DNA of 64,000 nucleotides, from NCBI RefSeq assembly GCF_001651805.1, contig NZ_CP015839.1, forward strand, positions 1,922,001 through 1,986,000, written 5' to 3'. A program made the translations under genes and the position numbers. The notes under the pieces are model-generated. The model had not been told where the DNA came from and searched no databases. It saw only the letters and a list, made by a program, of their open reading frames with translations. Below, piece after piece: positions 1 through 64,000 of the stretch; positions within the stretch are counted from its first letter, which is position 1, and the number at the start of each line of letters is the position of its first letter. The DNA comes from Marinobacterium aestuarii. Lineage in GTDB: Bacteria; Pseudomonadota; Gammaproteobacteria; Pseudomonadales; Balneatricaceae.

Positions 1-77
1 ATGAGCAAGGTGAGATCACGTGCGTAGACGTTCCTTGCCTTGTCTGGCCAGACAGATGGAAAGGGAGGTATAGCGCT
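1..77 (+). other. window edge and flippase leader
   Basis: Frame 1 reads eight codons and stops at TAG (25-27), which could be the 3' end of a gene cut by the window edge. The rest is leader for the flippase. An AGGGAGG Shine-Dalgarno element lies near 63-69, at good spacing from the ATG at 78. Confidence 0.3.
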
Positions 78-1550
78 ATGGCTGTCAGAAAAAATCTCAG
101 CCGGATGGGCGTGGCCCATTTCATCTCTTTCGCCCTCAGCTTTGCAAGTGTGATCGTTGTATCACGTGTGCTAACGCCGGCGGAGATCGGTATTTACTCT
201 GTATCCGTGGCGGTACTGGGTGTGGCGCATACCTTCCGTGACTTTGGTGTTGCCGAGTATCTGGTCCAGGCCGAAGCGGTAGGGCGGCAGGAGTTCCGGG
301 CGGCATTCTCGGTTACGCTCTACTCCTCCTGGTTGTTGGCGCTTATCCTGTTTACCGTCCGTGAGCCGCTTGCACTGCTTTATAATCATCCTGGCGTGGC
401 CGAGGTTCTGGGTATTCTCTGCGTCAACTTTCTTATCCTTCCGTTTGGTACGCCGCTACTGGCGCTAATGCACCGGGAACTCCAGTTTCACTACCTGGCC
501 ACTAACATGTGGCTTACAAACCTGGTGCAGACCCTGGTAACCATCGGTTGTGCCTATGCCGGGCAAAGTTACCTGAGCATGGCCTGGGGAGCTCTGGCTG
601 CGCACGTCTTCAAGGTCGTGTGGCTGAACTATGTCAGACCCGGGGAAATCTTTATGTGGCCGACCGTCCGGGGTTTGGGAGAAGCGGTTAAATTTGGCTC
701 GTTGACCGGTCTGGCTTCAATTATCCGGGAAATTGGCAACGGAGCGCCTGACCTGATCCTGGGCCGTACCCTCGGATTCGTCGAAGTGGCTTTCTTCAGC
801 CGGGCCAACGGCCTGAAGAAGATGCTGATCTCAAGGGTCGTTGCGCTGGTGCGCACGGTCTATTTCCCGACCTTTGCCAGTGAGATCAGGCAGGGAGCGG
901 ATGGCGCCAAGCTGTACAGCCTGTCGATGAGCTACCTGGTCGCTATCATGGCACCGGTTCTTGCGGTTATGGCTGTTTTAGCCGAGCCTCTCATCCTGTT
1001 CCTGTTTGGCAATCAGTGGGAACGTTCGGCCCCCCTTGCGTCGCTGATCTGTATCTATGCGATGCTGGTGACGCCCTATACTTTCTACAGCCTGTCTTTG
1101 ATCGCAGTCGGCGAAGTGAAGCGCAACCTGGCAGTTGAATCGACGATTCAGGGGGGCCAGGTTCTGGTGCTGCTCAGTTCAATCTGGCTGAGCCTCGAAG
1201 ACGTAGTGATGCTGTTTGGCGTAGTGGCTCTGACCCAGATTTTTTGTGTGCAGCGAGCGCTCTACCGTACCTTCGGGCTAAGATTTTCAGATCACATAAA
1301 GGCTGTCTTTCCGTCTCTTATACTGGTTCCCTGCTCCTGCTTAGGTCCGGCGCTGACGGCTTTCTACGCTATAGAAAACGGGCTTTCAGACTACCACTTT
1401 TCCGTTCTGGCGGTCAGTGGCGTGCTGGCGGCTGTTGGTTGGCTAGCCGGGGTATTCGTCCTACAGCATCCGATGAAGAAAGAGGTGTTTAATGTGGCCG
1501 GTGTCTTTCATCGCACTTGTCGTTCGCTTTTTCGTATGAAGGTTAAGTGA
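78..1550 (+). CDS. Wzx/WzxC-type polysaccharide flippase (PST family)
   Basis: A 490-residue, very hydrophobic protein with repeated membrane segments and charged loops. It looks like the oligosaccharide flippases that move undecaprenyl-linked repeat units across the inner membrane for O-antigen, capsule or exopolysaccharide export. The N-terminus (residues 1-40) has the family's usual amphipathic start followed by the TPAEIGIYSVSVAVLG segment. Length is normal for WzxC-like proteins. The start at 78 is supported by an upstream AGGGAGG. Neighbouring polysaccharide genes (glycosyltransferase remnant, deacetylase) support a role in surface sugar export. The substrate cannot be told from the sequence. 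The assignment is family level; I am confident of flippase, not of the polymer. Confidence 0.85.
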   Translation: MAVRKNLSRMGVAHFISFALSFASVIVVSRVLTPAEIGIYSVSVAVLGVAHTFRDFGVAEYLVQAEAVGRQEFRAAFSVTLYSSWLLALILFTVREPLALLYNHPGVAEVLGILCVNFLILPFGTPLLALMHRELQFHYLATNMWLTNLVQTLVTIGCAYAGQSYLSMAWGALAAHVFKVVWLNYVRPGEIFMWPTVRGLGEAVKFGSLTGLASIIREIGNGAPDLILGRTLGFVEVAFFSRANGLKKMLISRVVALVRTVYFPTFASEIRQGADGAKLYSLSMSYLVAIMAPVLAVMAVLAEPLILFLFGNQWERSAPLASLICIYAMLVTPYTFYSLSLIAVGEVKRNLAVESTIQGGQVLVLLSSIWLSLEDVVMLFGVVALTQIFCVQRALYRTFGLRFSDHIKAVFPSLILVPCSCLGPALTAFYAIENGLSDYHFSVLAVSGVLAAVGWLAGVFVLQHPMKKEVFNVAGVFHRTCRSLFRMKVK

Positions 1551-1612
1551 TACTACCTGTATTTTTTGGCTTATAGTTTGTGAGTGTGTAACGTAACTTT
1601 AGGAGGCGGATT

Positions 1613-1745
1613 ATGAAAAAAGTGACCATGCTTTCACCGAGGGTCCCTGATGGAAGCGGGTGTGCAGCGGCGTATGGCGAACCATCTCAAGGCCCTATGC
1701 AAAGAGTTTGAGGTCTAGCTGATGCTGATTAAGCTGTATGGGTGA
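1613..1745 (+). pseudogene. glycosyltransferase 5' remnant, frameshifted and stopped
   Basis: A good AGGAGG (1601-1606) precedes ATG 1613, and translation begins MKKVTMLSPRVPDGSG, the usual opening of a GT-B glycosyltransferase. The frame is then lost. One base less in the GGG run at 1658-1660 restores GVQRRMANHLKALCKEFEV, the expected continuation (family helix before the first Rossmann strand end). That frame meets TAG at 1716, then LMLIKLYG and TGA at 1743-1745. Reading the TAG as a mutated CAG would give VQLMLIKLYG. So this is a start region with two lesions and no remaining body of the gene. No expression of a full enzyme is possible from here. Confidence 0.6.
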
Positions 1746-1781
1746 TCTCTCTTGATTTTTTGGGGAAATAAGGAGTTGGTT

Positions 1782-2438
1782 ATGTTGCTAAATAGAAAGA
1801 GTTTTTTAGCAGGCCTGTTATTTTATAACAAGGTCATGTTTTTTTGGGGGGGGATTGTTTTTTCTGCATATTCTCATGGGTCCTGTGGGGATGTTTATGC
1901 TGAAAAATATGGCCCATACGATTATTCTGACGAGAAACAGCGCAGTAGAATTCTTGAAACGGTTGAGAGGCGACACTTTACAGATAATGTGCAGGGTTTA
2001 AAGAAGGGTGGAGAAACTGGATCGATAATGGGAGATCTTGGATATACATTGAATAAATTTCCTAATCATTACCCTGCCTTGACAACTCTCGTAAAATATA
2101 GTGAGTACGAAGGTGTAAAAACTGATCCATTTATTCAAGAGGAAATAAATTGTTTTTTTGTTAGGGCAAAGCAATTTAAACCTGAAGACTATAGGGTTTA
2201 CCATATTTATGGTAACTATCTGTTTAGAAAAGGTAACTACAAAAGTTCGATAGAAAATTATACGAAGTCGCTTTCTATACGGGATTCTGCTGAGGTTCAT
2301 TATAATCTTGGGCTGGCTTATTTAAAGTTAGGTGATGTTAAAAATTCAGAAATTCACGCGCGAAAGGCATATAGTAAAAAATACCCGCTTCCCGGGCTCA
2401 AAAACATGCTCATGGAAAGGCAGGTTTCTATTGAATGA
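1782..2438 (+). CDS. secreted TPR-repeat protein of a polysaccharide locus
   Basis: I start at ATG 1782, which has AAGGAG at 1770-1775; an upstream in-frame start at 1752 lacks one. About 218 residues. The N-terminus has a hydrophobic stretch (LAGLLFYNKVMFFWGGIVFSA) ending before a Cys, so it is probably exported. The middle holds a conserved-looking segment with YGPYDYSDEKQR and ETVERRHFT. The C-terminal half carries TPR-type helices (YGNYLFRKGNYKSSIENYTKSL; VHYNLGLAYLKLGDVKNSE). Such proteins accompany exopolysaccharide genes in several gammaproteobacteria, probably as scaffolds; the exact role is unknown. Base composition is strikingly AT-rich compared with all neighbours, suggesting separate acquisition. 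Confidence 0.7.
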   Translation: MLLNRKSFLAGLLFYNKVMFFWGGIVFSAYSHGSCGDVYAEKYGPYDYSDEKQRSRILETVERRHFTDNVQGLKKGGETGSIMGDLGYTLNKFPNHYPALTTLVKYSEYEGVKTDPFIQEEINCFFVRAKQFKPEDYRVYHIYGNYLFRKGNYKSSIENYTKSLSIRDSAEVHYNLGLAYLKLGDVKNSEIHARKAYSKKYPLPGLKNMLMERQVSIE

Positions 2439-2674
2439 GTTCTGATTTATTAGGCTTTTTGATAACATGTAGTTTAGACCTGTGTTTTTGGAAGAATTAT
2501 GGTTCGACGGTAACGTTTATTTTTATAAGGATTTAGTATTTCAATTTTCATCTCTAGCGCCAACCTTGTTTAGGTTTTCAATTGCTTTGGCTTGGTTCTG
2601 ATCGAGGTGAGATTGGCAGCGTGCCAGCTCCAGCAGCCGGGTTGTATCGCGCTTGTCCTCCCTGGTTGGCGGCC
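2439..2674. other. AT-rich convergent intergenic region
   Basis: Lies between the 3' ends of the TPR gene and the leftward deacetylase. The left half continues the AT-rich composition of the TPR gene and the right half returns to GC-rich. I see no convincing terminator hairpin or gene. Confidence 0.4.
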
Positions 2675-3667
2675 TCAGGGGGCTTTCGTAGGATCGCCAC
2701 CGGGAGTAGCGTTGGCCAACAGGTTCAGAAGCATACGAGCATGGAATTTCAGCGCAATGGCGTCCCAGGGCGTGAAGCGCCTGAGGGCAAAGCGATCAGA
2801 GTCCTGGGTGGTATAGCCTGCGTCAGTGGATACAGCATATCGGAATCCCAGCTCCCTGATCACGGCGAGGTTCGCCGTATCCATATCCTTGCCGAAGCGG
2901 CCATTGGGATAGGCAAACCCCAGCACTGGCTTGCCCGTCCATGCCTCCAGCAGAGCCTTGTTGCGGCCGACTTCCTCGCGTTGCTGGCCTGGCGTCATCC
3001 CCTTGAGAATGGGGTGGTTGTGGGTATGACTGCCAATTTCGATCCCCGCCCGGGAAAGCTTGGCCACCTCATCTGGACGCAACATCTTGCGCGTTTCGGA
3101 TAGGGATCCATTGACCGCATAGAGCTCGTCTACCTTTTTAAGTCTGTCTTCAACGGCAAGGTACTTGAGCTGGCTGATGATCTGGTTGGCTAGCTGTCGG
3201 CGCGTTGCGACACTGTCTAGGGTGCAGCGCCCAAGCCCCGCCGGTTCAAGGTCGATGGCATTGGCTTTAATGCTGGCGAGCAGATCGATGATCCGGTCGT
3301 TCCACATGTTGTTACCGTTACTGAAGGCCGTGGCGACGAATACAGTTGCCGGGATCTGGTAGCGATCCAGGATTGGCAGAGCCACTTCAAGGTTGTTCAG
3401 GTAACCATCGTCCAGAGTCACGCAGACTGCCCGTGCAGGCAGGGTACCGTCCTCGATACGGTCAAGGGCTTCGACGAGTGCTAGTGGTCGAAAGTGGCGC
3501 CTGAGCAATGCCATATGCCAGTCGAATTTGGTCTTGTCCGGCTCCCATGGGCGTAGCGGATCTGGTTTGGCGAGAACCTGATGGTAGTTCAGGATGCTGA
3601 GCTTGTTGCGGCTGAAGGGAAGCGAAAGCAGTGTCATAAGTTGGTGGAGCATCAACCTGTCCCTCAT
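2675..3667 (-). CDS. polysaccharide deacetylase (NodB-type, CE4)
   Basis: A 330-residue protein with the carbohydrate esterase 4 core. VTLDDGYLNN (catalytic/metal Asp pair near residues 86-87) is followed by IGSHTHNHP (metal-binding His214 and His218, the HxxxH motif) and a later FAYPNG motif. These enzymes remove N- or O-acetyl groups from sugars using a divalent metal. The N-terminus has no strong signal peptide, only a modest hydrophobic stretch (residues 8-17). Convergent with the TPR gene and next to a flippase, so it probably tailors the polysaccharide made by the locus that extends left of the window. The substrate is not determinable. An alternative start at Met6 is possible. Confidence 0.85.
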   Translation of the reverse strand: MRDRLMLHQLMTLLSLPFSRNKLSILNYHQVLAKPDPLRPWEPDKTKFDWHMALLRRHFRPLALVEALDRIEDGTLPARAVCVTLDDGYLNNLEVALPILDRYQIPATVFVATAFSNGNNMWNDRIIDLLASIKANAIDLEPAGLGRCTLDSVATRRQLANQIISQLKYLAVEDRLKKVDELYAVNGSLSETRKMLRPDEVAKLSRAGIEIGSHTHNHPILKGMTPGQQREEVGRNKALLEAWTGKPVLGFAYPNGRFGKDMDTANLAVIRELGFRYAVSTDAGYTTQDSDRFALRRFTPWDAIALKFHARMLLNLLANATPGGDPTKAP

Positions 3668-3978
3668 CCTGTTTTACACACTGATCCAGCTGGCAGCCTC
3701 TTGGATTATAGGTGACCCAGGGTGGTGCGTAACTGTTCTCAGATGGCGGTATCTGTGAAGGGGGCGTGCCAATAGGCGGAATTTCAGGAAACGACCGAGC
3801 CAGGCTGTATCAGTGATAAGAGAGGGGCTGTCGGTGTTTCCGATCATGCAGAGGTGTCAAACATCCAGAGTGATATGAAATGAGTGAACTTTTGCAGGAC
3901 AGTATGAATATTGGGGTAAGCGGAGGACCCGAAATATACCGAGCTGAGAGATATTCTGAATTTTCTGAGATAAGGAAA
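3668..3978. other. intergenic region, nothing clear
   Basis: About 310 bases between the deacetylase start and the 3' end of the tRNA operon. It must hold the deacetylase promoter and the tRNA operon end. I find no strong hairpin with a T-run and no coding signal; short reading frames that enter from the tRNA genes are artefacts. Confidence 0.4.
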
Positions 3979-4055
<77 letters not shown>

Positions 4056-4205
4056 ACAGTACTACACTTTGCTTTGCTTTGCTAGCTCGTTATTTCATGT
4101 CGCGCCTGATACACACTTGCAACACCAGAGCAGAGCCAAAGGTCTGCCGGAACTGCGTATTTTCCAGGGCGTCAAATATTACCGAGATCTTGCGGGAAGG
4201 GTTAA

Positions 4206-4282
<77 letters not shown>

Positions 4283-4307
4283 ACGGTACTGCACTTGCTT
4301 TGATAGT

Positions 4308-4383
4308 TGGCTCCCCGAGCTGGACTCGAACCAGCGACCAATAGATTAACAGTCTACTGCTCTACCAACTGAGCTATCAGGGA
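4308..4383 (-). tRNA. tRNA-Asn (anticodon GTT), copy 1
   Basis: A 76-nt gene with acceptor TCCCTGA paired to TCGGGGA, discriminator G and encoded CCA. The anticodon loop contains CTGTTAA, giving anticodon GTT. Differs from the other Asn copy only by a compensated acceptor pair (C4-G69 here, T4-A69 there). Confidence 0.96.
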
Positions 4384-4406
4384 ACATCACTACCAATTTC
4401 TACGGT

Positions 4407-4482
4407 TGGCTCCTCGAGCTGGACTCGAACCAGCGACCAATAGATTAACAGTCTACTGCTCTACCAACTGAGCTATCAAGGA
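4407..4482 (-). tRNA. tRNA-Asn (anticodon GTT), copy 2
   Basis: First gene of the leftward operon. 76 nt with acceptor TCCTTGA paired to TCGAGGA (a T5-G68 wobble), anticodon GTT and encoded CCA. The rest of the body matches the neighbouring Asn gene. Confidence 0.96.
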
Positions 4483-4503
4483 ATGTCTCAACCGAGGCCG
4501 CGT

Positions 4504-4532
4504 ATATTAATGACGAGGCCGGGCAGCGTCAA
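4504..4532 (-). promoter_or_regulatory. sigma70 promoter of the Asn-Asn-Pro-Pro tRNA operon
   Basis: Read leftward: TTGACG (4532-4527), a 17-base spacer and TAATAT (4509-4504), followed by the GC-rich discriminator ACGCGGCC. Near-consensus spacing and a G+C discriminator are typical of strongly expressed, stringently controlled stable RNA promoters. It lies about 20 bases before the first tRNA. Confidence 0.8.
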
Positions 4533-4758
4533 CCCCTTAGTTTAAAAAAGATTTTTGCGCTGGGTGGGGCTGCGTGGACGACACGGGATGCGGTTATAAT
4601 CATGCAGGTCAGCGCGGCACTCTATGAGGGTGCGGGCGCGGCCGAGCGTCTCGGCCTGGGCGGGTGTCAGGTGGGCGCCAATAGAATGCACGGTTTCAGG
4701 TGTGCAGGTCGGCATGCTCGGGCAAACAGTATAAGAAGTGGTTGGCAAGGGAGAGTAT

Positions 4759-6504
4759 ATGAGCGCTGCAGCGGGTAACGATGCGCCACTGGATGAGCGT
4801 ATTGACCAGATGCGTCAGGGTCTTCAGGCGCTGGGTTTCGATCTGGAGGAAGTGTGCTGGTTTAATCCGGTGCCCAATGTCTGGTCGGTTCAGTTGCGTG
4901 ACCGGGTATGTTCGCTGCTGAGCAGCAGTGGACGGGGCGGCAGTCGCGATGCAGCGCTGAGCAGTGCTCTGCTTGAGTTTTATGAGCGCTTGTCCTGCAA
5001 TCGTTTTTTTGCCGATTACTATTTCGGCAGAGAGCTGGCCGAAGCTGAGTTTGTGCATTACCCGAATGAGCGCTGGTTTGCGCTCACGGGCAAGGGCTTG
5101 CCCGAGGGTCTGCTCGATGAGGCAACGCGGGATCATTTCGATTTGCATGGCCAGCTGCGGGCCCGAATGTTGCTGGACACAAACTCCGGTAATGAGCAGC
5201 GCGGGGTTTGTGCCATTCCCTTTACGCGTCAGCGCACCGGTCAGCAGGTCTGGCTGCCGGTCAATATTCTGAATAATCTCTATACCAGCAACGGTATGGC
5301 CGCGGGGCACTCGCGTTGGGAGGCCCGAACCCAGGCGTTGCTGGAGATTTTTGAACGCCATATAAAGAACACTATTCTGACGGCTGGCATCAGTCTGCCG
5401 CAGATACCCCAGGCGATTTTGGCCCGTTATCCGGCATTTTGCGAGTCTCTCGATGCGTTGCGTGCCGCCGGTTTTGTTGTGGTGGTGCAGGATGCATCAC
5501 TGGGGGGCAAGTTTCCGCTGGTCAATATAACGCTGATCAACTCGGCTGACGGGGGCTGCTGTGCAGCCTTTGGTGCCCACCCCAAATTCGAGCGCGCGCT
5601 GGAACGCACGCTTACAGGTGTGCTGCAGGGGCGGGACCTGGATGACTTGAACGGTTTTGCGCCGCCCTGTTTTGATCTCAGTATGGTGGCCGAGCAGGAT
5701 AATCTGGAGGCGCACTTTATCGACTCGAGCGGCGTGGTCGCCTGGGATCTGTTGTCGCGAAAGCCTGATTACAGCTTCACGCAATGGAACATTGAAGGTG
5801 ACAGTCAGGCTGAGTTTGAGCACCTGTGCTACCTGATTCACCGCGTCGATATGGATATTTATATCGCGGATCATGAGCACCTGGGGCTCTGTTGTTGCCA
5901 GATTGTGGTGCCGGGGATGGCCGACCTGTATCCGGTCGATTATCTCGTGCATCACAACAATAATCGGGCAGTGGCCATGCGGGGCTCGATATTGCAGCTC
6001 GCGGAGCTGAGTGTTGAGCAGGCCGCGGAGCTGGAGCAGCAACTCGACAGCCTTGAACTGGATGATTACCTGCGTGTCAGCGAACTCTTGTGTCTGTATG
6101 CCGATCCGGATACCTACTGGGGGCAACTCAGTGTGGGTGAGTTGCGCTGTTTGCTGGCGTTGCGTACAGGTGATCTGAGCCTGGCACAGGGGTGGAGCGA
6201 CTGGGTTATGCACAGCGGTTTGCTCTCTGATGAGCGTCTGCGACTGTTTCGCTGTATTAACCAGCTACTGCAGTTTCGCCTGGATCCCGAGCGCCATGCG
6301 GAGCATTTTGATTATCTGCTGCAGCAAATCTACGGTCAGCCGTTGCTGGATCGGGTGCGTCAGATGCTGGCCGGCGAAGAAATATTCGTGGATGCCCCGG
6401 CAATTGGGGAAAACCTGGAAGGTCTTGTCACTCATCGAATCTTGCTCGATACCTATCAGCGCCTGCAGCAGATAAAAGCGAGTCATTATCAGGATCAGCC
6501 CTGA
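4759..6504 (+). CDS. ycaO: YcaO-domain protein (RimO accessory type)
   Basis: About 581 residues, matching E. coli YcaO in length. The start at ATG 4759 has AAGGGAG at 4747-4753; the upstream GTG 4738 does not. YcaO proteins bind ATP and activate amide bonds; E. coli YcaO helps RimO methylthiolate ribosomal protein S12. ATP-site segments are visible: SSGRGGSRDAALSSALLEFYERL (about residues 55-77) and RTQALLEIFERH (about 196-207). The C-terminal third resembles the extra domain of the E. coli protein. No precursor peptide, dehydrogenase or RRE-type partner gene is adjacent, and the C-terminus lacks the PxPxP tail of azoline synthetases. That favours the housekeeping S12 role. It is a single-gene unit. 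Confidence 0.88.
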   Translation: MSAAAGNDAPLDERIDQMRQGLQALGFDLEEVCWFNPVPNVWSVQLRDRVCSLLSSSGRGGSRDAALSSALLEFYERLSCNRFFADYYFGRELAEAEFVHYPNERWFALTGKGLPEGLLDEATRDHFDLHGQLRARMLLDTNSGNEQRGVCAIPFTRQRTGQQVWLPVNILNNLYTSNGMAAGHSRWEARTQALLEIFERHIKNTILTAGISLPQIPQAILARYPAFCESLDALRAAGFVVVVQDASLGGKFPLVNITLINSADGGCCAAFGAHPKFERALERTLTGVLQGRDLDDLNGFAPPCFDLSMVAEQDNLEAHFIDSSGVVAWDLLSRKPDYSFTQWNIEGDSQAEFEHLCYLIHRVDMDIYIADHEHLGLCCCQIVVPGMADLYPVDYLVHHNNNRAVAMRGSILQLAELSVEQAAELEQQLDSLELDDYLRVSELLCLYADPDTYWGQLSVGELRCLLALRTGDLSLAQGWSDWVMHSGLLSDERLRLFRCINQLLQFRLDPERHAEHFDYLLQQIYGQPLLDRVRQMLAGEEIFVDAPAIGENLEGLVTHRILLDTYQRLQQIKASHYQDQP

Positions 6505-6549
6505 TTTTTAGTCCTTGTGCCTATTGCGACTTCTGTATCGATATGGCTG

Positions 6550-6571
6550 CTACTGTACCACGGTACAATAG
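6550..6571. promoter_or_regulatory. 22-bp palindrome upstream of the adhesin gene
   Basis: CTAcTGTACC-AC-GGTACAaTAG is an inverted repeat with one mismatched pair. It sits about 75 bases before the adhesin start codon and after the ycaO stop. It could be an operator for a dimeric regulator. It has no T-run, so it is not an intrinsic terminator. The regulator is unknown. Confidence 0.4.
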
Positions 6572-6644
6572 GCGCCCCTGGTTTTAGCTCCTATGTTTAG
6601 GTAACGCCTGAACTGGGCAGCTATCGAGACCAAGGAGATTAGTC

Positions 6645-9600
6645 ATGGCTATCGGGGACGTTGCAGGTAGTGTCAGCTTTATTTTCGGAACCGTTGTGGC
6701 TGTCGGCGCCAATGGTGCAGAACGGGTACTCTCGCTTGGCGACACCCTCTATGAAGGTGATCAGGTACGTGTGTCGGACGGCGGACGAATTGAGATTACC
6801 GCAGCTAACGGCGAAACGCTGGCGCTGGATTCCGGCCAGGAGGCGACGGTCGATGCGGGTTTCCTGACCGCCCATAGTGGCGATGGCCAGTCTCAACATC
6901 AGGATGTTGCCGCAACGGTGACCTCGATCAGCGGCACTGTCGTCGCCGTTGCCGCCGATGGCAGCGAACGTATTCTGGCGGTCGGTGATGTTCTGTTCGA
7001 GGGCGAGCTGATCCGCGTCGCCAGTGGCGGCAGCGTGCAGCTGACCGGTGCCTCCGGTGAGACGGTTTCCCTGGCGTCAGGCCAGCAGGCGCTTATAACC
7101 CCCGAATTTTATACCGATGCCGCCCAGTTCGATTCATCCCAGTCGGTGGCCTCCAGCCAAAGTGCCGACCAGGCGCTGCAGCAAACCGGTGAAATAGATG
7201 CCATTCAGGCCGCAATTTTGGCCGGTGAGGATCCCACCGCCGTGGCCGAAGCTACAGCCGCAGGTCAGGCGCCGGGTGATGCCGGTGGTCCGGGAGATTC
7301 AGGCTCGTCCTTTGTGCTGTTGTCCCGTACCGGTCAGGAAGTTAATCCTGAGGCGGGTTATCCGACCAGCGGTCTGAGTCGCGGGTTTACGACACCGGAT
7401 AACGAAGTTGTGTTGCTGACAGACGCCGAGCCTGTGGTGAGCGTTATCATCAAAGAGCCTGAGCCACCGGTCGGCGGTGAGCCGCCCGATGTGCCAACAC
7501 CTGACTTTCCCATTGTTGTGAGCGGTAGTGGTGCCCTGGTTCTGGAGGGGACGAACGGTGGTGAGCCGCGTGTTATCACCTTTCTGCTGACCCTGGACAA
7601 GGCGTACGACCAGGATGTGACCGTGACCTACGAGCTGCGCCCGGGAACGGCCAGTTATCCCGATGACTGGTTCGATGGTCAGTTGATCAATGTAGTGGTT
7701 ATCCCGGCCGGCGAAACGGTGTTTGAAGTGCCGGTCAGCATAGTGATGGATCATCTGGACGAAGGTAACGAGACCTTCGAGATTATTCTGCTCAGTGCAA
7801 GCGGTGCCAACCTTAACCCTAATGCCAGCTCCGCGAATGTCACCATTATTGATGATGACACCACGCCGGTGGCCGTAGATGACATCAATAGCATCAGTGA
7901 TCCAGAGGTTGTGTCCGCCGAGGGCAATGTGCTGGGTAACGACACCGATGAGGATGGCGACGATGTTGCCGGTAATCTGGAGGTCGTTATTCCGCCCGGT
8001 GATACCGAGATTGCACTGTCGCATCAGTACGGTGATCTCACTATTCAGAGTGATGGCAGCTATGTCTTTGTACTGAATGATGATGGCAAGGCCGCGTTTC
8101 TCGCGCTGGATGACACCGATCCGGATCTGGTGATTACGTTCCCCGATGCCTACCAGGTCACCGATGGTTACAACCCCGGCAATGCTGCCGATGTTGTAAT
8201 CTCGCTGGTCGGTTCGAACGATGGGCCCGAAGTAGTCGTGGATACCGGTAACCCCCAGGGTGGCAATGATGTTGTGTACGAGTCAGGCCTCGCGGTGGGG
8301 TCGGACAGCGGAGCGGACACAGAGTTTGCGCTGGGTAGCTTTACGCTCTCGGACCTCGACGGGCTCGACGATCTCGTCTCCATTACGATCAATGGTGGAT
8401 CGCCGGTGCTTATTGGTGATCTGGTGAATGCCTCCTTTGCGGGAGCCAGTGGCACTCTGACCATTACGGCCTACAACGCGGCAACGGGGGTTGCCAGTTA
8501 CAGCTATGAGCTTACAGGCCCAACGACCGACGTGCCTGATGCGGCCGAGACAGATGTATTCAGTCTGACAGTCTTCGACGGTACCGAGAACTCGGCGCCA
8601 GCGACCATCACCATTGAGATTGTGGATGATGTGCCCGATGCCGATCCAGACTCCGGTGATGTGACCGAAGGGGCGACCCTGGTGGTGGATGCGGTTGCAG
8701 GCGTGCTGGTCAATGATGCTGAAGGCGCGGATGGCGCCAGCCTGCAGGGTGTGCGGGCGGCGGGCGGTGATACGACCACGCCAGTCAGTGGCGATATAGG
8801 CAATGTTGTTGCCGGCCTTTACGGCACCCTGACGCTCGATGCCGACGGCGGCTATAGCTATGCATCGACGGCCAATGCCATCGGCAGCGATATGCAGGAT
8901 GTATTTGTGTACACCCTGGTGGATGGCGATGGTGATACGTCGACCACAACGCTCACCATAAACCTGACCAATGCAGGGCTGCTGGTGGAAGATCACAATG
9001 CCGTTCAGGTGAGCGAAGCGGCGCTGGATGAAATCAAGGACGGTGATGATCTCGTCGCCGGTACTGTAACTGGCAGTAATCCGGACAGTACGGCCGAGAC
9101 ATCGACAGCGGGTGATCTGAGTGACAATGTGTCCGGCGGCAATGGCCCCTATACCTTTGCGCTGGACGGTTCTGCGACCGGCAGTTACGGCACTATCCAG
9201 GTTAACAGTGACGGTAGCTATATCTATACCCTCACGGCGCCCGTGACCAGCGATCCTGTCGCTGATGATGGCGCCAATGTCGAGCAGGGTGCTGACAGCT
9301 TCAGCTTCACGGTGACGGACGCCAATGGCAACACCGGTCAGGGTACGATCTATATCAATATTGTGGATGATGTGCCCAGTGTCAGTATCGCGGTCACAGG
9401 CGAGGGCGGTGAAGCCGCCGTGGTGCTGCAGACCGATGATGCCCTGACCGACGGTGACCCCACCGACGATGACGTTGCCGTGTCGAGTGCAGCCTTTGGT
9501 GGCATCTTTGCTGCGACCCCGGTCTACGGTGCCGATGGTGCCGGTGATACTGTCATTAGCTACAGCCTTGCACTGGCGTCCGGCGTCAGTGATGGCGACG

Positions 9601-12600
9601 CCTCAGGCCTCTTCAGTGGCGGTGTTGCAATCACCCTGGCGCTGGTGGGCGGCGAGATTGTCGGCAGTGCCGGCGGCACGCCTGTGTTCAGTATAGCGGT
9701 GGACAGCGATGGTGTTGTCACCCTGACGCAATCCGAAGCCATCGATCATATTGAAGGCGGAGCCTTTGACGATGTTATCGCCCTGGCCAACGGTCTGGTT
9801 GAGCTGACCGCGACCGCGACCACCACCGACAGTGATGGTGATACCGCGACGGACAGCACCAGTATCGATCTGGGGGGCAACATCAGCTTTGTGGATGATG
9901 AGCCCAGTGTCAGCATCGCGGTTACGGGCCAGGGCGGTGAAGCCGCTGTGGTGCTGCAGACCAATGATGCCCTGACCGATGGCGACCCCACCGACGATGA
10001 TGTTGCCGTGTCGAGCGCCGCCTTTGGTGGCATCTTTGCCGCGACCCCGATCTATGGCGCCGATGGTGCCGGTGATACTGTCATTAGCTACAGCCTCGCG
10101 TTGGCGTCCGGCGTCAGTAATGGCGACGCCTCTGGCCTCTTCAGTGGCGGTGTTGCTATCACCCTGTCCCTGGTGGGTGGCGAGATTGTCGGCAGCGCCG
10201 GCGGCACGCCTGTGTTCAGCATTGCGGTGGATAGCGATGGCGTTGTCACCTTGACGCAGTCTGAAGCCATCGATCATATCGAAGGCGGAGCCTTTGACGA
10301 TGTAATCGCCCTGGCCAACGGTCTGGTTGAGCTGACCGCGACCGCGACCACCACCGACAGTGATGGTGATACCGCGACGGACAGTACCAGTATCGATCTG
10401 GGGGGCAACATCAGCTTTGTGGATGATGAGCCCAGTGTCAGCATCGCGGTTACGGGCCAGGGCGGTGAAGCCGCTGTGGTGCTGCAGACCGATGATGCCC
10501 TGACCGACGGTGACCCCACCGACGATGACGTTGCCGTGTCGAGTGCAGCCTTTGGTGGCATCTTTGCTGCGACCCCGGTCTACGGTGCCGATGGTGCCGG
10601 TGATACTGTCATTAGCTACAGCCTTGCACTGGCGTCCGGCGTCAGTGATGGCGACGCCTCAGGCCTCTTCAGTGGCGGTGTTGCAATCACCCTGGCGCTG
10701 GTGGGCGGCGAGATTGTCGGCAGTGCCGGCGGCACGCCTGTGTTCAGTATAGCGGTGGACAGCGATGGTGTTGTCACCCTGACGCAATCCGAAGCCATCG
10801 ATCATATTGAAGGCGGAGCCTTTGACGATGTTATCGCCCTGGCCAACGGTCTGGTTGAGCTGACCGCGACCGCGACCACCACCGACAGTGATGGTGATAC
10901 CGCGACGGACAGCACCAGTATCGATCTGGGGGGCAACATCAGCTTTGTGGATGATGAGCCCAGTGTCAGCATCGCGGTTACGGGCCAGGGCGGTGAAGCC
11001 ACTGTGGTGCTGCAGACCAATGATGCCCTGACCGATGGCGACCCCACCGACGATGATGTTGCCGTGTCGAGCGCCGCCTTTGGTGGCATCTTTGCCGCGA
11101 CCCCGATCTATGGCGCCGATGGTGCCGGTGATACTGTCATTAGCTACAGCCTCGCACTGGCGTCCGGCGTCAGTAATGGCGACGCCTCTGGCCTCTTCAG
11201 TGGCGGTGTTGCTATCACCCTGGCGCTGGTGGGTGGCGAGATTGTCGGCAGCGCCGGCGGCACGCCTGTGTTCAGCATAGCGGTGGACAGCGATGGTGTT
11301 GTCACCCTGACGCAGTCCGAAGCCATCGATCATATTGAAGGCGGAGCCTTTGACGATGTTATCGCCCTGGCCAACGGTCTGGTTGAGCTGACCGCGACCG
11401 CGACCACCACCGACAGTGATGGTGATACCGCGACGGACGGCACCAGTATCGATCTGGGGGGCAACATCAGCTTTGTGGATGATGAGCCCAGTGTGACTCT
11501 TACATTGGGCAGTGACACCAATGTGGTGCTGAAAACGCAGGACAGCAGAACCGACGGTGACCCAACTGAAACGGACACCGCCACCAGTGCGATTGTGTTC
11601 GGTGTTCCTGTGACCCTGTCGACATCCACGGGGGCGGATGGGCTCTCGAGTGCAGGATATAGTTTTGCGTTGAATCTGGTGTCGGGAGGGGGTACGGCCT
11701 CAGGCCTTACCAGCGGGGGAGCGAGCATCTACCTGTATCAGCTTGCTGATGGCACTGTGGTGGGTTCTACCAGTGTTACGGCCCCGGCGTCGATCGATGC
11801 CAGCGTGGTATTCAGCATCGGGGTTGCGAGTGGCGGCGAAGTCACTCTGAGTCAGTACGGTGCGCTGGATCACTCTAACGCAGAGACCATGGCGGCCTAC
11901 GATGACGATGTGCAGGTGCTGGCGAACGGTCTGGTGAATCTCAGTGTGTCTTACACCATTGTTGACGGTGATGGCGACTCGGCAACGGATACCAAGGTGA
12001 TTGACCTTGGTGGTAACATCCAATTCGCCGATGATGGCCCAAGTATCACCTCGGTTGACAAGATATTTATTGCCAATGAGGCGGGGATCGCTGCGGACGG
12101 CCGAATCAATTTGCAATCCGGCGCCGATGGGCTGCAGGAACTGCGATTCGACTCTGTCGTTGATGGTTCTGTAGTCACCGGGGTTACCAGCGGTAATGCT
12201 ACGCTGTACTACTACATTGATCCGAGTGACGCCAGTCATCTGGTGGGCTCGACCGCGCTGTCTGCGGTCGCGGCCTTTGCCGACTCGGGTACCTGGGCGT
12301 TCGAGATCACACTCGATACCGCCTCCGAAAGTTATAACGTCGAGATTCTGCAACCGCTGGATGCCTTTGTCACGACGGCACTGGGCAGTGCCGTGAAAGA
12401 GGCCGGTGGCCCGTCTGACTGGGCGATTCTGCGAGATGGGGCCGATAATGAGCTGGCGATACTGTCGGGTCGATATGCCGGGTCTCAAGCGGCACTGGAT
12501 AACTGGTTCAGTACGGCGAATGATGCAGCGTTGATGGATTCGAAAATCAATGGGTCTTTAGCGGGCTGGGGTACAGGTACGTCAAGCGGTAGCGGTAACA

Positions 12601-13517
12601 ACAATCACGATACGCTGGAGGTCATGCGCATCGAGTTTGGGGATGGGGATGATGGCACGACGACTGATTCCGAAGCCAATGCCGGTTGGAGTGGGCCGCG
12701 GGCCAACGGCGTCATGCTCGATTTCAGCAAAAACTACAGCAATGGCAATCTCATCTATGTCGTGGTGACATACGATGATGGCTCTTTCGACAAGGTGGCG
12801 GTCACCATTGGCACCAGCTTCGCTGATGATGCTAACGGTGTGACAGCCGGCGTCATTACGTACAACGGCACGACCGACTTCCTTGAAATTTCTGCGCCTT
12901 CAGGCAAGGTGCTGGATACAGTGGATGTGGGGGTTAAAAGTGGTGACGGCAAGTTTGTTGTCGGCAGCCTGAGCGTGGCGTCTAATGATGGTGAGGTCAG
13001 TTTCGATGTGCCTATCCAGGCTGTGGATGGCGATGGCGACAGTGCTTCGGGTGTCATCAGTATTGTTAGCTCCGGCGATGGCGTTGGCAGTGCCTTTGTT
13101 GGCACGGCAGGGGATGATGTGCTGGCCGGCGGCTCAGGCAACGATATCCTTACCGGTAATGATGGCTCGGATATCTTCGTCTGGAACGACGGCGATGAGG
13201 GTACCCTGGCGAGCCCGGCTGTCGATACGGTGACAGATTTCAGTCTGGCGCAAGGCGATGTGCTGAATCTGGCGGACTTGCTGCAGGGTGAGCATGATGG
13301 CTCAGGTGTCGGTGCGGATAACCTTGATCAGTTCCTGAGCTTTAACTGGGACGGCGCCAATACCACGGTGTCCATCGCCCACGATGCGCTCAACAGCGCG
13401 GATGTGACGCAGAAAATAGTGTTGCAGGGTGTCGATCTGACTGCGGGCGGTACTATGTCCGACCAGCAGATTATCGATACCCTGATCGCCGGTAACAATC
13501 TGCAAACGGATCAGTAA
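6645..13517 (+). CDS. giant LapA-like RTX adhesin with retention module
   Basis: A 2290-residue acidic cell-surface adhesin expected to leave by a type I secretion system. AAGGAG (6631-6636) sets the start. N-terminus: two retention modules (residues 4-68 and 91-152) followed by TAAG at 204-207, the di-alanine motif cut by LapG-type periplasmic proteases in LapA relatives. Then a Calx-beta-like domain (about 285-408, ending VTIIDDDTTP), several VCBS/cadherin-like units (about 408-910), four near-identical 176-residue DUF5801-type repeats (911-1614), a diverged fifth (1615-1798), a unique region, RTX nonapeptides (GTAGDDVLAGGSGND, about 2153) and a C-terminal T1SS target domain. Such proteins anchor cells in biofilms and are released when c-di-GMP falls. 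No secretion genes or lapD/lapG lie in the window. Confidence 0.9.
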   Translation: MAIGDVAGSVSFIFGTVVAVGANGAERVLSLGDTLYEGDQVRVSDGGRIEITAANGETLALDSGQEATVDAGFLTAHSGDGQSQHQDVAATVTSISGTVVAVAADGSERILAVGDVLFEGELIRVASGGSVQLTGASGETVSLASGQQALITPEFYTDAAQFDSSQSVASSQSADQALQQTGEIDAIQAAILAGEDPTAVAEATAAGQAPGDAGGPGDSGSSFVLLSRTGQEVNPEAGYPTSGLSRGFTTPDNEVVLLTDAEPVVSVIIKEPEPPVGGEPPDVPTPDFPIVVSGSGALVLEGTNGGEPRVITFLLTLDKAYDQDVTVTYELRPGTASYPDDWFDGQLINVVVIPAGETVFEVPVSIVMDHLDEGNETFEIILLSASGANLNPNASSANVTIIDDDTTPVAVDDINSISDPEVVSAEGNVLGNDTDEDGDDVAGNLEVVIPPGDTEIALSHQYGDLTIQSDGSYVFVLNDDGKAAFLALDDTDPDLVITFPDAYQVTDGYNPGNAADVVISLVGSNDGPEVVVDTGNPQGGNDVVYESGLAVGSDSGADTEFALGSFTLSDLDGLDDLVSITINGGSPVLIGDLVNASFAGASGTLTITAYNAATGVASYSYELTGPTTDVPDAAETDVFSLTVFDGTENSAPATITIEIVDDVPDADPDSGDVTEGATLVVDAVAGVLVNDAEGADGASLQGVRAAGGDTTTPVSGDIGNVVAGLYGTLTLDADGGYSYASTANAIGSDMQDVFVYTLVDGDGDTSTTTLTINLTNAGLLVEDHNAVQVSEAALDEIKDGDDLVAGTVTGSNPDSTAETSTAGDLSDNVSGGNGPYTFALDGSATGSYGTIQVNSDGSYIYTLTAPVTSDPVADDGANVEQGADSFSFTVTDANGNTGQGTIYINIVDDVPSVSIAVTGEGGEAAVVLQTDDALTDGDPTDDDVAVSSAAFGGIFAATPVYGADGAGDTVISYSLALASGVSDGDASGLFSGGVAITLALVGGEIVGSAGGTPVFSIAVDSDGVVTLTQSEAIDHIEGGAFDDVIALANGLVELTATATTTDSDGDTATDSTSIDLGGNISFVDDEPSVSIAVTGQGGEAAVVLQTNDALTDGDPTDDDVAVSSAAFGGIFAATPIYGADGAGDTVISYSLALASGVSNGDASGLFSGGVAITLSLVGGEIVGSAGGTPVFSIAVDSDGVVTLTQSEAIDHIEGGAFDDVIALANGLVELTATATTTDSDGDTATDSTSIDLGGNISFVDDEPSVSIAVTGQGGEAAVVLQTDDALTDGDPTDDDVAVSSAAFGGIFAATPVYGADGAGDTVISYSLALASGVSDGDASGLFSGGVAITLALVGGEIVGSAGGTPVFSIAVDSDGVVTLTQSEAIDHIEGGAFDDVIALANGLVELTATATTTDSDGDTATDSTSIDLGGNISFVDDEPSVSIAVTGQGGEATVVLQTNDALTDGDPTDDDVAVSSAAFGGIFAATPIYGADGAGDTVISYSLALASGVSNGDASGLFSGGVAITLALVGGEIVGSAGGTPVFSIAVDSDGVVTLTQSEAIDHIEGGAFDDVIALANGLVELTATATTTDSDGDTATDGTSIDLGGNISFVDDEPSVTLTLGSDTNVVLKTQDSRTDGDPTETDTATSAIVFGVPVTLSTSTGADGLSSAGYSFALNLVSGGGTASGLTSGGASIYLYQLADGTVVGSTSVTAPASIDASVVFSIGVASGGEVTLSQYGALDHSNAETMAAYDDDVQVLANGLVNLSVSYTIVDGDGDSATDTKVIDLGGNIQFADDGPSITSVDKIFIANEAGIAADGRINLQSGADGLQELRFDSVVDGSVVTGVTSGNATLYYYIDPSDASHLVGSTALSAVAAFADSGTWAFEITLDTASESYNVEILQPLDAFVTTALGSAVKEAGGPSDWAILRDGADNELAILSGRYAGSQAALDNWFSTANDAALMDSKINGSLAGWGTGTSSGSGNNNHDTLEVMRIEFGDGDDGTTTDSEANAGWSGPRANGVMLDFSKNYSNGNLIYVVVTYDDGSFDKVAVTIGTSFADDANGVTAGVITYNGTTDFLEISAPSGKVLDTVDVGVKSGDGKFVVGSLSVASNDGEVSFDVPIQAVDGDGDSASGVISIVSSGDGVGSAFVGTAGDDVLAGGSGNDILTGNDGSDIFVWNDGDEGTLASPAVDTVTDFSLAQGDVLNLADLLQGEHDGSGVGADNLDQFLSFNWDGANTTVSIAHDALNSADVTQKIVLQGVDLTAGGTMSDQQIIDTLIAGNNLQTDQ
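6654..7100 (+). repeat. tandem pair of retention modules in the adhesin N-terminus
   Basis: Protein residues 4-68 and 91-152 both follow the pattern SGTVVAV.A.G.ERxLxxGDxLxEGxxxRVxxGGxxxxTxAxGETxxLxSGQ. LapA-type adhesins normally have one such module. Copy 2 is closer to the canonical LapA sequence. The pair is separated by a short Gln/His linker (HSGDGQSQHQD). Confidence 0.7.
9375..11486 (+). repeat. four tandem 528-bp adhesin repeats in A-B-A'-B' order
   Basis: Units begin at 9375, 9903, 10431 and 10959, each exactly 528 bp (176 codons), each starting PSVSIAVTG and ending ISFVDDE. Units 1 and 3 share the same synonymous codons over nearly all their length apart from the first 55 bases or so; units 2 and 4 likewise share theirs (for example TNDALTDG, VSNGDAS, ATPIYG). 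This points to duplication of a two-unit, 1056-bp block. Confidence 0.95.
11487..12038 (+). repeat. diverged fifth adhesin repeat
   Basis: Residues 1615-1798 keep the frame of the repeat (PSVTLTLGSDTNVVLKTQDSRTDGDPT to IDLGGNIQFADDG) but are strongly diverged and slightly longer (552 bp). It marks the old end of the array that did not take part in the recent duplications. Confidence 0.8.
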
Positions 13518-13550
13518 AGCTGAAAACTGTGTAACTCTCGCTGGAGAAAG

Positions 13551-13577
13551 GGCTGACCTGAGTGTCAGCCTTTTTTT
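13551..13577 (+). terminator. intrinsic terminator after the adhesin gene
   Basis: GGCTGAC (13551-13557), loop CTGAGT, GTCAGCC (13564-13570), then seven T. A perfect 7-bp stem, 34 bases past the adhesin stop. Confidence 0.9.
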
Positions 13578-13739
13578 GTCTTGAGTTTGGCCTGGGTGTC
13601 ATTGGTGTTTGAGCCGGCTTTGGGGCGGTACTTTCTTCTTGCCGAGCAGGGTTATTAATAGGCCCGTTTTCCGTTAGAATCCTCTGTTTTCCATTGCAAC
13701 GGGCTTTGCCCCTCAGGGGCGGCAGGGGAACCGGAACGA

Positions 13740-15143
13740 ATGCTGTTCAACAAGCTGCCAGATGACTTATTTCTGCCGCTCTCGGGTCAGAATCGCCATA
13801 TTTATCAGGCGGTTATGCTCGCGTTGGCGGATCTGTTCTTCGATGAGGACCTGATCGACCCTTTCATTCCCAAGGATTTGGTGCGTTCGGCAATCGAAGA
13901 TGCAGTGGTGCGCCTGGGTGTGCGTCGCTGGGAGCCGGAGGACGATGACGACAGCGAGGGTGGCGAACCGCCACGCTCGGCCGCTGAGTACGCCAACCGC
14001 GTCTATCGCCGTCTGGTGCAAACCGGTTGGCTGGAGGAAGAACAGCGCATTTACCGCACCTTCGTGCTGCTGTCGCCCTCTATCAGCTACCTGCTGCGTT
14101 CGCTGGTGTCGATTGCCAACCTGGAAAAACGTTCCTACGGCGGTGCTGTGCTGAACGTACTCAGCTCGCTGGAGTCTGCCATTAATGATCCGGTGGGGCG
14201 CGGTATTACGCTGGCGGAAGCGGCGCAGACTGCGGCGGATTTCAGCGCCCATCTGACCGATATGTTGCTGGGGTTGCGCGAGCTCAAGATCAGTCTGGCC
14301 GCCACCAACAATGCCCAAGAGATCGTGCGGCGCTTCTTCGACCGCTTCGTTGAGCACATCCTGGTGTCGGATTACAAGACACTGAAAACCAAGAACAACC
14401 CCTTTCGCTTCCGGCGTCAGATACTGTCGTTGCTGCGGGAATTGCAGTTCGACAGCCTGCGCCTTGAGAAGCTGACCGTGCATTATCAGATGCAGTTTGA
14501 GGTCGGTCACGATGAGGCCGAAGCGCGGGTGCATCAGCATATCAACCGTATTATCCGCATCTTCGATTCGGTGGATAAGCGCCTGGCCACCATCGACGAC
14601 TTCCGCTATCGGCTGGAAAAACGCGTGGCTGATACCGTGCGATACATGGATAAGACCACGCCAGGCATGGCCGCGCGGCTGTCACGGGTGATCGGCGAAA
14701 TTGCCCGGCGGCCGGATGCGCAGGTGCCCCGCGTCGACACCCTGGAGTCCATTCGCTTCCTGTCGCCTTCCAGTGTGCGCTCGCCGATACGCCGGCGCAT
14801 TGAAGCTCAGCCCCGGGTGATTCACCAGGCCGAGATTGATCCACAGGTGCTGGAATTGCGGCGTCTGTTCAAGGAGTACAAGGACCGCCGGGAGGTCACT
14901 CCGGAGCGCATCGATGTCTATCTGGAGAGCAACCTGGGCAGCCGCAGCAGCCTTGAGGCCGGCGGCTTTCGCATCGAGACGATCGAAGACTACATCTGTT
15001 TCAGTTATGTACGCCATCTGGCCTCCCTGGGCAAGAAGGGCAAGGGCACCATGCAGGCCTACTCTATCCGCTTCAAGGACAACTTTGTCAATGTCGCCGA
15101 TATGGTTGAGTGCCGAGATTTTGTGATTCAGAGGAAACTATAA
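13740..15143 (+). CDS. mksF: condensin kleisin-like subunit MksF (JetA-type)
   Basis: A 467-residue protein of the MksF/JetA family, the kleisin-like subunit that bridges SMC heads in bacterial MksBEF condensins. The start MLFNKLPDDLFLPLSGQNRHIYQ and the later helical segments (YLLRSLVSIANLEKRSYGGAVLNVLSSLESAINDP; VRRFFDRFVEHILVSDYKTLKTKNNPFRFRRQI) are the family pattern. An acidic linker (EPEDDDDSEGGE, residues 62-73) sits between the N-terminal winged-helix-like part and the helical core. It is first in a compact operon; mksE starts directly at its stop codon. A weak TTATTA-17-TAGAAT promoter-like pair lies at 13652-13680. The order F-E-B matches the Pseudomonas chromosome-organising condensin. 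Confidence 0.88.
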   Translation: MLFNKLPDDLFLPLSGQNRHIYQAVMLALADLFFDEDLIDPFIPKDLVRSAIEDAVVRLGVRRWEPEDDDDSEGGEPPRSAAEYANRVYRRLVQTGWLEEEQRIYRTFVLLSPSISYLLRSLVSIANLEKRSYGGAVLNVLSSLESAINDPVGRGITLAEAAQTAADFSAHLTDMLLGLRELKISLAATNNAQEIVRRFFDRFVEHILVSDYKTLKTKNNPFRFRRQILSLLRELQFDSLRLEKLTVHYQMQFEVGHDEAEARVHQHINRIIRIFDSVDKRLATIDDFRYRLEKRVADTVRYMDKTTPGMAARLSRVIGEIARRPDAQVPRVDTLESIRFLSPSSVRSPIRRRIEAQPRVIHQAEIDPQVLELRRLFKEYKDRREVTPERIDVYLESNLGSRSSLEAGGFRIETIEDYICFSYVRHLASLGKKGKGTMQAYSIRFKDNFVNVADMVECRDFVIQRKL

Positions 15144-15779
15144 ATGCTGGGTGATCTGCAGAAAATCATCGGTCGAAGCGACCAGTACAAGGCCGACGAC
15201 TTTTCCCGTGCGGCGAATCTGCTGCTGGTCAGTCAGTTCCTCTACGCCGAGCGGCCGGGCCACCGTGACAGCTACTTCCTGGTGGCGTCCCATATCGATT
15301 ATTTCTCCAACCTGTTCGAGGCCATCGGCTGGTCGCTGATCTATCAGCCGGATGAGGCCTACCTGGGCGTCTTGCCCAAGGGGGAAGAGCGGGTCATGCG
15401 GCTGCGTCTGGATGAGTCGCTGTTGCTGCTGTGTCTGCGTCAACAGTACGAGCAGAAGCTGGAGAACTTCGAGGTCGAAGGCGGCAAGGGCTACACCAGC
15501 ACCGATGAGCTGCTGGGGCTCTATGAAAACCTGACGGCTAAGGAGCTTCCCAATGAAACCCGCCTCAAGGAAATTTTGTCGCTGTTCTCGCGCCATGGTC
15601 TGATCGAGCGCGGTAAACCGCTGGAAACCGAACCGAAAAACATTCCGCTGGGTATTAACCCCACCATTCGTCAGGTGGTGGTCGAGGACTTCATCGGTCA
15701 GCTGGAAGCCCTGTGTGACGCGGATAACCGCGATGAAATGGCACCTGCCGAGGAGTCCGCTGATGAAGCAGCTCAATAG
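15144..15779 (+). CDS. mksE: condensin subunit MksE (DUF4194, JetB-type)
   Basis: A 211-residue DUF4194 protein, the KITE-like winged-helix partner of MksF. Visible family features are the N-terminal [22 protein letters not shown], the hydrophobic [26 protein letters not shown] and the C-terminal wing region [12 protein letters not shown]. It begins with the ATG that follows the mksF stop without a gap and overlaps the mksB start by 17 bases, so the three subunits are translationally coupled. MksE dimerises and binds MksF to regulate the MksB ATPase. The acidic C-terminal tail ([20 protein letters not shown]) is probably disordered. Confidence 0.88.
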
Positions 15780-18700
15780 AATAGTTCTGGTTAACTGGTA
15801 TGTGCTTGGTGCCATCGAAATCCCGATCAAGGGCAATGTTGCCATCGTCGGCCCCAACGGTTCAGGCAAGTCATCGCTGCTGGACGCCATTCAGACGGTA
15901 TTGATGGGTGGCCACAAGCGCTATCTGAGCTTCAACGCCTCGGCCGGCGAGAAGAGCGAGCGCAGCCTGCGCACCTACTGCCTGGGCATGATGGATGACA
16001 GCGGCAAGAAGGGTAACGCCCGTGAAGATGCCCTCAGCTATATGGCGCTGAGCTTTTTCGATACCGAAACGGCGCGTGAAAGTTGCGTCGGTATCGCCAT
16101 CAGTGCCTCCACGGCTTCCGCCGATGAAGATATTCTGGGGCGTTTCATCCTGCAGGATTTCTCGGTATCGCTGGATGACTTTACCCGCCGTGATGGCGAA
16201 GGGCGCCTGCCGCGGCCCTGGAACGAGGTTCGGGCCAGTCTGCTCAAGGCCTGCCCGGATATGGTGCTCGAAAAGCGTGCCAATCGCTTTATTCGCGAGA
16301 TGGTCACGCACCTGAGTCATGATCCGCAGATGCCCAACGATGACGACAAGTTCGTCAAAAACTTTCGCAACGCGCTCAAGTTCCTGCCCATTGACAGCCC
16401 GACGCGCTTTATTCGCGAGTTCGTGCTGGACGAGAGCATTGTGCACGTGGGGGCCTTTCGCAAGTCGCTCGATGAGTATAGGGCCATGGAGCACAAGACG
16501 CTGGAAGTGTCCCGGCGCATCGAAGAGCTCGAAAAGGTACAGGAGCTGTGCAAGGGCATTGCGCGCAACGTACGCAATGCCGTCGAGTATGAATGGGTGG
16601 TGCACGAATCCCGCTTCGAGAATACCGACCTGAAGAAAGAGGCGGCCGCCGAGCGGCTGGAAGAAAACCAGGAAAAAGAGAGCGGCTATCAGCTTGCGCT
16701 GGAGCAGAAGTCCGATCAGCTCAACCAGATTATGCAGGACCTGGCCGAAGCTCGCGCGCGTCTGAACAATACCGACAGTGCGCACCAGATCAAGGCACTG
16801 GAGTCGGCCGTGACCGCGCGCCAGCATGAGTTGGGCGGTATCAAAGATCGCATTCAGCATGTTCATGGCGTGCTGCGCACCACTGTAGGCTTCGCCAGCT
16901 TTGAGCAGCTGATGCCGGAGAACTTCCGCCCCGTGGTGCAGCAGTCCGTTGGCCTGTGGCGTGAGGGGGGCGACATGATGGCGGATCTGTGGCCCGAGTC
17001 GCCGGTTGAGGTCGACAATAATCTCGATCAGCTGAAAAAGCATGTTGATGGCGTGCGGCGCGAGATCGCCCGTCAGTTCGAGCGCTCGGTGATTCGGATG
17101 AACGAGCTGCGCTCCGAAATCCAGAACCAGAAGGGCGCGGTGGAGCAGCTCAAGCAGGGGCGGGCACCGGTGCGCCGCAATACCCAGGAGCTGATGGAAC
17201 TGCTGGCCGAATACGGTATCGAGTCCACGCCCATCTGCGAGCTGGTCGATATCAATGACGACAAGTGGCGCGTGGCCATTGAGTCCTTCCTGGGAGCGCG
17301 GCGCGAAGCACTGGTGGTGGATCCGGATCGGGTCAAGGAAGCCATTACTATCTATAGGCGCAAGGGTCGGCACCTCAAGGGCAGCCGTATCATCAACACC
17401 ACCAAGAGTGATGACTGGCTGGGGCGTTACAAGGCCGGCTCCCTGGCGCATTTTATCGACACTGACAACGACCATGCCAGGGCGTACATGAACCGTGCGC
17501 TGGGCTCGGTGATGGCGGTGGAAACCGAAACCGAACTGCTGCGCCACGAACGTGCTCTGACCTACGACTGCATGCTGCAGTCCGAGGGCTCCACCACCTC
17601 GATCAATGAAATGCAGCCCATCATGGGTATTCGGCGTCGCGCCAGTCAGCTGGAAGTGCAGGGTCGCCAGGTTGATCAGATGGTGAATGAGTTTGCGACC
17701 CTGGGCAAGCAGCACAGTGCGCTGGAAAAACTGCGCGACAACCTGATCAGCCTGGCCAATGCGCTGCTGGGTGTGAACGCGCGGGTATTTGATCTGGTGA
17801 ATCAGCGTGAGCAGCTGAATGCCGAGATCGAAGGTCAGCGCCAGGCGGTCGAAGACCTGCGCAATCAGGACGACAGCGGCATTCAGCAGGCGATTGCCGA
17901 GTTTGTTGCCGCGCAGAAAAAAGCCGGTGACGAGCAGAAACAGCTGATGGATCGTCTGCAAAAAGCCCGCACGGCCATGATCAAGGATAACGCTGCGGTC
18001 GAGGTGCTGGAGCAGGAACTGGTCGAACACAGCGCGGCCCGCGGCCGTTGCCAGGAAAATCCGATATTTGATGCTCAGGCCGCGCAGGAAAAACGCGATT
18101 ATCTTGATGAAACCTGTGTGGGTGAGCTTGAGCGCGTCATCTTTGAAGCCGCCAAGAAGGCCCAGGCCGAACTGCAGCTGCACGAGAAAAAGAAAAACGG
18201 CGTGCGTGATGCCGTGGCTCAGTACAAGGCGCGCTACCACGGCGGCGGCTTGAGTCACCAGGCGCTGGACATGATCAGCTCTGAGTCGACCCACGAGGAT
18301 CTTGAAGCCTTTGTCGACAAGACGGTGACGGTGCTGGTTGATTCGGAACTGGCTGAATACGCCAAGAAAGCCGAGCGGGCTCGTCTGGAAGCCGAAACGG
18401 CTTTCCGATCCGACTTTGTGGCGCATCTGAACGATCAGATCGACAAGATCAAGGACCTGATCCGCGAGCTGAATTCGCATCTCAAGAACCGCCCCTTCCA
18501 CAAGGAAATGTACAGTTTCGAGATGATGCCCAACCCCGAGCTCAAGGACATTCTGGAGCTGGTTGAGGCTTACACCCGGATGGATCAGGCCAATGTCGGC
18601 TCGCTGTTCGATCTGAAGAACGACGGTGACAAGCCGCACCATCAGGCGCTGGAGAAAATCCACGACGTGCTGAAGGACGAGGGCGAGAGCAGCCTGCTGC

Positions 18701-19197
18701 AGGATTATCGCAACTTCTACAACTTCGAACTGGTGGTCAAGGATCTGGACGGCAACCGCAAGACGACCCTGACGCAGCGTATCAAGACCGGTTCCGGTGG
18801 TGAGCATCAGGTGCCCTTCTATGTGGCCATGGCCGCCGCCATGGGCGCGACCTACCGGTTGCGTGAAGGCGCGGATGGCCGCCCGCTCGGTGGTATGAGT
18901 CTGTCGGTGTTCGATGAGGCGTTCAACAAGCTGGACTCCGAAAACACCATGACCTCCCTGGCGTTCATGAACGACCTGGGGCTGCAGACCATCATTGCCG
19001 CACCGGATGAGAAGTATTCGCTGCTCAGTTCCTGCATGGATACCATCATTAACGTCTGTCGTGATGGCCGCGTGGTGGATATCGATGTGGAATTCCCCAC
19101 CGCTAAGGGCAAGGAATTGCTGAACTCGGATCATCCGCGCACGCTGCTGGCCGCGATGAGTCAGGATTCGCAGAACGAAACTCTTGAGCCTGCCTGA
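15763..19197 (+). CDS. mksB: condensin SMC-like ATPase MksB (JetC-type)
   Basis: I start at ATG 15763 (AGGAG at 15751-15755), giving 1144 residues; the longer frame from 15715 adds 16 residues with no family support. This is the SMC-like motor of the MksBEF condensin. Walker A is GPNGSGKSS (residues 30-38). The middle holds two long coiled-coil arms (about 230-450 and 620-900) flanking a hinge-like region. The head closes with the signature [12 protein letters not shown] and Walker [17 protein letters not shown]. It binds DNA, hydrolyses ATP and compacts or loops DNA. No mksG/jetD nuclease gene follows: the next gene is convergent and unrelated. That argues for chromosome organisation rather than a complete anti-plasmid Wadjet system. 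Confidence 0.92.
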
Positions 19198-19223
19198 GCC
19201 GGCTGAGTCTCGGCTAAAAGCTG

Positions 19224-19925
19224 TTAGATAGGCGGTCGCTGCAACCTGGGTTGTGGCGGCTGCAGGTCCGGCACCAGGCTGGCGATGGCATTGCGCCGGT
19301 GCAGCAGATAGAGGCGACCGTTGCGACTTAGCCCGAGCCAGTGCTCTGGCGCATCCAGCAGTTGCAGCAGCAGGCTCTTGCTGTCGATAGGGGCTGCGCT
19401 GGCTGATGCTGCGGCAGAGGCGTGTCTGGCGGGCTGCAGATCCTGCCACTGGTCATTGGCCAGCAGGCGGCTCAGATTGTGGCCATCCCAGATATTCGGC
19501 GTCTGCTGCAGCGGCCCAAGCAGCCCCAGGCGTGACGGTGAGCTGATATGCCGTTCGCGGGCAAAGTAGCGTCGCACACTGAGGTCGGTGTGTACGCCCA
19601 GCAGGGAGTTGTCCCGTACATTGCTGCGAAAGTCCAGCGTTTCCAGACCTTCGATGAGCGTGTCCAGGCGCCAGTTGCAGGCCTTGACCAGGGCCCAGGC
19701 GGGCTTCAGCGAGAAGCGCGAGCCGAGGCTGAATTTCACCGCTTCACGTCCGTCGCGCACAGTGCCATTCAGCTGCGTGATCTGCAGAAAACCCGTCTGA
19801 AAGTCCACCAGGCTTTCCGGGGTTTCAACAAAGCAATAGGGTGATTCGCGCTGGCACAGGCTGACCCAGTGATCACGGTGGTTGAGGGCGGGCAAAACTC
19901 GAATCAGCATGGGGCACGGGGTCAT
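19224..19925 (-). CDS. conserved-looking hypothetical protein
   Basis: 233 residues from an ATG at 19925, or 228 from the ATG at 19910 (MLIRVLPALNHRDHW). Neither has a clear Shine-Dalgarno element. I do not recognise the family. The first 150 residues look like a folded domain (SPYCFVETPESLVDFQTGFLQITQLNG; NSLLGVHTDLSVRRYFARERH; NIWDGHNLSRLLANDQWQDLQ). A low-complexity Ala/Ser linker follows (ASAAASASAAP), then a segment with LGLSRNGRLYLLHRRNAIASLVP. There is no signal peptide or membrane segment. It is convergent with mksB (26 bases between stops), so it is probably not part of that operon. It is the only credible long frame here. Confidence 0.6.
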   Translation of the reverse strand: MTPCPMLIRVLPALNHRDHWVSLCQRESPYCFVETPESLVDFQTGFLQITQLNGTVRDGREAVKFSLGSRFSLKPAWALVKACNWRLDTLIEGLETLDFRSNVRDNSLLGVHTDLSVRRYFARERHISSPSRLGLLGPLQQTPNIWDGHNLSRLLANDQWQDLQPARHASAAASASAAPIDSKSLLLQLLDAPEHWLGLSRNGRLYLLHRRNAIASLVPDLQPPQPRLQRPPI

Positions 19926-19967
19926 AAAAGTGATTGAAAAGTATATCGAAAAGCGAGAGATGCAACC

Positions 19968-20333
19968 ATGAAACTGTTAAACCGTGCGGCCTTTGCACTG
20001 TTACCGCGCCAGCCGTTTGCCGACTGGGTCAGCGCACTGCCCGCCGATACCGCCCAGGCGTCGGACCAGGACACCAGCCTCGCAGCGCTTCGGGCCGAGG
20101 GCACGCTCTATCTGATTGACGAAGTCTTCAGCGAAGAGGATTTTGCCGCCGCCCAATCGGATCACTGGCGCAAGATGTTCGAAAACGAGCTGTCGGCCTG
20201 GGATGAGTTTGCCGATCACTGGCCTGGGAATCTGAGTGCTGAGCTGTTTGACGCCTGGTTCGAACTGCAGCCGCAGCTGATGGCGATTGATCTGTCATCA
20301 AAGCCGCTTATGCTGGCACCGCTGCAGGACTAA
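19968..20333 (+). CDS. hypothetical acidic small protein
   Basis: 121 residues, acidic and Trp/Phe-rich (HWRKMFENELSAWDEFADHWPGNLSAELFDAWFELQPQLM). No signal peptide, no membrane segment and no motif I can name. It reads divergently from the 19224-19925 gene with only 42 bases between starts, so the two share a promoter region. The amino acid pattern (amphipathic helices, conserved-looking aromatic positions) looks like a genuine small cytosolic protein rather than a chance frame. Function unknown. Confidence 0.6.
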   Translation: MKLLNRAAFALLPRQPFADWVSALPADTAQASDQDTSLAALRAEGTLYLIDEVFSEEDFAAAQSDHWRKMFENELSAWDEFADHWPGNLSAELFDAWFELQPQLMAIDLSSKPLMLAPLQD

Positions 20334-20449
20334 ATGTAATTGTAAGGGCTAGCAGGCCCACAAGTTGCATATCCAAGGGTACATTCGCAGTATTGAGTGG
20401 CGTTCCCGTGCCGGGTTTCAATAGCCGCTCAGTGAAAGGGAGCCAAGGA

Positions 20450-21838
20450 ATGACCGAGCTTATTCAAGCGTTGCCAGTCGAGCCCGGGTTCAAATTGCAT
20501 CCGCTGCGCGAGTTGCTGTACGAAGAGCTGCATTCGCGGCCGTTTCAGCAGATTCAGGCGCCGGCCCGTGTTACACATCTGGCGGTGCTGTGCCCAGAGT
20601 CCGAGCGGGCACAGCAGTTTCGCCATCTGCAAACGCTGTGCGAGCAGCTCGATGCACCCGTACCTGAGCACGACAGCAGCTGTTTTCAGCAGGATTTCGG
20701 TTCGCTGCGGCTGCGGCGCGAAACCCATATGGAGTTCGTCGCCTACACCTTCATTCATCTCGATGCGACCAGCCCGAATGCCGCCTGCGACCAGCCCTTC
20801 GCGCGCACGGCGCTATCACTGTTGCCACCTGGCTGGCTGGATCAGCTGCATGGCAGTGTAGTGGGCGCTTTCCATGTCGCCTTCGAATACAGCGAGTTGG
20901 AAGGCAAGCAATTGCTGCCCCAGGCCAAGCGCAATTTTGAAGGCATGCGCCTGATTGGCAGTAGCCCGCAGCAGGGCGATGCCCATATATGGACCAGCTT
21001 TCGTCTGCACAGCGATGGTTTTGGGCGTTTTCTGGTGTATAACCGCGGCATGTCACCGAGCCAGCTTGGGCGACTCATGCAGCGCTTGCTGGAGATCGAG
21101 ACCTACCGCCTGCTGATGCTGCTTGGCATGCCGTTGGCGCGCAGCATAGCGCCGGCGCTGTCGCCCATGGACGAAGCTCTGGCTGATATTACCCAGCGTC
21201 TGGCCGGCAATTCGGACCTGGATGAAGCCGTTATCCTCGCCGAGCTGACCGCCATGGCGGCGCGGGTGGAAGATTTTCGGGCGCGTTCGACCTTTCGCTT
21301 CAGCGCCACGCGGGCGTACCATGAGCTGGTGCTCAAGCGCCTGGAAGAGCTGAATGAAGATGAGGTCTCAGGCCATCTGACCCTGACCGAATTCATCACC
21401 CGCCGGGTAACGCCGGCGGTACGCACCTGCGAAACCGTTGGGCGCAGGCTGGAGGACTTGTCCAGGCGCATCGATCGGGTATCGGACATGATGCGCACCC
21501 GGGTCGAACTGTCGATCCAGGGGCAAAACCGGGCCTTGCTGGCATCCATGGACAGGCGTTCGCGCATCCAGTTGATGATGCAGCATACCGTCGAGGGGTT
21601 GTCGGTGGCGGCGATCAGCTATTACAGCGTTGGCCTGCTCAAGCATATTATTACCGCCGCCTATGATGCCGGCGTGCCGGTCGACAAGGATATGGCGGTG
21701 GGGGTTTCAGTGCCGCTGGTACTCTTTAGCGTCTGGTTTGTGACACGGCGTATCCATAAACATTTTCATGAACTTGCCCGCGAGGAGCGCAGCGCGGAAG
21801 CGCAGCGCAAGACGGGCGTGAAGGCAGAGAAGACATGA
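20450..21838 (+). CDS. DUF3422 family membrane-anchored protein
   Basis: I start at ATG 20450, which follows AAGGGAG (20437-20443), giving 462 residues rather than the longer frame from 20393. The protein matches the DUF3422 family of proteobacterial proteins: N-terminal LHPLRELLYEELHSRPFQ, then RRETHMEFVAYTF and FSATRAYHELVLKRLEEL. A C-terminal membrane region follows (AAISYYSVGLLKHIITAAYDAG and MAVGVSVPLVLFSVWFV) with a basic cytosolic tail. The helical stretch RRLEDLSRRIDRVSDMMRTRVEL suggests coiled coil. Function is not established for the family. Its stop overlaps the start of the bolA-like gene (ATGA), so the two are co-translated. Confidence 0.85.
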   Translation: MTELIQALPVEPGFKLHPLRELLYEELHSRPFQQIQAPARVTHLAVLCPESERAQQFRHLQTLCEQLDAPVPEHDSSCFQQDFGSLRLRRETHMEFVAYTFIHLDATSPNAACDQPFARTALSLLPPGWLDQLHGSVVGAFHVAFEYSELEGKQLLPQAKRNFEGMRLIGSSPQQGDAHIWTSFRLHSDGFGRFLVYNRGMSPSQLGRLMQRLLEIETYRLLMLLGMPLARSIAPALSPMDEALADITQRLAGNSDLDEAVILAELTAMAARVEDFRARSTFRFSATRAYHELVLKRLEELNEDEVSGHLTLTEFITRRVTPAVRTCETVGRRLEDLSRRIDRVSDMMRTRVELSIQGQNRALLASMDRRSRIQLMMQHTVEGLSVAAISYYSVGLLKHIITAAYDAGVPVDKDMAVGVSVPLVLFSVWFVTRRIHKHFHELAREERSAEAQRKTGVKAEKT

Positions 21839-22146
21839 GTGTACAGGCGATAATTGAACACAAGCTCAACCAGGGGCTGAACATTGTGCAGCTGGATATC
21901 GAAAATGAAAGCCATATGCACTCGGGGCCGGCCACTGAGAGTCATTTCAAGCTGGTACTGGTGTCGGATGATTTTGCCGGCAAGCGCCTGGTACAACGCC
22001 ATCAGCTGATCTTTGGTTTGCTCAAGGACGAAATGAGCAACCCGATTCATGCGCTATCCATGCACCTCTATACGGCGGATGAATGGCGGGCGCGTCAGCA
22101 ACAGGCGCCGACGTCCCCCGAATGCCTTGGGGGTTCCAAAGGCTAG
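21835..22146 (+). CDS. bolA: BolA family protein with element-derived stop codon
   Basis: 103 residues. The BolA fold is clear: IIEHKLNQGLNIVQLDIENESHMH, then SHFKLVLVSDDFAGKRLVQRHQLIFGLLKDEM (helix-turn-helix-like region) and HALSMHLYTADEW. BolA proteins bind monothiol glutaredoxins and [2Fe-2S] clusters and affect cell shape and envelope genes. The gene overlaps the upstream DUF3422 gene by four bases. The TAG stop (22144-22146) is also the first three bases of the 18-base inverted repeat of the element at 22144-22310, so the last residues (PECLGGSKG) may have been altered by the insertion. BolA versus IbaG subtype is uncertain. Confidence 0.88.
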   Translation: MSVQAIIEHKLNQGLNIVQLDIENESHMHSGPATESHFKLVLVSDDFAGKRLVQRHQLIFGLLKDEMSNPIHALSMHLYTADEWRARQQQAPTSPECLGGSKG

Positions 22147-22310
22147 CAGCCTGTCGGACTTACCACTGATCTACTGCGGAAAAGCCGATTTTGGTCATTT
22201 TTCGTCCTCTTTTTCGTTAAATAGAACCACTATTTGCCTCAAAAGAGCTCAAAAACTGCCTCAAAACGGACTTTCCCTCGCTACGATCGGCCAAGTCCGA
22301 CAGGCTGCTA
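22144..22310. mobile_element. MITE-like 167-bp element with perfect 18-bp inverted ends
   Basis: TAGCAGCCTGTCGGACTT at 22144-22161 is repeated in perfect inversion at 22293-22310 (19 bases if the flanking C/G are counted). The interior is non-coding and T/A-rich on the left. No transposase is encoded and I cannot see a clear target-site duplication. It looks like a non-autonomous element or REP-type cassette inserted at the end of bolA. Confidence 0.75.
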
Positions 22311-22729
22311 GAGCATTTTCACAAAACACTTATCTGTCGATCGAGGTTGCTTTGAGTGCTGCCACCGAAACATCAGGGCGGCTCTTGTTCCCCCTTATGA
22401 AGCCGGCGAGCACTGAGGTCATTCGGCGATAAGGCCCGAAGGGGCGCAACAGGGACTGATGCGCCTGCGATGAGATACAGGGATGTACCGTCAGCGCAGC
22501 CCGTCGAATGATCTCAGAGCGCAGCGAATAGGCTTCATTGGGGCGTATTCTTCAAGGTGAAGAGCTTTGGTTACTTTCTTGGCAAGTAACGCGCCAGCAA
22601 GGCGCAACATGAGCCATCAAACCGCTCCGATACCTCAGTCTGCACAGGCTCTAACAGGGTCATCTTAATCTCGTCTCAACCATCGCAATGGGCCGATGTA
22701 AGATGAACGTGCTCTAGAGCAGCCAAGGG
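22311..22729. repeat. non-coding repeat-like region with imperfect inverted ends
   Basis: About 420 bases without a plausible gene. The left edge GGCTGCT-AGAGCA (22302-22314) and right edge TGCTCTAGAGCAGCC (22710-22724) are imperfect inverted repeats. Inside are a GTTACTT/AAGTAAC hairpin (22570-22590) of a type seen as scattered repeats in proteobacteria, and several GC-rich palindromic stretches. It probably consists of one or more non-autonomous repeats. Confidence 0.5.
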
Positions 22730-23137
22730 TCACCAGCTGTGGCCCTTGAACTTCCAGTCGATGGCATCGATGGTATCCGCCACCACCGTAATGCGGATTT
22801 CCTTGCCGGCGTCTATGTAGGTCCAGCGTTCGGCCGGGCTGCGGTAGTCGCAGTTGTTGCGATTGCGCCCCCGGCGCCAGTCATGCCGGTTGCTGCGTTC
22901 ACTAAAGCGGCGTCTGTCAGTGCTCCTGTAAGAAAAACGTTCATCGCAGCGATAGCCAATCTGACTCACCCACAGCGGCTGCCCCGCATGCTGCAGCAGG
23001 CGCACCACCGAGTCGCCATCGCGAAACAGTACGCCCCTGATATAGAGCTGATCGGCAGCCACCAAGCCGCTTGCCAGCAAGAGGCAAAGGCTCAGAAACA
23101 GGGTGCTCAGGCGTAGCGCAGCGGGAAATTTCATCAA
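22730..23137 (-). CDS. small exported DUF2845-like protein
   Basis: 135 residues with a clear Sec signal peptide (ALRLSTLFLSLCLLLASGLVAA, cleaved near residue 28), so periplasmic. The mature part begins DQLYIRGVLFRDGDSVVRLLQHAGQPLW, like the GDS...VxxxxGxP turn of DUF2845/BamE-type small envelope proteins. A basic low-complexity stretch rich in Arg, Asn and Asp follows (residues 75-98), then ERWTYIDAGKEIRITVVADTIDAIDWKF. Two Cys (64 and 96) may form a disulfide. Function unknown. It is a single-gene unit ending beside the repeat region. The family link is a resemblance, not a demonstrated match. Confidence 0.65.
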   Translation of the reverse strand: MMKFPAALRLSTLFLSLCLLLASGLVAADQLYIRGVLFRDGDSVVRLLQHAGQPLWVSQIGYRCDERFSYRSTDRRRFSERSNRHDWRRGRNRNNCDYRSPAERWTYIDAGKEIRITVVADTIDAIDWKFKGHSW

Positions 23138-23275
23138 GCAATGACTCGGTAGCAGTGACTATGGCTGTTGGAGTCTGTCCGTGCGCGATTGTTTCAGTAG
23201 ATTTCCAGGGCGGCTGCGGGAAGTGCTTTTAGGGGAGAGGTCTTTGGGGGAACGGCTGTTGCAATTAAAGCAGCC

Positions 23276-23304
23276 GCGCTGCGAACACAGGCTGTCCGCA
23301 GCGC
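23276..23304 (-). terminator. possible terminator stem-loop after aroA
   Basis: GCGCTGCG (23276-23283) and CGCAGCGC (23297-23304) form a perfect 8-bp stem with a 13-base loop, 24 bases beyond the aroA stop. Read leftward it is followed by GGCTGCTTTAATT, with no immediate T-run, so termination strength is uncertain. Confidence 0.4.
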
Positions 23305-23327
23305 TTGTCATTCAGTATCTATTGGCT

Positions 23328-24608
23328 TTAGCGTTGACACAGCGTCTCGAACAGTGAGAAGTATTCCGGGAAGGTCTTGGCAGTGCAGCCAGGGTCGTTA
23401 ATGGTGACAGGCGTATTGCTCAGGGCAACCAGGGAGAAGCACATCGCCATGCGGTGATCGTCGTAGGTGTCGATGGCCGCTTCCTGCAATCGCGCAGGTG
23501 GCGAAATCTCGATAAAGTCCTCACCCTCGACCACGCTGGCACCCACCTTGCGCAGCTCCGTTGCCATGGCGCTGAGGCGGTCGGTTTCCTTCACGCGCCA
23601 GTTGTAGATATTGCGAATGGCGGTCGGGCCTTTTGCAAACAGGGCTGTGGTGGCGATGGTCATGGCGGCATCGGGGATATGGTTCAGGTCCAGATCCACG
23701 CCTTTGAGTGTGCCCCGGGTCACTTCGATCCAGGTCGGGCCCCATGTCACGCTGGCACCCATCTGCTCGAGTACGTCGGCGAAGAGCTTGTCACCCTGTA
23801 CGCTGTCGCTGCCTACGCCGTGCACGCGAATAGTGCCGCCGGCAATGGCGGCGGCAGCGAGAAAGTAGGACGCCGAAGAGGCATCACCTTCCACCATGAT
23901 CGCGCCGGGCGAGCGGTAGCTCTGCTGTCCCTTGATATGAAAGCGCTGGTAGTTGTCGTTTTCGACGTCAATGCCGAAGCTGCGCATGGCGTGCAGGGTA
24001 ATGTCGATATAGGGCTTGGAGACCAGCTCACCGTCCATCTCGATGGTCAGGTCTCCTGCGGCCAGGGGGGCGACCATCAGCAGGGCGGTGAGGAACTGGC
24101 TGGAAATATTGCCGCGAATCTTCACCTGGCCGCCGGGGAGGCCGCGGGCATTGATCTTCAGCGGCGGATAGCCTTCATCCTTCAGGTAGCTGATGTCGGC
24201 GCCCAGGGTGCGCAGTGCATCGACCAGATCCCGGATCGGGCGTTCGTACATGCGCGGCTCGCCGGTCAGCAGGAACTCACCCTGGCCCAGGCACAGCGCC
24301 GCGGTCAGCGGGCGCATGGCGGTGCCGGCGTTGCCGAGAAACAGCTCGGCAGCCTGGCTCGAAAAGCTGCCGCCAATCCCTTCAACCGTACAGCTGCGAC
24401 GATCGTCTGACAGCTGATAGCGTACGCCCAGTTGCTTAAGGGCGGTGAGCATGTGGCGTATGTCGTCGCTGTCCAGCAGGTTGGTAATGCGAGTGCTGCC
24501 CTCGGCCAGGGCTGCCAGCAGCAAAATGCGGTTGGACAGGCTCTTGGATCCGGGAATCTGGACTTCGCCATCGACGCGGGTGACAGGTTGCAGGGTGATG
24601 CTTTCCAT
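23328..24608 (-). CDS. aroA: 3-phosphoshikimate 1-carboxyvinyltransferase (EPSP synthase)
   Basis: A 426-residue enzyme of aromatic amino acid synthesis that joins phosphoenolpyruvate to shikimate-3-phosphate. Class I features are clear: [26 protein letters not shown] (substrate-binding Lys/Ser/Arg), [19 protein letters not shown] (PEP loop, NAGTAMRP), [22 protein letters not shown] and [11 protein letters not shown]. Length matches the E. coli enzyme (427). It is transcribed alone and leftward, divergent from the ABC exporter gene, with 127 bases between starts. The NAGTAMRP glycine is intact, as in ordinary glyphosate-sensitive class I enzymes. Confidence 0.97.
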
Positions 24609-24735
24609 TGAATTCTCTTGTACAGGTTTGCGCAGGGCATATACGTTACTGTCTTGCCGGCGTCACGTCGAGTCCTGCGTGCGTTGCTTGGGGTGTTTGG
24701 CAGGGCTGAATTGGCTATGATGCCATGGATGAACG

Positions 24736-26535
24736 ATGAGGCAGACGGGTGGCATGGATACAGTGACATACCAATGGGGGCGTATTGCGCGCATTGCACT
24801 GGAGCATCGCCGCGAGCTGGTGCTGGCTAACCTGATTGCGTTGCTGGCCACCCTGGCCTCGGTGCCCTTGCCGCTGCTGATGCCACTGCTGGTCGATGAG
24901 GTGCTGCTCAACCAGCCGGGTCCGCTGATCAATCTGATCAATCCGCTGGTGCCCCAGAGCTGGCATGGGCCTGTGCTCTATATCATGGCCATTCTGCTGG
25001 TGACCGTGCTGCTGCGCGCTCTGGCGCTTTTGCTGGGGGTGTGGCAGGCGCGCCAGTTCACCCTGGTGTCCAAGGACATTATTTTTCGCATTCGCAGTGA
25101 CATGCTGGCGCGGCTGCAGCGCATATCGATGGCCGAATACGAAACCCGCGGCAGCGGGGCTGTGACCTCTCATTTCGTGACCGATATCGACACCCTGGAC
25201 AGGTTTATCGGCGGCTCGGTCAGCAAACTGCTGATAGCGCTGCTGTCGATTCTGGGCACCGCGGTGATTCTGTTGTGGATGCACTGGCAGCTGGCGCTGT
25301 TCATCCTGTTCCTGAATCCGCTGGTCATAGCGCTGACCATGGCGATTGGCAAGCAGGTGAAGCAGCTCAAGAAACACGAAAATGCGGCCTTTGAAGTCTT
25401 TCAGAATGCCCTGATAGAAACCCTGGACGGCATTCAGCAGATCCGCGCCTCCAACCGTGAGCGCTATTATCTGTCGCGCATGGTGGATGAGGCACGTCGG
25501 GTGCGGGATCATTCGGCCGCGTTTGAGTGGCGCAGTGATGCCGCGTCCCGCTTCAGCATGATGCTGTTTCTGGTGGGCTTTGATCTGTTTCGCGCCGTCT
25601 CCATGCTGATGGTGGTGTTCTCGGATCTGAGTGTCGGGCAGATGATCGCGGTTTTTGGCTATCTCTGGTTCATGATGGGGCCGGTGCAGGAAGTGCTCGG
25701 GGTGCAGTACGCCTTCTATGCCGCCAAGGCTGCGCTGGCGCGTATCAATGGCCTGCTGATGCTGCAGCAGGAGCCGCGTTACCCGCACCGCCGTGATCCC
25801 TTTGCCGGGCACAGAACGGTGTCCGTCAGCGTTGAAAATGTGCACTTTGGCTACGGGCCGGGACAGGATGTGCTCAATGGCATCAGCCTGACGGTGCCGG
25901 CGGGGCAAAAAATCGCCCTGGTGGGGGCCAGCGGTGGCGGCAAGTCGACCCTGGTGCAGGTGTTGCTCGGGCTTTATCCTGCAGGCACGGGCCGGATTCT
26001 GTATGGCGGCGTACCGCTCGAGGACATAGGGCTGGATCGGGTGCGCGATCGGGTTGCCACTGTGTTGCAACAACCGGCATTGTTTAATGGCACCGTGCGC
26101 AGCAACCTGTCCATGGGCCGGGGGTTCACTGATGCGCAGCTGTGGCAGGCGCTGGACATCGCCCAGCTGAGTGACTTTATCCTTGGGCTGGAACAGACAC
26201 TGGATACCCGCATCGGGCGTCAGGGCGTCAGGCTATCCGGTGGACAGCGCCAGCGCCTGGCGATTGCGCGCATGGTGCTGGCCGATCCCAGCGTCGTGAT
26301 TCTGGACGAGGCGACTTCGGCGCTGGATGCCCAGACCGAGGCGCGGCTGCATGAGGCATTGGGTCACTTTCTGGCCGGGCGCACCACCCTTATAGTGGCG
26401 CACCGCCTGAGCGCGGTGCGCCAGGCAGACCATGTCTATGTGTTCGAGGATGGCCGTATCGCCGAGGAGGGGCCCCACGAGGCGCTGCTGGATCGAAACG
26501 GCCTCTACGCAAGGCTCTACGGGCACTATCAGTAA
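24736..26535 (+). CDS. MsbA-like ABC exporter (membrane-ATPase fusion)
   Basis: A 599-residue half-transporter with six membrane helices (about 25-300) fused to an ATPase domain (about 355-599). Walker A is VGASGGGKST, signature LSGGQRQRLAIARM, Walker B VVILDEAT, and the H-loop is IVAHRLS. The membrane part resembles lipid or peptide exporters of the MsbA/LapB class (RLQRISMAEYETRGSGAVTSHFVTDIDTLD coupling region). The substrate cannot be assigned. The start could be ATG 24736 or ATG 24754 (MDTVTYQWG); neither has a strong Shine-Dalgarno element. A cardiolipin synthase-like gene begins 23 bases after its stop, so a phospholipid-related job is a fair guess. No C39 peptidase domain is present. 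Confidence 0.85.
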   Translation: MRQTGGMDTVTYQWGRIARIALEHRRELVLANLIALLATLASVPLPLLMPLLVDEVLLNQPGPLINLINPLVPQSWHGPVLYIMAILLVTVLLRALALLLGVWQARQFTLVSKDIIFRIRSDMLARLQRISMAEYETRGSGAVTSHFVTDIDTLDRFIGGSVSKLLIALLSILGTAVILLWMHWQLALFILFLNPLVIALTMAIGKQVKQLKKHENAAFEVFQNALIETLDGIQQIRASNRERYYLSRMVDEARRVRDHSAAFEWRSDAASRFSMMLFLVGFDLFRAVSMLMVVFSDLSVGQMIAVFGYLWFMMGPVQEVLGVQYAFYAAKAALARINGLLMLQQEPRYPHRRDPFAGHRTVSVSVENVHFGYGPGQDVLNGISLTVPAGQKIALVGASGGGKSTLVQVLLGLYPAGTGRILYGGVPLEDIGLDRVRDRVATVLQQPALFNGTVRSNLSMGRGFTDAQLWQALDIAQLSDFILGLEQTLDTRIGRQGVRLSGGQRQRLAIARMVLADPSVVILDEATSALDAQTEARLHEALGHFLAGRTTLIVAHRLSAVRQADHVYVFEDGRIAEEGPHEALLDRNGLYARLYGHYQ

Positions 26536-26558
26536 TCTAGGAAACCCTGGGGGAATGG

Positions 26559-27680
26559 ATGCAGTATCGCAGGCGTTTCAAATGGCGGGCAGGCAATGCG
26601 GTTGAGCTGATTGTCGACGGTGAGCAGTTCTTTCCGATCATGCTTGATTCGATTCGCCAGGCCAGTCACAGCGTGCTGATGGAGTTCTATCTGGTGTCTT
26701 CCGGCCAGATAATGGACAGGTTCATTATCGAGATGATTGCAGCTGCACGGCGCGGCCTGATGGTGCGCCTGATGATCGATGGCTTTGGTGGTCGCAAGCT
26801 GTCCGAGCCAGATCGCTTGCGGCTTGAGGCGGCGGGTGTGGTGATCCTGGTGTATAACCCGCTGAAATGGAGCAAGCTGACGCAGAATTTCGCCCGCGAT
26901 CATCGCAAGCTGATGATCGTGGATCAGACCCTGGCATTCATCGGCGGTACAGGTCTGACGGACGAGTATTGGCTGGCCGAGGAGGCGGGTTGCCCCTGGC
27001 ATGAGGTCATGCTGTCGCTGCGCGGCCCCGTGGTGTGTGATCTGATCGAGCTTTACAACGCCCTGTGGAAGCGCTGTACTGCGACGCGCCTGCCGCCAGG
27101 CAGTCTGGGGGCCGAGGTGGGGCCTGCGATGATGAAGGTCTGTACCACCGAAGGGCTCTATCAGCAGGGCATCAAGCTCAGCTTTTTGCAGCAGGTCAAT
27201 CAGTCCAGCGAACGCATCTGGCTGGCAACGGCCTACTTTATGCCCTCGCGTTCGCTGCGTCGGGCCCTGCGCCGGGCGGCGTTGCGCGGTGTCGATGTGC
27301 GGCTGATTCTGGCCGGTCCCTATACCGATCAGCCCTGGGTGTTCCATGCCTCCAAGCGGTATTATCAGCGCCTGCTCAGTGCCGGGGTGAAAATATTCGA
27401 GTATCAGCCCCGATTCCTGCATGCCAAGGTGGGGGTGGTGGATGACTGGAGCTCCATAGGTTCCTGCAACCTGGATCACTGGAACCTGCGCTGGAACCTG
27501 GAGGCCAATATCGAGATTCGCGAGCCGCGGTTTGTCGACCAGGTGACGGCCATGCTCAGTGCTGACGTGCAGCATTGCAGCGAAATAACCGAAAAAGCCT
27601 GGCATGCGCGTCCCTGGCATCGCAAAATCCGTGAGTATATCTGGTCATTGATCAGTCAGATTGTGTTGAGAATTCGATAA
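26559..27680 (+). CDS. ClsB-like cardiolipin synthase / PLD-type phosphatidyltransferase
   Basis: 373 residues with two HKD motifs of the phospholipase D superfamily: DHRKLMIVDQTLAFIGGTGLTDEYW and LHAKVGVVDDWSSIGSCNLDHWNL. Lengths and layout fit ClsB-type cardiolipin synthases, which lack the two N-terminal membrane helices of ClsA. It would make cardiolipin from phosphatidylglycerol, or transfer phosphatidyl groups, at the inner membrane. It probably forms an operon with the upstream ABC exporter (23-base gap) and the downstream lipoprotein gene. A different PLD-type phosphotransfer reaction cannot be excluded. Confidence 0.85.
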   Translation: MQYRRRFKWRAGNAVELIVDGEQFFPIMLDSIRQASHSVLMEFYLVSSGQIMDRFIIEMIAAARRGLMVRLMIDGFGGRKLSEPDRLRLEAAGVVILVYNPLKWSKLTQNFARDHRKLMIVDQTLAFIGGTGLTDEYWLAEEAGCPWHEVMLSLRGPVVCDLIELYNALWKRCTATRLPPGSLGAEVGPAMMKVCTTEGLYQQGIKLSFLQQVNQSSERIWLATAYFMPSRSLRRALRRAALRGVDVRLILAGPYTDQPWVFHASKRYYQRLLSAGVKIFEYQPRFLHAKVGVVDDWSSIGSCNLDHWNLRWNLEANIEIREPRFVDQVTAMLSADVQHCSEITEKAWHARPWHRKIREYIWSLISQIVLRIR

Positions 27681-27693
27681 TGAGGAAGTGACA

Positions 27694-28161
27694 ATGAAAT
27701 ACATATCAGGTTGTGCGGCGCTGGTGCTCGGTTCTGTGTTGCTGGCAGGCTGCGCTGGGCCCAGCCTGACCGGCACCACCTATTCACGCTCCGAAGCGCG
27801 CCAGGTGCATTACGTGCGTTATGGTGTGGTGGATTCGGTAACACCGGTGGTGATCGAAGGGCGTACCGACGGTGCCGTGGGTACCGGCGCCGGCGCCATT
27901 GTTGGCGGTATCGCAGGCAGCAATATTGGGGGTGGCAGCGGCCGCGCCGTGGGTGCCGTGATCGGTGCTGTGGCCGGCGGTGTACTGGGCAACAAGATTG
28001 AAGCGTCCGCCACCCGCAAGCAGGGGCAGGAAATTACCGTCCGTCTGGATAACGGTGAAACCCTGTCGCTGGTGCAGGAAGTCGATGGCGGCAAGTTCTT
28101 CCGCCCCGGTGAGCGTGTGCGTCTGCTGGAGTCCGCCGGCGCGACTCGCGTAGCCTATTAA
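27694..28161 (+). CDS. SlyB-like glycine-zipper outer membrane lipoprotein
   Basis: I start at ATG 27694 (GAGGAAG at 27682-27688), giving 155 residues. The signal peptide ends in the lipobox LLAGC (Cys about 20). The centre is a glycine zipper (GAVGTGAGAIVGGIAGSNIGGGSGRAVGAVIGAVAGGVLGNKIE), as in SlyB and other glycine-zipper 2TM lipoproteins. After it comes a small C-terminal domain (EITVRLDNGETLSLVQEVDGGKFFRPGERVRLLE) of the SlyB type. These proteins stabilise the outer membrane, often under PhoP or envelope stress control. It lies 13 bases after the cardiolipin synthase-like gene. Confidence 0.88.
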   Translation: MKYISGCAALVLGSVLLAGCAGPSLTGTTYSRSEARQVHYVRYGVVDSVTPVVIEGRTDGAVGTGAGAIVGGIAGSNIGGGSGRAVGAVIGAVAGGVLGNKIEASATRKQGQEITVRLDNGETLSLVQEVDGGKFFRPGERVRLLESAGATRVAY

Positions 28162-28243
28162 CCCTGACGGCTGCGCATTTTTCCGTCTTGTGGTGCGCAC
28201 CAGGTCATGGAATGAGACGCTGCAGATGAATGCGTTTTAGTGT

Positions 28244-28272
28244 GCGACAGGCACCTTTTCCTGTGCTATGTT
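28244..28272 (+). promoter_or_regulatory. candidate extended -10 promoter for a small RNA
   Basis: GCGACA (28244-28249), a 17-base spacer, and TGC-TATGTT with the -10 hexamer at 28267-28272. GCGACA matches the -35 consensus at four positions and the TGn extension compensates for the weaker -10. No start codon with a usable reading frame follows. Confidence 0.4.
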
Positions 28273-28278
28273 GAAGTT

Positions 28279-28418
28279 ACCTTTATCGGAAGGGAGGGCT
28301 TAGCTGAGTGTTATCAACAATCACAGTTCGATCTCCGAATGGTCGTGAGACCATCAGGCATTAGCAATAATGCTTAAGTTTTTCCCGGGCAGGCACTGAT
28401 ATTCAGGCCTGCCCTTTT
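28279..28418 (+). ncRNA. candidate structured small RNA, about 140 nt
   Basis: No gene fits here, yet three consecutive stem-loops lie between a promoter-like sequence and a strong terminator. They are ATGGTC-GTGA-GACCAT (28339-28354, a perfect 6-bp stem with GTGA, a GNRA-class loop), AGGCATTA-GCAA-TAATGCTT (28356-28375, 8 pairs including one G-T, GNRA loop), and the terminator GGGCAGGC...GCCTGCCC plus TTTT (28387-28418). The 5' part contains GGAAGGGAGG. I cannot match it to a named RNA family from memory. Confidence 0.5.
28387..28418 (+). terminator. intrinsic terminator
   Basis: GGGCAGGC (28387-28394), a 12-base loop and GCCTGCCC (28407-28414), followed by TTTT. A perfect 8-bp GC-rich stem. 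It would end the candidate small RNA, or the lipoprotein transcript 230 bases upstream. Confidence 0.8.
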
Positions 28419-28531
28419 AGATTCAGGGCTCACCAATTTCCGTGCAGCGTACAGGTAGCAGGCCTGTTCGTAGTGACGCTATGGCGCTTTTTAGCGCTGA
28501 TAAAGCGGGCTTCGAATAGCGGATAACAAAA

Positions 28532-28565
28532 AACCTCGCGAGATCAGCTCTGCGAGGTTTTTTTT
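28532..28565. terminator. bidirectional intrinsic terminator
   Basis: AACCTCGC (28532-28539) and GCGAGGTT (28552-28559) with a 12-base loop. It has a T-run to 28565 on the right and an A-run on the left, so it can act on both strands. Leftward it would close the YecA-like gene transcript. Confidence 0.8.
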
Positions 28566-28577
28566 GCGGGTAAGTTC

Positions 28578-28687
28578 TGGAGGGCGTGCTGTCATTTGTT
28601 CCCGGCAATAACAGCATGCCCTCCATCCCTGGATGGTTTACTGATTTTTGCTCCCGGCAAAATCAGTATTCCCTCCATCCCTGGAGG
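28578..28687. repeat. two tandem 52-bp hairpin repeats plus partial third
   Basis: Units start at 28578 and 28630, and a partial third (TGGAGG) starts at 28682, an exact 52-base period. Unit 1 folds as TGGAGGGCGTGCTGT against ACAGCATGCCCTCCA with one G-T pair; unit 2 has ACTGATTTT against AAAATCAGT. The stems differ in sequence while pairing is kept, and the apical TCCCGGCAA is shared. It abuts the stop codon of the YecA-like gene. Confidence 0.8.
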
Positions 28688-29284
28688 TTACTTCTCGGGG
28701 GAGTGGAAAACCAAGTAGAGGTCGACCAGCAGGTCCGGAATCTGTTTTACCATTTCTTCGCACAGGCGCTTGTCGCGGCGCATCTGCTTGAAATCGTCTT
28801 CTTCAAACAGGTCAGATGCGACCATGATCGGCAGCAGCAGCTCGGCTACCTGTTCTTCACGTTCGGCGCTGAACCACAGCTCTTCGTGCAGGAACACGCC
28901 TTCCATGAAGGCTTCGGCCCAGAGTGTCAGCGGTGCGATGCCGGCTTCCTTGTCTTCTTCGTCGAGCTCAAGGGTGGTGTCGCAGGGCAGATCGATCTCT
29001 TCGTCGCTGTACAGGTCGCTGCCGATGGACTGATACCACTGACGCAGCAGACCGGCAATTTCGGTGCGCTCGGCATCGGATTTCCACTGGGGTTCTCCGT
29101 CGAGCAACAGCGCCAGCCATTCGGCCTCGGGCACGGGCTCAGGGCTGATGCTGAGGGCACAGAAAAGACCATGAATACCGATCAGGTCTAGGGATTCTTC
29201 GGATACGGCGTCGGAGAACAGGAATTCCTCGAGTCGGTCCAGCTCATCATCGTTCAGTGGCTGGGCAATAGGGGGCATTGACAT
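28688..29284 (-). CDS. UPF0149 (YecA/YgfB family) protein
   Basis: I start at Met 29284 (MSMPPIAQPLNDDELDRLEEFL), giving 198 residues; the longer frame from 29329 adds 15 residues without family support. Family pattern: LNDDELDRLEEFLFSD, then LIGIHGLFCALSISPEPVPEAEWLALL and LTLWAEAFMEGVFL with the short acidic helices typical of YecA/YgfB. There is no C-terminal SEC-C zinc motif, so it is closer to YgfB or the short YecA form. The protein is strongly acidic. The family is poorly characterised; Pseudomonas YgfB has been linked to gene regulation. It is divergent from recQ. Confidence 0.85.
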   Translation of the reverse strand: MSMPPIAQPLNDDELDRLEEFLFSDAVSEESLDLIGIHGLFCALSISPEPVPEAEWLALLLDGEPQWKSDAERTEIAGLLRQWYQSIGSDLYSDEEIDLPCDTTLELDEEDKEAGIAPLTLWAEAFMEGVFLHEELWFSAEREEQVAELLLPIMVASDLFEEDDFKQMRRDKRLCEEMVKQIPDLLVDLYLVFHSPEK

Positions 29285-29445
29285 GGGGCTGTCCAGATTC
29301 CGGTTTGGTTGGGGCGATTCTACCGCCAAAGGACTTAAAGAAGTAAGAATAAATTAAAATCAGCCGCGTTTTGACCCTGGTTGTTCAGTTGCGGGCGGGG
29401 AAATTCAAGTGACAGGGCGCTGGCCTTGCCGGATAATGCCGCCCC

Positions 29446-31569
29446 ATGATGGAACACGCACTTCGAGTACTGAAAGACGTTTTTGGCTATGACCAGTTTC
29501 GCACTCCCCAGGAAGACGTAATCAGCCGTCTGGTGGGCGGTCAGGATTTGCTGGTGGTCATGCCGACCGGTGGCGGCAAGTCACTGTGCTACCAGTTGCC
29601 GGCGCTGCTGCGCGACGGTACAGCCGTGGTTGTGTCACCCTTGATTGCACTGATGCAGGATCAGGTCAGTGCCCTGTCGCAGTGGGGCATTCGTGCCGGC
29701 TGCCTCAATTCGGCGGTGAGTTTTGAAGAACGCAGCCGTACCGAGGATGCACTGCGCAGTGGCGAGCTGGATCTGCTCTATATAGCGCCAGAACGACTGC
29801 TGCAGCCGCGTACACTGGATCTGCTGTCGCACTGCACCCTGGCGCTTTTTGCTATCGACGAAGCGCATTGCGTGTCGCAGTGGGGGCATGACTTCAGGCC
29901 CGAATACCTGCAGCTCAGTCGCCTGCGCGAGCGCTTTCCCGGCGTGCCGCGCATCGCCCTCACCGCCACCGCAGATGGACGCACTCAGCAGGAAATCGTC
30001 GAACGGCTGCAGCTTGATCAGGCCGTGCGCTTTATTCAGGGGTTTGATCGTCCCAATATCCGTTATCGCATTGGTCAGAAAGACAAGGCAAAGGATCAGC
30101 TGCTGCGCTTTCTGCGCGATGAGCATCCGCAGGATGCCGGCGTGGTGTATTGCCTGTCGCGCAAAAAGGTCGAGGCTACAGCTGCCTGGCTGTGCGAGCG
30201 CGGCTTCAATGCACTGCCTTACCATGCCGGGCTCTCGACGGAGCTGCGGGCGCATAACCAGCACCGTTTTCTGACCGAAGAAAGTCTGATCATGGTGGCG
30301 ACCATCGCCTTTGGCATGGGGATCGACAAGCCCAATGTGCGTTTTGTAGCGCACCTGGATTTGCCCAAAAGCATTGAAGCCTACTATCAGGAAACCGGCC
30401 GCGCCGGGCGTGATGGCATGCCCGCCGATGCCTGGATGGTGTATGGCCTGCAGGATGTTATTTTTCTGCGCCAGATGCTTGAAGGTTCCCAGGCCCCCGA
30501 GCAGCAAAAACAGATTGAACGCCAGAAGCTTGAAGCCGTACTGGGATTGTGTGAAATCACCAGTTGCCGGCGTCAGACGCTGCTGGCGTACTTCGGTGAG
30601 TCTGAGCATGCGCCCTGTGGCAACTGCGATACCTGCCTTGAACCTGTGCCTGTTTGGGATGGCACTGAAGCGGCGCGCAAGGCGCTGTCGGCGGTGTATC
30701 GCTCGGGCCAGCACTTCGGCGTCAATCATGTCATCGATATCCTGCTGGGCAGCAATAGTGAAAAGCTGCGAGAGCGCGGGCATGATCGCCTGTCGACCTT
30801 TGGTATTGGCAAGGATCTGGACCGCAATCAGTGGCGCTCGGTGTTTCGCCAGCTGGTGGCGCGGGGCTTTCTGGGGGTGGATGGCCAGGGGCATGGCGTG
30901 CTGCACCTGACCGAGGCCTGTCGCGGGGTGCTGCGCAGCGAGCAGACACTGGAGCTGCGGCTGGAGTCTCGCAGCCAGAGCCGCTTTACCCGCAGCTCGG
31001 TGCCGCAGTCGAAACTGGAAGCCAGTGACTATGCTCTGTGGAATGACCTGCGGGCCGCGCGCAAGACGCTGGCCGAAACCCAGGACGTGCCGCCCTATGT
31101 GATTTTCCATGATGCCACCCTGATGGAAATGGTCATGCACCGGCCGCTGAATGAGGTGCAGCTGCGCAGGCTCAACGGTGTGGGGGAGCGCAAGCTGGAG
31201 CTCTATGGCAAGCAGTTCCTCGCGGTCATCGAGCAGCATGAACAGGCCGGCCAGACGCAGGCGGTAGCCTCGGATGAAGCTCTGCTGCTGTTTCGCAGTG
31301 GCATGACGGTACAGCAGGTTGCGCTGCAGCTCAAATTGTCGGTCAACGCCATCTTTGGTCAGCTGGCACGGGCCATTCAGCAGGGGCAGCTGGAGATGGC
31401 GGAAGTGGTCGAGTTGCCGCAGGCCGAAGTCAGCCACATTCAGCAGGTCATGATTGAGTGTGAGCGTGATTTCGGTGCAGCGTTAAAACCGGTGCATGAA
31501 GCCCTGGGCGGTGCCTATGACATGGGCCTGCTGCGCTGTGTGCGCGTGGGGCTGAGCCTTGATCGCTGA
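29446..31569 (+). CDS. recQ: ATP-dependent DNA helicase RecQ
   Basis: A 707-residue 3'-5' helicase for recombination repair. Helicase motifs in order: motif [17 protein letters not shown], motif [20 protein letters not shown] (DEAH and aromatic-rich loop), motif III LTATA, motif [12 protein letters not shown]. The zinc site follows with four Cys (CEITSC...CGNCDTC), then the winged helix, then an HRDC domain (about residues 515-600; [33 protein letters not shown]). The remaining 100 residues add a helix-rich tail, with [20 protein letters not shown] resembling an HTH-like segment, as in longer RecQ proteins. The start may be ATG 29446 or 29449. Single-gene unit. Confidence 0.96.
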
Positions 31570-31747
31570 TGCGGCTATGTGCAGGTACTTTCTCCTGCAT
31601 GTTTAGCGATGGGTGACTCGGTGCTCAGGGGCGGATTGCGCGCAACTCCCTTGACCGTACGGCTCTATTGGCCGGGCACAATGGCTGCGCATCGAGGGTG
31701 ACTTGGTTATAATCGGCGCCTCTTCAAATTTCGATCGATGCCAATCC

Positions 31748-32731
31748 ATGAGCGATATCCTGTACCAAGAGGTCCTGAGCGATCCTGTTTCTTCCCTGAC
31801 GCCTGCTGATCTGGCGGCGTCTTCCGCGTCCGATACTGAGCCCTGTGCAGCGCAGGGCGCCCAGAGCGATGCCGAGCGCAAAACCAAGCTGCGGCTGAAC
31901 AAGCTGCAGAAGCGGTTGCGCCGCGAGATGGGACGGGCGATCGAGGATTTCAGGATGATCGAGGACGGCGACCGTGTGATGGTCTGCCTGTCCGGTGGCA
32001 AGGATTCCTACACCATGCTCGACATCCTGCTGAACCTGCAAAAGAGTGCGCCTATCAGCTTCGAGCTGGTGGCGGTCAATCTGGACCAGAAGCAGCCGGG
32101 CTTTCCCGAGCACATACTGCCGGCCTATCTGGATGCCGTTGGCGTGCCCTACCATATAGTCGAGCGCGATACCTACTCGATCGTCAAGAAGCTGGTGCCG
32201 GAAGGCAAGACCACCTGTGGCCTCTGTTCCCGTCTGCGCCGCGGCACCCTCTATGGTTTTGCCGATGAGATTGGCGCCAACAAGATCGCTCTGGGCCATC
32301 ACCGCGATGACATTCTGGAAACCTTTTTTCTCAACATGTTCTTCGGTGGCAAACTCAAGTCCATGCCGCCCAAGCTGCTGTCGGATGATGGCAAGAACAT
32401 GGTGATCCGGCCGCTGGCTTATGCGCGGGAAAAAGACATCGAAGCCTATAGCGAGCTTAGGCAGTTCCCTATCATTCCGTGCAACCTCTGTGGTTCCCAG
32501 GAAAACCTCCAGCGCCAGGTCATCAAGGACATGTTGCAGGGGTGGGATCACACTCATCCGGGCCGGATCGAAACCATGTTCAGGTCCTTGCAGAATGTAG
32601 TGCCCAGCCACCTGGCGGATACGCAACTGTTTGACTTTGCCAATCTGCAACTGGGTTTTGCCGAAGGAGTGGCGACGTCAGGTGAGGACGCGGAGGCCCC
32701 GGGAGGGCGCATCGATATACTGTCGCTCTGA
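31748..32731 (+). CDS. ttcA: tRNA 2-thiocytidine(32) synthetase TtcA
   Basis: I start at ATG 31748 ([10 protein letters not shown]), giving 327 residues. TtcA places sulfur on C32 of certain tRNAs using ATP and a [4Fe-4S] cluster. The PP-loop [10 protein letters not shown] lies at residues 81-90. The cluster and catalytic Cys pairs are [12 protein letters not shown] and [14 protein letters not shown], and [26 protein letters not shown] is the TtcA signature. The first 35 residues are a variable Ala/Ser-rich extension before KLNKLQ-type helix, slightly longer than in E. coli. It is transcribed alone. Confidence 0.96.
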
Positions 32732-32994
32732 GAATTTATCGCAATTAGCATGCCCCTAAGGCTAACTGGCCGTGATAACGGCGGTGTTCAGCTATGCTTC
32801 AGGCGCAGACGCGGCCTGCGAGGCGCGCACTTGGCGGGCGCTGGGCTCGCGGGCAGTGCCCGAAGTAACAACGCCGGTGCTAGTGTCGTGTTACAATTGG
32901 ACCTGTATACTGCCATGAAATTCGTGCGTATTGGATGCACGATGGCGGTGCTGCATGGGCGCTCTGGGGCGCAGATCGGAGAGGATCTCGATAG

Positions 32995-33744
32995 ATGAGT
33001 GACAATCAAGGCAGTCCGGGCGCTTTGCTCGACATGGTGCGAGAATTGCGTGGGCTGCTGCTGGATTTTATTGCTGGCGGCCCCACCAAGGCGCCCCGCT
33101 ACAAGGCGCTGCGCGATGGCTTGATGGCCGACGCCAAGGTTAACGGCCATCTGCCGGACCTTGTGCTGGAGCACGAGAACCTGAATGATCTCTGGCAATT
33201 CATGAAGTACAAGTCCGCCAGCAAGGTTGAACGCCAGGAAATAATCCGTACTCAGTTTGACGATCTGGCCCGCGCGCTCAGCGGTGCGGCGGCTGCCGCA
33301 CCTGATGACTATGAAGCCATCGCGGTGGAAAAGCTGTTCAAAGCCTGGTATCGGCTCAGCCAGGACAGCATGGAGCCGCGCCGCTTGGTCGCCACTGCCC
33401 GAAAGATTGCGGTACAGGTGTGTAGCTCCATTGTCGATGCGCACTATCACTCAGGTGAGATTCGTGGCGGTAACGAAGAGTTGACCCAGGTGTTCGGCAT
33501 GACCAAGGATGTGCTCTTTGCCTGCAGTGGTACCGACAGGCAAATGATCGTGACCGATGCGGTGGCCGGTGCTACGGCGCTGCGCAAAACCTTCGATGGC
33601 ATTCTTGAGCGTATAGGGCAGCCTGGGCTGGATGAGAATGGCAGGCTTCAGCTGGCACGCATGGGGGTTGATGCCATTCTGTCGGCGGTGATGTCATTGC
33701 TGAGTTGCTGGTACATGTTGCAGGCTTCTGCCGCCAAACCCTGA
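32995..33744 (+). CDS. unknown cytosolic protein with weak Abi-like C-terminal pattern
   Basis: 249 residues from ATG 32995 (GGAGAGG at 32979-32985). No signal peptide or clear membrane helix, although the last 25 residues (AILSAVMSLLSCWYMLQA) are hydrophobic. N-terminal half: helical, with GGPTKAPRYKALRDGLMADAKVNGHLPDLVLEHENLNDLWQFMK. C-terminal half: RLVATARKIAVQVCSSIVDAHYHSG...ELTQVFGMTKDVLF...TALRKTFDGILERIG. This loosely recalls the order of segments in abortive-infection C-terminal domains (Arg-Lys-x-Cys-x-x-Ile followed by a later Leu-Arg) but lacks their terminal histidine-glycine. I do not assign a function. Confidence 0.6.
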   Translation: MSDNQGSPGALLDMVRELRGLLLDFIAGGPTKAPRYKALRDGLMADAKVNGHLPDLVLEHENLNDLWQFMKYKSASKVERQEIIRTQFDDLARALSGAAAAAPDDYEAIAVEKLFKAWYRLSQDSMEPRRLVATARKIAVQVCSSIVDAHYHSGEIRGGNEELTQVFGMTKDVLFACSGTDRQMIVTDAVAGATALRKTFDGILERIGQPGLDENGRLQLARMGVDAILSAVMSLLSCWYMLQASAAKP

Positions 33745-34197
33745 GGCGTTCGCCCCGGGCTCTTTCCCGTTTTTGCACTATTAACCTGGCGGACAAATAG
33801 GTTCCTTAACCGAGTTGTCGCTATGTACAGGAAGTACGACAGAAAAATGCTCCTGCATTTTCTGCATTCCCGCCATCCATGGCGATCGTATGCCGCGCAC
33901 GCATGGATGCGAATGCGCGGTCAGGCCATCACTCTTTAGCCTGCAAAAATGGACACAGGTGCGTGGACATGCTGGCCTTCTTCAGGGAAAAAGATGTCGT
34001 TCGCATTGGCCCTTCGTTTGAATGAAAGGCCCAGTGATCAAGCATCCCTGCTTCATGTATTAACCCGGGTTAATACCTCTGCAGATAGCGTGACAAGCTC
34101 TGCCGGGGCAGTAATAATGTGCGCCTTCTTTCGGTCTCTGCATCTACCCTGGCGTATCTAATGGCGCGAGTCTGGGCAAGTATTTAAGAATGTGAGG
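33745..34197. other. 450-base intergenic region with a dispersed repeat
   Basis: No convincing gene. The right half holds the three-hairpin repeat at 34003-34077 (separate entry). The rest includes a short direct resemblance around TGCATTTTCTGCATTC but no clear terminator. The promoter of the lipoprotein gene must lie in the last 120 bases. Confidence 0.5.
34003..34077 (-). repeat. three-hairpin dispersed repeat, copy 1 (inverted)
   Basis: Read leftward, it aligns base for base, with small gaps, to 39540-39616. Hairpins: the perfect 18-base palindrome TATTAACCCGGGTTAATA (34058-34075), GAAGC/GCTTG around an AGGGAT loop, and GGCCTTT paired to AAGGGCC. A REP-like extragenic element. Confidence 0.7.
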
Positions 34198-34974
34198 ATG
34201 GATGTGAAACAGATCAGTTGCGTAATCTTGGCGTCCTTGCTGCTTGGCGGTTGTTTGGCCAACGGGCCTGTGCCTGCTGAATCAGATGCCCAGGTAGCCG
34301 GTGCGCCTGCTTCAAATGCTCCGGCCGGGCAGGATGCGGCGGCGACTGGCGCGTCCAATGCCTCCGCTCAGGCGCCTGGTCAGGCGGCAAAGTCCGGCAC
34401 AGTGACGACAGCAGCGACTGATGAGGCGCTGCAGCGTAACCTGGAGACACTGGCCAACCGCCTGACCCTGATGCAGGAGCAGCTGATCCAGATCAAGGCT
34501 CAGGGCGCCGAGCTGTCACAGCAGTCAGGCACGGCGCTTGCGCGCCTGCAGATGCTGACCGGCAGCGCCGCCCTGGACGGTGCTGATGATGCTGCCGACA
34601 ATGCCGCACCTGCAGGTATTGCGGGCGCGGCGCCAGAGCAGCTGGCGGGCCTGATCGACCAGCTCAGCCAGATAGCCAATGAGCTGTCGCTCAGCGGTGT
34701 GGGGGATCGCTATCGCATCGCCGCCGATTACACCGGCGCAGGGCAATGGATACTGATCCGTTATGACCGCTTCAGCGGTGAGTCATGGCTGGCGGATCAG
34801 GGCGCCTGGCAGCCGCTGCTTGAATCCGGATCGCTGGAACGTTCGGACTATGAAATTCAGCTCAGCGGAGCCCGGCCTGACAAGGATATCAAGGGCTATG
34901 TGGCAGCTCGGCTGGACAGGCGCAATGGTGATACTTGGTGGCTGAAGCAGGATGCATGGCAGAAGTTTGAGTGA
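34198..34974 (+). CDS. lipoprotein with coiled coil and duplicated C-terminal motif
   Basis: About 258 residues from ATG 34198 (a GTG at 34192 or 34204 is possible). The signal peptide ends in the lipobox LLLGGC, so it is a lipoprotein. A long Ala/Ser/Gln-rich spacer follows, then a helical coiled coil (ALQRNLETLANRLTLMQEQLIQIKAQGAELSQQ). The C-terminal domain has two copies of one motif: RYDRFSGESWLADQGAWQPL and RLDRRNGDTWWLKQDAWQKF. That motif resembles the short W-rich repeats seen in small beta-propeller or tail-like domains; I cannot name it. The stop overlaps the epmC start (TGATG), so the two are translationally coupled. Function unknown. Confidence 0.75.
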   Translation: MDVKQISCVILASLLLGGCLANGPVPAESDAQVAGAPASNAPAGQDAAATGASNASAQAPGQAAKSGTVTTAATDEALQRNLETLANRLTLMQEQLIQIKAQGAELSQQSGTALARLQMLTGSAALDGADDAADNAAPAGIAGAAPEQLAGLIDQLSQIANELSLSGVGDRYRIAADYTGAGQWILIRYDRFSGESWLADQGAWQPLLESGSLERSDYEIQLSGARPDKDIKGYVAARLDRRNGDTWWLKQDAWQKFE

Positions 34975-35579
34975 TGAGTACGCATCAATATCAGGATCTG
35001 ATCCAGCTGTTCAACGGTCAGTTTGAGCACAGCCTCAACACCCTGCTGGTGCGTGGCGATGACGAACCCGTCTATCTGCCCGCCGATGCCGAGCATCCGC
35101 AGCACCGGATTATTTTTGCCCACGGCTTTTTTTCCAGCGCTCTGCATGAAATTTCCCACTGGTGCGTGGCCGGTGCGAAGCGGCGTACCCAGGTGGATTT
35201 TGGTTACTGGTACAAGCCTGACGGGCGCACGGCAGAGGAACAGGCGCTGTTCGAGAGCGTAGAAGTCAAACCCCAGGCGCTGGAGTGGATGCTTTCCGTC
35301 GCCTGTGGGCACCGCTTTCACTTCAGTGCTGACAATCTGTCGGCGCAGATCGGCGCCAGCCGTGGCTTCGAAGCTCGCGTTCAGCGCCAGGTGCTGCACT
35401 ATCTTGAGGTGGGCCTGCCCACCAGAGCAGGCTTGCTGGTGGAGGCGTTCAGGGCCTTTTACGGCACAGACCCGCTTGATCCCGGCGCCTTTGCGCTGCC
35501 GTACGATACAGAGCTTGCTTCAGTACCCTTAGCTGTGAGGCAGCACCCTCAGAATCCGGGCGGCAGCGCGATCATGTGA
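34974..35579 (+). CDS. epmC: elongation factor P hydroxylase EpmC
   Basis: 201 residues from ATG 34974, which overlaps the stop of the lipoprotein gene. EpmC hydroxylates the lysyl-lysine side chain of elongation factor P as the last step of its modification (after EpmB and EpmA). Family signatures are strong: YQDLIQLFNGQFEHSLNTLLVRGDDEPVYLPADAE, HRIIFAHGFFSSALHEISHWC (probable metal-binding HExxH-like HEISH) and RRTQVDFGYWYKPDGRT. epmA and epmB are not in the window; a YfcL-like gene, which neighbours epmC in E. coli, is instead at 63.6 kb. Coupling to a lipoprotein gene is unusual for a translation-factor enzyme. Confidence 0.93.
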   Translation: MSTHQYQDLIQLFNGQFEHSLNTLLVRGDDEPVYLPADAEHPQHRIIFAHGFFSSALHEISHWCVAGAKRRTQVDFGYWYKPDGRTAEEQALFESVEVKPQALEWMLSVACGHRFHFSADNLSAQIGASRGFEARVQRQVLHYLEVGLPTRAGLLVEAFRAFYGTDPLDPGAFALPYDTELASVPLAVRQHPQNPGGSAIM

Positions 35580-35664
35580 CCGCCTGAGTTTCGTTCCTGA
35601 TCCTTTCTTTATATTCCGTTTGCCGTTTTCAGCCTGCAGCAGCCGCTGCCGTTACCCATGGCTG

Positions 35665-36231
35665 TTAGTGGCTGTGCTGTTCTGTGCCATGTGAATGGGT
35701 CATGGATTCCGCCTTTTTGTGTGCCGGGTCTTGTGTCGAGTCATGTGATTCGCCATGAGAGGCGCCCTGTGGGTTTGCAGCATGTGTTTCCTCCATGGGA
35801 GAGCGAACCGGCAGGGTGAGCTGCAGCTGTTGTCCGTCACTGAAGTTCAGCTGCAAGCTTACCTCGTCGCCGGCATTGAGGGGCTGTGTCAGATCGATCA
35901 GCATCAGGTGATCGCCGCCGGGCTGCAGGCGATATTCAGCTCCTGCGGGGATTTCCACCTGCTGCGCCGCGCGCATACGCATGACGCCATCCTGCTGCCG
36001 GGTCTGGTGTAGCTCAGTGGTGCCGGCGCTATCGGTTTGGGCGCTGTCCAGCTGTACCGGGCTGGCGGAATTGTTGTGCAGCGTCAGGTAGGCCGCACTG
36101 ATGCTGTGTCCGGGCGGTACAGCCCGCACGTAGCCGTCCTGTGCCTGAACCTCGGCGAAGGCGGAGGTTGTACAGAGAAGGCTGGTCAGTAGCGTTGAGA
36201 GCAGGCCGGCGCGGGGCAGTAGCTGTGGCAT
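35665..36231 (-). CDS. PCu(A)C-type periplasmic copper chaperone
   Basis: 188 residues with a signal peptide (LLSTLLTSLLCTTSAFA). The PCu(A)C domain carries the copper ligands in the usual order: ELHQTRQQDGVMRM, then LQPGGDHLMLIDL (His-x-Met). These chaperones hold Cu(I) in the periplasm and pass it to cytochrome oxidase CuA, working with Sco proteins. The C-terminus adds a His/Met-rich tail (THSHGTEQHSH and earlier HGESHDS), which probably binds further metal. Last gene of a leftward three-gene operon with an SCO protein and a membrane-anchored unknown, which supports a role in oxidase copper loading. Confidence 0.9.
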   Translation of the reverse strand: MPQLLPRAGLLSTLLTSLLCTTSAFAEVQAQDGYVRAVPPGHSISAAYLTLHNNSASPVQLDSAQTDSAGTTELHQTRQQDGVMRMRAAQQVEIPAGAEYRLQPGGDHLMLIDLTQPLNAGDEVSLQLNFSDGQQLQLTLPVRSPMEETHAANPQGASHGESHDSTQDPAHKKAESMTHSHGTEQHSH

Positions 36232-36276
36232 GGGGGGATCTTCCTTGTGCTGTCGGGAGGGTTAATGACGGGAGAG

Positions 36277-36873
36277 TCAGAGCAGCGCGCGCAGTTTGGC
36301 GGCCAGCTCATCCGGGCTGATTGTGTCGCTCAGTACCTCAAGCAACTGTCCATCACTGTCGATCAGATACAGGCGTGAGCTGTGATCGACGCTGTACGCC
36401 AGGGCTGAGTCCGTCTGTTCGCTGATGCGATAGTAGGCGCCGTAGCTTTTGGTCACCGCATCGATTTGCGCCCGGCTGCCGGTCAGCCCCACCAGGCTGG
36501 GGTGAAAAAAGGCACTGTAGGCTGCCAGTGCTTCGGGCGTATCGCGTTTTGGATCGACGCTGATAAAAATACCGCGTACCCGATCCTGATCGCTCGGGTC
36601 GAGGCGACGAAAACCCTGGGCCATCACGGCCAGAGAGGTGGGGCAGACATCGGGGCAGGAGGCGTAGCCAATATAGAGCACGCTGGGGTAGCCGCGAAAG
36701 TCAGTCAGCGTCACCGGTCCTGTGGCCGCCATTAGGCTGAAATCCCCTCCCAGGCGTGTGCCCAGGGTCTGTTCGACGGGGGCCGGGCGCAGCAGGATGG
36801 CACTGGCAATGCCCGCCAGCAGCAGGACGCTCATGATTAGCAGGATACGCAATGTCTTCAGGTTCTTGTTCAT
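36277..36873 (-). CDS. SCO1/SenC family copper metallochaperone
   Basis: 198 residues with one N-terminal membrane anchor (LLIMSVLLLAGIASAILL) and a thioredoxin-like domain in the periplasm. The copper and redox motif CPDVCP (in YIGYASCPDVCPTSLAVM) and the later His (AYSVDHSSRLYLID) are both intact. Sco proteins reduce and metallate the CuA site of cytochrome c oxidase. The start codon overlaps the stop of the upstream gene by four bases, and the PCu(A)C gene follows 45 bases later. No cytochrome oxidase genes are in the window. Confidence 0.93.
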   Translation of the reverse strand: MNKNLKTLRILLIMSVLLLAGIASAILLRPAPVEQTLGTRLGGDFSLMAATGPVTLTDFRGYPSVLYIGYASCPDVCPTSLAVMAQGFRRLDPSDQDRVRGIFISVDPKRDTPEALAAYSAFFHPSLVGLTGSRAQIDAVTKSYGAYYRISEQTDSALAYSVDHSSRLYLIDSDGQLLEVLSDTISPDELAAKLRALL

Positions 36874-37346
36874 TGGGCGCTGAACTCATAGTGGGCGATG
36901 GTGGGGGCGGTATCGCCAAGGGCTTCAATACGTGCTTGCCATTGCATCTGCTCAGTGGTGCAGATGGCAAGCTCGGTTCTGCCGCGCCACAGGCCTGGCT
37001 GGTCGGCGGATTCGGTCAGCTGCAGACGGTTGATTCCCATGTACATGTTACGTCCCTCCAGTTGCAGGGTGACGCTGCGGGCCTGGATGCCCTCAAGCTG
37101 CAAGCTGAACTCTAGCGCTTCACCGGCCAGAGCAGGGCCTGATACCAGCTCCAGTGTCATGGCCTGGTCGTTGCTGCGGCTGGTGCAGGGCGCGACGGAC
37201 AGGTCGCAGCCCGGCACCATGGCAAGGCTGGGCGTCTGTGATGTTGTGCTGAGCAGGCGCGGCAGCAATAGGATGCTTGCCAGCAGGCATGCTGCCGTTA
37301 ACGTCAACATCAGCAGGGTGCGCGGGGTCTGGGATGTCTCAGACAT
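36870..37346 (-). CDS. membrane-anchored unknown of the copper operon
   Basis: 158 residues with one N-terminal membrane segment (TLLMLTLTAACLLASILLLPRLL); the rest is predicted periplasmic. The soluble part is beta-rich (MTLELVSGPALAGEALEFSLQLEGIQARSVTLQLEGRNMYMGINRLQLT). It has a Met-rich turn (NMYMGINR) and three Cys (VPGCDLSVAPC, LAICTTEQM), which could bind copper. It overlaps the SCO gene by four bases and is first in the operon. Proteins of similar layout occur next to Sco genes in pseudomonads, but I know of no assigned function. A role in copper delivery is inferred from position only. Confidence 0.7.
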   Translation of the reverse strand: MSETSQTPRTLLMLTLTAACLLASILLLPRLLSTTSQTPSLAMVPGCDLSVAPCTSRSNDQAMTLELVSGPALAGEALEFSLQLEGIQARSVTLQLEGRNMYMGINRLQLTESADQPGLWRGRTELAICTTEQMQWQARIEALGDTAPTIAHYEFSAQ

Positions 37347-37451
37347 ATCCGGCTCATTCAGGGCAAAGACGCATTCTAGGACAGCAGGGGGGCTCTGTCG
37401 CTGTGGCTGAATGTCGCAGCGCGGTGTCGCGCTGCGACACGGGAGCCTGCC

Positions 37452-38462
37452 TCAGCGGGGCTCTATACAGCGTTGCAGCTGCCGCTCGATCAGATCCCAG
37501 TCGAGTGCTTCGCGGGCGATGATTTCCACGCGGGAGTCACGCCGCCAGGCGATCTTGTCAATATCATGCTGCTCGAGCACGCGGTTATAAAACACCCAGA
37601 CATAGCCGATTCGAAAGGCGCCCTTGACGCGCAGCGCACCTTCGAGGCCATTGAGCACGACTTCGAGGCGGTCATAGTCGAATACCTCGTCGCGGTGGAA
37701 TACCCAGCCGCAGCTGACAAAATCCGTGCCCTGGCCAATGCGGCGAATCGGTTGTCCGGCCTCCGGCAGCAACAGGGGTTGCGCGGTGGTGGCAGTTGAG
37801 GGGCCTGGTTGCATGGCCTGCTGGCTATGGCTGTCGGGGAACTGGGCGGCCAGGGTATCGTCGCGGATCAGATCCAGTAGCTCAATGGGGAAGCGGCCCT
37901 GGCGTGCCTGTTCAATGCGCTGCTTGGGCGGAAACAGGCCCTGGAGCCCTTGCAGTGCCTTGTCGATCAGGGCGGGGGAGGCGAGGTCGAGTTTGTTAAG
38001 CACTACGATATCGGCCAGGTTGAGCTGATCCTGGAAGGTTTCATGGGCCATGACCCGTGGGTCTTCCAGTAGCTGCGGATCCAGCAGGCAAATGATGGCA
38101 CGCAGATCCAGCACGTCTTTGAAGCTGCCGCTTTGCAAGGTGTCGATAATGCCCTCGGGGTGGCCAAGGCCGGTGGGTTCGATGATCAGGCGCTGGGGCT
38201 TGGCGCTGCGAATCAGGGTGGCGAGTCCCGCCCGCAGGGCAGGTCCCAGGGCGCAGCAGATGCAGCCGCCGGCCAGTTCCTTGATATGCAGGCCATCGGC
38301 ATCGGGCATGGCGGCCTTGTCGACGCCGATCTGACCGAATTCATTGACCAGTACTGCCCAGCGCTCATCGGCGGGCTTCTGGGCCAGCAGCGCGTTGATG
38401 GCCGTGGTTTTGCCGACTCCGAGGAAGCCGGTGATGATATTGACGGGGATTTTGTCGGTCAT
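37452..38462 (-). CDS. COG0523 (CobW/ZNG-like) G3E GTPase metallochaperone
   Basis: 336 residues. The GTPase core shows the P-loop GFLGVGKTT, the metal-binding GGCICC of the COG0523 group (ELAGGCICCALG), EPTGLGHP and the NKLD guanine-specificity motif. The C-terminal CobW domain (FVSCGWVFHRDEVFDYDRLEVVLNGLEGALRVKG) is present. Members deliver zinc, cobalt or other metals to target enzymes. The metal here is unknown: there is no Zur box or cobalamin gene nearby, and the copper genes beside it are a separate leftward unit. The linker (FPDSHSQQAMQPG) contains only two His, so there is no long metal-buffering tail. Confidence 0.9.
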   Translation of the reverse strand: MTDKIPVNIITGFLGVGKTTAINALLAQKPADERWAVLVNEFGQIGVDKAAMPDADGLHIKELAGGCICCALGPALRAGLATLIRSAKPQRLIIEPTGLGHPEGIIDTLQSGSFKDVLDLRAIICLLDPQLLEDPRVMAHETFQDQLNLADIVVLNKLDLASPALIDKALQGLQGLFPPKQRIEQARQGRFPIELLDLIRDDTLAAQFPDSHSQQAMQPGPSTATTAQPLLLPEAGQPIRRIGQGTDFVSCGWVFHRDEVFDYDRLEVVLNGLEGALRVKGAFRIGYVWVFYNRVLEQHDIDKIAWRRDSRVEIIAREALDWDLIERQLQRCIEPR

Positions 38463-38498
38463 CCCGCTACTCCTTGTGCGCTGGGTGTTCGATAGGGT

Positions 38499-39380
38499 TC
38501 AGGTTCTGGCGCGGCCTGATGGTAGCTGCGCAAGCAGCATACCGGCGAGCATCAGGGCGCAGCCCGCCAGAGCGCGGCCGGTCAGTTCCTCATTGAGCAG
38601 CAGCCAGCCACCGAAGGCGGCGAATACCGCTTCCAGACTCATGATGATGGCGGCGTGGGCGGCGGGAGCATGCTTTTGCGCATAGACCTGCAGGGTATAG
38701 GCGACCCCAACCGACAGCAAGCCTGCGTAGGCGATGGGCTGCCAGGCGGCCTTCAGATTGGCGAGGGTAAAGCTGTCTTGTTCATAGATCAATGCCACGC
38801 CAAGACAGAGCAGCGCACAGATCAGAAACTGAATGATCGACAGGCGCAAGCCGTCCAGGTGAGGCGCCAGGCGGCCTATGATCAGTACGTGGCCGGCCCA
38901 GAACGCTGCACCTATGAGCTCCAGCAGGTCGCCCCGGTTGATAACCATGGCAGCGTTGATACTGAGGAAGTAAAGCCCCACCAGTGCCAGGGAGGCGCCG
39001 ACCCAGATAGCACGGCTTACCGGTTGTCCCATCAGCCGGGCCGCAATTGGCACCAGCACTATATAGAGGCCGGTGATAAAGCCCGCATTGCCGGCGGTGG
39101 TGTAGAGCAGGCCAGCCTGTTGCAGGGATGCACCACAAAAAAGCAGGCTGCCGGCGGCCAGGCCGCCGCGCAATAGCGGGCGCCACTCGCCTTGGCCTGC
39201 GCGGGCGCGGAATATGAGCGTCAGGGGCAGCAGTGAAAGGGCGCCGAGCAAAAATCGTGCGGCATTAAAGCCAAAGGGCCCCAGGTGATCCATGCCAAGG
39301 CGCTGGGCGACAAAGGCGAGCCCCCAGATTGCGGCTACCAGCAGCAACAACAGATTGGCTTTAAGTCGCACATTGGCCAT
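38499..39380 (-). CDS. EamA/DMT family transporter
   Basis: I start at Met 39380 (MANVRLKANLLLLLVAAIWG), giving 293 residues; the longer frame from 39464 adds a non-hydrophobic stretch. Ten membrane helices with two EamA repeats: the first opens with AAIWGLAFVAQRLGMDHLGPFGFNAARFLLGAL and the second with GAAFWAGHVLIIGRLAPHLDG. The family exports metabolites such as amino acids, but the substrate cannot be read from sequence. It ends 36 bases before the COG0523 gene start, so the two may be co-transcribed. Confidence 0.88.
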   Translation of the reverse strand: MANVRLKANLLLLLVAAIWGLAFVAQRLGMDHLGPFGFNAARFLLGALSLLPLTLIFRARAGQGEWRPLLRGGLAAGSLLFCGASLQQAGLLYTTAGNAGFITGLYIVLVPIAARLMGQPVSRAIWVGASLALVGLYFLSINAAMVINRGDLLELIGAAFWAGHVLIIGRLAPHLDGLRLSIIQFLICALLCLGVALIYEQDSFTLANLKAAWQPIAYAGLLSVGVAYTLQVYAQKHAPAAHAAIIMSLEAVFAAFGGWLLLNEELTGRALAGCALMLAGMLLAQLPSGRART

Positions 39381-39539
39381 GGTGGCGCCGTCTCTCGATC
39401 CTTGAAAGTGCGCTAGGGTATCCCCGGGGCCGGCGCTGGTAAACCGGTTATTGCAACATTTCACCTGACTGGAGTGCAGGGGGATGCAGTATATGGATTA
39501 AACACTTATAGTGTTTTGAGGGGCTTTCTTCTCTGTACA

Positions 39540-39616
39540 TATTAACCCGGTGGGTTAAGACCTGAAGCAGGGGGGGCTTCATCACTGGGTCCTTCGTTGA
39601 AACCAAGGGCCCATGC
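39540..39616 (+). repeat. three-hairpin dispersed repeat, copy 2
   Basis: Same element as 34003-34077 in the opposite orientation. Hairpins: TTAACCC-GGT-GGGTTAA, GAAGC...GGCTTC, and GGGTCCTT paired to AAGGGCCC. The last bases include the ATG at 39613, which is why I do not use that codon as the start of the downstream gene. Confidence 0.7.
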
Positions 39617-39705
39617 GAACACGTTTAATAGTGCCATTGATGGCGATGCCTGTGCTGTCGCAACTCGGCAGTGTCGGGCCTCACTCCCGGAATCGGGGAC
39701 TGGAT

Positions 39706-42354
39706 ATGACCGATAGTTTCAGGCCCTTGCGCCTAACGATGCTGATCTTGTCGCTGCTGCTGCTGCTGTCTGTCGTTTCCTACGGCTGGTTCAGCTGGAA
39801 CGAGGTGAGGCGCAACGTGACGCAGGATCTGCAGCAGCAGAACGCGGCCTTTATTGATCAGACCGAGACGTTTTTCCGCCTGCAGGAACAGTTGCTGCTG
39901 TCTGCAGGATCTCCGCTGGTGCAGGATAACCGTCTGCGCCGTTCCGAGTTGCAGGCGGCGCTGGATATGTTGTCTGCTACTGTGCCGCAAATTCGTGGGC
40001 TGGGTGTGCTTGATCGTCGCGGCGAGCTGCTGCTGGGGGTGGGCGCTGACATGGCGGCGGATCTCAGTCTGACCTCAAGTGATGCCATCACCCAGGCGCG
40101 CTATACCGAACACCTCAAGCTGGGGGCGGCCTTTCGTCTTGATGTCGATTCAGTCGCGCTCTTGCCCGCCTTTCTGGCTCTGCCCGACAAGGACGGCAAT
40201 GTGCTGGCGCTGCTGGTGGCGCTGTACAGCATCAATGGGCAGGATTCGATCTGGCAAAACGTGCAGCGTCGATACGGCGCCAACCTCTGGTTGCTGGCGG
40301 ATGATGGCAAGCTGCGCTATGCCCACCCCATGACGGGAGGCATGTTGCGTGATCTTGCCACTATGAAGGTCGATACCCAGACACTTGCAGAACTGCAGCT
40401 GCGCGGTGGCTATGGCATGAGTGGCGATGCCTTTTCGCTGGCTCTCAATGATGAATCGGTGGTGGTGCAGTCGCAGTTGCTGCCGCAGTATCAGTTTGTC
40501 TCCGCTGCCTTTCTGCCGCTGCGTCAGCTGTTCTGGCTTTGGCTCGGCAAGGTGCAGTCCGTGGGCACCGTGGTGGCGTTGTTTCTGCTGGTCGCGCTGC
40601 TGGTCTATCGCTTGATCTGGCTGGCCGGTACACGGCTGGTCAATGCCCGTATCACCGCCGAGAGTAATCTGCTGAAGTTGTCCCAGGCGATTGAGCAGAG
40701 CCAGGACAGCGTTGTGGTGACCGACAGTAGCTGGTGTATCGAATATGCCAACCGTCGCTTCGAGGGGGAGGTCAAGCAGGATGAGGCTCGCCTCAAGGGG
40801 GTGCCGGTCACGAACTTTTCCCCCCATGACATGCTGCGTGACGATCTGCAGCAGATTCAGGGCAAGGTGCTGGACAACGGCAGCTGGTGCGGCGAGCGCC
40901 AGAGGGCCGGTACCGAGCAATGGTATGAGTTTTCGATTTCGCTGGTGGAAATTTCCGAGTCGGACGATGTCAGTTTTATCCTGATCGGTCAGGATATTTC
41001 CGAGCGCAAGGCCGCAGAAGCATTGCTCTACCAGCAAGCCAATTTCGATTCACTGACGCAATTGCCCAACCGGCGCCGGGCCAGCGAGCTGATTACACAG
41101 GCGCTGGAGCAGGCCTGGAGTAGCCAAAGTGAAGTGGCGCTACTGTATCTGGATCTGGACAACTTCAAGCAGATTAACGATACCTTCGGACATTTGTTCG
41201 GTGATCAGGTGCTGGTCAGGGTCGCTCAGCGCCTGCAGCAGGTGTTGGGTGCTGATGGCAGCCTGGCGCACATGAGTGGCGATGAATTCCTGATCCATTT
41301 CAGCTTTCAGAACAGGTCCCAGATCGAACAGGTGGCGGGCAATATACTCGCGGCCTTTCGCGCACCCCTGCCGTTGCAGGGCAAGAATCTGAGCATGTCG
41401 ATCAGTATTGGCATATCGCGCTATCCGGTCGACAGCCCCGATGCTCAGGGGCTGATTCGTGATGCCGACCTTGCGCTCTATGAGTCCAAGCGTTGTGGTC
41501 GCGGTCGTTTTACCTTTTTTGATGCCGAGCTCGACAAGCGCATGAAACGCCGGCTCGAGATTGAACATCAGCTGCCCATTGCGCTGAAGAGCGGCGAACT
41601 CTTTATGGTGTACCAGAGCAAGAACTCGATCGAAAGCGGCGAGATTCTGGGCTTTGAGGCCCTGATGCGTCTGAACAGTCGCTCGCTGGGTGCGGTCGGT
41701 CCCGCCGAGTTTATTGAGATCGCCGAGGAAAACGGGTTTATCGAGGAGCTGGGTCGCTTTGCGCTTAGGCAGGGCTGTGAGGATCTGGCCCGGTTTCAGG
41801 CCATTGGCGGCCGTTCGCTGACCATGGCCATCAATGTGTCGGTGCGTCAGCTGCTGGATGATTCGATTGTCGGCTATACCCGCCAGATGATAACCGATAA
41901 CCGTCTTGATCCGGCGACGCTGGAGCTCGAAATCACCGAGTCACTGCTGGCCGAAAACCTGGCGCTGGTAATGCCGCGCCTCGAACAGCTACGTGCGCTG
42001 GGTCTGTCCCTGACGATCGACGACTTTGGCACCGGCTACAGTTCCCTTAGCTATCTGACCCGCTTCCCGGTGGCAACGCTCAAGATCGACAAGTGCTTCA
42101 TCGACGAGCTGGAAAAACACGCCAACGATGCCACCGTGGTACGTACCATTATCCAGATGGGCCATGCGCTTGGGCTGAAGGTGGTCGCTGAAGGGCTGGA
42201 GCTTGAATCCCAGTGGCGCATCCTGCGCCAGTTCGGCTGCGACGTTGGGCAGGGGTATCTGTTTTCAAAACCGCTTGACTTTGACCAGGCCGAGCGACTG
42301 CTGCAGACCACGGCAAAGATTCCGCTGCTGCGCCCGGCCAGGGAAGATCACTGA
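39706..42354 (+). CDS. membrane-bound PAS-GGDEF-EAL c-di-GMP enzyme
   Basis: I start at ATG 39706 (MTDSFRPLRLTMLILSLLLLL), giving 882 residues, because the upstream ATG at 39613 lies in a repeat element. Domains: membrane helix 1 (about 11-30), a periplasmic sensor region (about 31-290), membrane helix 2 (about 292-320), PAS (about 335-450), GGDEF (about 455-620) and EAL (about 625-880). The GGDEF signature reads MSGDEF, and the EAL domain keeps GFEALMR, EITES, TIDDFGTGYSS and AEGLE. It is therefore probably an active c-di-GMP phosphodiesterase, with reduced or regulatory cyclase function. There is no HAMP or LapD-type periplasmic motif. It could influence the adhesin, but that is speculation. 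Confidence 0.88.
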   Translation: MTDSFRPLRLTMLILSLLLLLSVVSYGWFSWNEVRRNVTQDLQQQNAAFIDQTETFFRLQEQLLLSAGSPLVQDNRLRRSELQAALDMLSATVPQIRGLGVLDRRGELLLGVGADMAADLSLTSSDAITQARYTEHLKLGAAFRLDVDSVALLPAFLALPDKDGNVLALLVALYSINGQDSIWQNVQRRYGANLWLLADDGKLRYAHPMTGGMLRDLATMKVDTQTLAELQLRGGYGMSGDAFSLALNDESVVVQSQLLPQYQFVSAAFLPLRQLFWLWLGKVQSVGTVVALFLLVALLVYRLIWLAGTRLVNARITAESNLLKLSQAIEQSQDSVVVTDSSWCIEYANRRFEGEVKQDEARLKGVPVTNFSPHDMLRDDLQQIQGKVLDNGSWCGERQRAGTEQWYEFSISLVEISESDDVSFILIGQDISERKAAEALLYQQANFDSLTQLPNRRRASELITQALEQAWSSQSEVALLYLDLDNFKQINDTFGHLFGDQVLVRVAQRLQQVLGADGSLAHMSGDEFLIHFSFQNRSQIEQVAGNILAAFRAPLPLQGKNLSMSISIGISRYPVDSPDAQGLIRDADLALYESKRCGRGRFTFFDAELDKRMKRRLEIEHQLPIALKSGELFMVYQSKNSIESGEILGFEALMRLNSRSLGAVGPAEFIEIAEENGFIEELGRFALRQGCEDLARFQAIGGRSLTMAINVSVRQLLDDSIVGYTRQMITDNRLDPATLELEITESLLAENLALVMPRLEQLRALGLSLTIDDFGTGYSSLSYLTRFPVATLKIDKCFIDELEKHANDATVVRTIIQMGHALGLKVVAEGLELESQWRILRQFGCDVGQGYLFSKPLDFDQAERLLQTTAKIPLLRPAREDH

Positions 42355-42382
42355 GTGCAGCGAGATTTGTGTTAATGCCTGC

Positions 42383-45031
42383 TCAGGCATGTTCGATCAG
42401 CGCCTTGAGCTCGGGAATGCAGGAGCCACAGTTGGTGCCGCAGCTCAGCGCCTTGCCCAGGGACTCGACCGAGTTGGCACCCGCCTTCATCGCCTGACGA
42501 ATGCGCTTTTCCCCCACCTGGAAACAGGAACAGATGATTGCCCCCTGATCCGGTGCGCCTTCGCTGGCGCGGCCCGACAGTAATTGCATGCGTTCCTTGG
42601 TCGTGAGGCTGCGTCCCAGCTGGGTCGACAGCCAGGCAGGCGGCGGCAGTTCAGCGTCGCAACTGGCAATAAACACCCATAACAGGCGGCCGTCCCTAAA
42701 GGCGGCGGCGCGATAGTGGTTGGCGTGGCTGTCCAGCAGCTCGATCAGGTCGGTGCTGGCAGGTAGCCAGCTTTTGACCCAGTCCGACCAGTCCGGTCTG
42801 TCATTGAACCCCGCCAGCGCATAGCGTTCCCCCTGCTCCAGCGTGACACGGCTCCAGTAGTCACTGGCGGGCGTCTCAATGGCGTCCAGGCTCAGCAGCA
42901 TCCCCTGCCAGCGCGGGCGCAGGCCCTGCATGCGCACCGGACTCTGTTTCAGCTCGGGTTGCCCGGAGACCGGATCCGTGACGGCGGCCACCAGGGCATC
43001 GACAGCGCCGTGGGATGCATAGCGATCATTCCAGTGGATGGGGGCAAACAGTGATCCTGGTTGCTGATTCGGGGTCACCCGAGCGCGCCCGATATATTCA
43101 GCATTGAGGGCTGAAAGGCTGACCAGGTCACCGCTGTGAATGCGCTGCTGTTGTGCATCCCGTTCACTGATTTCGATGTAGGGTTCGTCGCAGTGGTCCA
43201 GCAGACGCGGGCTGCGGGCGGTGCGGGTCATGGTATGCCACTGATCCCGGCTGCGCCCGGTATTGAGTACGAAGTCACCGTCCCGGCAGGGATTGGCTGG
43301 CATGCGGGCATCTATAGGCAGCAGGCGGGCGCGGCCCGAGGCTGTAAAGAAGTGGCCGTCTGCGAACATGCGCGCCGTGCCTTCGGGGGAGGTATCGGTG
43401 ACGGGCCACTGGATGGGTGCCAGGGCGTCGTACTGGTTGCGGGTCAGGTCGGCCAGGGCGGAGATATCAAAATCCCGGCTGCCCTGGTTGCGATAGCCCG
43501 ACAGGCGGGCGTGTTCCTGAAAGATGTCCGCCGGGTGCCGGTACGCGAAAGCGTCACCGAAGCCCAGGCGTGCGGCGACATCGCAGACGATCTGCCAGTC
43601 GTGGCGAGCCTCGCCAGGAGCCTGCAAGAAGCCGCGCTGGCGCGAGATGCGGCGTTCCGAATTGGTGACGGTGCCGTTTTTCTCGGCCCAGGTGGTGGCC
43701 GGCAGCAGCACGTCGGCCAGGGCCGTGGTGTCGGTCTGCTCGACACAGTCACTGACCACCACCAGTTCGCACTGCTGCAGGGCGCGGCGTACCTGGGCCG
43801 AGTCCGGCAGGCTCACCGCCGGGTTGGTGCCAATGATCCAGACGGCCTTGACGTCGCCGCGCTCAATTGCCTGAAACAGATCCACGGCCTTGAGGCCAGG
43901 CGCCTGCGCCATTTTGGGGGCTTGCCAGAAGTCGGCCACTGTTTCCAGGTGAGTCGGGTTGTCGAACTCCATATGGGCCGCCAGCTGGTTGGCCAGGCCG
44001 CCGACTTCGCGCCCGCCCATGGCGTTGGGCTGGCCGGTAATGGAAAACGGGCTGGCGCCGGGCTTGCCGACACGCCCTGTGGCCAGGTGACAGTTGATGA
44101 TGGCGTTGGCCTTGTCGGTGCCGGAGGACGACTGGTTGATGCCCTGGGAGTAAAACGTCAGGCTGCGCTCGGTGCGGGCGAAATGCTCGAACAGCCACTG
44201 CACGTCCGCAGGCTCAAGACCGCAGTAGGCCGCGGTGGTCATCAGGTCCGGGCACTGCTGCTGGGCCTGGGTCAGGGCGGCGTCAAAGCCTTCGCAGTGC
44301 TGCGCAATATAGTCGTCGTCCAGCGCATCGTTCTGCGCCAGGTAGCTCAGCAGACCGTTGAACAGAAAGGCATCACTGCCGGGCTTGAGGGCCAGGTGGC
44401 GGTCGGCCAGGTCACAGGTGGCGGTACGTCTTGGATCCAGTACCACGACCTGCATGTCCGGGCGGGCCTGTTTGGCTCTTGCCAGGCGCTGATACAGGAT
44501 GGGGTGGGCCCAGGCGGCATTGGAGCCCACCAGTATGACCAGGTCGGCCTCGTCGAGGTCGTCGTAGCAGGCGGGTACGGTGTCGCTGCCAAAGGCGCGC
44601 TTTTGCCCGGCGACCGCCGAAGACATGCACAGGCGCGAGTTGGTATCGACATTGGCGCTGCCGATAAAGCCTTTCATCAGCTTGTTGGCGACGTAATAGT
44701 CTTCGGTCAGGATCTGGCCCGACAGGTAAAAGGCGACCGAGTCGGGGCCATGCTGATCGATCAGGCGGGCGAAGGTATCGGCGACCTTGTCCAGCGCGCT
44801 GTCCCAGCTGACGCGCTGACCCTGAATCTGCGGGTACAGCAGACGGCCCTCGGGGCCTGCGGTTTCATGCAGCGCCGAGCCCTTGACGCAAAGACGGCCG
44901 TTGTTGGCCGGGTGCGATGCATCGCCGCTCACCGCGATCAGGCGGTTGTCACTAACGCGCGCCTCGACACCACAGCCGACGCCGCAGTAGGGGCAGGTGG
45001 TCAGGGTGCTGGACTCAGGTTTGTTCTTCAT
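42383..45031 (-). CDS. nasA: assimilatory nitrate reductase catalytic subunit
   Basis: About 882 residues from ATG 45031 (a GTG at 45043 is the longer option). Reduces nitrate to nitrite in the cytoplasm. The N-terminal [4Fe-4S] site is CPYCGVGCGVE with a later CVKGSALHE. Molybdopterin-guanine dinucleotide segments follow (SNAAWAHPILYQRL; IIGTNPAVSLPDSAQVRRAL; LLPATTWAEKNGTVTNSERRISRQRGFL; NTGRSRDQWHTMTRTARSPRLL). The C-terminal 60 residues form a BFD-type [2Fe-2S] domain (IICSCFQVGEKRI...GTNCGSCIPELKALI), as in Klebsiella-type NasA. There is no Tat signal, as expected. Last gene of the leftward cluster, with its own leader containing a sigma54-like promoter and an ANTAR-type attenuator. Confidence 0.96.
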   Translation of the reverse strand: MKNKPESSTLTTCPYCGVGCGVEARVSDNRLIAVSGDASHPANNGRLCVKGSALHETAGPEGRLLYPQIQGQRVSWDSALDKVADTFARLIDQHGPDSVAFYLSGQILTEDYYVANKLMKGFIGSANVDTNSRLCMSSAVAGQKRAFGSDTVPACYDDLDEADLVILVGSNAAWAHPILYQRLARAKQARPDMQVVVLDPRRTATCDLADRHLALKPGSDAFLFNGLLSYLAQNDALDDDYIAQHCEGFDAALTQAQQQCPDLMTTAAYCGLEPADVQWLFEHFARTERSLTFYSQGINQSSSGTDKANAIINCHLATGRVGKPGASPFSITGQPNAMGGREVGGLANQLAAHMEFDNPTHLETVADFWQAPKMAQAPGLKAVDLFQAIERGDVKAVWIIGTNPAVSLPDSAQVRRALQQCELVVVSDCVEQTDTTALADVLLPATTWAEKNGTVTNSERRISRQRGFLQAPGEARHDWQIVCDVAARLGFGDAFAYRHPADIFQEHARLSGYRNQGSRDFDISALADLTRNQYDALAPIQWPVTDTSPEGTARMFADGHFFTASGRARLLPIDARMPANPCRDGDFVLNTGRSRDQWHTMTRTARSPRLLDHCDEPYIEISERDAQQQRIHSGDLVSLSALNAEYIGRARVTPNQQPGSLFAPIHWNDRYASHGAVDALVAAVTDPVSGQPELKQSPVRMQGLRPRWQGMLLSLDAIETPASDYWSRVTLEQGERYALAGFNDRPDWSDWVKSWLPASTDLIELLDSHANHYRAAAFRDGRLLWVFIASCDAELPPPAWLSTQLGRSLTTKERMQLLSGRASEGAPDQGAIICSCFQVGEKRIRQAMKAGANSVESLGKALSCGTNCGSCIPELKALIEHA

Positions 45032-45112
45032 GATGGGTTCCACTCGCCGTGTCGTTCAGACCTGGGTGTATGGGGAGTCAGGCGCACAGGCAACTTGGAA
45101 AACAGTGCGCAT

Positions 45113-45151
45113 AAAAAAACGCCACCTCCCGCCAAGTGGCAGGAGATGGCG
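45113..45151 (-). terminator. attenuator terminator in the nasA leader
   Basis: Leftward, CGCCATCTCCTGCC pairs with GGCGGGAGGTGGCG (one G-T pair and one A-G style imperfection) and is followed by seven T (45119-45113). It stands 82 bases before the nasA start, inside the leader, so it must be bypassed for nasA expression. Confidence 0.8.
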
Positions 45152-45160
45152 CCATTGCCA
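45147..45160 (-). promoter_or_regulatory. ANTAR-type stem-loop in the nasA leader
   Basis: Leftward, TGGC-AATGGC-GCCA: a hexaloop with A at position 1 and G at position 4, the pattern recognised by ANTAR regulators such as NasT. Its 3' arm shares bases with the 5' arm of the terminator, so the two structures exclude each other. Confidence 0.65.
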
Positions 45161-45238
45161 ACTTCCACGTTAGGGGCCGGGCCGGTGAGAATCAGATCTC
45201 GCGGGGCACGACACTTTTCGTTCTATTGTTATTGGTTA

Positions 45239-45254
45239 TGCGAATGTCATGCCA
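45239..45254 (-). promoter_or_regulatory. sigma54-like promoter of nasA
   Basis: Leftward, TGGCAT-N5-TCGCA with GG and GC at the -24/-12 spacing; one base differs from the TTGC element. About 80 bases upstream of the hexaloop stem. Confidence 0.55.
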
Positions 45255-45375
45255 GTTTATTATTTTTCCCAAAATGCCCATGGCATTGGCGTTTCCGGGT
45301 GTGAATCGCGGCAGTGGGGGACTGTTGCGGTACATAAAGGAGCCGTTTGGGTGCGTGCCTGATCCCGCATGCCCC

Positions 45376-45720
45376 TTAACGGGGCGTCGGGTCGATCAGC
45401 AGTACGTCATCCCGCAGGCTTACCTGCCAGGTGGCGAGTTTCACTGTCTCGTCCTCGAAGCACTGGCCGTCGATCAGGCTGAAGCGCTGCTTGTACAGCG
45501 GCGAGGCGACCACAGGCACATCGGCGATGGAGCCGACGATGCCGCGGGACAATACATTGGCCTGGCCGAAGGGGTCGTGATTGTCGATGGCGTAGACCTG
45601 TTCGTCGTCCGGCAGGTAGAAGAGTGCCACCTGGCGGCCGTCCACCAGGGCGCAGACGCCGCTGTTGGGGACCAGGTCGGCTTTGCTGCACAGGGAAATC
45701 AGTTTTGTGTTGGTGGTCAT
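45376..45720 (-). CDS. nirD: nitrite reductase (NADH) small subunit NirD
   Basis: 114 residues with a Rieske-like fold but without the CxH...CxxH cluster ligands, as usual for NirD (VALFYLPDDEQVYAIDNHDPFGQANVLSRGIVG; VVASPLYKQRFSLIDGQC). It partners with NirB to reduce nitrite to ammonium in the cytoplasm. It starts 11 bases after the nirB stop. A 345-base leader region for nasA follows it. Confidence 0.95.
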   Translation of the reverse strand: MTTNTKLISLCSKADLVPNSGVCALVDGRQVALFYLPDDEQVYAIDNHDPFGQANVLSRGIVGSIADVPVVASPLYKQRFSLIDGQCFEDETVKLATWQVSLRDDVLLIDPTPR

Positions 45721-45731
45721 GGTTTGATTCC

Positions 45732-48284
45732 TCAGCTAACCATCTTGACGGGGACGGCCGGTGTATTGGCGGTTTTTTCCGCAGCGGTGGCGGGGCGGAT
45801 CTGATCGCGTTCCATCACGAACACCACGTTGTCGTCGGTCGCATCGGCGTTGACGAAGGGGCGGAAACGCTTGAGGGCTTCTGGGTCCTCGATGGTTTTC
45901 TTCCACTCGCATTCGTAGGTGCCGACAACCTGCAGCATCTGCTCTTCAAGTTCTGCGCCAAGCCCCAGGGAGTCTTCAATGATGACCTGGCGCAGGTAGT
46001 CCAGACCGCCTTCAAGGTTGTCCATCCACACGGAGGTGCGCTGCAGGCGATCGGCGGTCTTGACGTAGAACATCAGGAAACGGTCGATGTACTTGATCAG
46101 GGTGTCCTTGTCCAGATCGGTGGCGAACAGGTCGCCGTGGCGCGGTTTCATGCCGCCGTTGCCGCACAGGTAGAGGTTCCAGCCGTTTTCGGTGGCGATG
46201 ATGCCCACGTCCTTGCTCTGGGCCTCGGCGCACTCACGGGTGCAGCCGGATACGGCAAACTTGATCTTGTGAGGCGAGCGCAGGCCCTTGTAACGGTTCT
46301 CCACTTCGATGGCCAGACCCACACTGTCGTCTACACCGTAGCGGCACCAGGTACTGCCGACGCAGGATTTGACAGTACGCAGCGACTTGCCGTAGGCGTG
46401 GCCGGTTTCAAAGCCGGCATCCACCAGGATGCGCCATATCTGCGGCAGCTCTTCCAGGCGGGCGCCGAAGAGGTCGATACGCTGGCCGCCGGTGACCTTG
46501 GTGTAGAGGTTGAACTGCTTGGCCACCTGACCCAGAGTGATCAGCTTGTCGGGGGTGATTTCACCGCCGGCAACACGGGGCACGACCGAGTAGGTGCCGT
46601 CCTTCTGCATGTTGGCGAGGAAAGTATCGTTGGTGTCCTGCAGCCCGACGTGGGGCTTTTTCAGTACGAACTCGTTCCAGCACGACGCCAGGATGGAAGC
46701 GGCGGTGGGTTTGCAGATCTCGCAGCCCTTGCCACGGCCGTGTTTGTGCAGCAGCTCGTCGAAGGACTTGATCTGATCCACGCGTACCAGATGGTAAAGT
46801 TCCTGACGGGTAAAGTCGAAGTGCTCGCACAGGTTGCGATTGACTTCCACGCCGCGGCTTTCGAGTTCATGGTTCACCAGGTTGGTCAGCAGGGCGGAAC
46901 AGCCGCCACAGCCCGTGGCCGCCTTGGTGCAGGACTTGACGTCACCCAGGGTGGCGGCACCGCCATCGATGGCCTGGCAGATATCGCCTTTGGAGACATC
47001 ATGGCAGGAGCAGATTTGCGCCGTTTCGGGCAGGGCGGCAACGCCCAGGCCCGCGGGTTTGCCGTCGCCGCCGCGCTGGGGCAGGATCAGGCTGTCCGGA
47101 AATTCCGGCAGCTCGATACCGTTGAGGGCGTACTGCAGCAGGGTGCCATAGTCCTCGGCATCGCCCACCAGGATCGCGCCCAGCAGCTGCTTGCCGCTTT
47201 CATTGACGACGATCTTCTTGTAGGTGCCGCAGGCTTCATCCAGATAGGTGTAGTTGCGCGCGCCCGGAGTATGGCCGTGGGCGTCGCCGATGCTGGCCAC
47301 ATCCACGCCCATGAGCTTGAGTTTGGTGCTCATGTCGGCGCCGAGGAACTGTTTGTCTTCACCCAGCAGCCTGGCAACGGCGACCTTGGCCATGTTGTAG
47401 CCTGGGGCCACCAGGCCGAAGATGCGGCCATTCCAGAGGGCGCATTCGCCGATGGCGAAGATGTTCTTGTCCGAGGTCAGGCAATCGTTGTCGATAACGA
47501 TGCCGCCGCGCTCGCCCACATCCAGGCCGCAGCTGCGGGCCAGTTCGTCACGCGGGCGGATGCCGGCGGAGAACAGGATGACGTCTGTCTCCAGTACCTC
47601 ACCGTCGGCGAACTCCATGCGGTGCACGGCGTTGTCGCCATCCACGATCTGCTGGGTATTCTTGCCGGTATGTACCTTCACGCCCAGTTCTTCAATCTTG
47701 TCGCGCAGCACCTTGCCGCCGGCATCATCCAGCTGTACCGCCATCAGGCGCGGGGCAAATTCCACTACGTGGGTTTCGAGCCCCAGATCGCGCAACGCCT
47801 TGGCCGCTTCCAGTCCCAGCAGGCCACCGCCCACGACCACACCGCTGCGGCCCTTGGCGGCGCTGGCGGTGATGGCTTCCAGGTCTTCGATGGTGCGGTA
47901 CACCAGGCAGTGTTCGCGGTCATGACCCGGTACCGGTGGCACAAAGGGGAAGGAGCCGGTGGCCAGAATGATCTGGTCGTAGGCCAGGACATCACCGGTG
48001 TTGCTGGTGACGCTCTGGTTATCGCGATCAATGCTGACGACTTTTTCGTTCAGGCGTACTGTGTAGCCCCATTCGGCGTACTGCGCCGGCTGCCCCATGG
48101 CCAGATCTTCGGCGGTCTTGCCCGAAAAATAGGCGCTCAGCTGCACACGGTCGTAGGCCAGACGCGGCTCTTCGCAGAAGATGGTGACGTCAAAGCGCTC
48201 GGCTGCGCCACTGTCTGCAAGGCTGGCGAGGAATTGGTGACCGACCATGCCATTGCCGATCAGGATCAGTTTAGTTTTGTTCAT
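45732..48284 (-). CDS. nirB: nitrite reductase (NADH) large subunit NirB
   Basis: 850 residues. Order of domains: FAD/NAD-binding oxidoreductase (IGNGMVGHQFLASL; VVVGGGLLGLEAAKALRDLG), a BFD-type [2Fe-2S] domain (ICSCHDVSKGDICQAIDGG...TGCGGCSALL), a ferredoxin-like nitrite reductase half-domain, and the sirohaem/[4Fe-4S] domain (CVGSTWCRYGVDDSVGLA; FAVSGCTRECAEAQSKDVGIIAT; LYLCGNGG). It takes electrons from NADH to reduce nitrite to ammonium. It follows the NasB-like gene by 79 bases and is presumably on the same transcript, so the nasB-type leader controls both. Confidence 0.97.
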   Translation of the reverse strand: MNKTKLILIGNGMVGHQFLASLADSGAAERFDVTIFCEEPRLAYDRVQLSAYFSGKTAEDLAMGQPAQYAEWGYTVRLNEKVVSIDRDNQSVTSNTGDVLAYDQIILATGSFPFVPPVPGHDREHCLVYRTIEDLEAITASAAKGRSGVVVGGGLLGLEAAKALRDLGLETHVVEFAPRLMAVQLDDAGGKVLRDKIEELGVKVHTGKNTQQIVDGDNAVHRMEFADGEVLETDVILFSAGIRPRDELARSCGLDVGERGGIVIDNDCLTSDKNIFAIGECALWNGRIFGLVAPGYNMAKVAVARLLGEDKQFLGADMSTKLKLMGVDVASIGDAHGHTPGARNYTYLDEACGTYKKIVVNESGKQLLGAILVGDAEDYGTLLQYALNGIELPEFPDSLILPQRGGDGKPAGLGVAALPETAQICSCHDVSKGDICQAIDGGAATLGDVKSCTKAATGCGGCSALLTNLVNHELESRGVEVNRNLCEHFDFTRQELYHLVRVDQIKSFDELLHKHGRGKGCEICKPTAASILASCWNEFVLKKPHVGLQDTNDTFLANMQKDGTYSVVPRVAGGEITPDKLITLGQVAKQFNLYTKVTGGQRIDLFGARLEELPQIWRILVDAGFETGHAYGKSLRTVKSCVGSTWCRYGVDDSVGLAIEVENRYKGLRSPHKIKFAVSGCTRECAEAQSKDVGIIATENGWNLYLCGNGGMKPRHGDLFATDLDKDTLIKYIDRFLMFYVKTADRLQRTSVWMDNLEGGLDYLRQVIIEDSLGLGAELEEQMLQVVGTYECEWKKTIEDPEALKRFRPFVNADATDDNVVFVMERDQIRPATAAEKTANTPAVPVKMVS

Positions 48285-48363
48285 GGGGTTACTCCCGTTA
48301 CGGATTCTGTGGCTGGCAGGGACCCGGTCGTACAGGATCGATCTGCTAGTTTGAGTTCAGTGT

Positions 48364-49626
48364 TCATACGGCTATTTCTTGGGTAATGGAGGCCGTGACC
48401 GGTACTTCCGGGATCTCATCAAGGCAGCAGGCGCGGCCGAAGATCAGCTGTGGCAGCAGTTCGCCCAGATCCTGCTGGCGCTGCATCAGTTCGAAGTACC
48501 ACTGGCCGTCCTGTACGTCGCCATAGAGCACGACGCCTACCAGACGGTTATCCCGCAGCAGCAGCTTGCGATAGACGCCGCTGGCGCTGTCGCCCAGTGT
48601 CAGGCTGTCCAGCTCAGGGGCATCGAGGTACTCGCCTGCGCTGAACAGATTGATGCCCGACACCTTCAGCTTGGTGGGTACCGGTGCATCACGATAAGGA
48701 GTGGCCAGACCCCGGACCAGTCGATCTGCCAGCAGGCGAGCCTGCTCCCAGATCGGTGCTACCAGTCCAAAGGTCCGTCCACGGTGCTCTATGCATTCCC
48801 CCAGGGCACTGATGCGGGCATCGCTGCTGCGCAGCAGATCATCGACCTGCAGGCCGCGGTCGCATTCCAGCGCCGCCGAGCGCGCCAGCGCGCTGTTGGG
48901 GGTAATGCCGGTGGCGATGATGGCCAGTTGGGCATCGAGGCGGGTACCGCTTTTCAGCACGGCACCCTGCAGCTGCTCGCTGCCCTCGAAGTGGCTGATT
49001 TCATCCCCCAGTACAAAGCGAATACCGCGCAGGGCCAGCTCGGCGCGCAGCAGCTCGCCGGCGCAGGCGTCGAGCTGGCGATTCATCAGCCAGTCACCGC
49101 GGTGAATCAGGGTCACGCCCAGGCCCTTTTTGGCCAGGGCGTCGGCGGCTTCAAGACCCAGAAGGCCGCCACCGATCACCAGTGCGTCCCGGCTGCGGGC
49201 GCTCTGGGCAAGGATGTGCTCGACATCCTGCTCGGTACGAAAATCGAAGATGCCAGCCAGTGCCTGGTTATCGGCCGGGATCCGGGCCGGGCGTGAACCT
49301 GTGGCCAGAATCAGCTGGTCGTATTCACAGCGCAGCCCCTTGTGGCTGATAACAAAACGCTGGGCCCGGTCGATCTCTACCACGGCGTCATTGCTGTGCA
49401 GGCTGATGCCGTGGTTCTTGTACCAGAGGTTGCTCTTAAGCTGGATCGACTTGCGGTCGGTGTCACCTGCCAGCAGTGGTGAGAGCTGAATACGGTTATA
49501 GGCACCACCGGGCTCATCACCGAATACAGTAATCTGGTAGGCACTGGCATCGCGGCTCAACAGCTCGTCGAGCAGACGGCTGGTTGCCATGCCGTTACCA
49601 ATAATGACCAGTTTCTGTAGTTCCAT
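48364..49626 (-). CDS. FAD/NAD oxidoreductase, NasB-like nitrate reductase electron-transfer subunit
   Basis: I start at Met 49626 (MELQKLVIIGNGMATSRLLDEL), giving 420 residues. It has the same FAD and NAD binding modules as the N-terminal part of NirB (IIGNGMATSRLL; DALVIGGGLLGLEAADALAKKG; IATGITPNSALARSA) but ends after about 420 residues, without the iron-sulfur and sirohaem domains. Such proteins pass electrons from NAD(P)H to the assimilatory nitrate reductase, like Klebsiella NasC or Bacillus NasB. It stands first in the operon with nirB and nirD, behind its own sigma54-like promoter and ANTAR-type attenuator. A direct nitrite reductase role is unlikely. Confidence 0.85.
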   Translation of the reverse strand: MELQKLVIIGNGMATSRLLDELLSRDASAYQITVFGDEPGGAYNRIQLSPLLAGDTDRKSIQLKSNLWYKNHGISLHSNDAVVEIDRAQRFVISHKGLRCEYDQLILATGSRPARIPADNQALAGIFDFRTEQDVEHILAQSARSRDALVIGGGLLGLEAADALAKKGLGVTLIHRGDWLMNRQLDACAGELLRAELALRGIRFVLGDEISHFEGSEQLQGAVLKSGTRLDAQLAIIATGITPNSALARSAALECDRGLQVDDLLRSSDARISALGECIEHRGRTFGLVAPIWEQARLLADRLVRGLATPYRDAPVPTKLKVSGINLFSAGEYLDAPELDSLTLGDSASGVYRKLLLRDNRLVGVVLYGDVQDGQWYFELMQRQQDLGELLPQLIFGRACCLDEIPEVPVTASITQEIAV

Positions 49627-49671
49627 CCGGTGTGGGCTCCGCAATATCTATTTCAGGAAAAAGCGTTCAAT

Positions 49672-49720
49672 AAAAAAAGGCGTTCATCAGCCGTGCGCAA
49701 TGACACGGGGGATGAACGCC
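49672..49720 (-). terminator. attenuator terminator in the nasB-like/nirBD leader
   Basis: Leftward, GGCGTTCATC...CCGTG...CACGG...GATGAACGCC forms a long stem, followed by seven T (49678-49672). It sits 45 bases before the start codon of the first gene. Confidence 0.85.
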
Positions 49721-49728
49721 TTTGTTCA
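49713..49728 (-). promoter_or_regulatory. ANTAR-type stem-loop in the nasB-like leader
   Basis: Leftward, TGAAC-AAAGGC-GTTCA: a 5-bp stem and a hexaloop with A1 and G4. The GGCGTTCA part is also the 5' arm of the terminator, so pairing is mutually exclusive. A further hairpin (GGACTC-TTCG-GGGTCC) lies just upstream, near 49730-49746. Confidence 0.7.
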
Positions 49729-49769
49729 GTGGACCCCGAAGAGTCCGTCGCTTTGTCTATGTTGTATAA

Positions 49770-49785
49770 AGCAGGGACCGTGCCA
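49770..49785 (-). promoter_or_regulatory. sigma54-like promoter of the nasB-like/nirBD operon
   Basis: Leftward, TGGCAC-N5-CTGCT with correct GG/GC spacing. About 67 bases further upstream, TGCACC-N6-GGTGCT (49852-49869) resembles an NtrC site with one extra spacer base. Confidence 0.65.
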
Positions 49786-49960
49786 AGTATTGGAAAGTGT
49801 GTATTTTCAGTACTCTGGGGTAGTTTGCGGGGGGCGGGTCAGGGGCTTTGGTGCACCGAATAGGGTGCTTGCTCCGTGGCGGTGCCTGTTATTGGTGCGA
49901 AAGTATGGCGCCAGCGATAGTGTGCAGGGGCTACCCAGATGTGGGCAGTACCGCGCCTGT

Positions 49961-51691
49961 CTATAAAAACGCCTGCAGCAGGTTGATCAGCAACAGCACG
50001 CCGGCAATGAGCTGCCAGCCCAGCAGCGGGTTGCGGGTCATCAGTGGCTGGTCGCGTACCCGGGCCTCCAGCTGGCTGTTGGGAGTAGTCAGGTCATGCA
50101 GGAATTCAGAGTAAGCGTTATAGCGGTGAATCGGATTGGGTTGCAGCGCCTTGCGCAGGCAGCCTTCCATCCAGAACGGCAAGTCCTTGCGGTGCTTGAG
50201 GGCCGGGATATAGTGCAGCTCGCCATAGTGCTCGATGCGATAGCGCTTGGTGGAGGGTTCCGCATAGGGTAGCTGGCCGGTAATCATTTCATAGCAGATC
50301 GCGGCCAGCGAAAACAGGTCGGCGCGAAAGCTGCCCTGCTGGCCCATCAGGTATTCCGGTGCCACATAGTTGACCGAACCCTGGGGGACGGATTTGTCCA
50401 GTGGCGAGCCCATTTCCTCGATACCGGCGATGCGTACTGTACCGAAATCCAGAATGCGTACCCGGCCGTCGCCATCGATCATGATGTTCTCTGGCTTGAG
50501 GTCCTGGTGCACCATCTCGGCCCGCTGAAAGGCGCGCAGGCCGGATATGATCTGGCGCATCAGGTCGCGCACCTTGTCCAGTGGCGGCTGGGGGTTGTCC
50601 TGCATCCACTGACGCAGGTTCTGGCCTTCGATGTGTTCGCCCAGGTAATACAGCAGGCGCTTGGGACGCGGCGGCGCGAAGGTCTTCATGACATTGGGAT
50701 GATCCAGCCTGCGCCCGACCCACTCCTCGCGCATGAAGCCATCCAGGTAGAGGCTGTCTTCGCTGAAGTTCTCCGACGGCGCCTTGAGCACGTAGATCTG
50801 GCCACTGGCCAGATCCTTGACGCGATACATATGGCTGCGGGTGCCGCTGAAGATTACATCCAGCACTTCATAGTCGTCGATGCGGTTGCCGACATTCAGT
50901 ACCGGCGGTATCGGCAGGGCGCTGAGGCGCTGATAGTTTTCATCCGGGGTTTCCAGCGGCAGCGCATCGACCTCGATCAGCAGGGCGGTGAGGTTGTCAT
51001 CGCTCCCCGCCGCCATGGCCTGGTCGATCAGCAGCGCGCTGGCGGCCACGGGATCGGTGGGGTGCTGATTCATCAGCTGGCTGATCTGGGCCCGGGTCAG
51101 GTGCTCATGCACGCCGTCGGTGGTGAGCAGGATGCGATCGCCGGGTTCGAGCGCCTGGGTGCGGTAATCCAGCTCCAGATGCTGGTCGGCACCGAAGGCG
51201 CGGGACAGGTAATTGCGGCCGCCTTCTACGTGAACATGGTCGCGACTGAGCTGTTCCAGCTCGCCGTCGCGGCAGTGCCAGATGCGGCTGTCGCCGACAT
51301 GAAAGCAGTGCAGGGTGTTGGACTTGAAGATCACCGCCGAAAAGGTGCACAGCATGCTGTCGTCGTGACCCAGACGGCTGGAATTCTGCTGATAGAGCCA
51401 GCTGTTGAGGCTCGAGACCACGCGGGCGGCGGCGTGGCGGGTGCTCCAGCTGTCGGGGGTGCTGAAATAGTCGGTAATAAAGCTGGTGACCGCGGTCTGG
51501 CTGGCGATATGAGAGTCGGCGCAGCTGCTGACGCCATCGGCGATCACCGCCGCGGCGCCCTTGAGCAGCAGGGCCTGGTCGTCCGGCGCATGGGCGGCGA
51601 AGGCATCCTGGTTTTGCGGTTTGATGCCAGCAATGGACTGGCCGCCGAAACGGACCTGCAGTTTGGTGGCACCGCTGTGGGGCTGATTCAT
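49961..51691 (-). CDS. PP2C phosphatase / Ser-Thr kinase fusion of the nitrate cluster
   Basis: 576 residues in one chain. Residues about 10-245 are a PP2C phosphatase (QDAFAAHAPD; VIADGVSS; HVGDSRIWHCRDGEL; LLTTDGVHEHL; GSDDNLTALLIEVD, with the metal-binding Asp residues present). Residues about 270-535 are a Hanks-type kinase (VLKAPSENF for the ATP lysine, HQDLKPENIMI for the catalytic loop with HQD in place of HRD, DFGTVRIAG, and YVAPEYLMG). A C-terminal membrane helix follows (LLGWQLIAGVLLLINLLQAF). Similar fusions sit in the same place in Pseudomonas nitrate clusters. The substrate is unknown; regulation of nitrate uptake or reduction is a reasonable guess. Confidence 0.88.
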   Translation of the reverse strand: MNQPHSGATKLQVRFGGQSIAGIKPQNQDAFAAHAPDDQALLLKGAAAVIADGVSSCADSHIASQTAVTSFITDYFSTPDSWSTRHAAARVVSSLNSWLYQQNSSRLGHDDSMLCTFSAVIFKSNTLHCFHVGDSRIWHCRDGELEQLSRDHVHVEGGRNYLSRAFGADQHLELDYRTQALEPGDRILLTTDGVHEHLTRAQISQLMNQHPTDPVAASALLIDQAMAAGSDDNLTALLIEVDALPLETPDENYQRLSALPIPPVLNVGNRIDDYEVLDVIFSGTRSHMYRVKDLASGQIYVLKAPSENFSEDSLYLDGFMREEWVGRRLDHPNVMKTFAPPRPKRLLYYLGEHIEGQNLRQWMQDNPQPPLDKVRDLMRQIISGLRAFQRAEMVHQDLKPENIMIDGDGRVRILDFGTVRIAGIEEMGSPLDKSVPQGSVNYVAPEYLMGQQGSFRADLFSLAAICYEMITGQLPYAEPSTKRYRIEHYGELHYIPALKHRKDLPFWMEGCLRKALQPNPIHRYNAYSEFLHDLTTPNSQLEARVRDQPLMTRNPLLGWQLIAGVLLLINLLQAFL

Positions 51692-51711
51692 AATCGTGCT
51701 TCCAGAACCTC

Positions 51712-51743
51712 AAAAGGGGGCGAAGCCTTGCGGCCGCGCCCCC
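51712..51743 (-). terminator. terminator between narK-type gene and kinase fusion
   Basis: Leftward, GGGGGCG (51743-51737) pairs with CGCCCCC (51722-51716), followed by TTTT. It lies 39 bases past the transporter stop and just before the kinase-fusion start, so transcription may be partly ended here. Confidence 0.6.
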
Positions 51744-51782
51744 GGGTTACTTCCTGCTGTCGCTTGAGTCAGGAGAGGCTGA

Positions 51783-53252
51783 TCAGGAGACGTTGATCAG
51801 CTCGACACTGCCATCGGCATTGACTTCGGCCATGTGCCCCTTGGGTTCTTCCAGCAGCAGCAGGACGGCAAAGCCCAGTACCGCGGTGGCGGCAATGACC
51901 ATGAAGAAGGTCTGGTAGCTGACCATGGACAGTACTGTCAGGTAGAACACTGCACCGACATTGCCGTAGGCGCCGGTCATGCCAGCTACCTGGCCGGTGA
52001 GGCGGCGCTTGATCAGCGGCACGACGGCAAAGACGGCACCTTCACCGGCCTGGACGAAGAAGGAGCAGGCCATGGCGGCAATGACGGCCAGTGCCAGCGG
52101 CCAGCTGCTGTCGATCACCGACATGACACCATAGCCCAGGGCAAGACCCGCGGTCAGTACCAGCAGGGTGGCTTTGCGTCCGCAGCGATCGCTGATCAGG
52201 CCACCGGCCGGGCGGGACATCAGGTTCATGAAAGCATAGCCCGAGGCGAGCAGGCCGGCATAGACCATGTCCAGCTCGAAAACGTCGGCGAAGAACAGTG
52301 GCAGCATCGAGACCACGGCCAGCTCCGAACCGAAGGTGGCGAAGTAGAGCACATTCAGTACCGCAACCTGCTTGAACTTGTAACGGTGCATTTCCGGTAC
52401 CGGCTGGGTGAAGATCTCCCGGTTGACGCTGTAGGCGCTGTAGCAGTCATAAATGAAGAAGATCGCCAGGCCAATATAGATAAAGAACGCGACTGTGGCG
52501 CTGAGAATCGATACACCCTGGGGCGACAGTTTCCAGCACAGCAGCGCCAGGGCCGCATAGAGAGGGATTTTCATGATCAGCAGGAAAACGAAGTCGCCCT
52601 TGCTGGTGACTTCCAGCCCGCCGATACGCTTGGGCTTGAAGTAGGTCGAACCCTTGGGGGTATCGGACACATTGAAAAACCACACAAAGCTGAAGATCAG
52701 GCACAGCAGACCGGTGGTGGCCACGGCATAGCGCCAGCCGTCTTCGCCGCCAAAAATCAGTGCCAGGGTTGGCAGCAGCATGGCGGCGGCGGCGGAACCG
52801 AAGTTGCCCCAGCCGCCGTAAATGCCTTCAGCGGTACCCAGTTCGTTGGCCGGGAACCATTCGCTCACCATGCGGATGCCGACAACGAAGCCTGCACCTA
52901 TAAAGCCCAGCAGGAAACGGGCGACGGCGGCCTGGGTAAAGTCCTGCGCCAGGGCGAACATGAAGCAGGGCAGGCTGCAGAAGAACAGCAGCGCGGCGTA
53001 GACATTGCGCGGGCCGTACTTGTCGGTCAGCATGCCGATCAGAACGCGGGCCGGAATGGTCAGGGCGACGTTGAGAATCAGCAGCGTCTTGATTTCGTCG
53101 GAGGTCAGTCCCAAGGAGGTCTTGATCACGCCCAGCAGGGGCGCGAAGTTGAACCAGACAAAGAACGTCAGGAAGAAGGCGATCCAGCTCATGTGCAGGA
53201 TCTTCATTTTGCCGCTAAAGGCAAACAGGTTGAGCTTGGTGTGATCAGTCAT
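51783..53252 (-). CDS. NarK/NasA-type nitrate/nitrite MFS transporter
   Basis: 489 residues and twelve predicted membrane helices. Nitrate-porter signatures are visible: FVWFNFAPLLGVIKTSLGL, ARVLIGMLTDKYGPRNVY, GFVVGIRMVSEWFPANELGTAEGIYGGWGNFGSA and GAYGNVGAVFYL (two nitrate signature GxxGN-type motifs). It imports nitrate in exchange for nitrite or with protons. In this cluster it stands beside a second importer, the ABC system nrtABD, so the cell has a low- and a high-affinity route. The leader between nrtD and this gene carries an ANTAR-type attenuator but no obvious promoter. Confidence 0.93.
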   Translation of the reverse strand: MTDHTKLNLFAFSGKMKILHMSWIAFFLTFFVWFNFAPLLGVIKTSLGLTSDEIKTLLILNVALTIPARVLIGMLTDKYGPRNVYAALLFFCSLPCFMFALAQDFTQAAVARFLLGFIGAGFVVGIRMVSEWFPANELGTAEGIYGGWGNFGSAAAAMLLPTLALIFGGEDGWRYAVATTGLLCLIFSFVWFFNVSDTPKGSTYFKPKRIGGLEVTSKGDFVFLLIMKIPLYAALALLCWKLSPQGVSILSATVAFFIYIGLAIFFIYDCYSAYSVNREIFTQPVPEMHRYKFKQVAVLNVLYFATFGSELAVVSMLPLFFADVFELDMVYAGLLASGYAFMNLMSRPAGGLISDRCGRKATLLVLTAGLALGYGVMSVIDSSWPLALAVIAAMACSFFVQAGEGAVFAVVPLIKRRLTGQVAGMTGAYGNVGAVFYLTVLSMVSYQTFFMVIAATAVLGFAVLLLLEEPKGHMAEVNADGSVELINVS

Positions 53253-53285
53253 AGGTCTTCATCCATTACTGGGCCAGCAAAGTGC

Positions 53286-53335
53286 AAAAAAAATGGCGTC
53301 CAAGATTCCCGTTGCCGGGAAGGCTTGAACGCCAT
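53286..53335 (-). terminator. attenuator terminator before the narK-type gene
   Basis: Leftward, ATGGCGTTCAAG and CTTGGACGCCAT pair with an internal TTCCCGG/CGGGAA stem, followed by eight T (53293-53286). It is 34 bases upstream of the start codon. Confidence 0.85.
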
Positions 53336-53342
53336 TGTTCAA
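53325..53342 (-). promoter_or_regulatory. ANTAR-type stem-loop before the narK-type gene
   Basis: Leftward, TTGAAC-AATGGC-GTTCAA: a perfect 6-bp stem with hexaloop A1, G4. It overlaps the 5' arm of the terminator. A possible first hairpin, GCCC-ATAAAA-GGGC, lies about 30 bases upstream (near 53357-53370) with a loop lacking G4. Confidence 0.7.
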
Positions 53343-53435
53343 ATTTGGTGCGTTTGCCCTTTTATGGGCCTTGTTTCGGTGCGTCAGGAGTTGTCTTTTT
53401 ACCCGCTATCTGGCCCCTGGCGCCGTTGCCGTGGG

Positions 53436-54374
53436 TCAGGCGGCAGCCGGGGCTGTCGTTTCTCCTGTGGATGCCATGGATGAATGCACGTCCTGTGCCA
53501 GTACTGCGCTTTCGGTTGTTATTGCGGTTTCGGTTGCGGGTTTGGTAGGGGCAGACTTCCCGCTCGGCGTACTGCGCTGACTGTTGTCCTGGTCTGGCTT
53601 GTGCTGCTTCTCGTACAGGAAACTCAGCACCTCGTGGCGGTAGTGGTTGTAGCGGGCGTCGTCGGCCAGTTCGATGCGGTTGCGTGGCCGCTCCAGTTCA
53701 ATTTTAAGGATCTCGCCCACGGTGGCCGCCGGGCCATTGGTCATCATGACGATACGATCCGACAGCAGCACGGCCTCGTCGACATCGTGGGTGATCATGA
53801 TCACGGTATTGTTGAGCCGCGCCTGGATCTCCATCAGGGAGTCCTGCAGATGGGCGCGGGTCAGGGCATCCAGGGCGCCGAAGGGTTCGTCCATCAGCAG
53901 CACTTTGGGCTGCATCGCCAGCGCCCGGGCTATGCCTACGCGCTGCTTCATGCCACCGGAAATTTCATCCGGGCGCTTGTGCAGGGCGTGGCTCATGTGC
54001 ACCAGCTCCAGGTTGTGCTCGATCCAGTCCTTCATTTCGGCGCGGGTCTTGCTGTTACGAAATACCTGCCTGACCGCCAGTTCGACGTTTTCGTAGGCGC
54101 TGAGCCAGGGCAGCAGCGAGTGGTTCTGAAACACCACGGCCCGTTCGGGGCCGGGCTCGCGCACCTCCTTGCCCTCCAGTACCACACCGCCCTCTGTGGC
54201 CTCATAGAGGCCGGCAACCAGGTTGAGCACTGTGGACTTGCCACAGCCGGAGTGGCCGATCAGGGAGACGAATTCGCCCTGGTCGATCTTCAGATTGACG
54301 CCGTCCAGGGCGCGAAAAGGGCCGCGGGGGGTCGGAAAGTCGATCGCTACGCCGGTAAGTTCCAGGTGAGTCAT
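53436..54374 (-). CDS. nrtD: nitrate ABC transporter ATP-binding protein NrtD
   Basis: 312 residues. Walker A LIGHSGCGKST, Q-loop VFQNHSLLPW, signature ISGGMKQRVGIARAL, Walker B VLLMDEPFGALD, H-loop MITHDVDEA. It belongs to the nitrate/sulfonate/taurine importer group. The first 265 residues are the normal ATPase. The last 50 are an unusual low-complexity tail rich in Ser, Thr, Pro and Ala (QHKPDQDNSQRSTPSGKSAP onward), absent from most NrtD proteins. It follows nrtB by 30 bases. Confidence 0.93.
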   Translation of the reverse strand: MTHLELTGVAIDFPTPRGPFRALDGVNLKIDQGEFVSLIGHSGCGKSTVLNLVAGLYEATEGGVVLEGKEVREPGPERAVVFQNHSLLPWLSAYENVELAVRQVFRNSKTRAEMKDWIEHNLELVHMSHALHKRPDEISGGMKQRVGIARALAMQPKVLLMDEPFGALDALTRAHLQDSLMEIQARLNNTVIMITHDVDEAVLLSDRIVMMTNGPAATVGEILKIELERPRNRIELADDARYNHYRHEVLSFLYEKQHKPDQDNSQRSTPSGKSAPTKPATETAITTESAVLAQDVHSSMASTGETTAPAAA

Positions 54375-54404
54375 GGGGTGTCTCCTTGTTGGGTGGCTAG
54401 TGCA

Positions 54405-55412
54405 CTAGCGCACGACGGCGTTTTTGTCCCAGGAAATGCGGCTCTGCAGCAGCTGCATGGCGCGATCGAGCATAAAACCGATGATGCCGATCACCAGGAC
54501 CGCGACCATGATGCGCCCGAGGGAGTCGGAGCTGCCGTTCTGAAACTCGTCCCAGACGAACTTGCCGAGCCCCGGGTTCTGCGCCAGCATTTCGGCGGCG
54601 ATCAGCACCATCCAGGCGATGCCCAGCGACAGTCGCAGGCCGGTAAACATGGCAGGAATCGAGGCCGGAATGGCGATCTTGAGAACGTGGGTCATGAACG
54701 GCAGGCGCAGCACCTTGCTGACGTTTTTAAGGTCCTGGCTGATGCTCGACACCCCCACGGCGGTATTGATCAGCGTTGGCCACAGGCTGCACAGGGACAC
54801 CGTGATCAGCGAGGTAACAAAGGACTTGGCAAACATGGGGTCGTCGGAGACGTAAAGCGCGCTGACCACCATGGTGACCAGGGGTAGCCAGGCCAGGGGG
54901 GAGACCGGCTTGAACAGCTGAATCAGCGGATTAAGCGCCGCGTACAGGGTGCCGTTGAGGCCGATCAGGATGCCCAGCGGAATGGCGATCAGGCTGGCCA
55001 GGGCAAAGCCTGCCAGTACCGTGACCAGGCTGGTGCCGATTTGATCGACAAAGGTGGGTTTGCCGGTGTAGTTGCGCAGCCGTACCTCGGCGCCGGGGTC
55101 CTTGGCCAGAGTGGCGGCATTGCGCTTTTCCTGGCGCTCCATAAAGGCGGCTTCGCGGCCGCGCTCGCGCTGGTGGTCGGCGATCAGGCCAAAGGACTGT
55201 TCATACACCTGGGTCGGGCCTGGGAACTTGCCCAGCGAAGTATCGATATTGCGCGCGGCTATATGCCAGGCGAACACAAACACCAGCAGGCCGAGCAGCG
55301 GCAGCAGCAGGGCACGGGCGATGCGAGTGACGCTGTCGGCACTGGGTGCGCGCAGTGACAGGCGCAGCCGGCGGGCCTTTAGAGGGTGACTTTGGGGACT
55401 TGTAGTGCTCAC
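54405..55412 (-). CDS. nrtB: nitrate ABC transporter permease NrtB
   Basis: 335 residues. N-terminal membrane helix (LLLPLLGLLVFVFAWHIA), a charged periplasmic stretch (HQRERGREAAFMERQEKRNAATLAKDPGAEVRLRNYTG), then the permease core with five helices and the EAA-like loop (SISQDLKNVSKVLRLPFMTHVLKIAIPASIPAMFTGLRLSLG). It forms the inner-membrane channel of the nitrate importer with NrtD. The long inserted periplasmic stretch is usual for the nitrate-specific branch. It starts 51 bases after the nrtA stop. Confidence 0.93.
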   Translation of the reverse strand: MSTTSPQSHPLKARRLRLSLRAPSADSVTRIARALLLPLLGLLVFVFAWHIAARNIDTSLGKFPGPTQVYEQSFGLIADHQRERGREAAFMERQEKRNAATLAKDPGAEVRLRNYTGKPTFVDQIGTSLVTVLAGFALASLIAIPLGILIGLNGTLYAALNPLIQLFKPVSPLAWLPLVTMVVSALYVSDDPMFAKSFVTSLITVSLCSLWPTLINTAVGVSSISQDLKNVSKVLRLPFMTHVLKIAIPASIPAMFTGLRLSLGIAWMVLIAAEMLAQNPGLGKFVWDEFQNGSSDSLGRIMVAVLVIGIIGFMLDRAMQLLQSRISWDKNAVVR

Positions 55413-55463
55413 GGTTATTGCTCCACAACGGAGGCGCAGGCGTGCTGCCTGCGCCGGTTAAGC

Positions 55464-56882
55464 TCAGATTTTGTCGTCGCCCTTGAGGCCGATACCGAAT
55501 TTTTTCAGGTAGTCGTTGGGGCTGTGGCCGTCGTAGGTGATGCCATCTATAAAGTGGGTCTGGGGCGCGCGGTAGCCATCTTCAGTGCCGAAGTCCGGGA
55601 ACTCGGAGGCCTCCATCTTGCCTTCCTCGATCAGGGACTGGGCCGCCTGGGCGTAGATGTCCGGGCGATAGACCTTCTTGGCGATATCCATAAACCAGCT
55701 GTCCGGCTTGGCATCCTCGATCTGGCCCCAGCGGCGCATCTGTGTCAGGTACCAGATGGCGTCCGAGTAGTAGGGGTAGGTGGCGTTATGGCGGAAGAAG
55801 ACGTTGAAATCGGGCACCTCGCGTATGTCACCTTTTTCGTATTCGAAGGTACCGGTCATGGAATTGGCGATAACTTCATAATCAGCACCGACATATTCAG
55901 GCCGGGACAAAATCTCAACGGCTTCGGGGCGGTTACCGTTGTCGTTGGCGTCCAGCCACTTGGCGGCACGGATCATGGCCTTGACGACGCGCAGGTGGGT
56001 GTTGGGGTTGGCATCGGCCCAGGCCTTGGATACGCCGAACACTTTTTCGGGGTTGTCCTTCCAGATTTCGTAATCGGTGATGATGGGCACGCCTATGCCC
56101 TTGAATACCGCCTGCTGGTTCCAGGGCTCACCGACGCAGTAGCCATGAATGGTGCCGGCTTCGAGTGTGGCGGGCATCTGTGGCGGCGGCGTGACCGACA
56201 GCAGGGCATCGGCACTGAGCTGGCCGCTGATATCACCCTTGTGGGGCGCATAGAAGCCGGGGTGTATGCCACCGGCGGCGAGCCAGTAGCGCAGCTCGTA
56301 GTTATGGGTCGAGACCGGGAAGACCATGCCCATGTTGAAGGGCTTGCCTTGGGCCTTGAATTCGTCGACCACCGGTTTCAGGTAATCGGCCTTGATGGGG
56401 TGTACCGGCCGGCCGTCGGCATCCTTGGGGATATGCGGCTTCATGCGCTCCCAGATATCGTTGGAGACGGTGATGCCGTTGCCGTTAAGGTCCATGCTGA
56501 AGGCGGTAATGATATGGGCCTGGGTGCCGTAGCCGATGGTCGCCCCCAGTGGCTGGCCCGCCAGCATATGGGCACCGTCGAGCTGGCCGTCGATCACGCG
56601 GTCCAGCAGTACCTTCCAGTTGGCCTGGGCTTCGACCTGTACGAACAGGCCTTCATCCTCGAAATAGCCCTTTTCGTAGGCGATGGCCAGCGGCGCCATG
56701 TCGGTGAGCTTGATAAAACCGAATTTCAGGTCTTCCTTTTCAGGCGGGCCTATTGCGGCCTGGGCCAGACTGAGGGTCATGAGGGATGACAGCGACAGGG
56801 CGCCGGCGGTGATCATCGCCTGCTTAAGCAGGGTGCGACGGGGGCGGACGGAGGTGGTGCTCGGGGCGGTGTTGAGTGGCAT
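55464..56882 (-). CDS. nrtA: nitrate ABC transporter substrate-binding protein NrtA
   Basis: 472 residues. The N-terminus has a twin-arginine-type signal ([30 protein letters not shown]), so export may be Tat-dependent. The body is the NrtA/CmpA nitrate-binding fold ([77 protein letters not shown]). It captures nitrate in the periplasm for NrtB/NrtD. It is first in the uptake operon. Its leader has AAGGAG before the ATG, an attenuator and a sigma54-type promoter. It shares ancestry with NasS, encoded just upstream. Confidence 0.95.
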
Positions 56883-56905
56883 GGTCTGGCTCCTTGAATT
56901 GCAAA

Positions 56906-56954
56906 CAAAAAGGCGCCTGCAACGGGACCAAATACGTGTCCCGCTACAGGCGCC
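56906..56954 (-). terminator. attenuator terminator in the nrtA leader
   Basis: Leftward, GGCGCCTG-TAG-CGGGAC pairs with GTCCCG-TTG-CAGGCGCC, followed by TTTTTG (56911-56906). A very stable stem only 24 bases before the nrtA start. Confidence 0.85.
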
Positions 56955-56962
56955 TTTGCCTG
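56947..56962 (-). promoter_or_regulatory. ANTAR-type stem-loop in the nrtA leader
   Basis: Leftward, CAGGC-AAAGGC-GCCTG: a perfect 5-bp stem with hexaloop A1, G4. The GGCGCCTG segment is also the terminator 5' arm, so the NasT-bound form would prevent termination. Confidence 0.75.
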
Positions 56963-56994
56963 AAACTGCTTTTTAACAAAACTGTTCAGGATAT

Positions 56995-57010
56995 TGCATA
57001 AGCCGTGCCA
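56995..57010 (-). promoter_or_regulatory. sigma54-like promoter of nrtA
   Basis: Leftward, TGGCAC-N5-ATGCA, one base from the consensus, with GG and GC correctly spaced. It lies about 33 bases before the ANTAR-type stem-loop. Confidence 0.7.
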
Positions 57011-57112
57011 CAAATTTAAATCATTGAAATATATGGATTAAATTATGTTGCGTGATTTTTGTGCGCTCTGTTGTGCACTGCGGCAAGTCAGTGGTGCTGG
57101 CGTGCTGCACTC

Positions 57113-58288
57113 TTATTGCTCAGCCGTTACAGGCTGGGCGCTCGGATCGAAGCGCCTGTCTTTGGGCAGGCTGAGGGGGCCCTGGTTGCCGGCAACCTCC
57201 CAGGGGCTGTCGTGCATGCCTTCAAGCTTGCTGTCGTTCAGCGGCAGGTTGAGCTGCAGGGCGGCGCTGGCCAGGCGAAAGTGGCTGCTGTCGTAGGTCG
57301 AGCGCGCCAGTTCATCCAGTTCTGCACCGCTGCGGGGGCTGGGCTGGCCCTGCTGTATTTGCTCCAGCAGCCAGCGTGCCTGGGACTGCCAGGGGAAGTT
57401 GGCGGCACTGCCAAAGAACTGATGCCGGCCGATACCGGGATCCGGTGTTATCAGACCGGCGCCCAGGTACTGTGGCTGGCCCAGAATGTCGAGCATGCGG
57501 CTGCGATTGCCGGCTTCATCCAGCCAGGCGCAGGCTCGCAGCAGTGCCATGATGAGCAGCTGCAGGCTGTCCGGGTGCTGGCGGGCCCAGTGGGCGGTGG
57601 TGCCCAGCACCTTGTCGGGCGCGTTATGCCAGATCTGGTGGCCGCTGATCAGCACGCGGCCGACCTGTTGTTGCTGGGCGACACTGTTCCAGGGCTCGCC
57701 GGCGCAAAACGCATCGATCAGGCCGCGCTTGAGTGCATCCACCATCTGGGGCGGCGGCACCACCACCTGGCGAATGCGCTGCAGGTCGATACCGCAGGCG
57801 TTGAGCCAGTAACGCAGCAGAAAGCTGTGCATCGAGTGGGTATACACGGTGGCGAAGGTGGGGCGCTCTTGGGGATGTTCGCGCAGGTACCAGGCCAGGG
57901 CCGCGCCTGCGCAGGCGGGGTCGGTGCCGAAATCCGGCGCCTGTTGCAGGGCTTCATGGAGCGCACTGCTTAGGGTAATGGCATTGCCGTTGAGGCCCAG
58001 ACCCATGGTGCAGACCAGCGGGTTCTGGCCGTAGCCGAGCCCCAGGGCTGCGGCCAGCGGAATGCCCGCCGGCATCTGGGCGGCATCCAGCAGGCCCAGC
58101 TGCACCTTGTCGCGGATGCTGGCCCAAGAGGCCTCCTTGCTCAGGCTGACGTCCAGGCCGCAGTCGCGGAAGTATCCCAGTTCCAGCGCCAGGATCAGCG
58201 GGCAGGCGTCGATCAGGGGCACGAAGCCCAGTGTCAGTTGCGGTTTTTCCGGTGCCGGCAAAGGGCTGGGCAATCTAAGGTCAGGCAT
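57113..58288 (-). CDS. nasS: nitrate/nitrite sensor NasS
   Basis: 391 residues of the same fold as NrtA (LTLGFVPLIDACPLILALELGYFRDCGLDVSLSKEASWASIRDKVQLGLLDAAQMPAGIPL; DAFCAGEPWNSV) but with no signal peptide, so it stays in the cytoplasm. NasS binds nitrate or nitrite; without ligand it holds NasT inactive. Position next to nasT and nrtA fits this. It begins 66 bases after the nasT stop, on the same strand. The order nasT-nasS is as in Pseudomonas. Confidence 0.9.
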   Translation of the reverse strand: MPDLRLPSPLPAPEKPQLTLGFVPLIDACPLILALELGYFRDCGLDVSLSKEASWASIRDKVQLGLLDAAQMPAGIPLAAALGLGYGQNPLVCTMGLGLNGNAITLSSALHEALQQAPDFGTDPACAGAALAWYLREHPQERPTFATVYTHSMHSFLLRYWLNACGIDLQRIRQVVVPPPQMVDALKRGLIDAFCAGEPWNSVAQQQQVGRVLISGHQIWHNAPDKVLGTTAHWARQHPDSLQLLIMALLRACAWLDEAGNRSRMLDILGQPQYLGAGLITPDPGIGRHQFFGSAANFPWQSQARWLLEQIQQGQPSPRSGAELDELARSTYDSSHFRLASAALQLNLPLNDSKLEGMHDSPWEVAGNQGPLSLPKDRRFDPSAQPVTAEQ

Positions 58289-58354
58289 AGCGGGTATCCA
58301 TATTGGGTCGGATGCAAACGGTGCGCCGCGGTCGGGGCGGGCAGCGTGTTCAGA

Positions 58355-58942
58355 TCAGATGATTTCCATCACGGCAATAATGTTGCGGGCGATTTCGGCC
58401 AGCGGCTTTTGCTGATCCATCGCCATGCGGCGCATCGCCTTGAAGGCTTCGTCTTCAGGGCATTTGTGACGTTTCATCACCAGGCCCTTGGCCTTTTCGA
58501 TCAGTTTTCGATCGGCCAGCTCCGAGCGTGCCTCGACCAGCTCGCGACGCAACGCCTGGAACTCGCGAAAACGCGCGGCGGCGACATCCAGAATCGAGCT
58601 GATGCGGCCAAATTCAAGCCCGTCGACCACGTAGGCGCTGACGCCGGAGCGGATGGCCTTTGAAATGGTATCGCTGTCGCCCTGTTCGGCGAACATGACC
58701 ACCGGGCGCGGTGAACGGTCATTCAGCAGCGCCATGTTTTCCAGCACATCCCGGCTGGGGGAGTCCAGATCGATAATGATCATGTCGGGGTGAAGCTCCT
58801 CCACCCGGTCGGCCAGCAGATCGGTATTGTCCAGTCGTGCCAGCACCTCATATCCCTGATCGCGCAGCGACTGTTCAAGCAGCGCGGCTCGGCCACGATC
58901 CTCATCAATCACCAATACTTTTATCGATGGAGGGCTTTTCAT
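58355..58942 (-). CDS. nasT: ANTAR response regulator NasT
   Basis: I start at Met 58942 (MKSPPSIKVLVIDEDRG, with CAGGAG upstream), giving 195 residues. The receiver domain shows VIDEDRG, the phospho-acceptor position in IIIDLDSPSRD, and a conserved-looking SGVSAYVVDG. The ANTAR RNA-binding domain follows (ELADRKLIEKAKGLVMKRHKCPEDEAFKAMRRMAMDQQKPLAEIARNII). NasT binds hexaloop stem-loops in leader RNAs and prevents termination. Four such leaders occur in this window. The gene is divergent from gltX. Confidence 0.94.
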   Translation of the reverse strand: MKSPPSIKVLVIDEDRGRAALLEQSLRDQGYEVLARLDNTDLLADRVEELHPDMIIIDLDSPSRDVLENMALLNDRSPRPVVMFAEQGDSDTISKAIRSGVSAYVVDGLEFGRISSILDVAAARFREFQALRRELVEARSELADRKLIEKAKGLVMKRHKCPEDEAFKAMRRMAMDQQKPLAEIARNIIAVMEII

Positions 58943-59003
58943 TCTAACGGGGGCTCCTGGGTGCATTCAGTCAGGCAAACAAAATCCTGTGACTGAAAAT
59001 ATA

Positions 59004-59019
59004 TGCATGAAACATGCCT
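59004..59019 (-). promoter_or_regulatory. possible sigma54-like promoter of nasT
   Basis: Leftward, AGGCAT-N5-ATGCA keeps GG and GC at the required spacing, about 60 bases before the nasT start. It is also palindromic (GCATG-AAA-CATGC), so it could be a protein site instead. Confidence 0.35.
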
Positions 59020-59092
59020 TTCTTGCGATAAATTTTCGACGCCGTCAGGGATGTCCGCCGGTACTTGACTGTCCCAAGTCTGGGTGCGGCGT

Positions 59093-59098
59093 TATAAT
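59093..59098 (+). promoter_or_regulatory. -10 element of the gltX promoter
   Basis: A perfect TATAAT, 42 bases before the gltX start. The nearest TTGACT (59065-59070) is 22 bases away, longer than usual, so the -35 is uncertain. Confidence 0.5.
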
Positions 59099-59140
59099 GC
59101 GCGTCATTTCGCTAACTCGATTATAGCTTTCAGGATAACG

Positions 59141-60634
59141 ATGACAGTACGTACCCGCGTAGCTCCGTCCCCGACCGGCGATCCCCATGTCGGCACCGCC
59201 TTTATAGCCCTGTTCAATCTGGCCTTCGCGCGCCAGCACGGCGGGCAGTTTATTTTGCGCATCGAGGACACGGATCAGGCGCGCAGTACGCCGGAATCCG
59301 AGCAGATGATTCTGGATTCCCTGCGCTGGCTGGGGCTGGACTGGGACGAAGGTCCCGATGTCGGCGGCCCCCACGGTCCGTACCGTCAGAGCGAGCGTGG
59401 CGATATCTACAAGAACTTCGCGCTGGAACTGGTGGAGAAGGGCAAGGCCTTTCTGTGCTATCGCACACCTGAAGAGCTGGATGCACTGCGTGAAGCCCGT
59501 CGGGCTGCCGGCGGTCATACCGCGCTGAAGCAGAGTGATCTGGCGCTGCCGGCGGCTGAAGTGGAGCAGCGCGCGGCCCAGGGGCTGCCCTACGTGATTC
59601 GCATGGTGGTGCCTGAAGGCGAGGGCGCCTGCCAGATCGACGATCTGTTGCGCGGCACCATCGAGCTGGACTGGGGCATGGTGGATGCGCAGATTCTGCT
59701 CAAGTCCGATGGCATGCCGACTTACCATCTGGCCAACGTGGTGGATGATCACCTGATGGAGATCACCCACGTGATTCGTGGCGAGGAGTGGATCAACTCG
59801 GCACCCAAGCACAAGCTGCTGTATGAATACTTCGGCTGGGACATGCCGGTACTCTGCCATATGCCGCTGCTGCGCAACCCCGACAAGTCCAAACTGTCCA
59901 AGCGCAAGAACCCGACCAGCATCCTGTACTACCAGCGCATGGGTTTCCTGCCTGAGGCGCTGCTCAACTACCTGGGTCGCATGGGCTGGTCCATGCCGGA
60001 TGAACAGGAGAAGTTCTCGCGCGACGAAATGTTCGCTAACTTCGATATTCAGCGCGTGTCCCTGGGCGGGCCTGTCTTCGATCAGGAAAAGCTCAGCTGG
60101 CTTAATGGCCTCTGGCTGCGCGAAGACCTGAGTCCGGAGCAGTTTGCCGAGCGCTTCCAGCAGTGGGCGCTGAACCCGCAGTACCTGATGCAGATTCTGC
60201 CGCTGATTCAGCAGCGCGTCGAAAAGCTGTCGGATGTGGCGCCCCTGGCGGGCTTCTTCCTGTCGGGCATGATCGATCTGGATGAATCCAGCTTTGCACA
60301 CAAGTCCCTGCAGATTGAAGACGTGCGCAAGATTCTGCAGTTTGCCTCCTGGCAGATAGATACCGAGTCTGTCTGGACCAAGGATCAGCTCTTTACCGAA
60401 CTCAAGGCGCTGGCCGATGGCATGGGCTTCAAGATCCGTGACTTCCTGTTCCCGCTGTTTATCGCCATTGCCGGCACCAGTCAGACGGTGTCCGTGATGG
60501 ACGCCATGGCGATCCTTGGGCCGGACATGAGTCGCGCCCGCGTGCGTCATGCGCTCAATATCATTGGCGGGCCTTCGAAGAAGGAAGGCAAGCGCTGGGA
60601 GAAGGAATTTGCGGCGCTAAAGGCTGAGGGTTGA
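59141..60634 (+). CDS. gltX: glutamyl-tRNA synthetase
   Basis: I start at ATG 59141 (CAGGA seven bases upstream), giving 497 residues. It charges tRNA-Glu with glutamate. The class I signature appears as [21 protein letters not shown] (HVGT in the HIGH position) and KLSKRK in the KMSKS position. The [13 protein letters not shown] and GDIYKNFA segments are typical. Length fits the bacterial enzyme. Single gene followed by a strong terminator. A tRNA-Glu gene lies 1.4 kb downstream. Confidence 0.97.
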
Positions 60635-60674
60635 TTAACAGAGTGCGCCGGGACGCATAGTCCTGGTCCGTCCA

Positions 60675-60697
60675 AACCCCGCTGCGGCGGGGTTTTT
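60675..60697 (+). terminator. intrinsic terminator after gltX
   Basis: ACCCCGC-TGC-GGCGGGGT type stem with five T following. About 40 bases past the gltX stop. Confidence 0.85.
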
Positions 60698-60795
60698 GCG
60701 TTCTGTGTCAGGCATGAGTGGCGCCTGATCAGGCTGGACGGCTGCCCGTAGTGGGCTAGTCTCAATGGACTTACTCACTTGGCGGAACAGTCACC

Positions 60796-61731
60796 ATGAG
60801 CATACAGGTTGCAATTATTCAGAAGCCCCCGGTATTGCTGGATCTCAGGGCGACACTGGAGCGCGCCCTCGAAAGTATCGAGGAGGCGGCAACACAGGGG
60901 GCTCGGCTTGTGGTTTTCCCGGAGGCCTATCTTCCCGGTTACCCAACCTGGATCTGGCGGCTGCGACCCGGTGGTGACATGGCGCTGGGAAATCGTCTGC
61001 ATGCTCAGCTTGTTGCCAACGCGGTTGATCTGGAGTCTGGTGGTCTTGAGTGCATATGCGAGGCGGCAGCAAGGCACAATATGGTGGTGGTTATGGGGCT
61101 CAACGAACGGGATAGCCGATACAGCGGTTCCACCCTGTTCAATACGGTGGTTGTCATTGGGCCTGATGGCAAGATTCTGAATCGGCATAGAAAGCTGATG
61201 CCCACCAATCCTGAACGTATGGTATGGGGCGCCGGCGATGGCTCCGGCCTGAACGTAGTCGATACCCCGGTCGGGCGTATTGGCTGTCTGATCTGCTGGG
61301 AAAGCTACATGCCGCTTGCGCGTTTCGCGCTCTATGCCCAGAACATCGACCTTTATATAGCCCCGACCTGGGATAGCGGCGAAACCTGGCTGGCGTCAAT
61401 GAACCATATCGCGCGTGAGGGCGGCTGCTGGGTGCTCAGCACCGCAACCGCCATGCAGACTGGCGACATTCCGGACTCTTTCCCGGATCGAGATCTGTTG
61501 TACAGTGCGGATGAATGGATCAATCCGGGGGATGCCGTTGTCATCAAGCCCTTTGGCGGCGTTGTGGCCGGCCCGCTGCATCGGGAAAAAGGCATTCTGT
61601 ATGCGCAGATTGATCCAGACGCTGCTCGCGAGGCCCGCAAATCCCTGGACGTGGCGGGGCATTACGGTCGCCCCGATATCTTTAGTCTTGAGGTGGATCG
61701 TGGCGTCAAGCCGCCATTGACGTTCAAGTAG
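60796..61731 (+). CDS. nitrilase (carbon-nitrogen hydrolase)
   Basis: 311 residues. The catalytic triad is in place: Glu in VVFPEAYLPGYPTW, Lys in HRKLMPTNPERMVWGAGDG, and Cys in LICWESYMPLARFALY. The CWE form and length fit true nitrilases (nitrile to carboxylic acid plus ammonia) rather than amidases. NMVVVMGLNERD and YIAPTWDSGETWLASMNHIAREGGCWVLS are typical for the group. The natural substrate is unknown. No transporter or regulator is adjacent. Ammonia release would suit a nitrogen-scavenging role, though it is outside the nitrate cluster. Confidence 0.9.
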   Translation: MSIQVAIIQKPPVLLDLRATLERALESIEEAATQGARLVVFPEAYLPGYPTWIWRLRPGGDMALGNRLHAQLVANAVDLESGGLECICEAAARHNMVVVMGLNERDSRYSGSTLFNTVVVIGPDGKILNRHRKLMPTNPERMVWGAGDGSGLNVVDTPVGRIGCLICWESYMPLARFALYAQNIDLYIAPTWDSGETWLASMNHIAREGGCWVLSTATAMQTGDIPDSFPDRDLLYSADEWINPGDAVVIKPFGGVVAGPLHREKGILYAQIDPDAAREARKSLDVAGHYGRPDIFSLEVDRGVKPPLTFK

Positions 61732-61866
61732 TAGGGTAGCTGTTTGCTATTGCCTGCATTTGCATCCTTAAGGGCGCCTTGTTGTCCGCAGATCCGGCTC
61801 AATCTGAGCGTTGTTTAACCAGTTGAATATTAAAGGACTTTCTTTGGTTTTTTGCAGAAAACCTGC

Positions 61867-61895
61867 TTGACAGTACCGGGGTCTGACTTTACTAT
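61867..61895 (+). promoter_or_regulatory. sigma70 promoter of the Ala-Glu-Ala tRNA operon
   Basis: TTGACA (61867-61872), a 17-base spacer and TACTAT (61890-61895). Consensus -35, optimal spacing, and the first tRNA starts 18 bases later. Confidence 0.9.
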
Positions 61896-61913
61896 AGCGC
61901 TCGTCTTCTGAAG

Positions 61914-61989
61914 GGGGCCTTAGCTCAGCTGGGAGAGCGCGACGCTGGCAGCGTCGAGGTCGGGGGTTCGATCCCCCCAGGCTCCACCA
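61914..61989 (+). tRNA. tRNA-Ala (anticodon GGC), copy 1
   Basis: 76 nt with encoded CCA. Acceptor GGGGCCT pairs with AGGCTCC, including the G3-T70 wobble that identifies tRNA-Ala. Anticodon loop CTGGCAG gives GGC. Confidence 0.97.
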
Positions 61990-62017
61990 CTTCAAAAGAC
62001 AGCTGAAAGTCCTATGC

Positions 62018-62093
62018 GTCCCATTCGTCTAGTGGCCTAGGACACTGCCCTTTCACGGCAGTAACAGGGGTTCGAACCCCCTATGGGACGCCA
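62018..62093 (+). tRNA. tRNA-Glu (anticodon TTC)
   Basis: 76 nt with acceptor GTCCCAT/ATGGGAC, discriminator G and encoded CCA. The anticodon loop CTTTCAC gives TTC. Between two tRNA-Ala genes. Confidence 0.97.
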
Positions 62094-62121
62094 CTTTCAG
62101 GTTTTGCGTGAATTGTTTTAT

Positions 62122-62197
62122 GGGGCCTTAGCTCAGCTGGGAGAGCGCGACGCTGGCAGCGTCGAGGTCGGGGGTTCGATCCCCCCAGGCTCCACCA
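62122..62197 (+). tRNA. tRNA-Ala (anticodon GGC), copy 2
   Basis: Identical over its full 76 nt to copy 1 at 61914-61989. Last gene of the operon; no intrinsic terminator follows directly. Confidence 0.97.
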
Positions 62198-62530
62198 ATT
62201 CATGCACATGATTTCCTGCTCTATCTCTCTTGTCTGCTTGTTTTCTGTCGTTTTATTCCTCCGTAATTTTTACGCTCGTTATTCGTTTTGTCCTGTGTTT
62301 CCGTTGATGTTTATGCTTCCTGTCCGTTGTTGCTGGGTGCTGCTCTGAGGTGCTTGTCTCCGGCTGTTTCTCCCTTGCTTCTTTTCTTCTTTGTTCTGGT
62401 GGGTCGCGTTAATCGCTATGATGGTGCCGTGTGGTTGGCGTCTCAATGTGATGTGCGTCGGTCGAGTTGTGCGTGGCGGCCTGGTGGTGTCGGTTCGCGG
62501 CATTCAGTGAGTAAGAGGAGTGTGGATTGC
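62198..62530. other. pyrimidine-rich intergenic stretch after the tRNA operon
   Basis: From about 62208 to 62405 the plus strand is strongly T/C-rich, with few A and scattered G. No hairpin-plus-T-run terminator and no convincing gene. It could serve Rho-dependent termination of the tRNA operon. The last 120 bases are the leader of the DUF2164 gene. Confidence 0.45.
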
Positions 62531-62785
62531 ATGGCCCTGATTGAGTTTTCAAAGGAAGAGAAGGCATCTGTTGTGCTGCAGATTCAGCGCTATTTTCGGG
62601 ATGAGCTGGAGCAGGACATTGGTCAGTTTGATGCCGAGTTTCTGCTGGATTTTTTCTCCGAAAAAGTAGGAGCCTACTACTACAATCGTGGCTTGTCGGA
62701 TGCTCAGGCGGTGCTGAATGGCAAGCTGGATGATATAGCCGAGGCTATCAGTGAGATCGAAAAGCCGACAGAGTTTCTGCGCTAG
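62531..62785 (+). CDS. DUF2164 family protein
   Basis: I start at ATG 62531 (AGAGGAG upstream), giving 84 residues; the longer frame from 62288 runs through the T/C-rich stretch and is not credible. The family pattern is clear: IEFSKEEKASVVLQIQRYFRDELEQDIGQFDAEFLLDFFSEKVGAYYYNRGLSDAQAVL. Small, acidic and cytosolic; members occur widely in proteobacteria and firmicutes without an assigned function. It precedes an mtfA-like gene by 63 bases and may be co-transcribed. Confidence 0.85.
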   Translation: MALIEFSKEEKASVVLQIQRYFRDELEQDIGQFDAEFLLDFFSEKVGAYYYNRGLSDAQAVLNGKLDDIAEAISEIEKPTEFLR

Positions 62786-62848
62786 TGTGCGGGGCCTGAT
62801 TGCGGCTGTTGATTGTCTGTGGTGCTCTGGTGATTGCAGGTGGTGCTG

Positions 62849-63613
62849 ATGTGGAGTTTCAGGGCCTGGCGGCGCAGGCGTCTGCTGGAGAGGGCTGCGT
62901 TGCCGCAGGCGCAGTGGCAGGAGTTGGTGGCATCGCTTGGGCTCTTGCGAGGCTTGAGTGCGGAGGAGTTACGGGATCTGCAGCAGCTGGTGCTGTTGTT
63001 CCTGGTGGAAAAGTCTGTGGTGGGTGTACAGGGGTTGGTGCTGAGTGATGCCATGCGTTTGCGCATTGCGGTGCAGGCCTGTCTGCCCGTGCTGGCGCTG
63101 GGGCTGGATTGGTACCGTGACGTGCGCAGCGTGCTGGTCTATCCCGGCGGTTTTGTCGCCCGACATGAATATCAGGACGAGGATGGCGTGGTGCATGTCG
63201 AGCGTGCGGCGCTCAGTGGTGAGGCCTGGGAACAGGGGCCTGTGATCCTGTCGTGGGAGGATGTGGAGGCGGAGGCACCTGCGGGTGTCAATCTGGTGAT
63301 TCACGAGTTCGCCCATAAGCTGGATATGCTCAACGGCGCGGCCAATGGCTTGCCGCCGCTGCATGCGGGCATGTCGGTGCAGCAGTGGGCGGTGGATTTT
63401 GCTGCGGCCTATGCGGGCCTTGCGACTGAGGCTGAGTTGGGTGGGGCTATGGCGCTGGATGCCTATGCGGCACAGGATCCGGCGGAGTGTTTTGCAGTGC
63501 TGAGCGAGGCGTTCTTTGCGGCGCCTGATCTATTGCAGGGCAGCTACCCTGAGGTGTATGGGCAGCTGCGTCTGTTTTATCGGCAGGATCCGCTGTTACG
63601 CCTGGGTGGCTGA
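62849..63613 (+). CDS. mtfA: MtfA-like zinc-dependent peptidase
   Basis: I start at ATG 62849 (MWSFRAWRRRR), giving 254 residues. The zinc site HEFAHKLDMLNG (HExxH) and a downstream Glu in the PAECFAVLSEAFFAAPDLL helix match the MtfA group. DVRSVLVYPGGFVA and GPVILSWEDVEA are also family segments. E. coli MtfA is a cytosolic peptidase that binds the Mlc repressor and so affects glucose PTS genes. No Mlc gene is visible here, so the partner may differ. Confidence 0.9.
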   Translation: MWSFRAWRRRRLLERAALPQAQWQELVASLGLLRGLSAEELRDLQQLVLLFLVEKSVVGVQGLVLSDAMRLRIAVQACLPVLALGLDWYRDVRSVLVYPGGFVARHEYQDEDGVVHVERAALSGEAWEQGPVILSWEDVEAEAPAGVNLVIHEFAHKLDMLNGAANGLPPLHAGMSVQQWAVDFAAAYAGLATEAELGGAMALDAYAAQDPAECFAVLSEAFFAAPDLLQGSYPEVYGQLRLFYRQDPLLRLGG

Positions 63614-63620
63614 AGTGGCT

Positions 63621-63896
63621 TCAGGCGGGGTTGCGGGCTGTGCGTGCGGTTTCGACCCAGAGCGCAGCGATGCCGGCCTTGTCGGCGTCGCTGAGGCGAT
63701 CAACGGCGAAGGCGCTTTCCAGGCTCAGGTTAACGCTGTTGTCTAGCAGGTCGCAGTCGGCGGGCTCGGTGCTGGCGGCCAGGCTCAGGTGGCCCAGCAG
63801 GTAGCTGCAATAGAACAGACGGTCATTGTCGTCGGTGCTCTGTTCCTGTGTTAGCAGGTAGTTGTGGAGGCTGTCGCTGTAATCGTTGGGGGTCAT
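63621..63896 (-). CDS. YfcL-like small protein
   Basis: 91 residues. The core DRLFYCSYLLGHLSLAASTEPADCDLLDNSVNLSLESAF resembles E. coli YfcL (its SGYLRGHLTLA region), with a helical C-terminus (LSDADKAGIAALWVETAR). In E. coli, yfcL neighbours epmC, which here is 28 kb away. Its start overlaps the stop of the gene to the right by four bases (ATGA), so it is translated from the same leftward transcript. Function unknown. Confidence 0.65.
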   Translation of the reverse strand: MTPNDYSDSLHNYLLTQEQSTDDNDRLFYCSYLLGHLSLAASTEPADCDLLDNSVNLSLESAFAVDRLSDADKAGIAALWVETARTARNPA

Positions 63897-64000
63897 GGAG
63901 ACTCTACCTTCTTCAGTAGCAGTTGTGCTTTCTTGCCATCGCTTTCAATTTGGTAAAGCTTGACGATCATGTAATCCAGTTCGGGTGCAAACCAGATGTA
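63893..64000 (-). CDS. 3' end of a DUF3108-like gene (partial)
   Basis: The leftward frame at the window edge reads YIWFAPELDYMIVKLYQI and continues to KKVESP before TGA (63895-63893). The W-F-A-P-E-L-D-Y pattern followed by a short beta strand is typical of the C-terminus of DUF3108 envelope proteins. Only 35 residues are visible; the start lies outside the window. It overlaps the YfcL-like gene by four bases. Confidence 0.6.
   Translation of the reverse strand, partial: YIWFAPELDYMIVKLYQIESDGKKAQLLLKKVESP

Follow-up and report, generated by a model that had tools for sequence, protein, structure and literature searches.

Gene content of the nitrate assimilation cluster

The window, a stretch of 64,000 nucleotides of the Marinobacterium aestuarii genome, contains a nitrate assimilation cluster in which all genes described here lie on the minus strand. 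The nasT gene (58355..58966) encodes a protein of 203 aa with receiver-like and ANTAR domains (Pfam Response_reg 1e-11 and ANTAR 3.7e-20), and it adjoins nasS (57113..58288), an NMT1_2 binding-protein-like sensor (PF13379, 1.4e-69) that takes its name from this position. An NMT1-like gene next to a receiver-like and ANTAR gene is the arrangement of a NasS-NasT system, and the Pfam matches and gene positions agree with the initial annotation, which had placed both genes in the cluster. The transporter genes are nrtA (55464..56882; PF13379, 9.6e-97), a binding protein of an ABC transporter called a nitrate transporter from context, the nrtB permease (54405..55412; TIGR01183, 1.2e-47, under its cut-off), the nrtC ATPase (53436..54374; TIGR01184, 2.1e-104), and a NarK-family nitrate/nitrite transporter (51783..53252; TIGR00886, 2.4e-100, over its cut-off). 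A PP2C phosphatase-Ser/Thr kinase fusion (49961..51691; PF13672 and PF00069) is followed by a nasB-like FAD oxidoreductase similar to the N-terminal part of NirB (48364..49644; first half of TIGR02374, 1.3e-107, under cut-off), the nitrite reductase large subunit nirB (45732..48284; TIGR02374 and NF011565, over cut-off), and a nirD-like small subunit (45376..45720), an ORF named by position that adjoins nirB in relatives. The last gene encodes a nasA-type molybdopterin oxidoreductase with a C-terminal Fer2_BFD domain (42383..45043; PF00384, PF01568, PF04879, PF04324). Its best NCBIfam match was Fdh-alpha (3.9e-149), followed by NasC (5.7e-131), both under cut-off, and it is taken to be the nitrate reductase by context. 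In a Pfam search of the whole genome (5.19 Mb, single contig), NasT was the sole ANTAR match, and a single ANTAR protein per genome was found in six of seven Marinobacterium genomes, including M. aestuarii.

Hexaloop stems overlapping terminators

The leaders of nrtA, narK, nasB-like/nirBD, and nasA each carry a hexaloop stem (P2) on the minus, coding strand. In nrtA, P2 (56947..56962; CAGGC-AAAGGC-GCCTG, first loop base 56957) has 5 bp and shares its arm with a terminator of 18 pairs (56905..56955 including the T-run; MFE -38.2). The narK P2 (53324..53343; TTTGAAC-AATGGC-GTTCAAG, first loop base 53336) precedes a terminator of 11 pairs (53288..53334; MFE -27.6), and the nasB-like P2 (49713..49728; TGAAC-AAAGGC-GTTCA, first loop base 49723) one of 11 pairs (49672..49721; MFE -27.9). 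The nasA P2 (45147..45160; TGGC-AATGGC-GCCA, first loop base 45156) is combined with a terminator of 16 pairs (45111..45151; MFE -30.7). In all four leaders the loop has A1 and G4, the 3' arm of P2 is the 5' arm of the terminator, and a T-run follows, so that the overlap of P2 and terminator known from the ANTAR motif (Ramesh, 2012) is present throughout. A scan of the window for this combination gave five further matches with 6-9 terminator pairs. With a threshold of at least 11 pairs, which was chosen after the four leaders were known, 300 dinucleotide shuffles of both strands contained 15 such elements (mean 0.05 per shuffle, maximum one) vs. four observed, and the initial description of four A1/G4 hexaloops reaching into terminators was thus confirmed. 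A search against Rfam at gathering score found no ANTAR-type element; the seven matches that it gave for the window were tRNAs.

Among 34 leaders, 90.0% of P2 cells were paired and 45 cells had changed on both sides (14.4 in shuffles), and for the terminator the values were 89.3% and 77 (25.1 in shuffles). None of 500 shuffles reached the observed counts in either case. The shared arm covaries with both of its partners, the P2 5' arm and the terminator 3' arm. Furthermore, a site pattern blind to the P2 5' arm was applied and the stem was scored afterwards. Ahead of nrtA, narK, nasB-like, nasA, or nirB it found 72 unique sites, with a P2 stem of 3+ in 72/72 and of 4+ in 53/72. Among 34 genus-wide pattern lines listed, a 4+ stem occurred in 14, all inside nas clusters, and the remaining 20 (with some sites repeated) had stems of 0-3. 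When the 5' arms were exchanged among leaders of the same gene class, the counts fell for nrtA (22 observed vs. 9.4 swapped), narK (15 vs. 9.4), and nasA (6 vs. 2.4, maximum 6); the nasB-like result (9 vs. 9.0) is uninformative because the arms of this class are so alike. A terminator-first P2 scan was too blunt and was dropped (85 candidates, 4+ stem in 31 vs. a mean of 7.8 when arm-swapped).

It is very improbable that the terminators only divide neighboring operons and that P2 is incidental. Several leaders do directly follow an upstream gene, the narK promoter even lies inside nrtC, and the terminators are strong by computed energy; however, the P2 5' arm is outside the terminator and nevertheless pairs and covaries, and the listed pattern sites of the genus outside nas clusters are without a 4+ stem.

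The initial annotation gave stem lengths of 4, 5, 5, and 6 bp and suggested that this gradation sets an order of gene expression. The lengths were close to those measured, namely 4 for nasA, 5 for nrtA and nasB-like, and 6-7 for narK, where the outermost pair is T-G. On the other hand, the number of base pairs does not rank the computed P2 stability, which was -7.0 kcal/mol for nrtA (5 bp), -4.7 for narK (7 pairs), -4.4 for nasA (4 bp), and -3.2 for nasB-like (5 bp). In favor of such an order, nrtA, nasB-like, and nasA have the same P2 energies in L032, L033, and L036 as in the window, whereas that of narK varies from -3.2 to -5.0 among the same four genomes and the terminator strengths differ too. 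We therefore regard the ordering by stem length as improbable.

Sigma54-type promoters and a fifth leader

The consensus of sigma54 promoters is GG(-24)/GC(-12), TGGCAY..TGC. Matches to it were found in all four window leaders: at 56995..57010 for nrtA (TGGCACGGCTTATGCA), with counterparts in five congener nrtA leaders, at 53485..53500 for narK (TGGCACAGGACGTGCA), at 49770..49785 for nasB-like (TGGCACGGTCCCTGCT), and at 45239..45254 for nasA (TGGCATGACATTCGCA), all on the minus strand. Only three had been counted initially; the narK site (53500-53485), within the 3' end of nrtC, was overlooked. The sigma54-type sites would leave about 22 nt ahead of P2 for nrtA and 31 nt for nasB-like, and the predicted narK start lies 131 nt before P2 (123-133 nt in five congener narK leaders).

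A covariance model search of the M. aestuarii genome identified a fifth leader outside the window, ahead of an operon for a formate/nitrite transporter, a kinase, and a cyanase. It also has a sigma54-type promoter, by consensus match, making five of five. It adds to the four attenuators described initially for the cluster. The model (R1) was built from the A2 leaders, chosen for a P2 stem and terminator, and it scored 150 of 2269 first-look candidates in this genome and 150 per genome of 2118-2705 in the others, which means that other leaders of low score may have escaped detection. One additional match in the M. aestuarii genome, L195, was less strong, with 25.2 bits and an E value of 0.098. 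For L227 and L228, only the downstream genes were taken into account.

Occurrence of the upstream hexaloop

The published ANTAR motif also has an upstream hexaloop, P1, which was not considered in the first reading of the sequence. In the window, narK is the only leader with an A1/G4 P1 that recurs in congeners (53414..53435, minus strand, directly 3' of the nrtC stop; CCC(AC)GGC-AACGGC-GCC(AG)GGG). It is weak here, consisting of 3 bp, a 2x2 mismatch, and 3 bp, and is missed by a 4-bp rule. It is better formed in L032, L033, L034, and L036 (e.g., CCCATAAC-AAAGGC-GTTATGGG) and absent, as an A1/G4 hexaloop, in L035 and L222. Its spacing to P2 is 75 nt, outside the short constrained spacing of the published motif (Ramesh, 2012).

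No A1/G4 P1 was found in the window leaders of nrtA and nasB-like or within 300 nt upstream of their P2, and in the 300 nt preceding P2 of nrtA, nasB-like, and nasA there is no A1/G4 hexaloop that congeners have in common. The nasB-like leader has at the P1 position a tetraloop hairpin instead (49731..49746, minus strand; GGACTC-TTCG-GGGTCC), with 88.9% of 36 cells paired in the window and five congeners and three of six pairs changed on both sides. The window nasA leader has a weak A1/G4 hairpin, ACGA-AAAGTG-TCGT, found in no congener, and, 26 nt before P2, the hairpin GAGA-TCTGAT-TCTC, with G4 and without A1. At least two window leaders thus seem to be without P1, a hairpin reported to be essential elsewhere.

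In the wider leader set, the same P1 rule was satisfied by 37/60 nrtA and 12/16 narK leaders (shuffle expectation 1.5 and 0.5), and among 55 P1-bearing leaders the P1-P2 spacing was 4-104 nt. The A1/G4 hexaloop was missing in 17/19 nasB-like leaders. In paired loci, which are related to one another, P1 was confined to the transporter leader in 22/35 and to the reductase leader in 1/35. To treat nasA as a P1-less class was rejected, as Marinomonas nasA leaders often have a G4 hexaloop, in several at one place 26-29 nt before P2. For this reason the paired test was repeated without Marinomonas, and without one composite locus, using relaxed loops; P1 was then transporter-only in 7/20 and reductase-only in 0/20 of these related loci. 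Rows with a sigma54 site scoring <5, an annotated nasT or nrtC, a distance >250, or a predicted start to P2 of <15 nt were excluded from the spacing, nasB-like, and paired-locus counts. Identical contexts were merged, and some genomes are present twice. Remaining errors are an nrtA row with P1 taken as P2 (L051), an nrtA 3-bp P1 left uncounted (L070), and the composite of two leaders (L040).

A somewhat unlikely alternative is that all leaders are ordinary two-hexaloop leaders, with P1 relaxed (G4 only, or another loop size) or located in longer transcripts from upstream promoters. The 5' parts of P1-less leaders do fold better than shuffles (mean z about -2), so a non-canonical P1 could act there; when A1 is relaxed (G4 hexaloop, 4+ pairs), 20/57 nasA and nasB-like leaders have a hexaloop vs. 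6.1 expected, and the nasA hairpins of Marinomonas and the window have similar positions. However, the G4 of the window nasA hairpin is kept in L036 and not in L032 or L033, the nasB-like class mostly lacks the hexaloop and has the covarying tetraloop hairpin in the window genus, and the nrtA leaders of this genus leave only 21-24 nt between predicted start and P2. It is likewise improbable that the leaders without P1 are relics in decay and hardly regulated: P1 has apparently disappeared repeatedly, with narK in L035 and L222 as further cases, but P2, terminator, and sigma54 site are kept together in P1-less leaders across genera.

Proposed regulation by NasT

We consider it likely that NasS and NasT of M. 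aestuarii control a nitrate regulon of five or more attenuators, in which transcription would start at sigma54 promoters, terminate by default, and be antiterminated by NasT, also at leaders with P2 only. Under nitrogen limitation, sigma54 RNA polymerase would start at each operon, as the promoter matches suggest, and the leader would by default fold into the intrinsic terminator. When nitrate is present, NasS would release NasT, and free NasT would bind the P2 hexaloop and keep its 3' arm from the terminator, so that the operon is read. We infer NasT binding, the nitrate response, and P2-only function from the anatomy, covariation, and conservation of the leaders and from the single ANTAR protein. 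NasT may antiterminate from P2 alone, probably requiring more free NasT than a two-hexaloop leader. Points against this reading are the essential role reported for P1 in nasF and eutP, the rise of narK and bjgb in a Bradyrhizobium nasT deletion, the structured 5' parts of P1-less leaders, the relaxed G4 hexaloops, the choice of the A2 leaders by P2 stem and terminator, and a congener (G005) with NasR instead of NasT and the same leaders.

More tentatively, and with low confidence, we hypothesize that one ANTAR protein serves one- and two-hexaloop attenuators, P1 being optional and setting sensitivity, so that uptake precedes reduction. Where P1 is present, as in narK here and in transporter leaders of many relatives, the leader would open at low free NasT, and the P2-only leaders of the nitrite and nitrate reductase genes would open later. 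If an order of expression exists, the presence or absence of P1 would be a better candidate for its cause than stem grading.

The P1-less leaders may be new, as the characterized leaders have two hexaloops. Why two hexaloops are needed for ANTAR antitermination was posed as a question by Walshe (2022; PMC8934654), where single-hexaloop sites are allowed if no transcribing polymerase limits the time, and more work is urged. In M. aestuarii, leaders that seem to lack P1 but whose P2 overlaps a terminator occur next to a leader with two hexaloops, apparently with one NasT for all, and the two-hexaloop requirement could therefore easily be tested on matched templates. Moreover, search criteria based on two hexaloops would miss leaders of this type, and the number of ANTAR regulons may be underestimated as a result.

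Comparison with known ANTAR systems

In the eut system of Enterococcus faecalis, one ANTAR protein, EutV, has four leaders in the locus and a target outside it (PMC3369931, PMC8934654). M. aestuarii is similar in its single ANTAR protein, the four-leader locus, the A1/G4 P2 overlapping the terminator, and the additional leader elsewhere. In D. acetoxidans, at least 13 ANTAR RNA matches in six transcriptional units have been published. Several ANTAR leaders per genome are thus already known, and the initial claim of novelty on this point fails. Unlike in M. aestuarii, with its at least two apparently P1-less leaders and the variable spacing in relatives, the eut leaders have P1 and P2 at constrained spacing. 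Furthermore, EutV is activated by phosphorylation, whereas a NasS-type sensor stands in the place of the kinase in M. aestuarii.

The Klebsiella oxytoca NasR/nasF system is another case of ANTAR antitermination of assimilation genes, nitrate-responsive there and predicted to be so here. NasR combines ANTAR and NIT domains in one protein, and both P1 and P2 occur in nasF, whereas M. aestuarii has separate NasS and NasT and some apparently P1-less leaders. P1 was reported as essential in nasF and eutP (PMC3369936, PMC8934654), and NasR bound P1P2 of the nasF leader at ~1 uM and P2 alone at ~12 uM (PMC7496416, PMC3369936).

The nasTS pair is shared with Paracoccus and Bradyrhizobium, where NasT binding to the nas leader was reported (PMC3795266, PMC5424462, PMC6759348), and nitrate-dependent release of NasT by NasS is known from Paracoccus (PMC3795266). 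For Bradyrhizobium NasT, nosR was named as a target and hairpins were predicted at nirA, a coxS gene, narK, and bjgb (PMC6759348). According to the same source, narK and bjgb went up, not down, in a nasT deletion during denitrification despite these hairpins, so a hairpin alone is no proof of NasT activation. As described in the cited passages, the Paracoccus nasA leader has the hairpins HI, which is needed, and HII, whereas M. aestuarii has at least five leaders, with or without P1, and these lie behind sigma54-type sites, a further difference from the Paracoccus and Bradyrhizobium systems.

Leaders of the nas cluster

The window belongs to a 5.19 Mb single-contig genome, and the nas genes on its minus strand comprise nasT, nasS, nrtA, nrtB, nrtC, a NarK-type transporter, a PP2C-kinase fusion, nasB-like, nirB, nirD-like and a NasA-type oxidoreductase, several of these names being given from context. 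The nasB-like product is a NirB-N-like FAD protein, and the top NCBIfam match of the NasA-type protein, under the cut-off, was formate dehydrogenase alpha. The window also carries four tRNA genes at 3982-4482 (minus strand) and three at 61914-62194 (plus strand). The initial annotation placed before nrtA, narK, nasB-like and nasA an A1/G4 hexaloop stem (P2) whose 3' arm also serves as the 5' arm of a terminator, and this arrangement was confirmed at all four genes. A window scan for such hexaloops (stem of at least 4 pairs, 3' arm starting a terminator with a T-run) gave nine matches, the terminators of the four leaders having 18, 11, 11 and 16 pairs and those of the other five 6-9, whereas 300 dinucleotide shuffles of the window gave a mean of 0.05 matches with at least 11 terminator pairs. 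The four leaders are real. When the scan was loosened slightly, to AANG loops with at least 4 stem pairs or three G-C pairs, leaders were found in 92 of 121 loci (152 unique, a few spurious); besides the window, these loci were 40 stretches of the cluster in relatives and 80 obtained by scanning with a NasT profile. A pattern search blind to the P2 5' arm, to avoid selection for P2, returned 72 unique sites upstream of nrtA (40), narK (16), nasB-like (9), nasA (6) and nirB (1), all 72 with a P2 stem of at least 3 pairs and 53 with at least 4. Five more sites in the same loci had no query gene downstream (stem of at least 4 in four), and one was intragenic, with a stem of 2. In an alignment of 34 leaders, P2 was paired in 90.0% of cells and the terminator in 89.3%, percentages flattered by preselection for stem and terminator; double-change cells numbered 45 (14.4 shuffled) and 77 (25.1 shuffled), respectively. 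Columns 15-17 covary with both P2 and terminator partners, as expected of mutually exclusive folds. The covariance model built from this alignment, which contains the window's nasB-like leader and congener leaders, recovered all four leaders (nasB-like 50.4, narK 47.4, nrtA 45.6 and nasA 35.4 bits). It also matched the reverse strand of three leaders (14.3-26.6 bits) and hit two other sites at chance level. Sigma54-type sites had been claimed for three leaders; the sites stand, and the count is four of four, that of narK lying within the nrtC end. Among unique leaders, such a site precedes 60 of 69 for nrtA, 16/17 for narK, 19/20 for nasB-like, 38/40 for nasA and 4/4 for nirB; these predicted promoters are supported by their recurring position. 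In the proposed mechanism, the leader would terminate transcription by default; nitrate would free NasT, which would hold P2 and allow read-through.

The upstream hexaloop

Published ANTAR leaders contain two hexaloops, P1 and P2, and P1 was termed essential by Stewart and van Tilbeurgh (PMC3369936). Counting AANGNN hexaloops (at least 4 pairs) in the stretch that runs from the predicted start to P2, we observed P1 in 37 of 60 nrtA leaders (shuffle expectation 1.5), 12/16 for narK (0.5), 2/19 for nasB-like (0.2), 5/38 for nasA (0.5) and 2/4 for nirB (0.1). In the 35 loci having both transporter and reductase leaders, P1 with at least 5 pairs was found in the transporter leader only in 22, the reductase leader only in 1, both in 4 and neither in 8. 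In several nasA leaders of Marinomonas, a G4 hexaloop occupies a fixed position, which counts against the contrast; with Marinomonas left out, it was 14 versus 1 (21 loci). When any G4 hexaloop was counted, it was 14 versus 1 of 35 loci (both in 16), and without Marinomonas and locus L040, 7 versus 0 of 20 (both in 9). The sign-test p ranged from 5.7e-6 to 0.016, values that overstate the contrast because the loci are related. The window's own nrtA is an exception to the rule that transporter leaders have P1: no hexaloop was found in the 22 nt from its predicted start to P2. The P1 of the window's narK is weak and is better formed in four congeners. The 68 nt before the nasA P2 hold a G4 hexaloop without A1, common to locus L036, and a weak A1/G4 hairpin present in no congener. 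The 31 nt before the nasB-like P2 are occupied by a tetraloop hairpin, with the variants GGACTC-TTCG-GGGTCC, GGATTC-TGCG-GAATCC, GGACTC-ACAA-GAGTCC and GCCCC-TTCT-GGGGC. It covaries in six sequences (88.9% of cells paired, double changes at three pairs), and its joint covariation score with P2 was matched by 4 of 500 shuffles.

A fifth leader and the regulator in congeners

The single ANTAR match in the genome is NasT. A genome search with the covariance model, in which 150 of 2269 candidates were scored, gave at least one additional leader, at G000:C1:4491428-4491487 (36.7 bits, above the nasA score), with the sigma54 site AGGCACGACTATTGCT and the P2 GGGC-AACGGC-GTCC. Downstream are a formate/nitrite transporter, a second PP2C-kinase fusion, cyanase and TauE; the transporter, kinase and cyanase operon with this leader spans L194:2216-5331. 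The domain make-up of its kinase is the same as that of the nas-cluster kinase. From sequence, one regulator would serve at least five leaders. The fifth leader and the transporter-kinase-cyanase genes are kept in five of the six congeners compared, and none were seen in the sixth, G001. The genus is represented by seven genomes, counting that of the window; in five of them NasT is the only ANTAR protein. Congener G005 has NasR (NIT+ANTAR) as its only ANTAR protein. In congener G004, NasT is accompanied by another ANTAR protein in a 468-aa frame, presumed to be NasR on account of its place and length. This NasR or presumed NasR adjoins the fifth leader in both (L223:8242-9516, NIT+ANTAR, in the congener without a NasT match), and among the six such leaders compared, these two alone have an A1/G4 P1. 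In the G005 nas cluster, nasT and nasS were not found and P2 leaders are retained upstream of nrtA, narK, nasB-like and nasA; these are either served by NasR or decaying. Between nirD and nasA, tandem units of P2 and terminator were observed, three in G004 (L231 about 8946-10013) and two in G005 (L222 about 3388-4210). Some of these units have a sigma54-like site to themselves and no gene that evidently belongs to them; they might act as decoy RNAs or as stacked attenuators. At L040:4201-4660, a locus where nrtABC was not found, narK is preceded by two leaders in tandem, one of the nrtA type and one of narK; a single visible sigma54 site lies ahead of both, and a short reading frame separates them. 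Further model matches with TGGCAATGGC hexaloops and sigma54-like sites occur at L227:2767-2822 (G005) and L228:6299-6359 (G004); their downstream genes (weak CbiA-like, M20 peptidase) have no clear nitrate link.

Comparison with known systems

The presence of several leaders, put forward initially as the novelty, is not new: ANTAR regulons with more than one leader have already been published, as has the control of several nitrate genes by NasT. Searches of open-access papers, which did not turn up published work on the NasT leaders of Azotobacter and Pseudomonas aeruginosa, gave no account of ANTAR attenuators with a single hexaloop at nas genes. In Walshe 2022, the minimal binding motif is redefined as one hexaloop; the authors ask why antitermination requires both and want work on single hexaloops (PMC8934654). 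The affinity of NasR is given as about 1 uM for P1P2 and about 12 uM for P2 alone in PMC7496416, so P2-only leaders would require more free NasT if NasT resembles NasR. Against the simple mechanism, NasT hairpins are predicted for narK and bjgb of Bradyrhizobium, yet both genes are higher in a nasT deletion (PMC6759348). Met172 of EutV, termed essential for RNA binding in PMC8934654, corresponds in alignments read by eye to M183 of the window's NasT, a residue kept by all 18 NasT sequences aligned; at the position of EutV Tyr164, the window's NasT has Phe.
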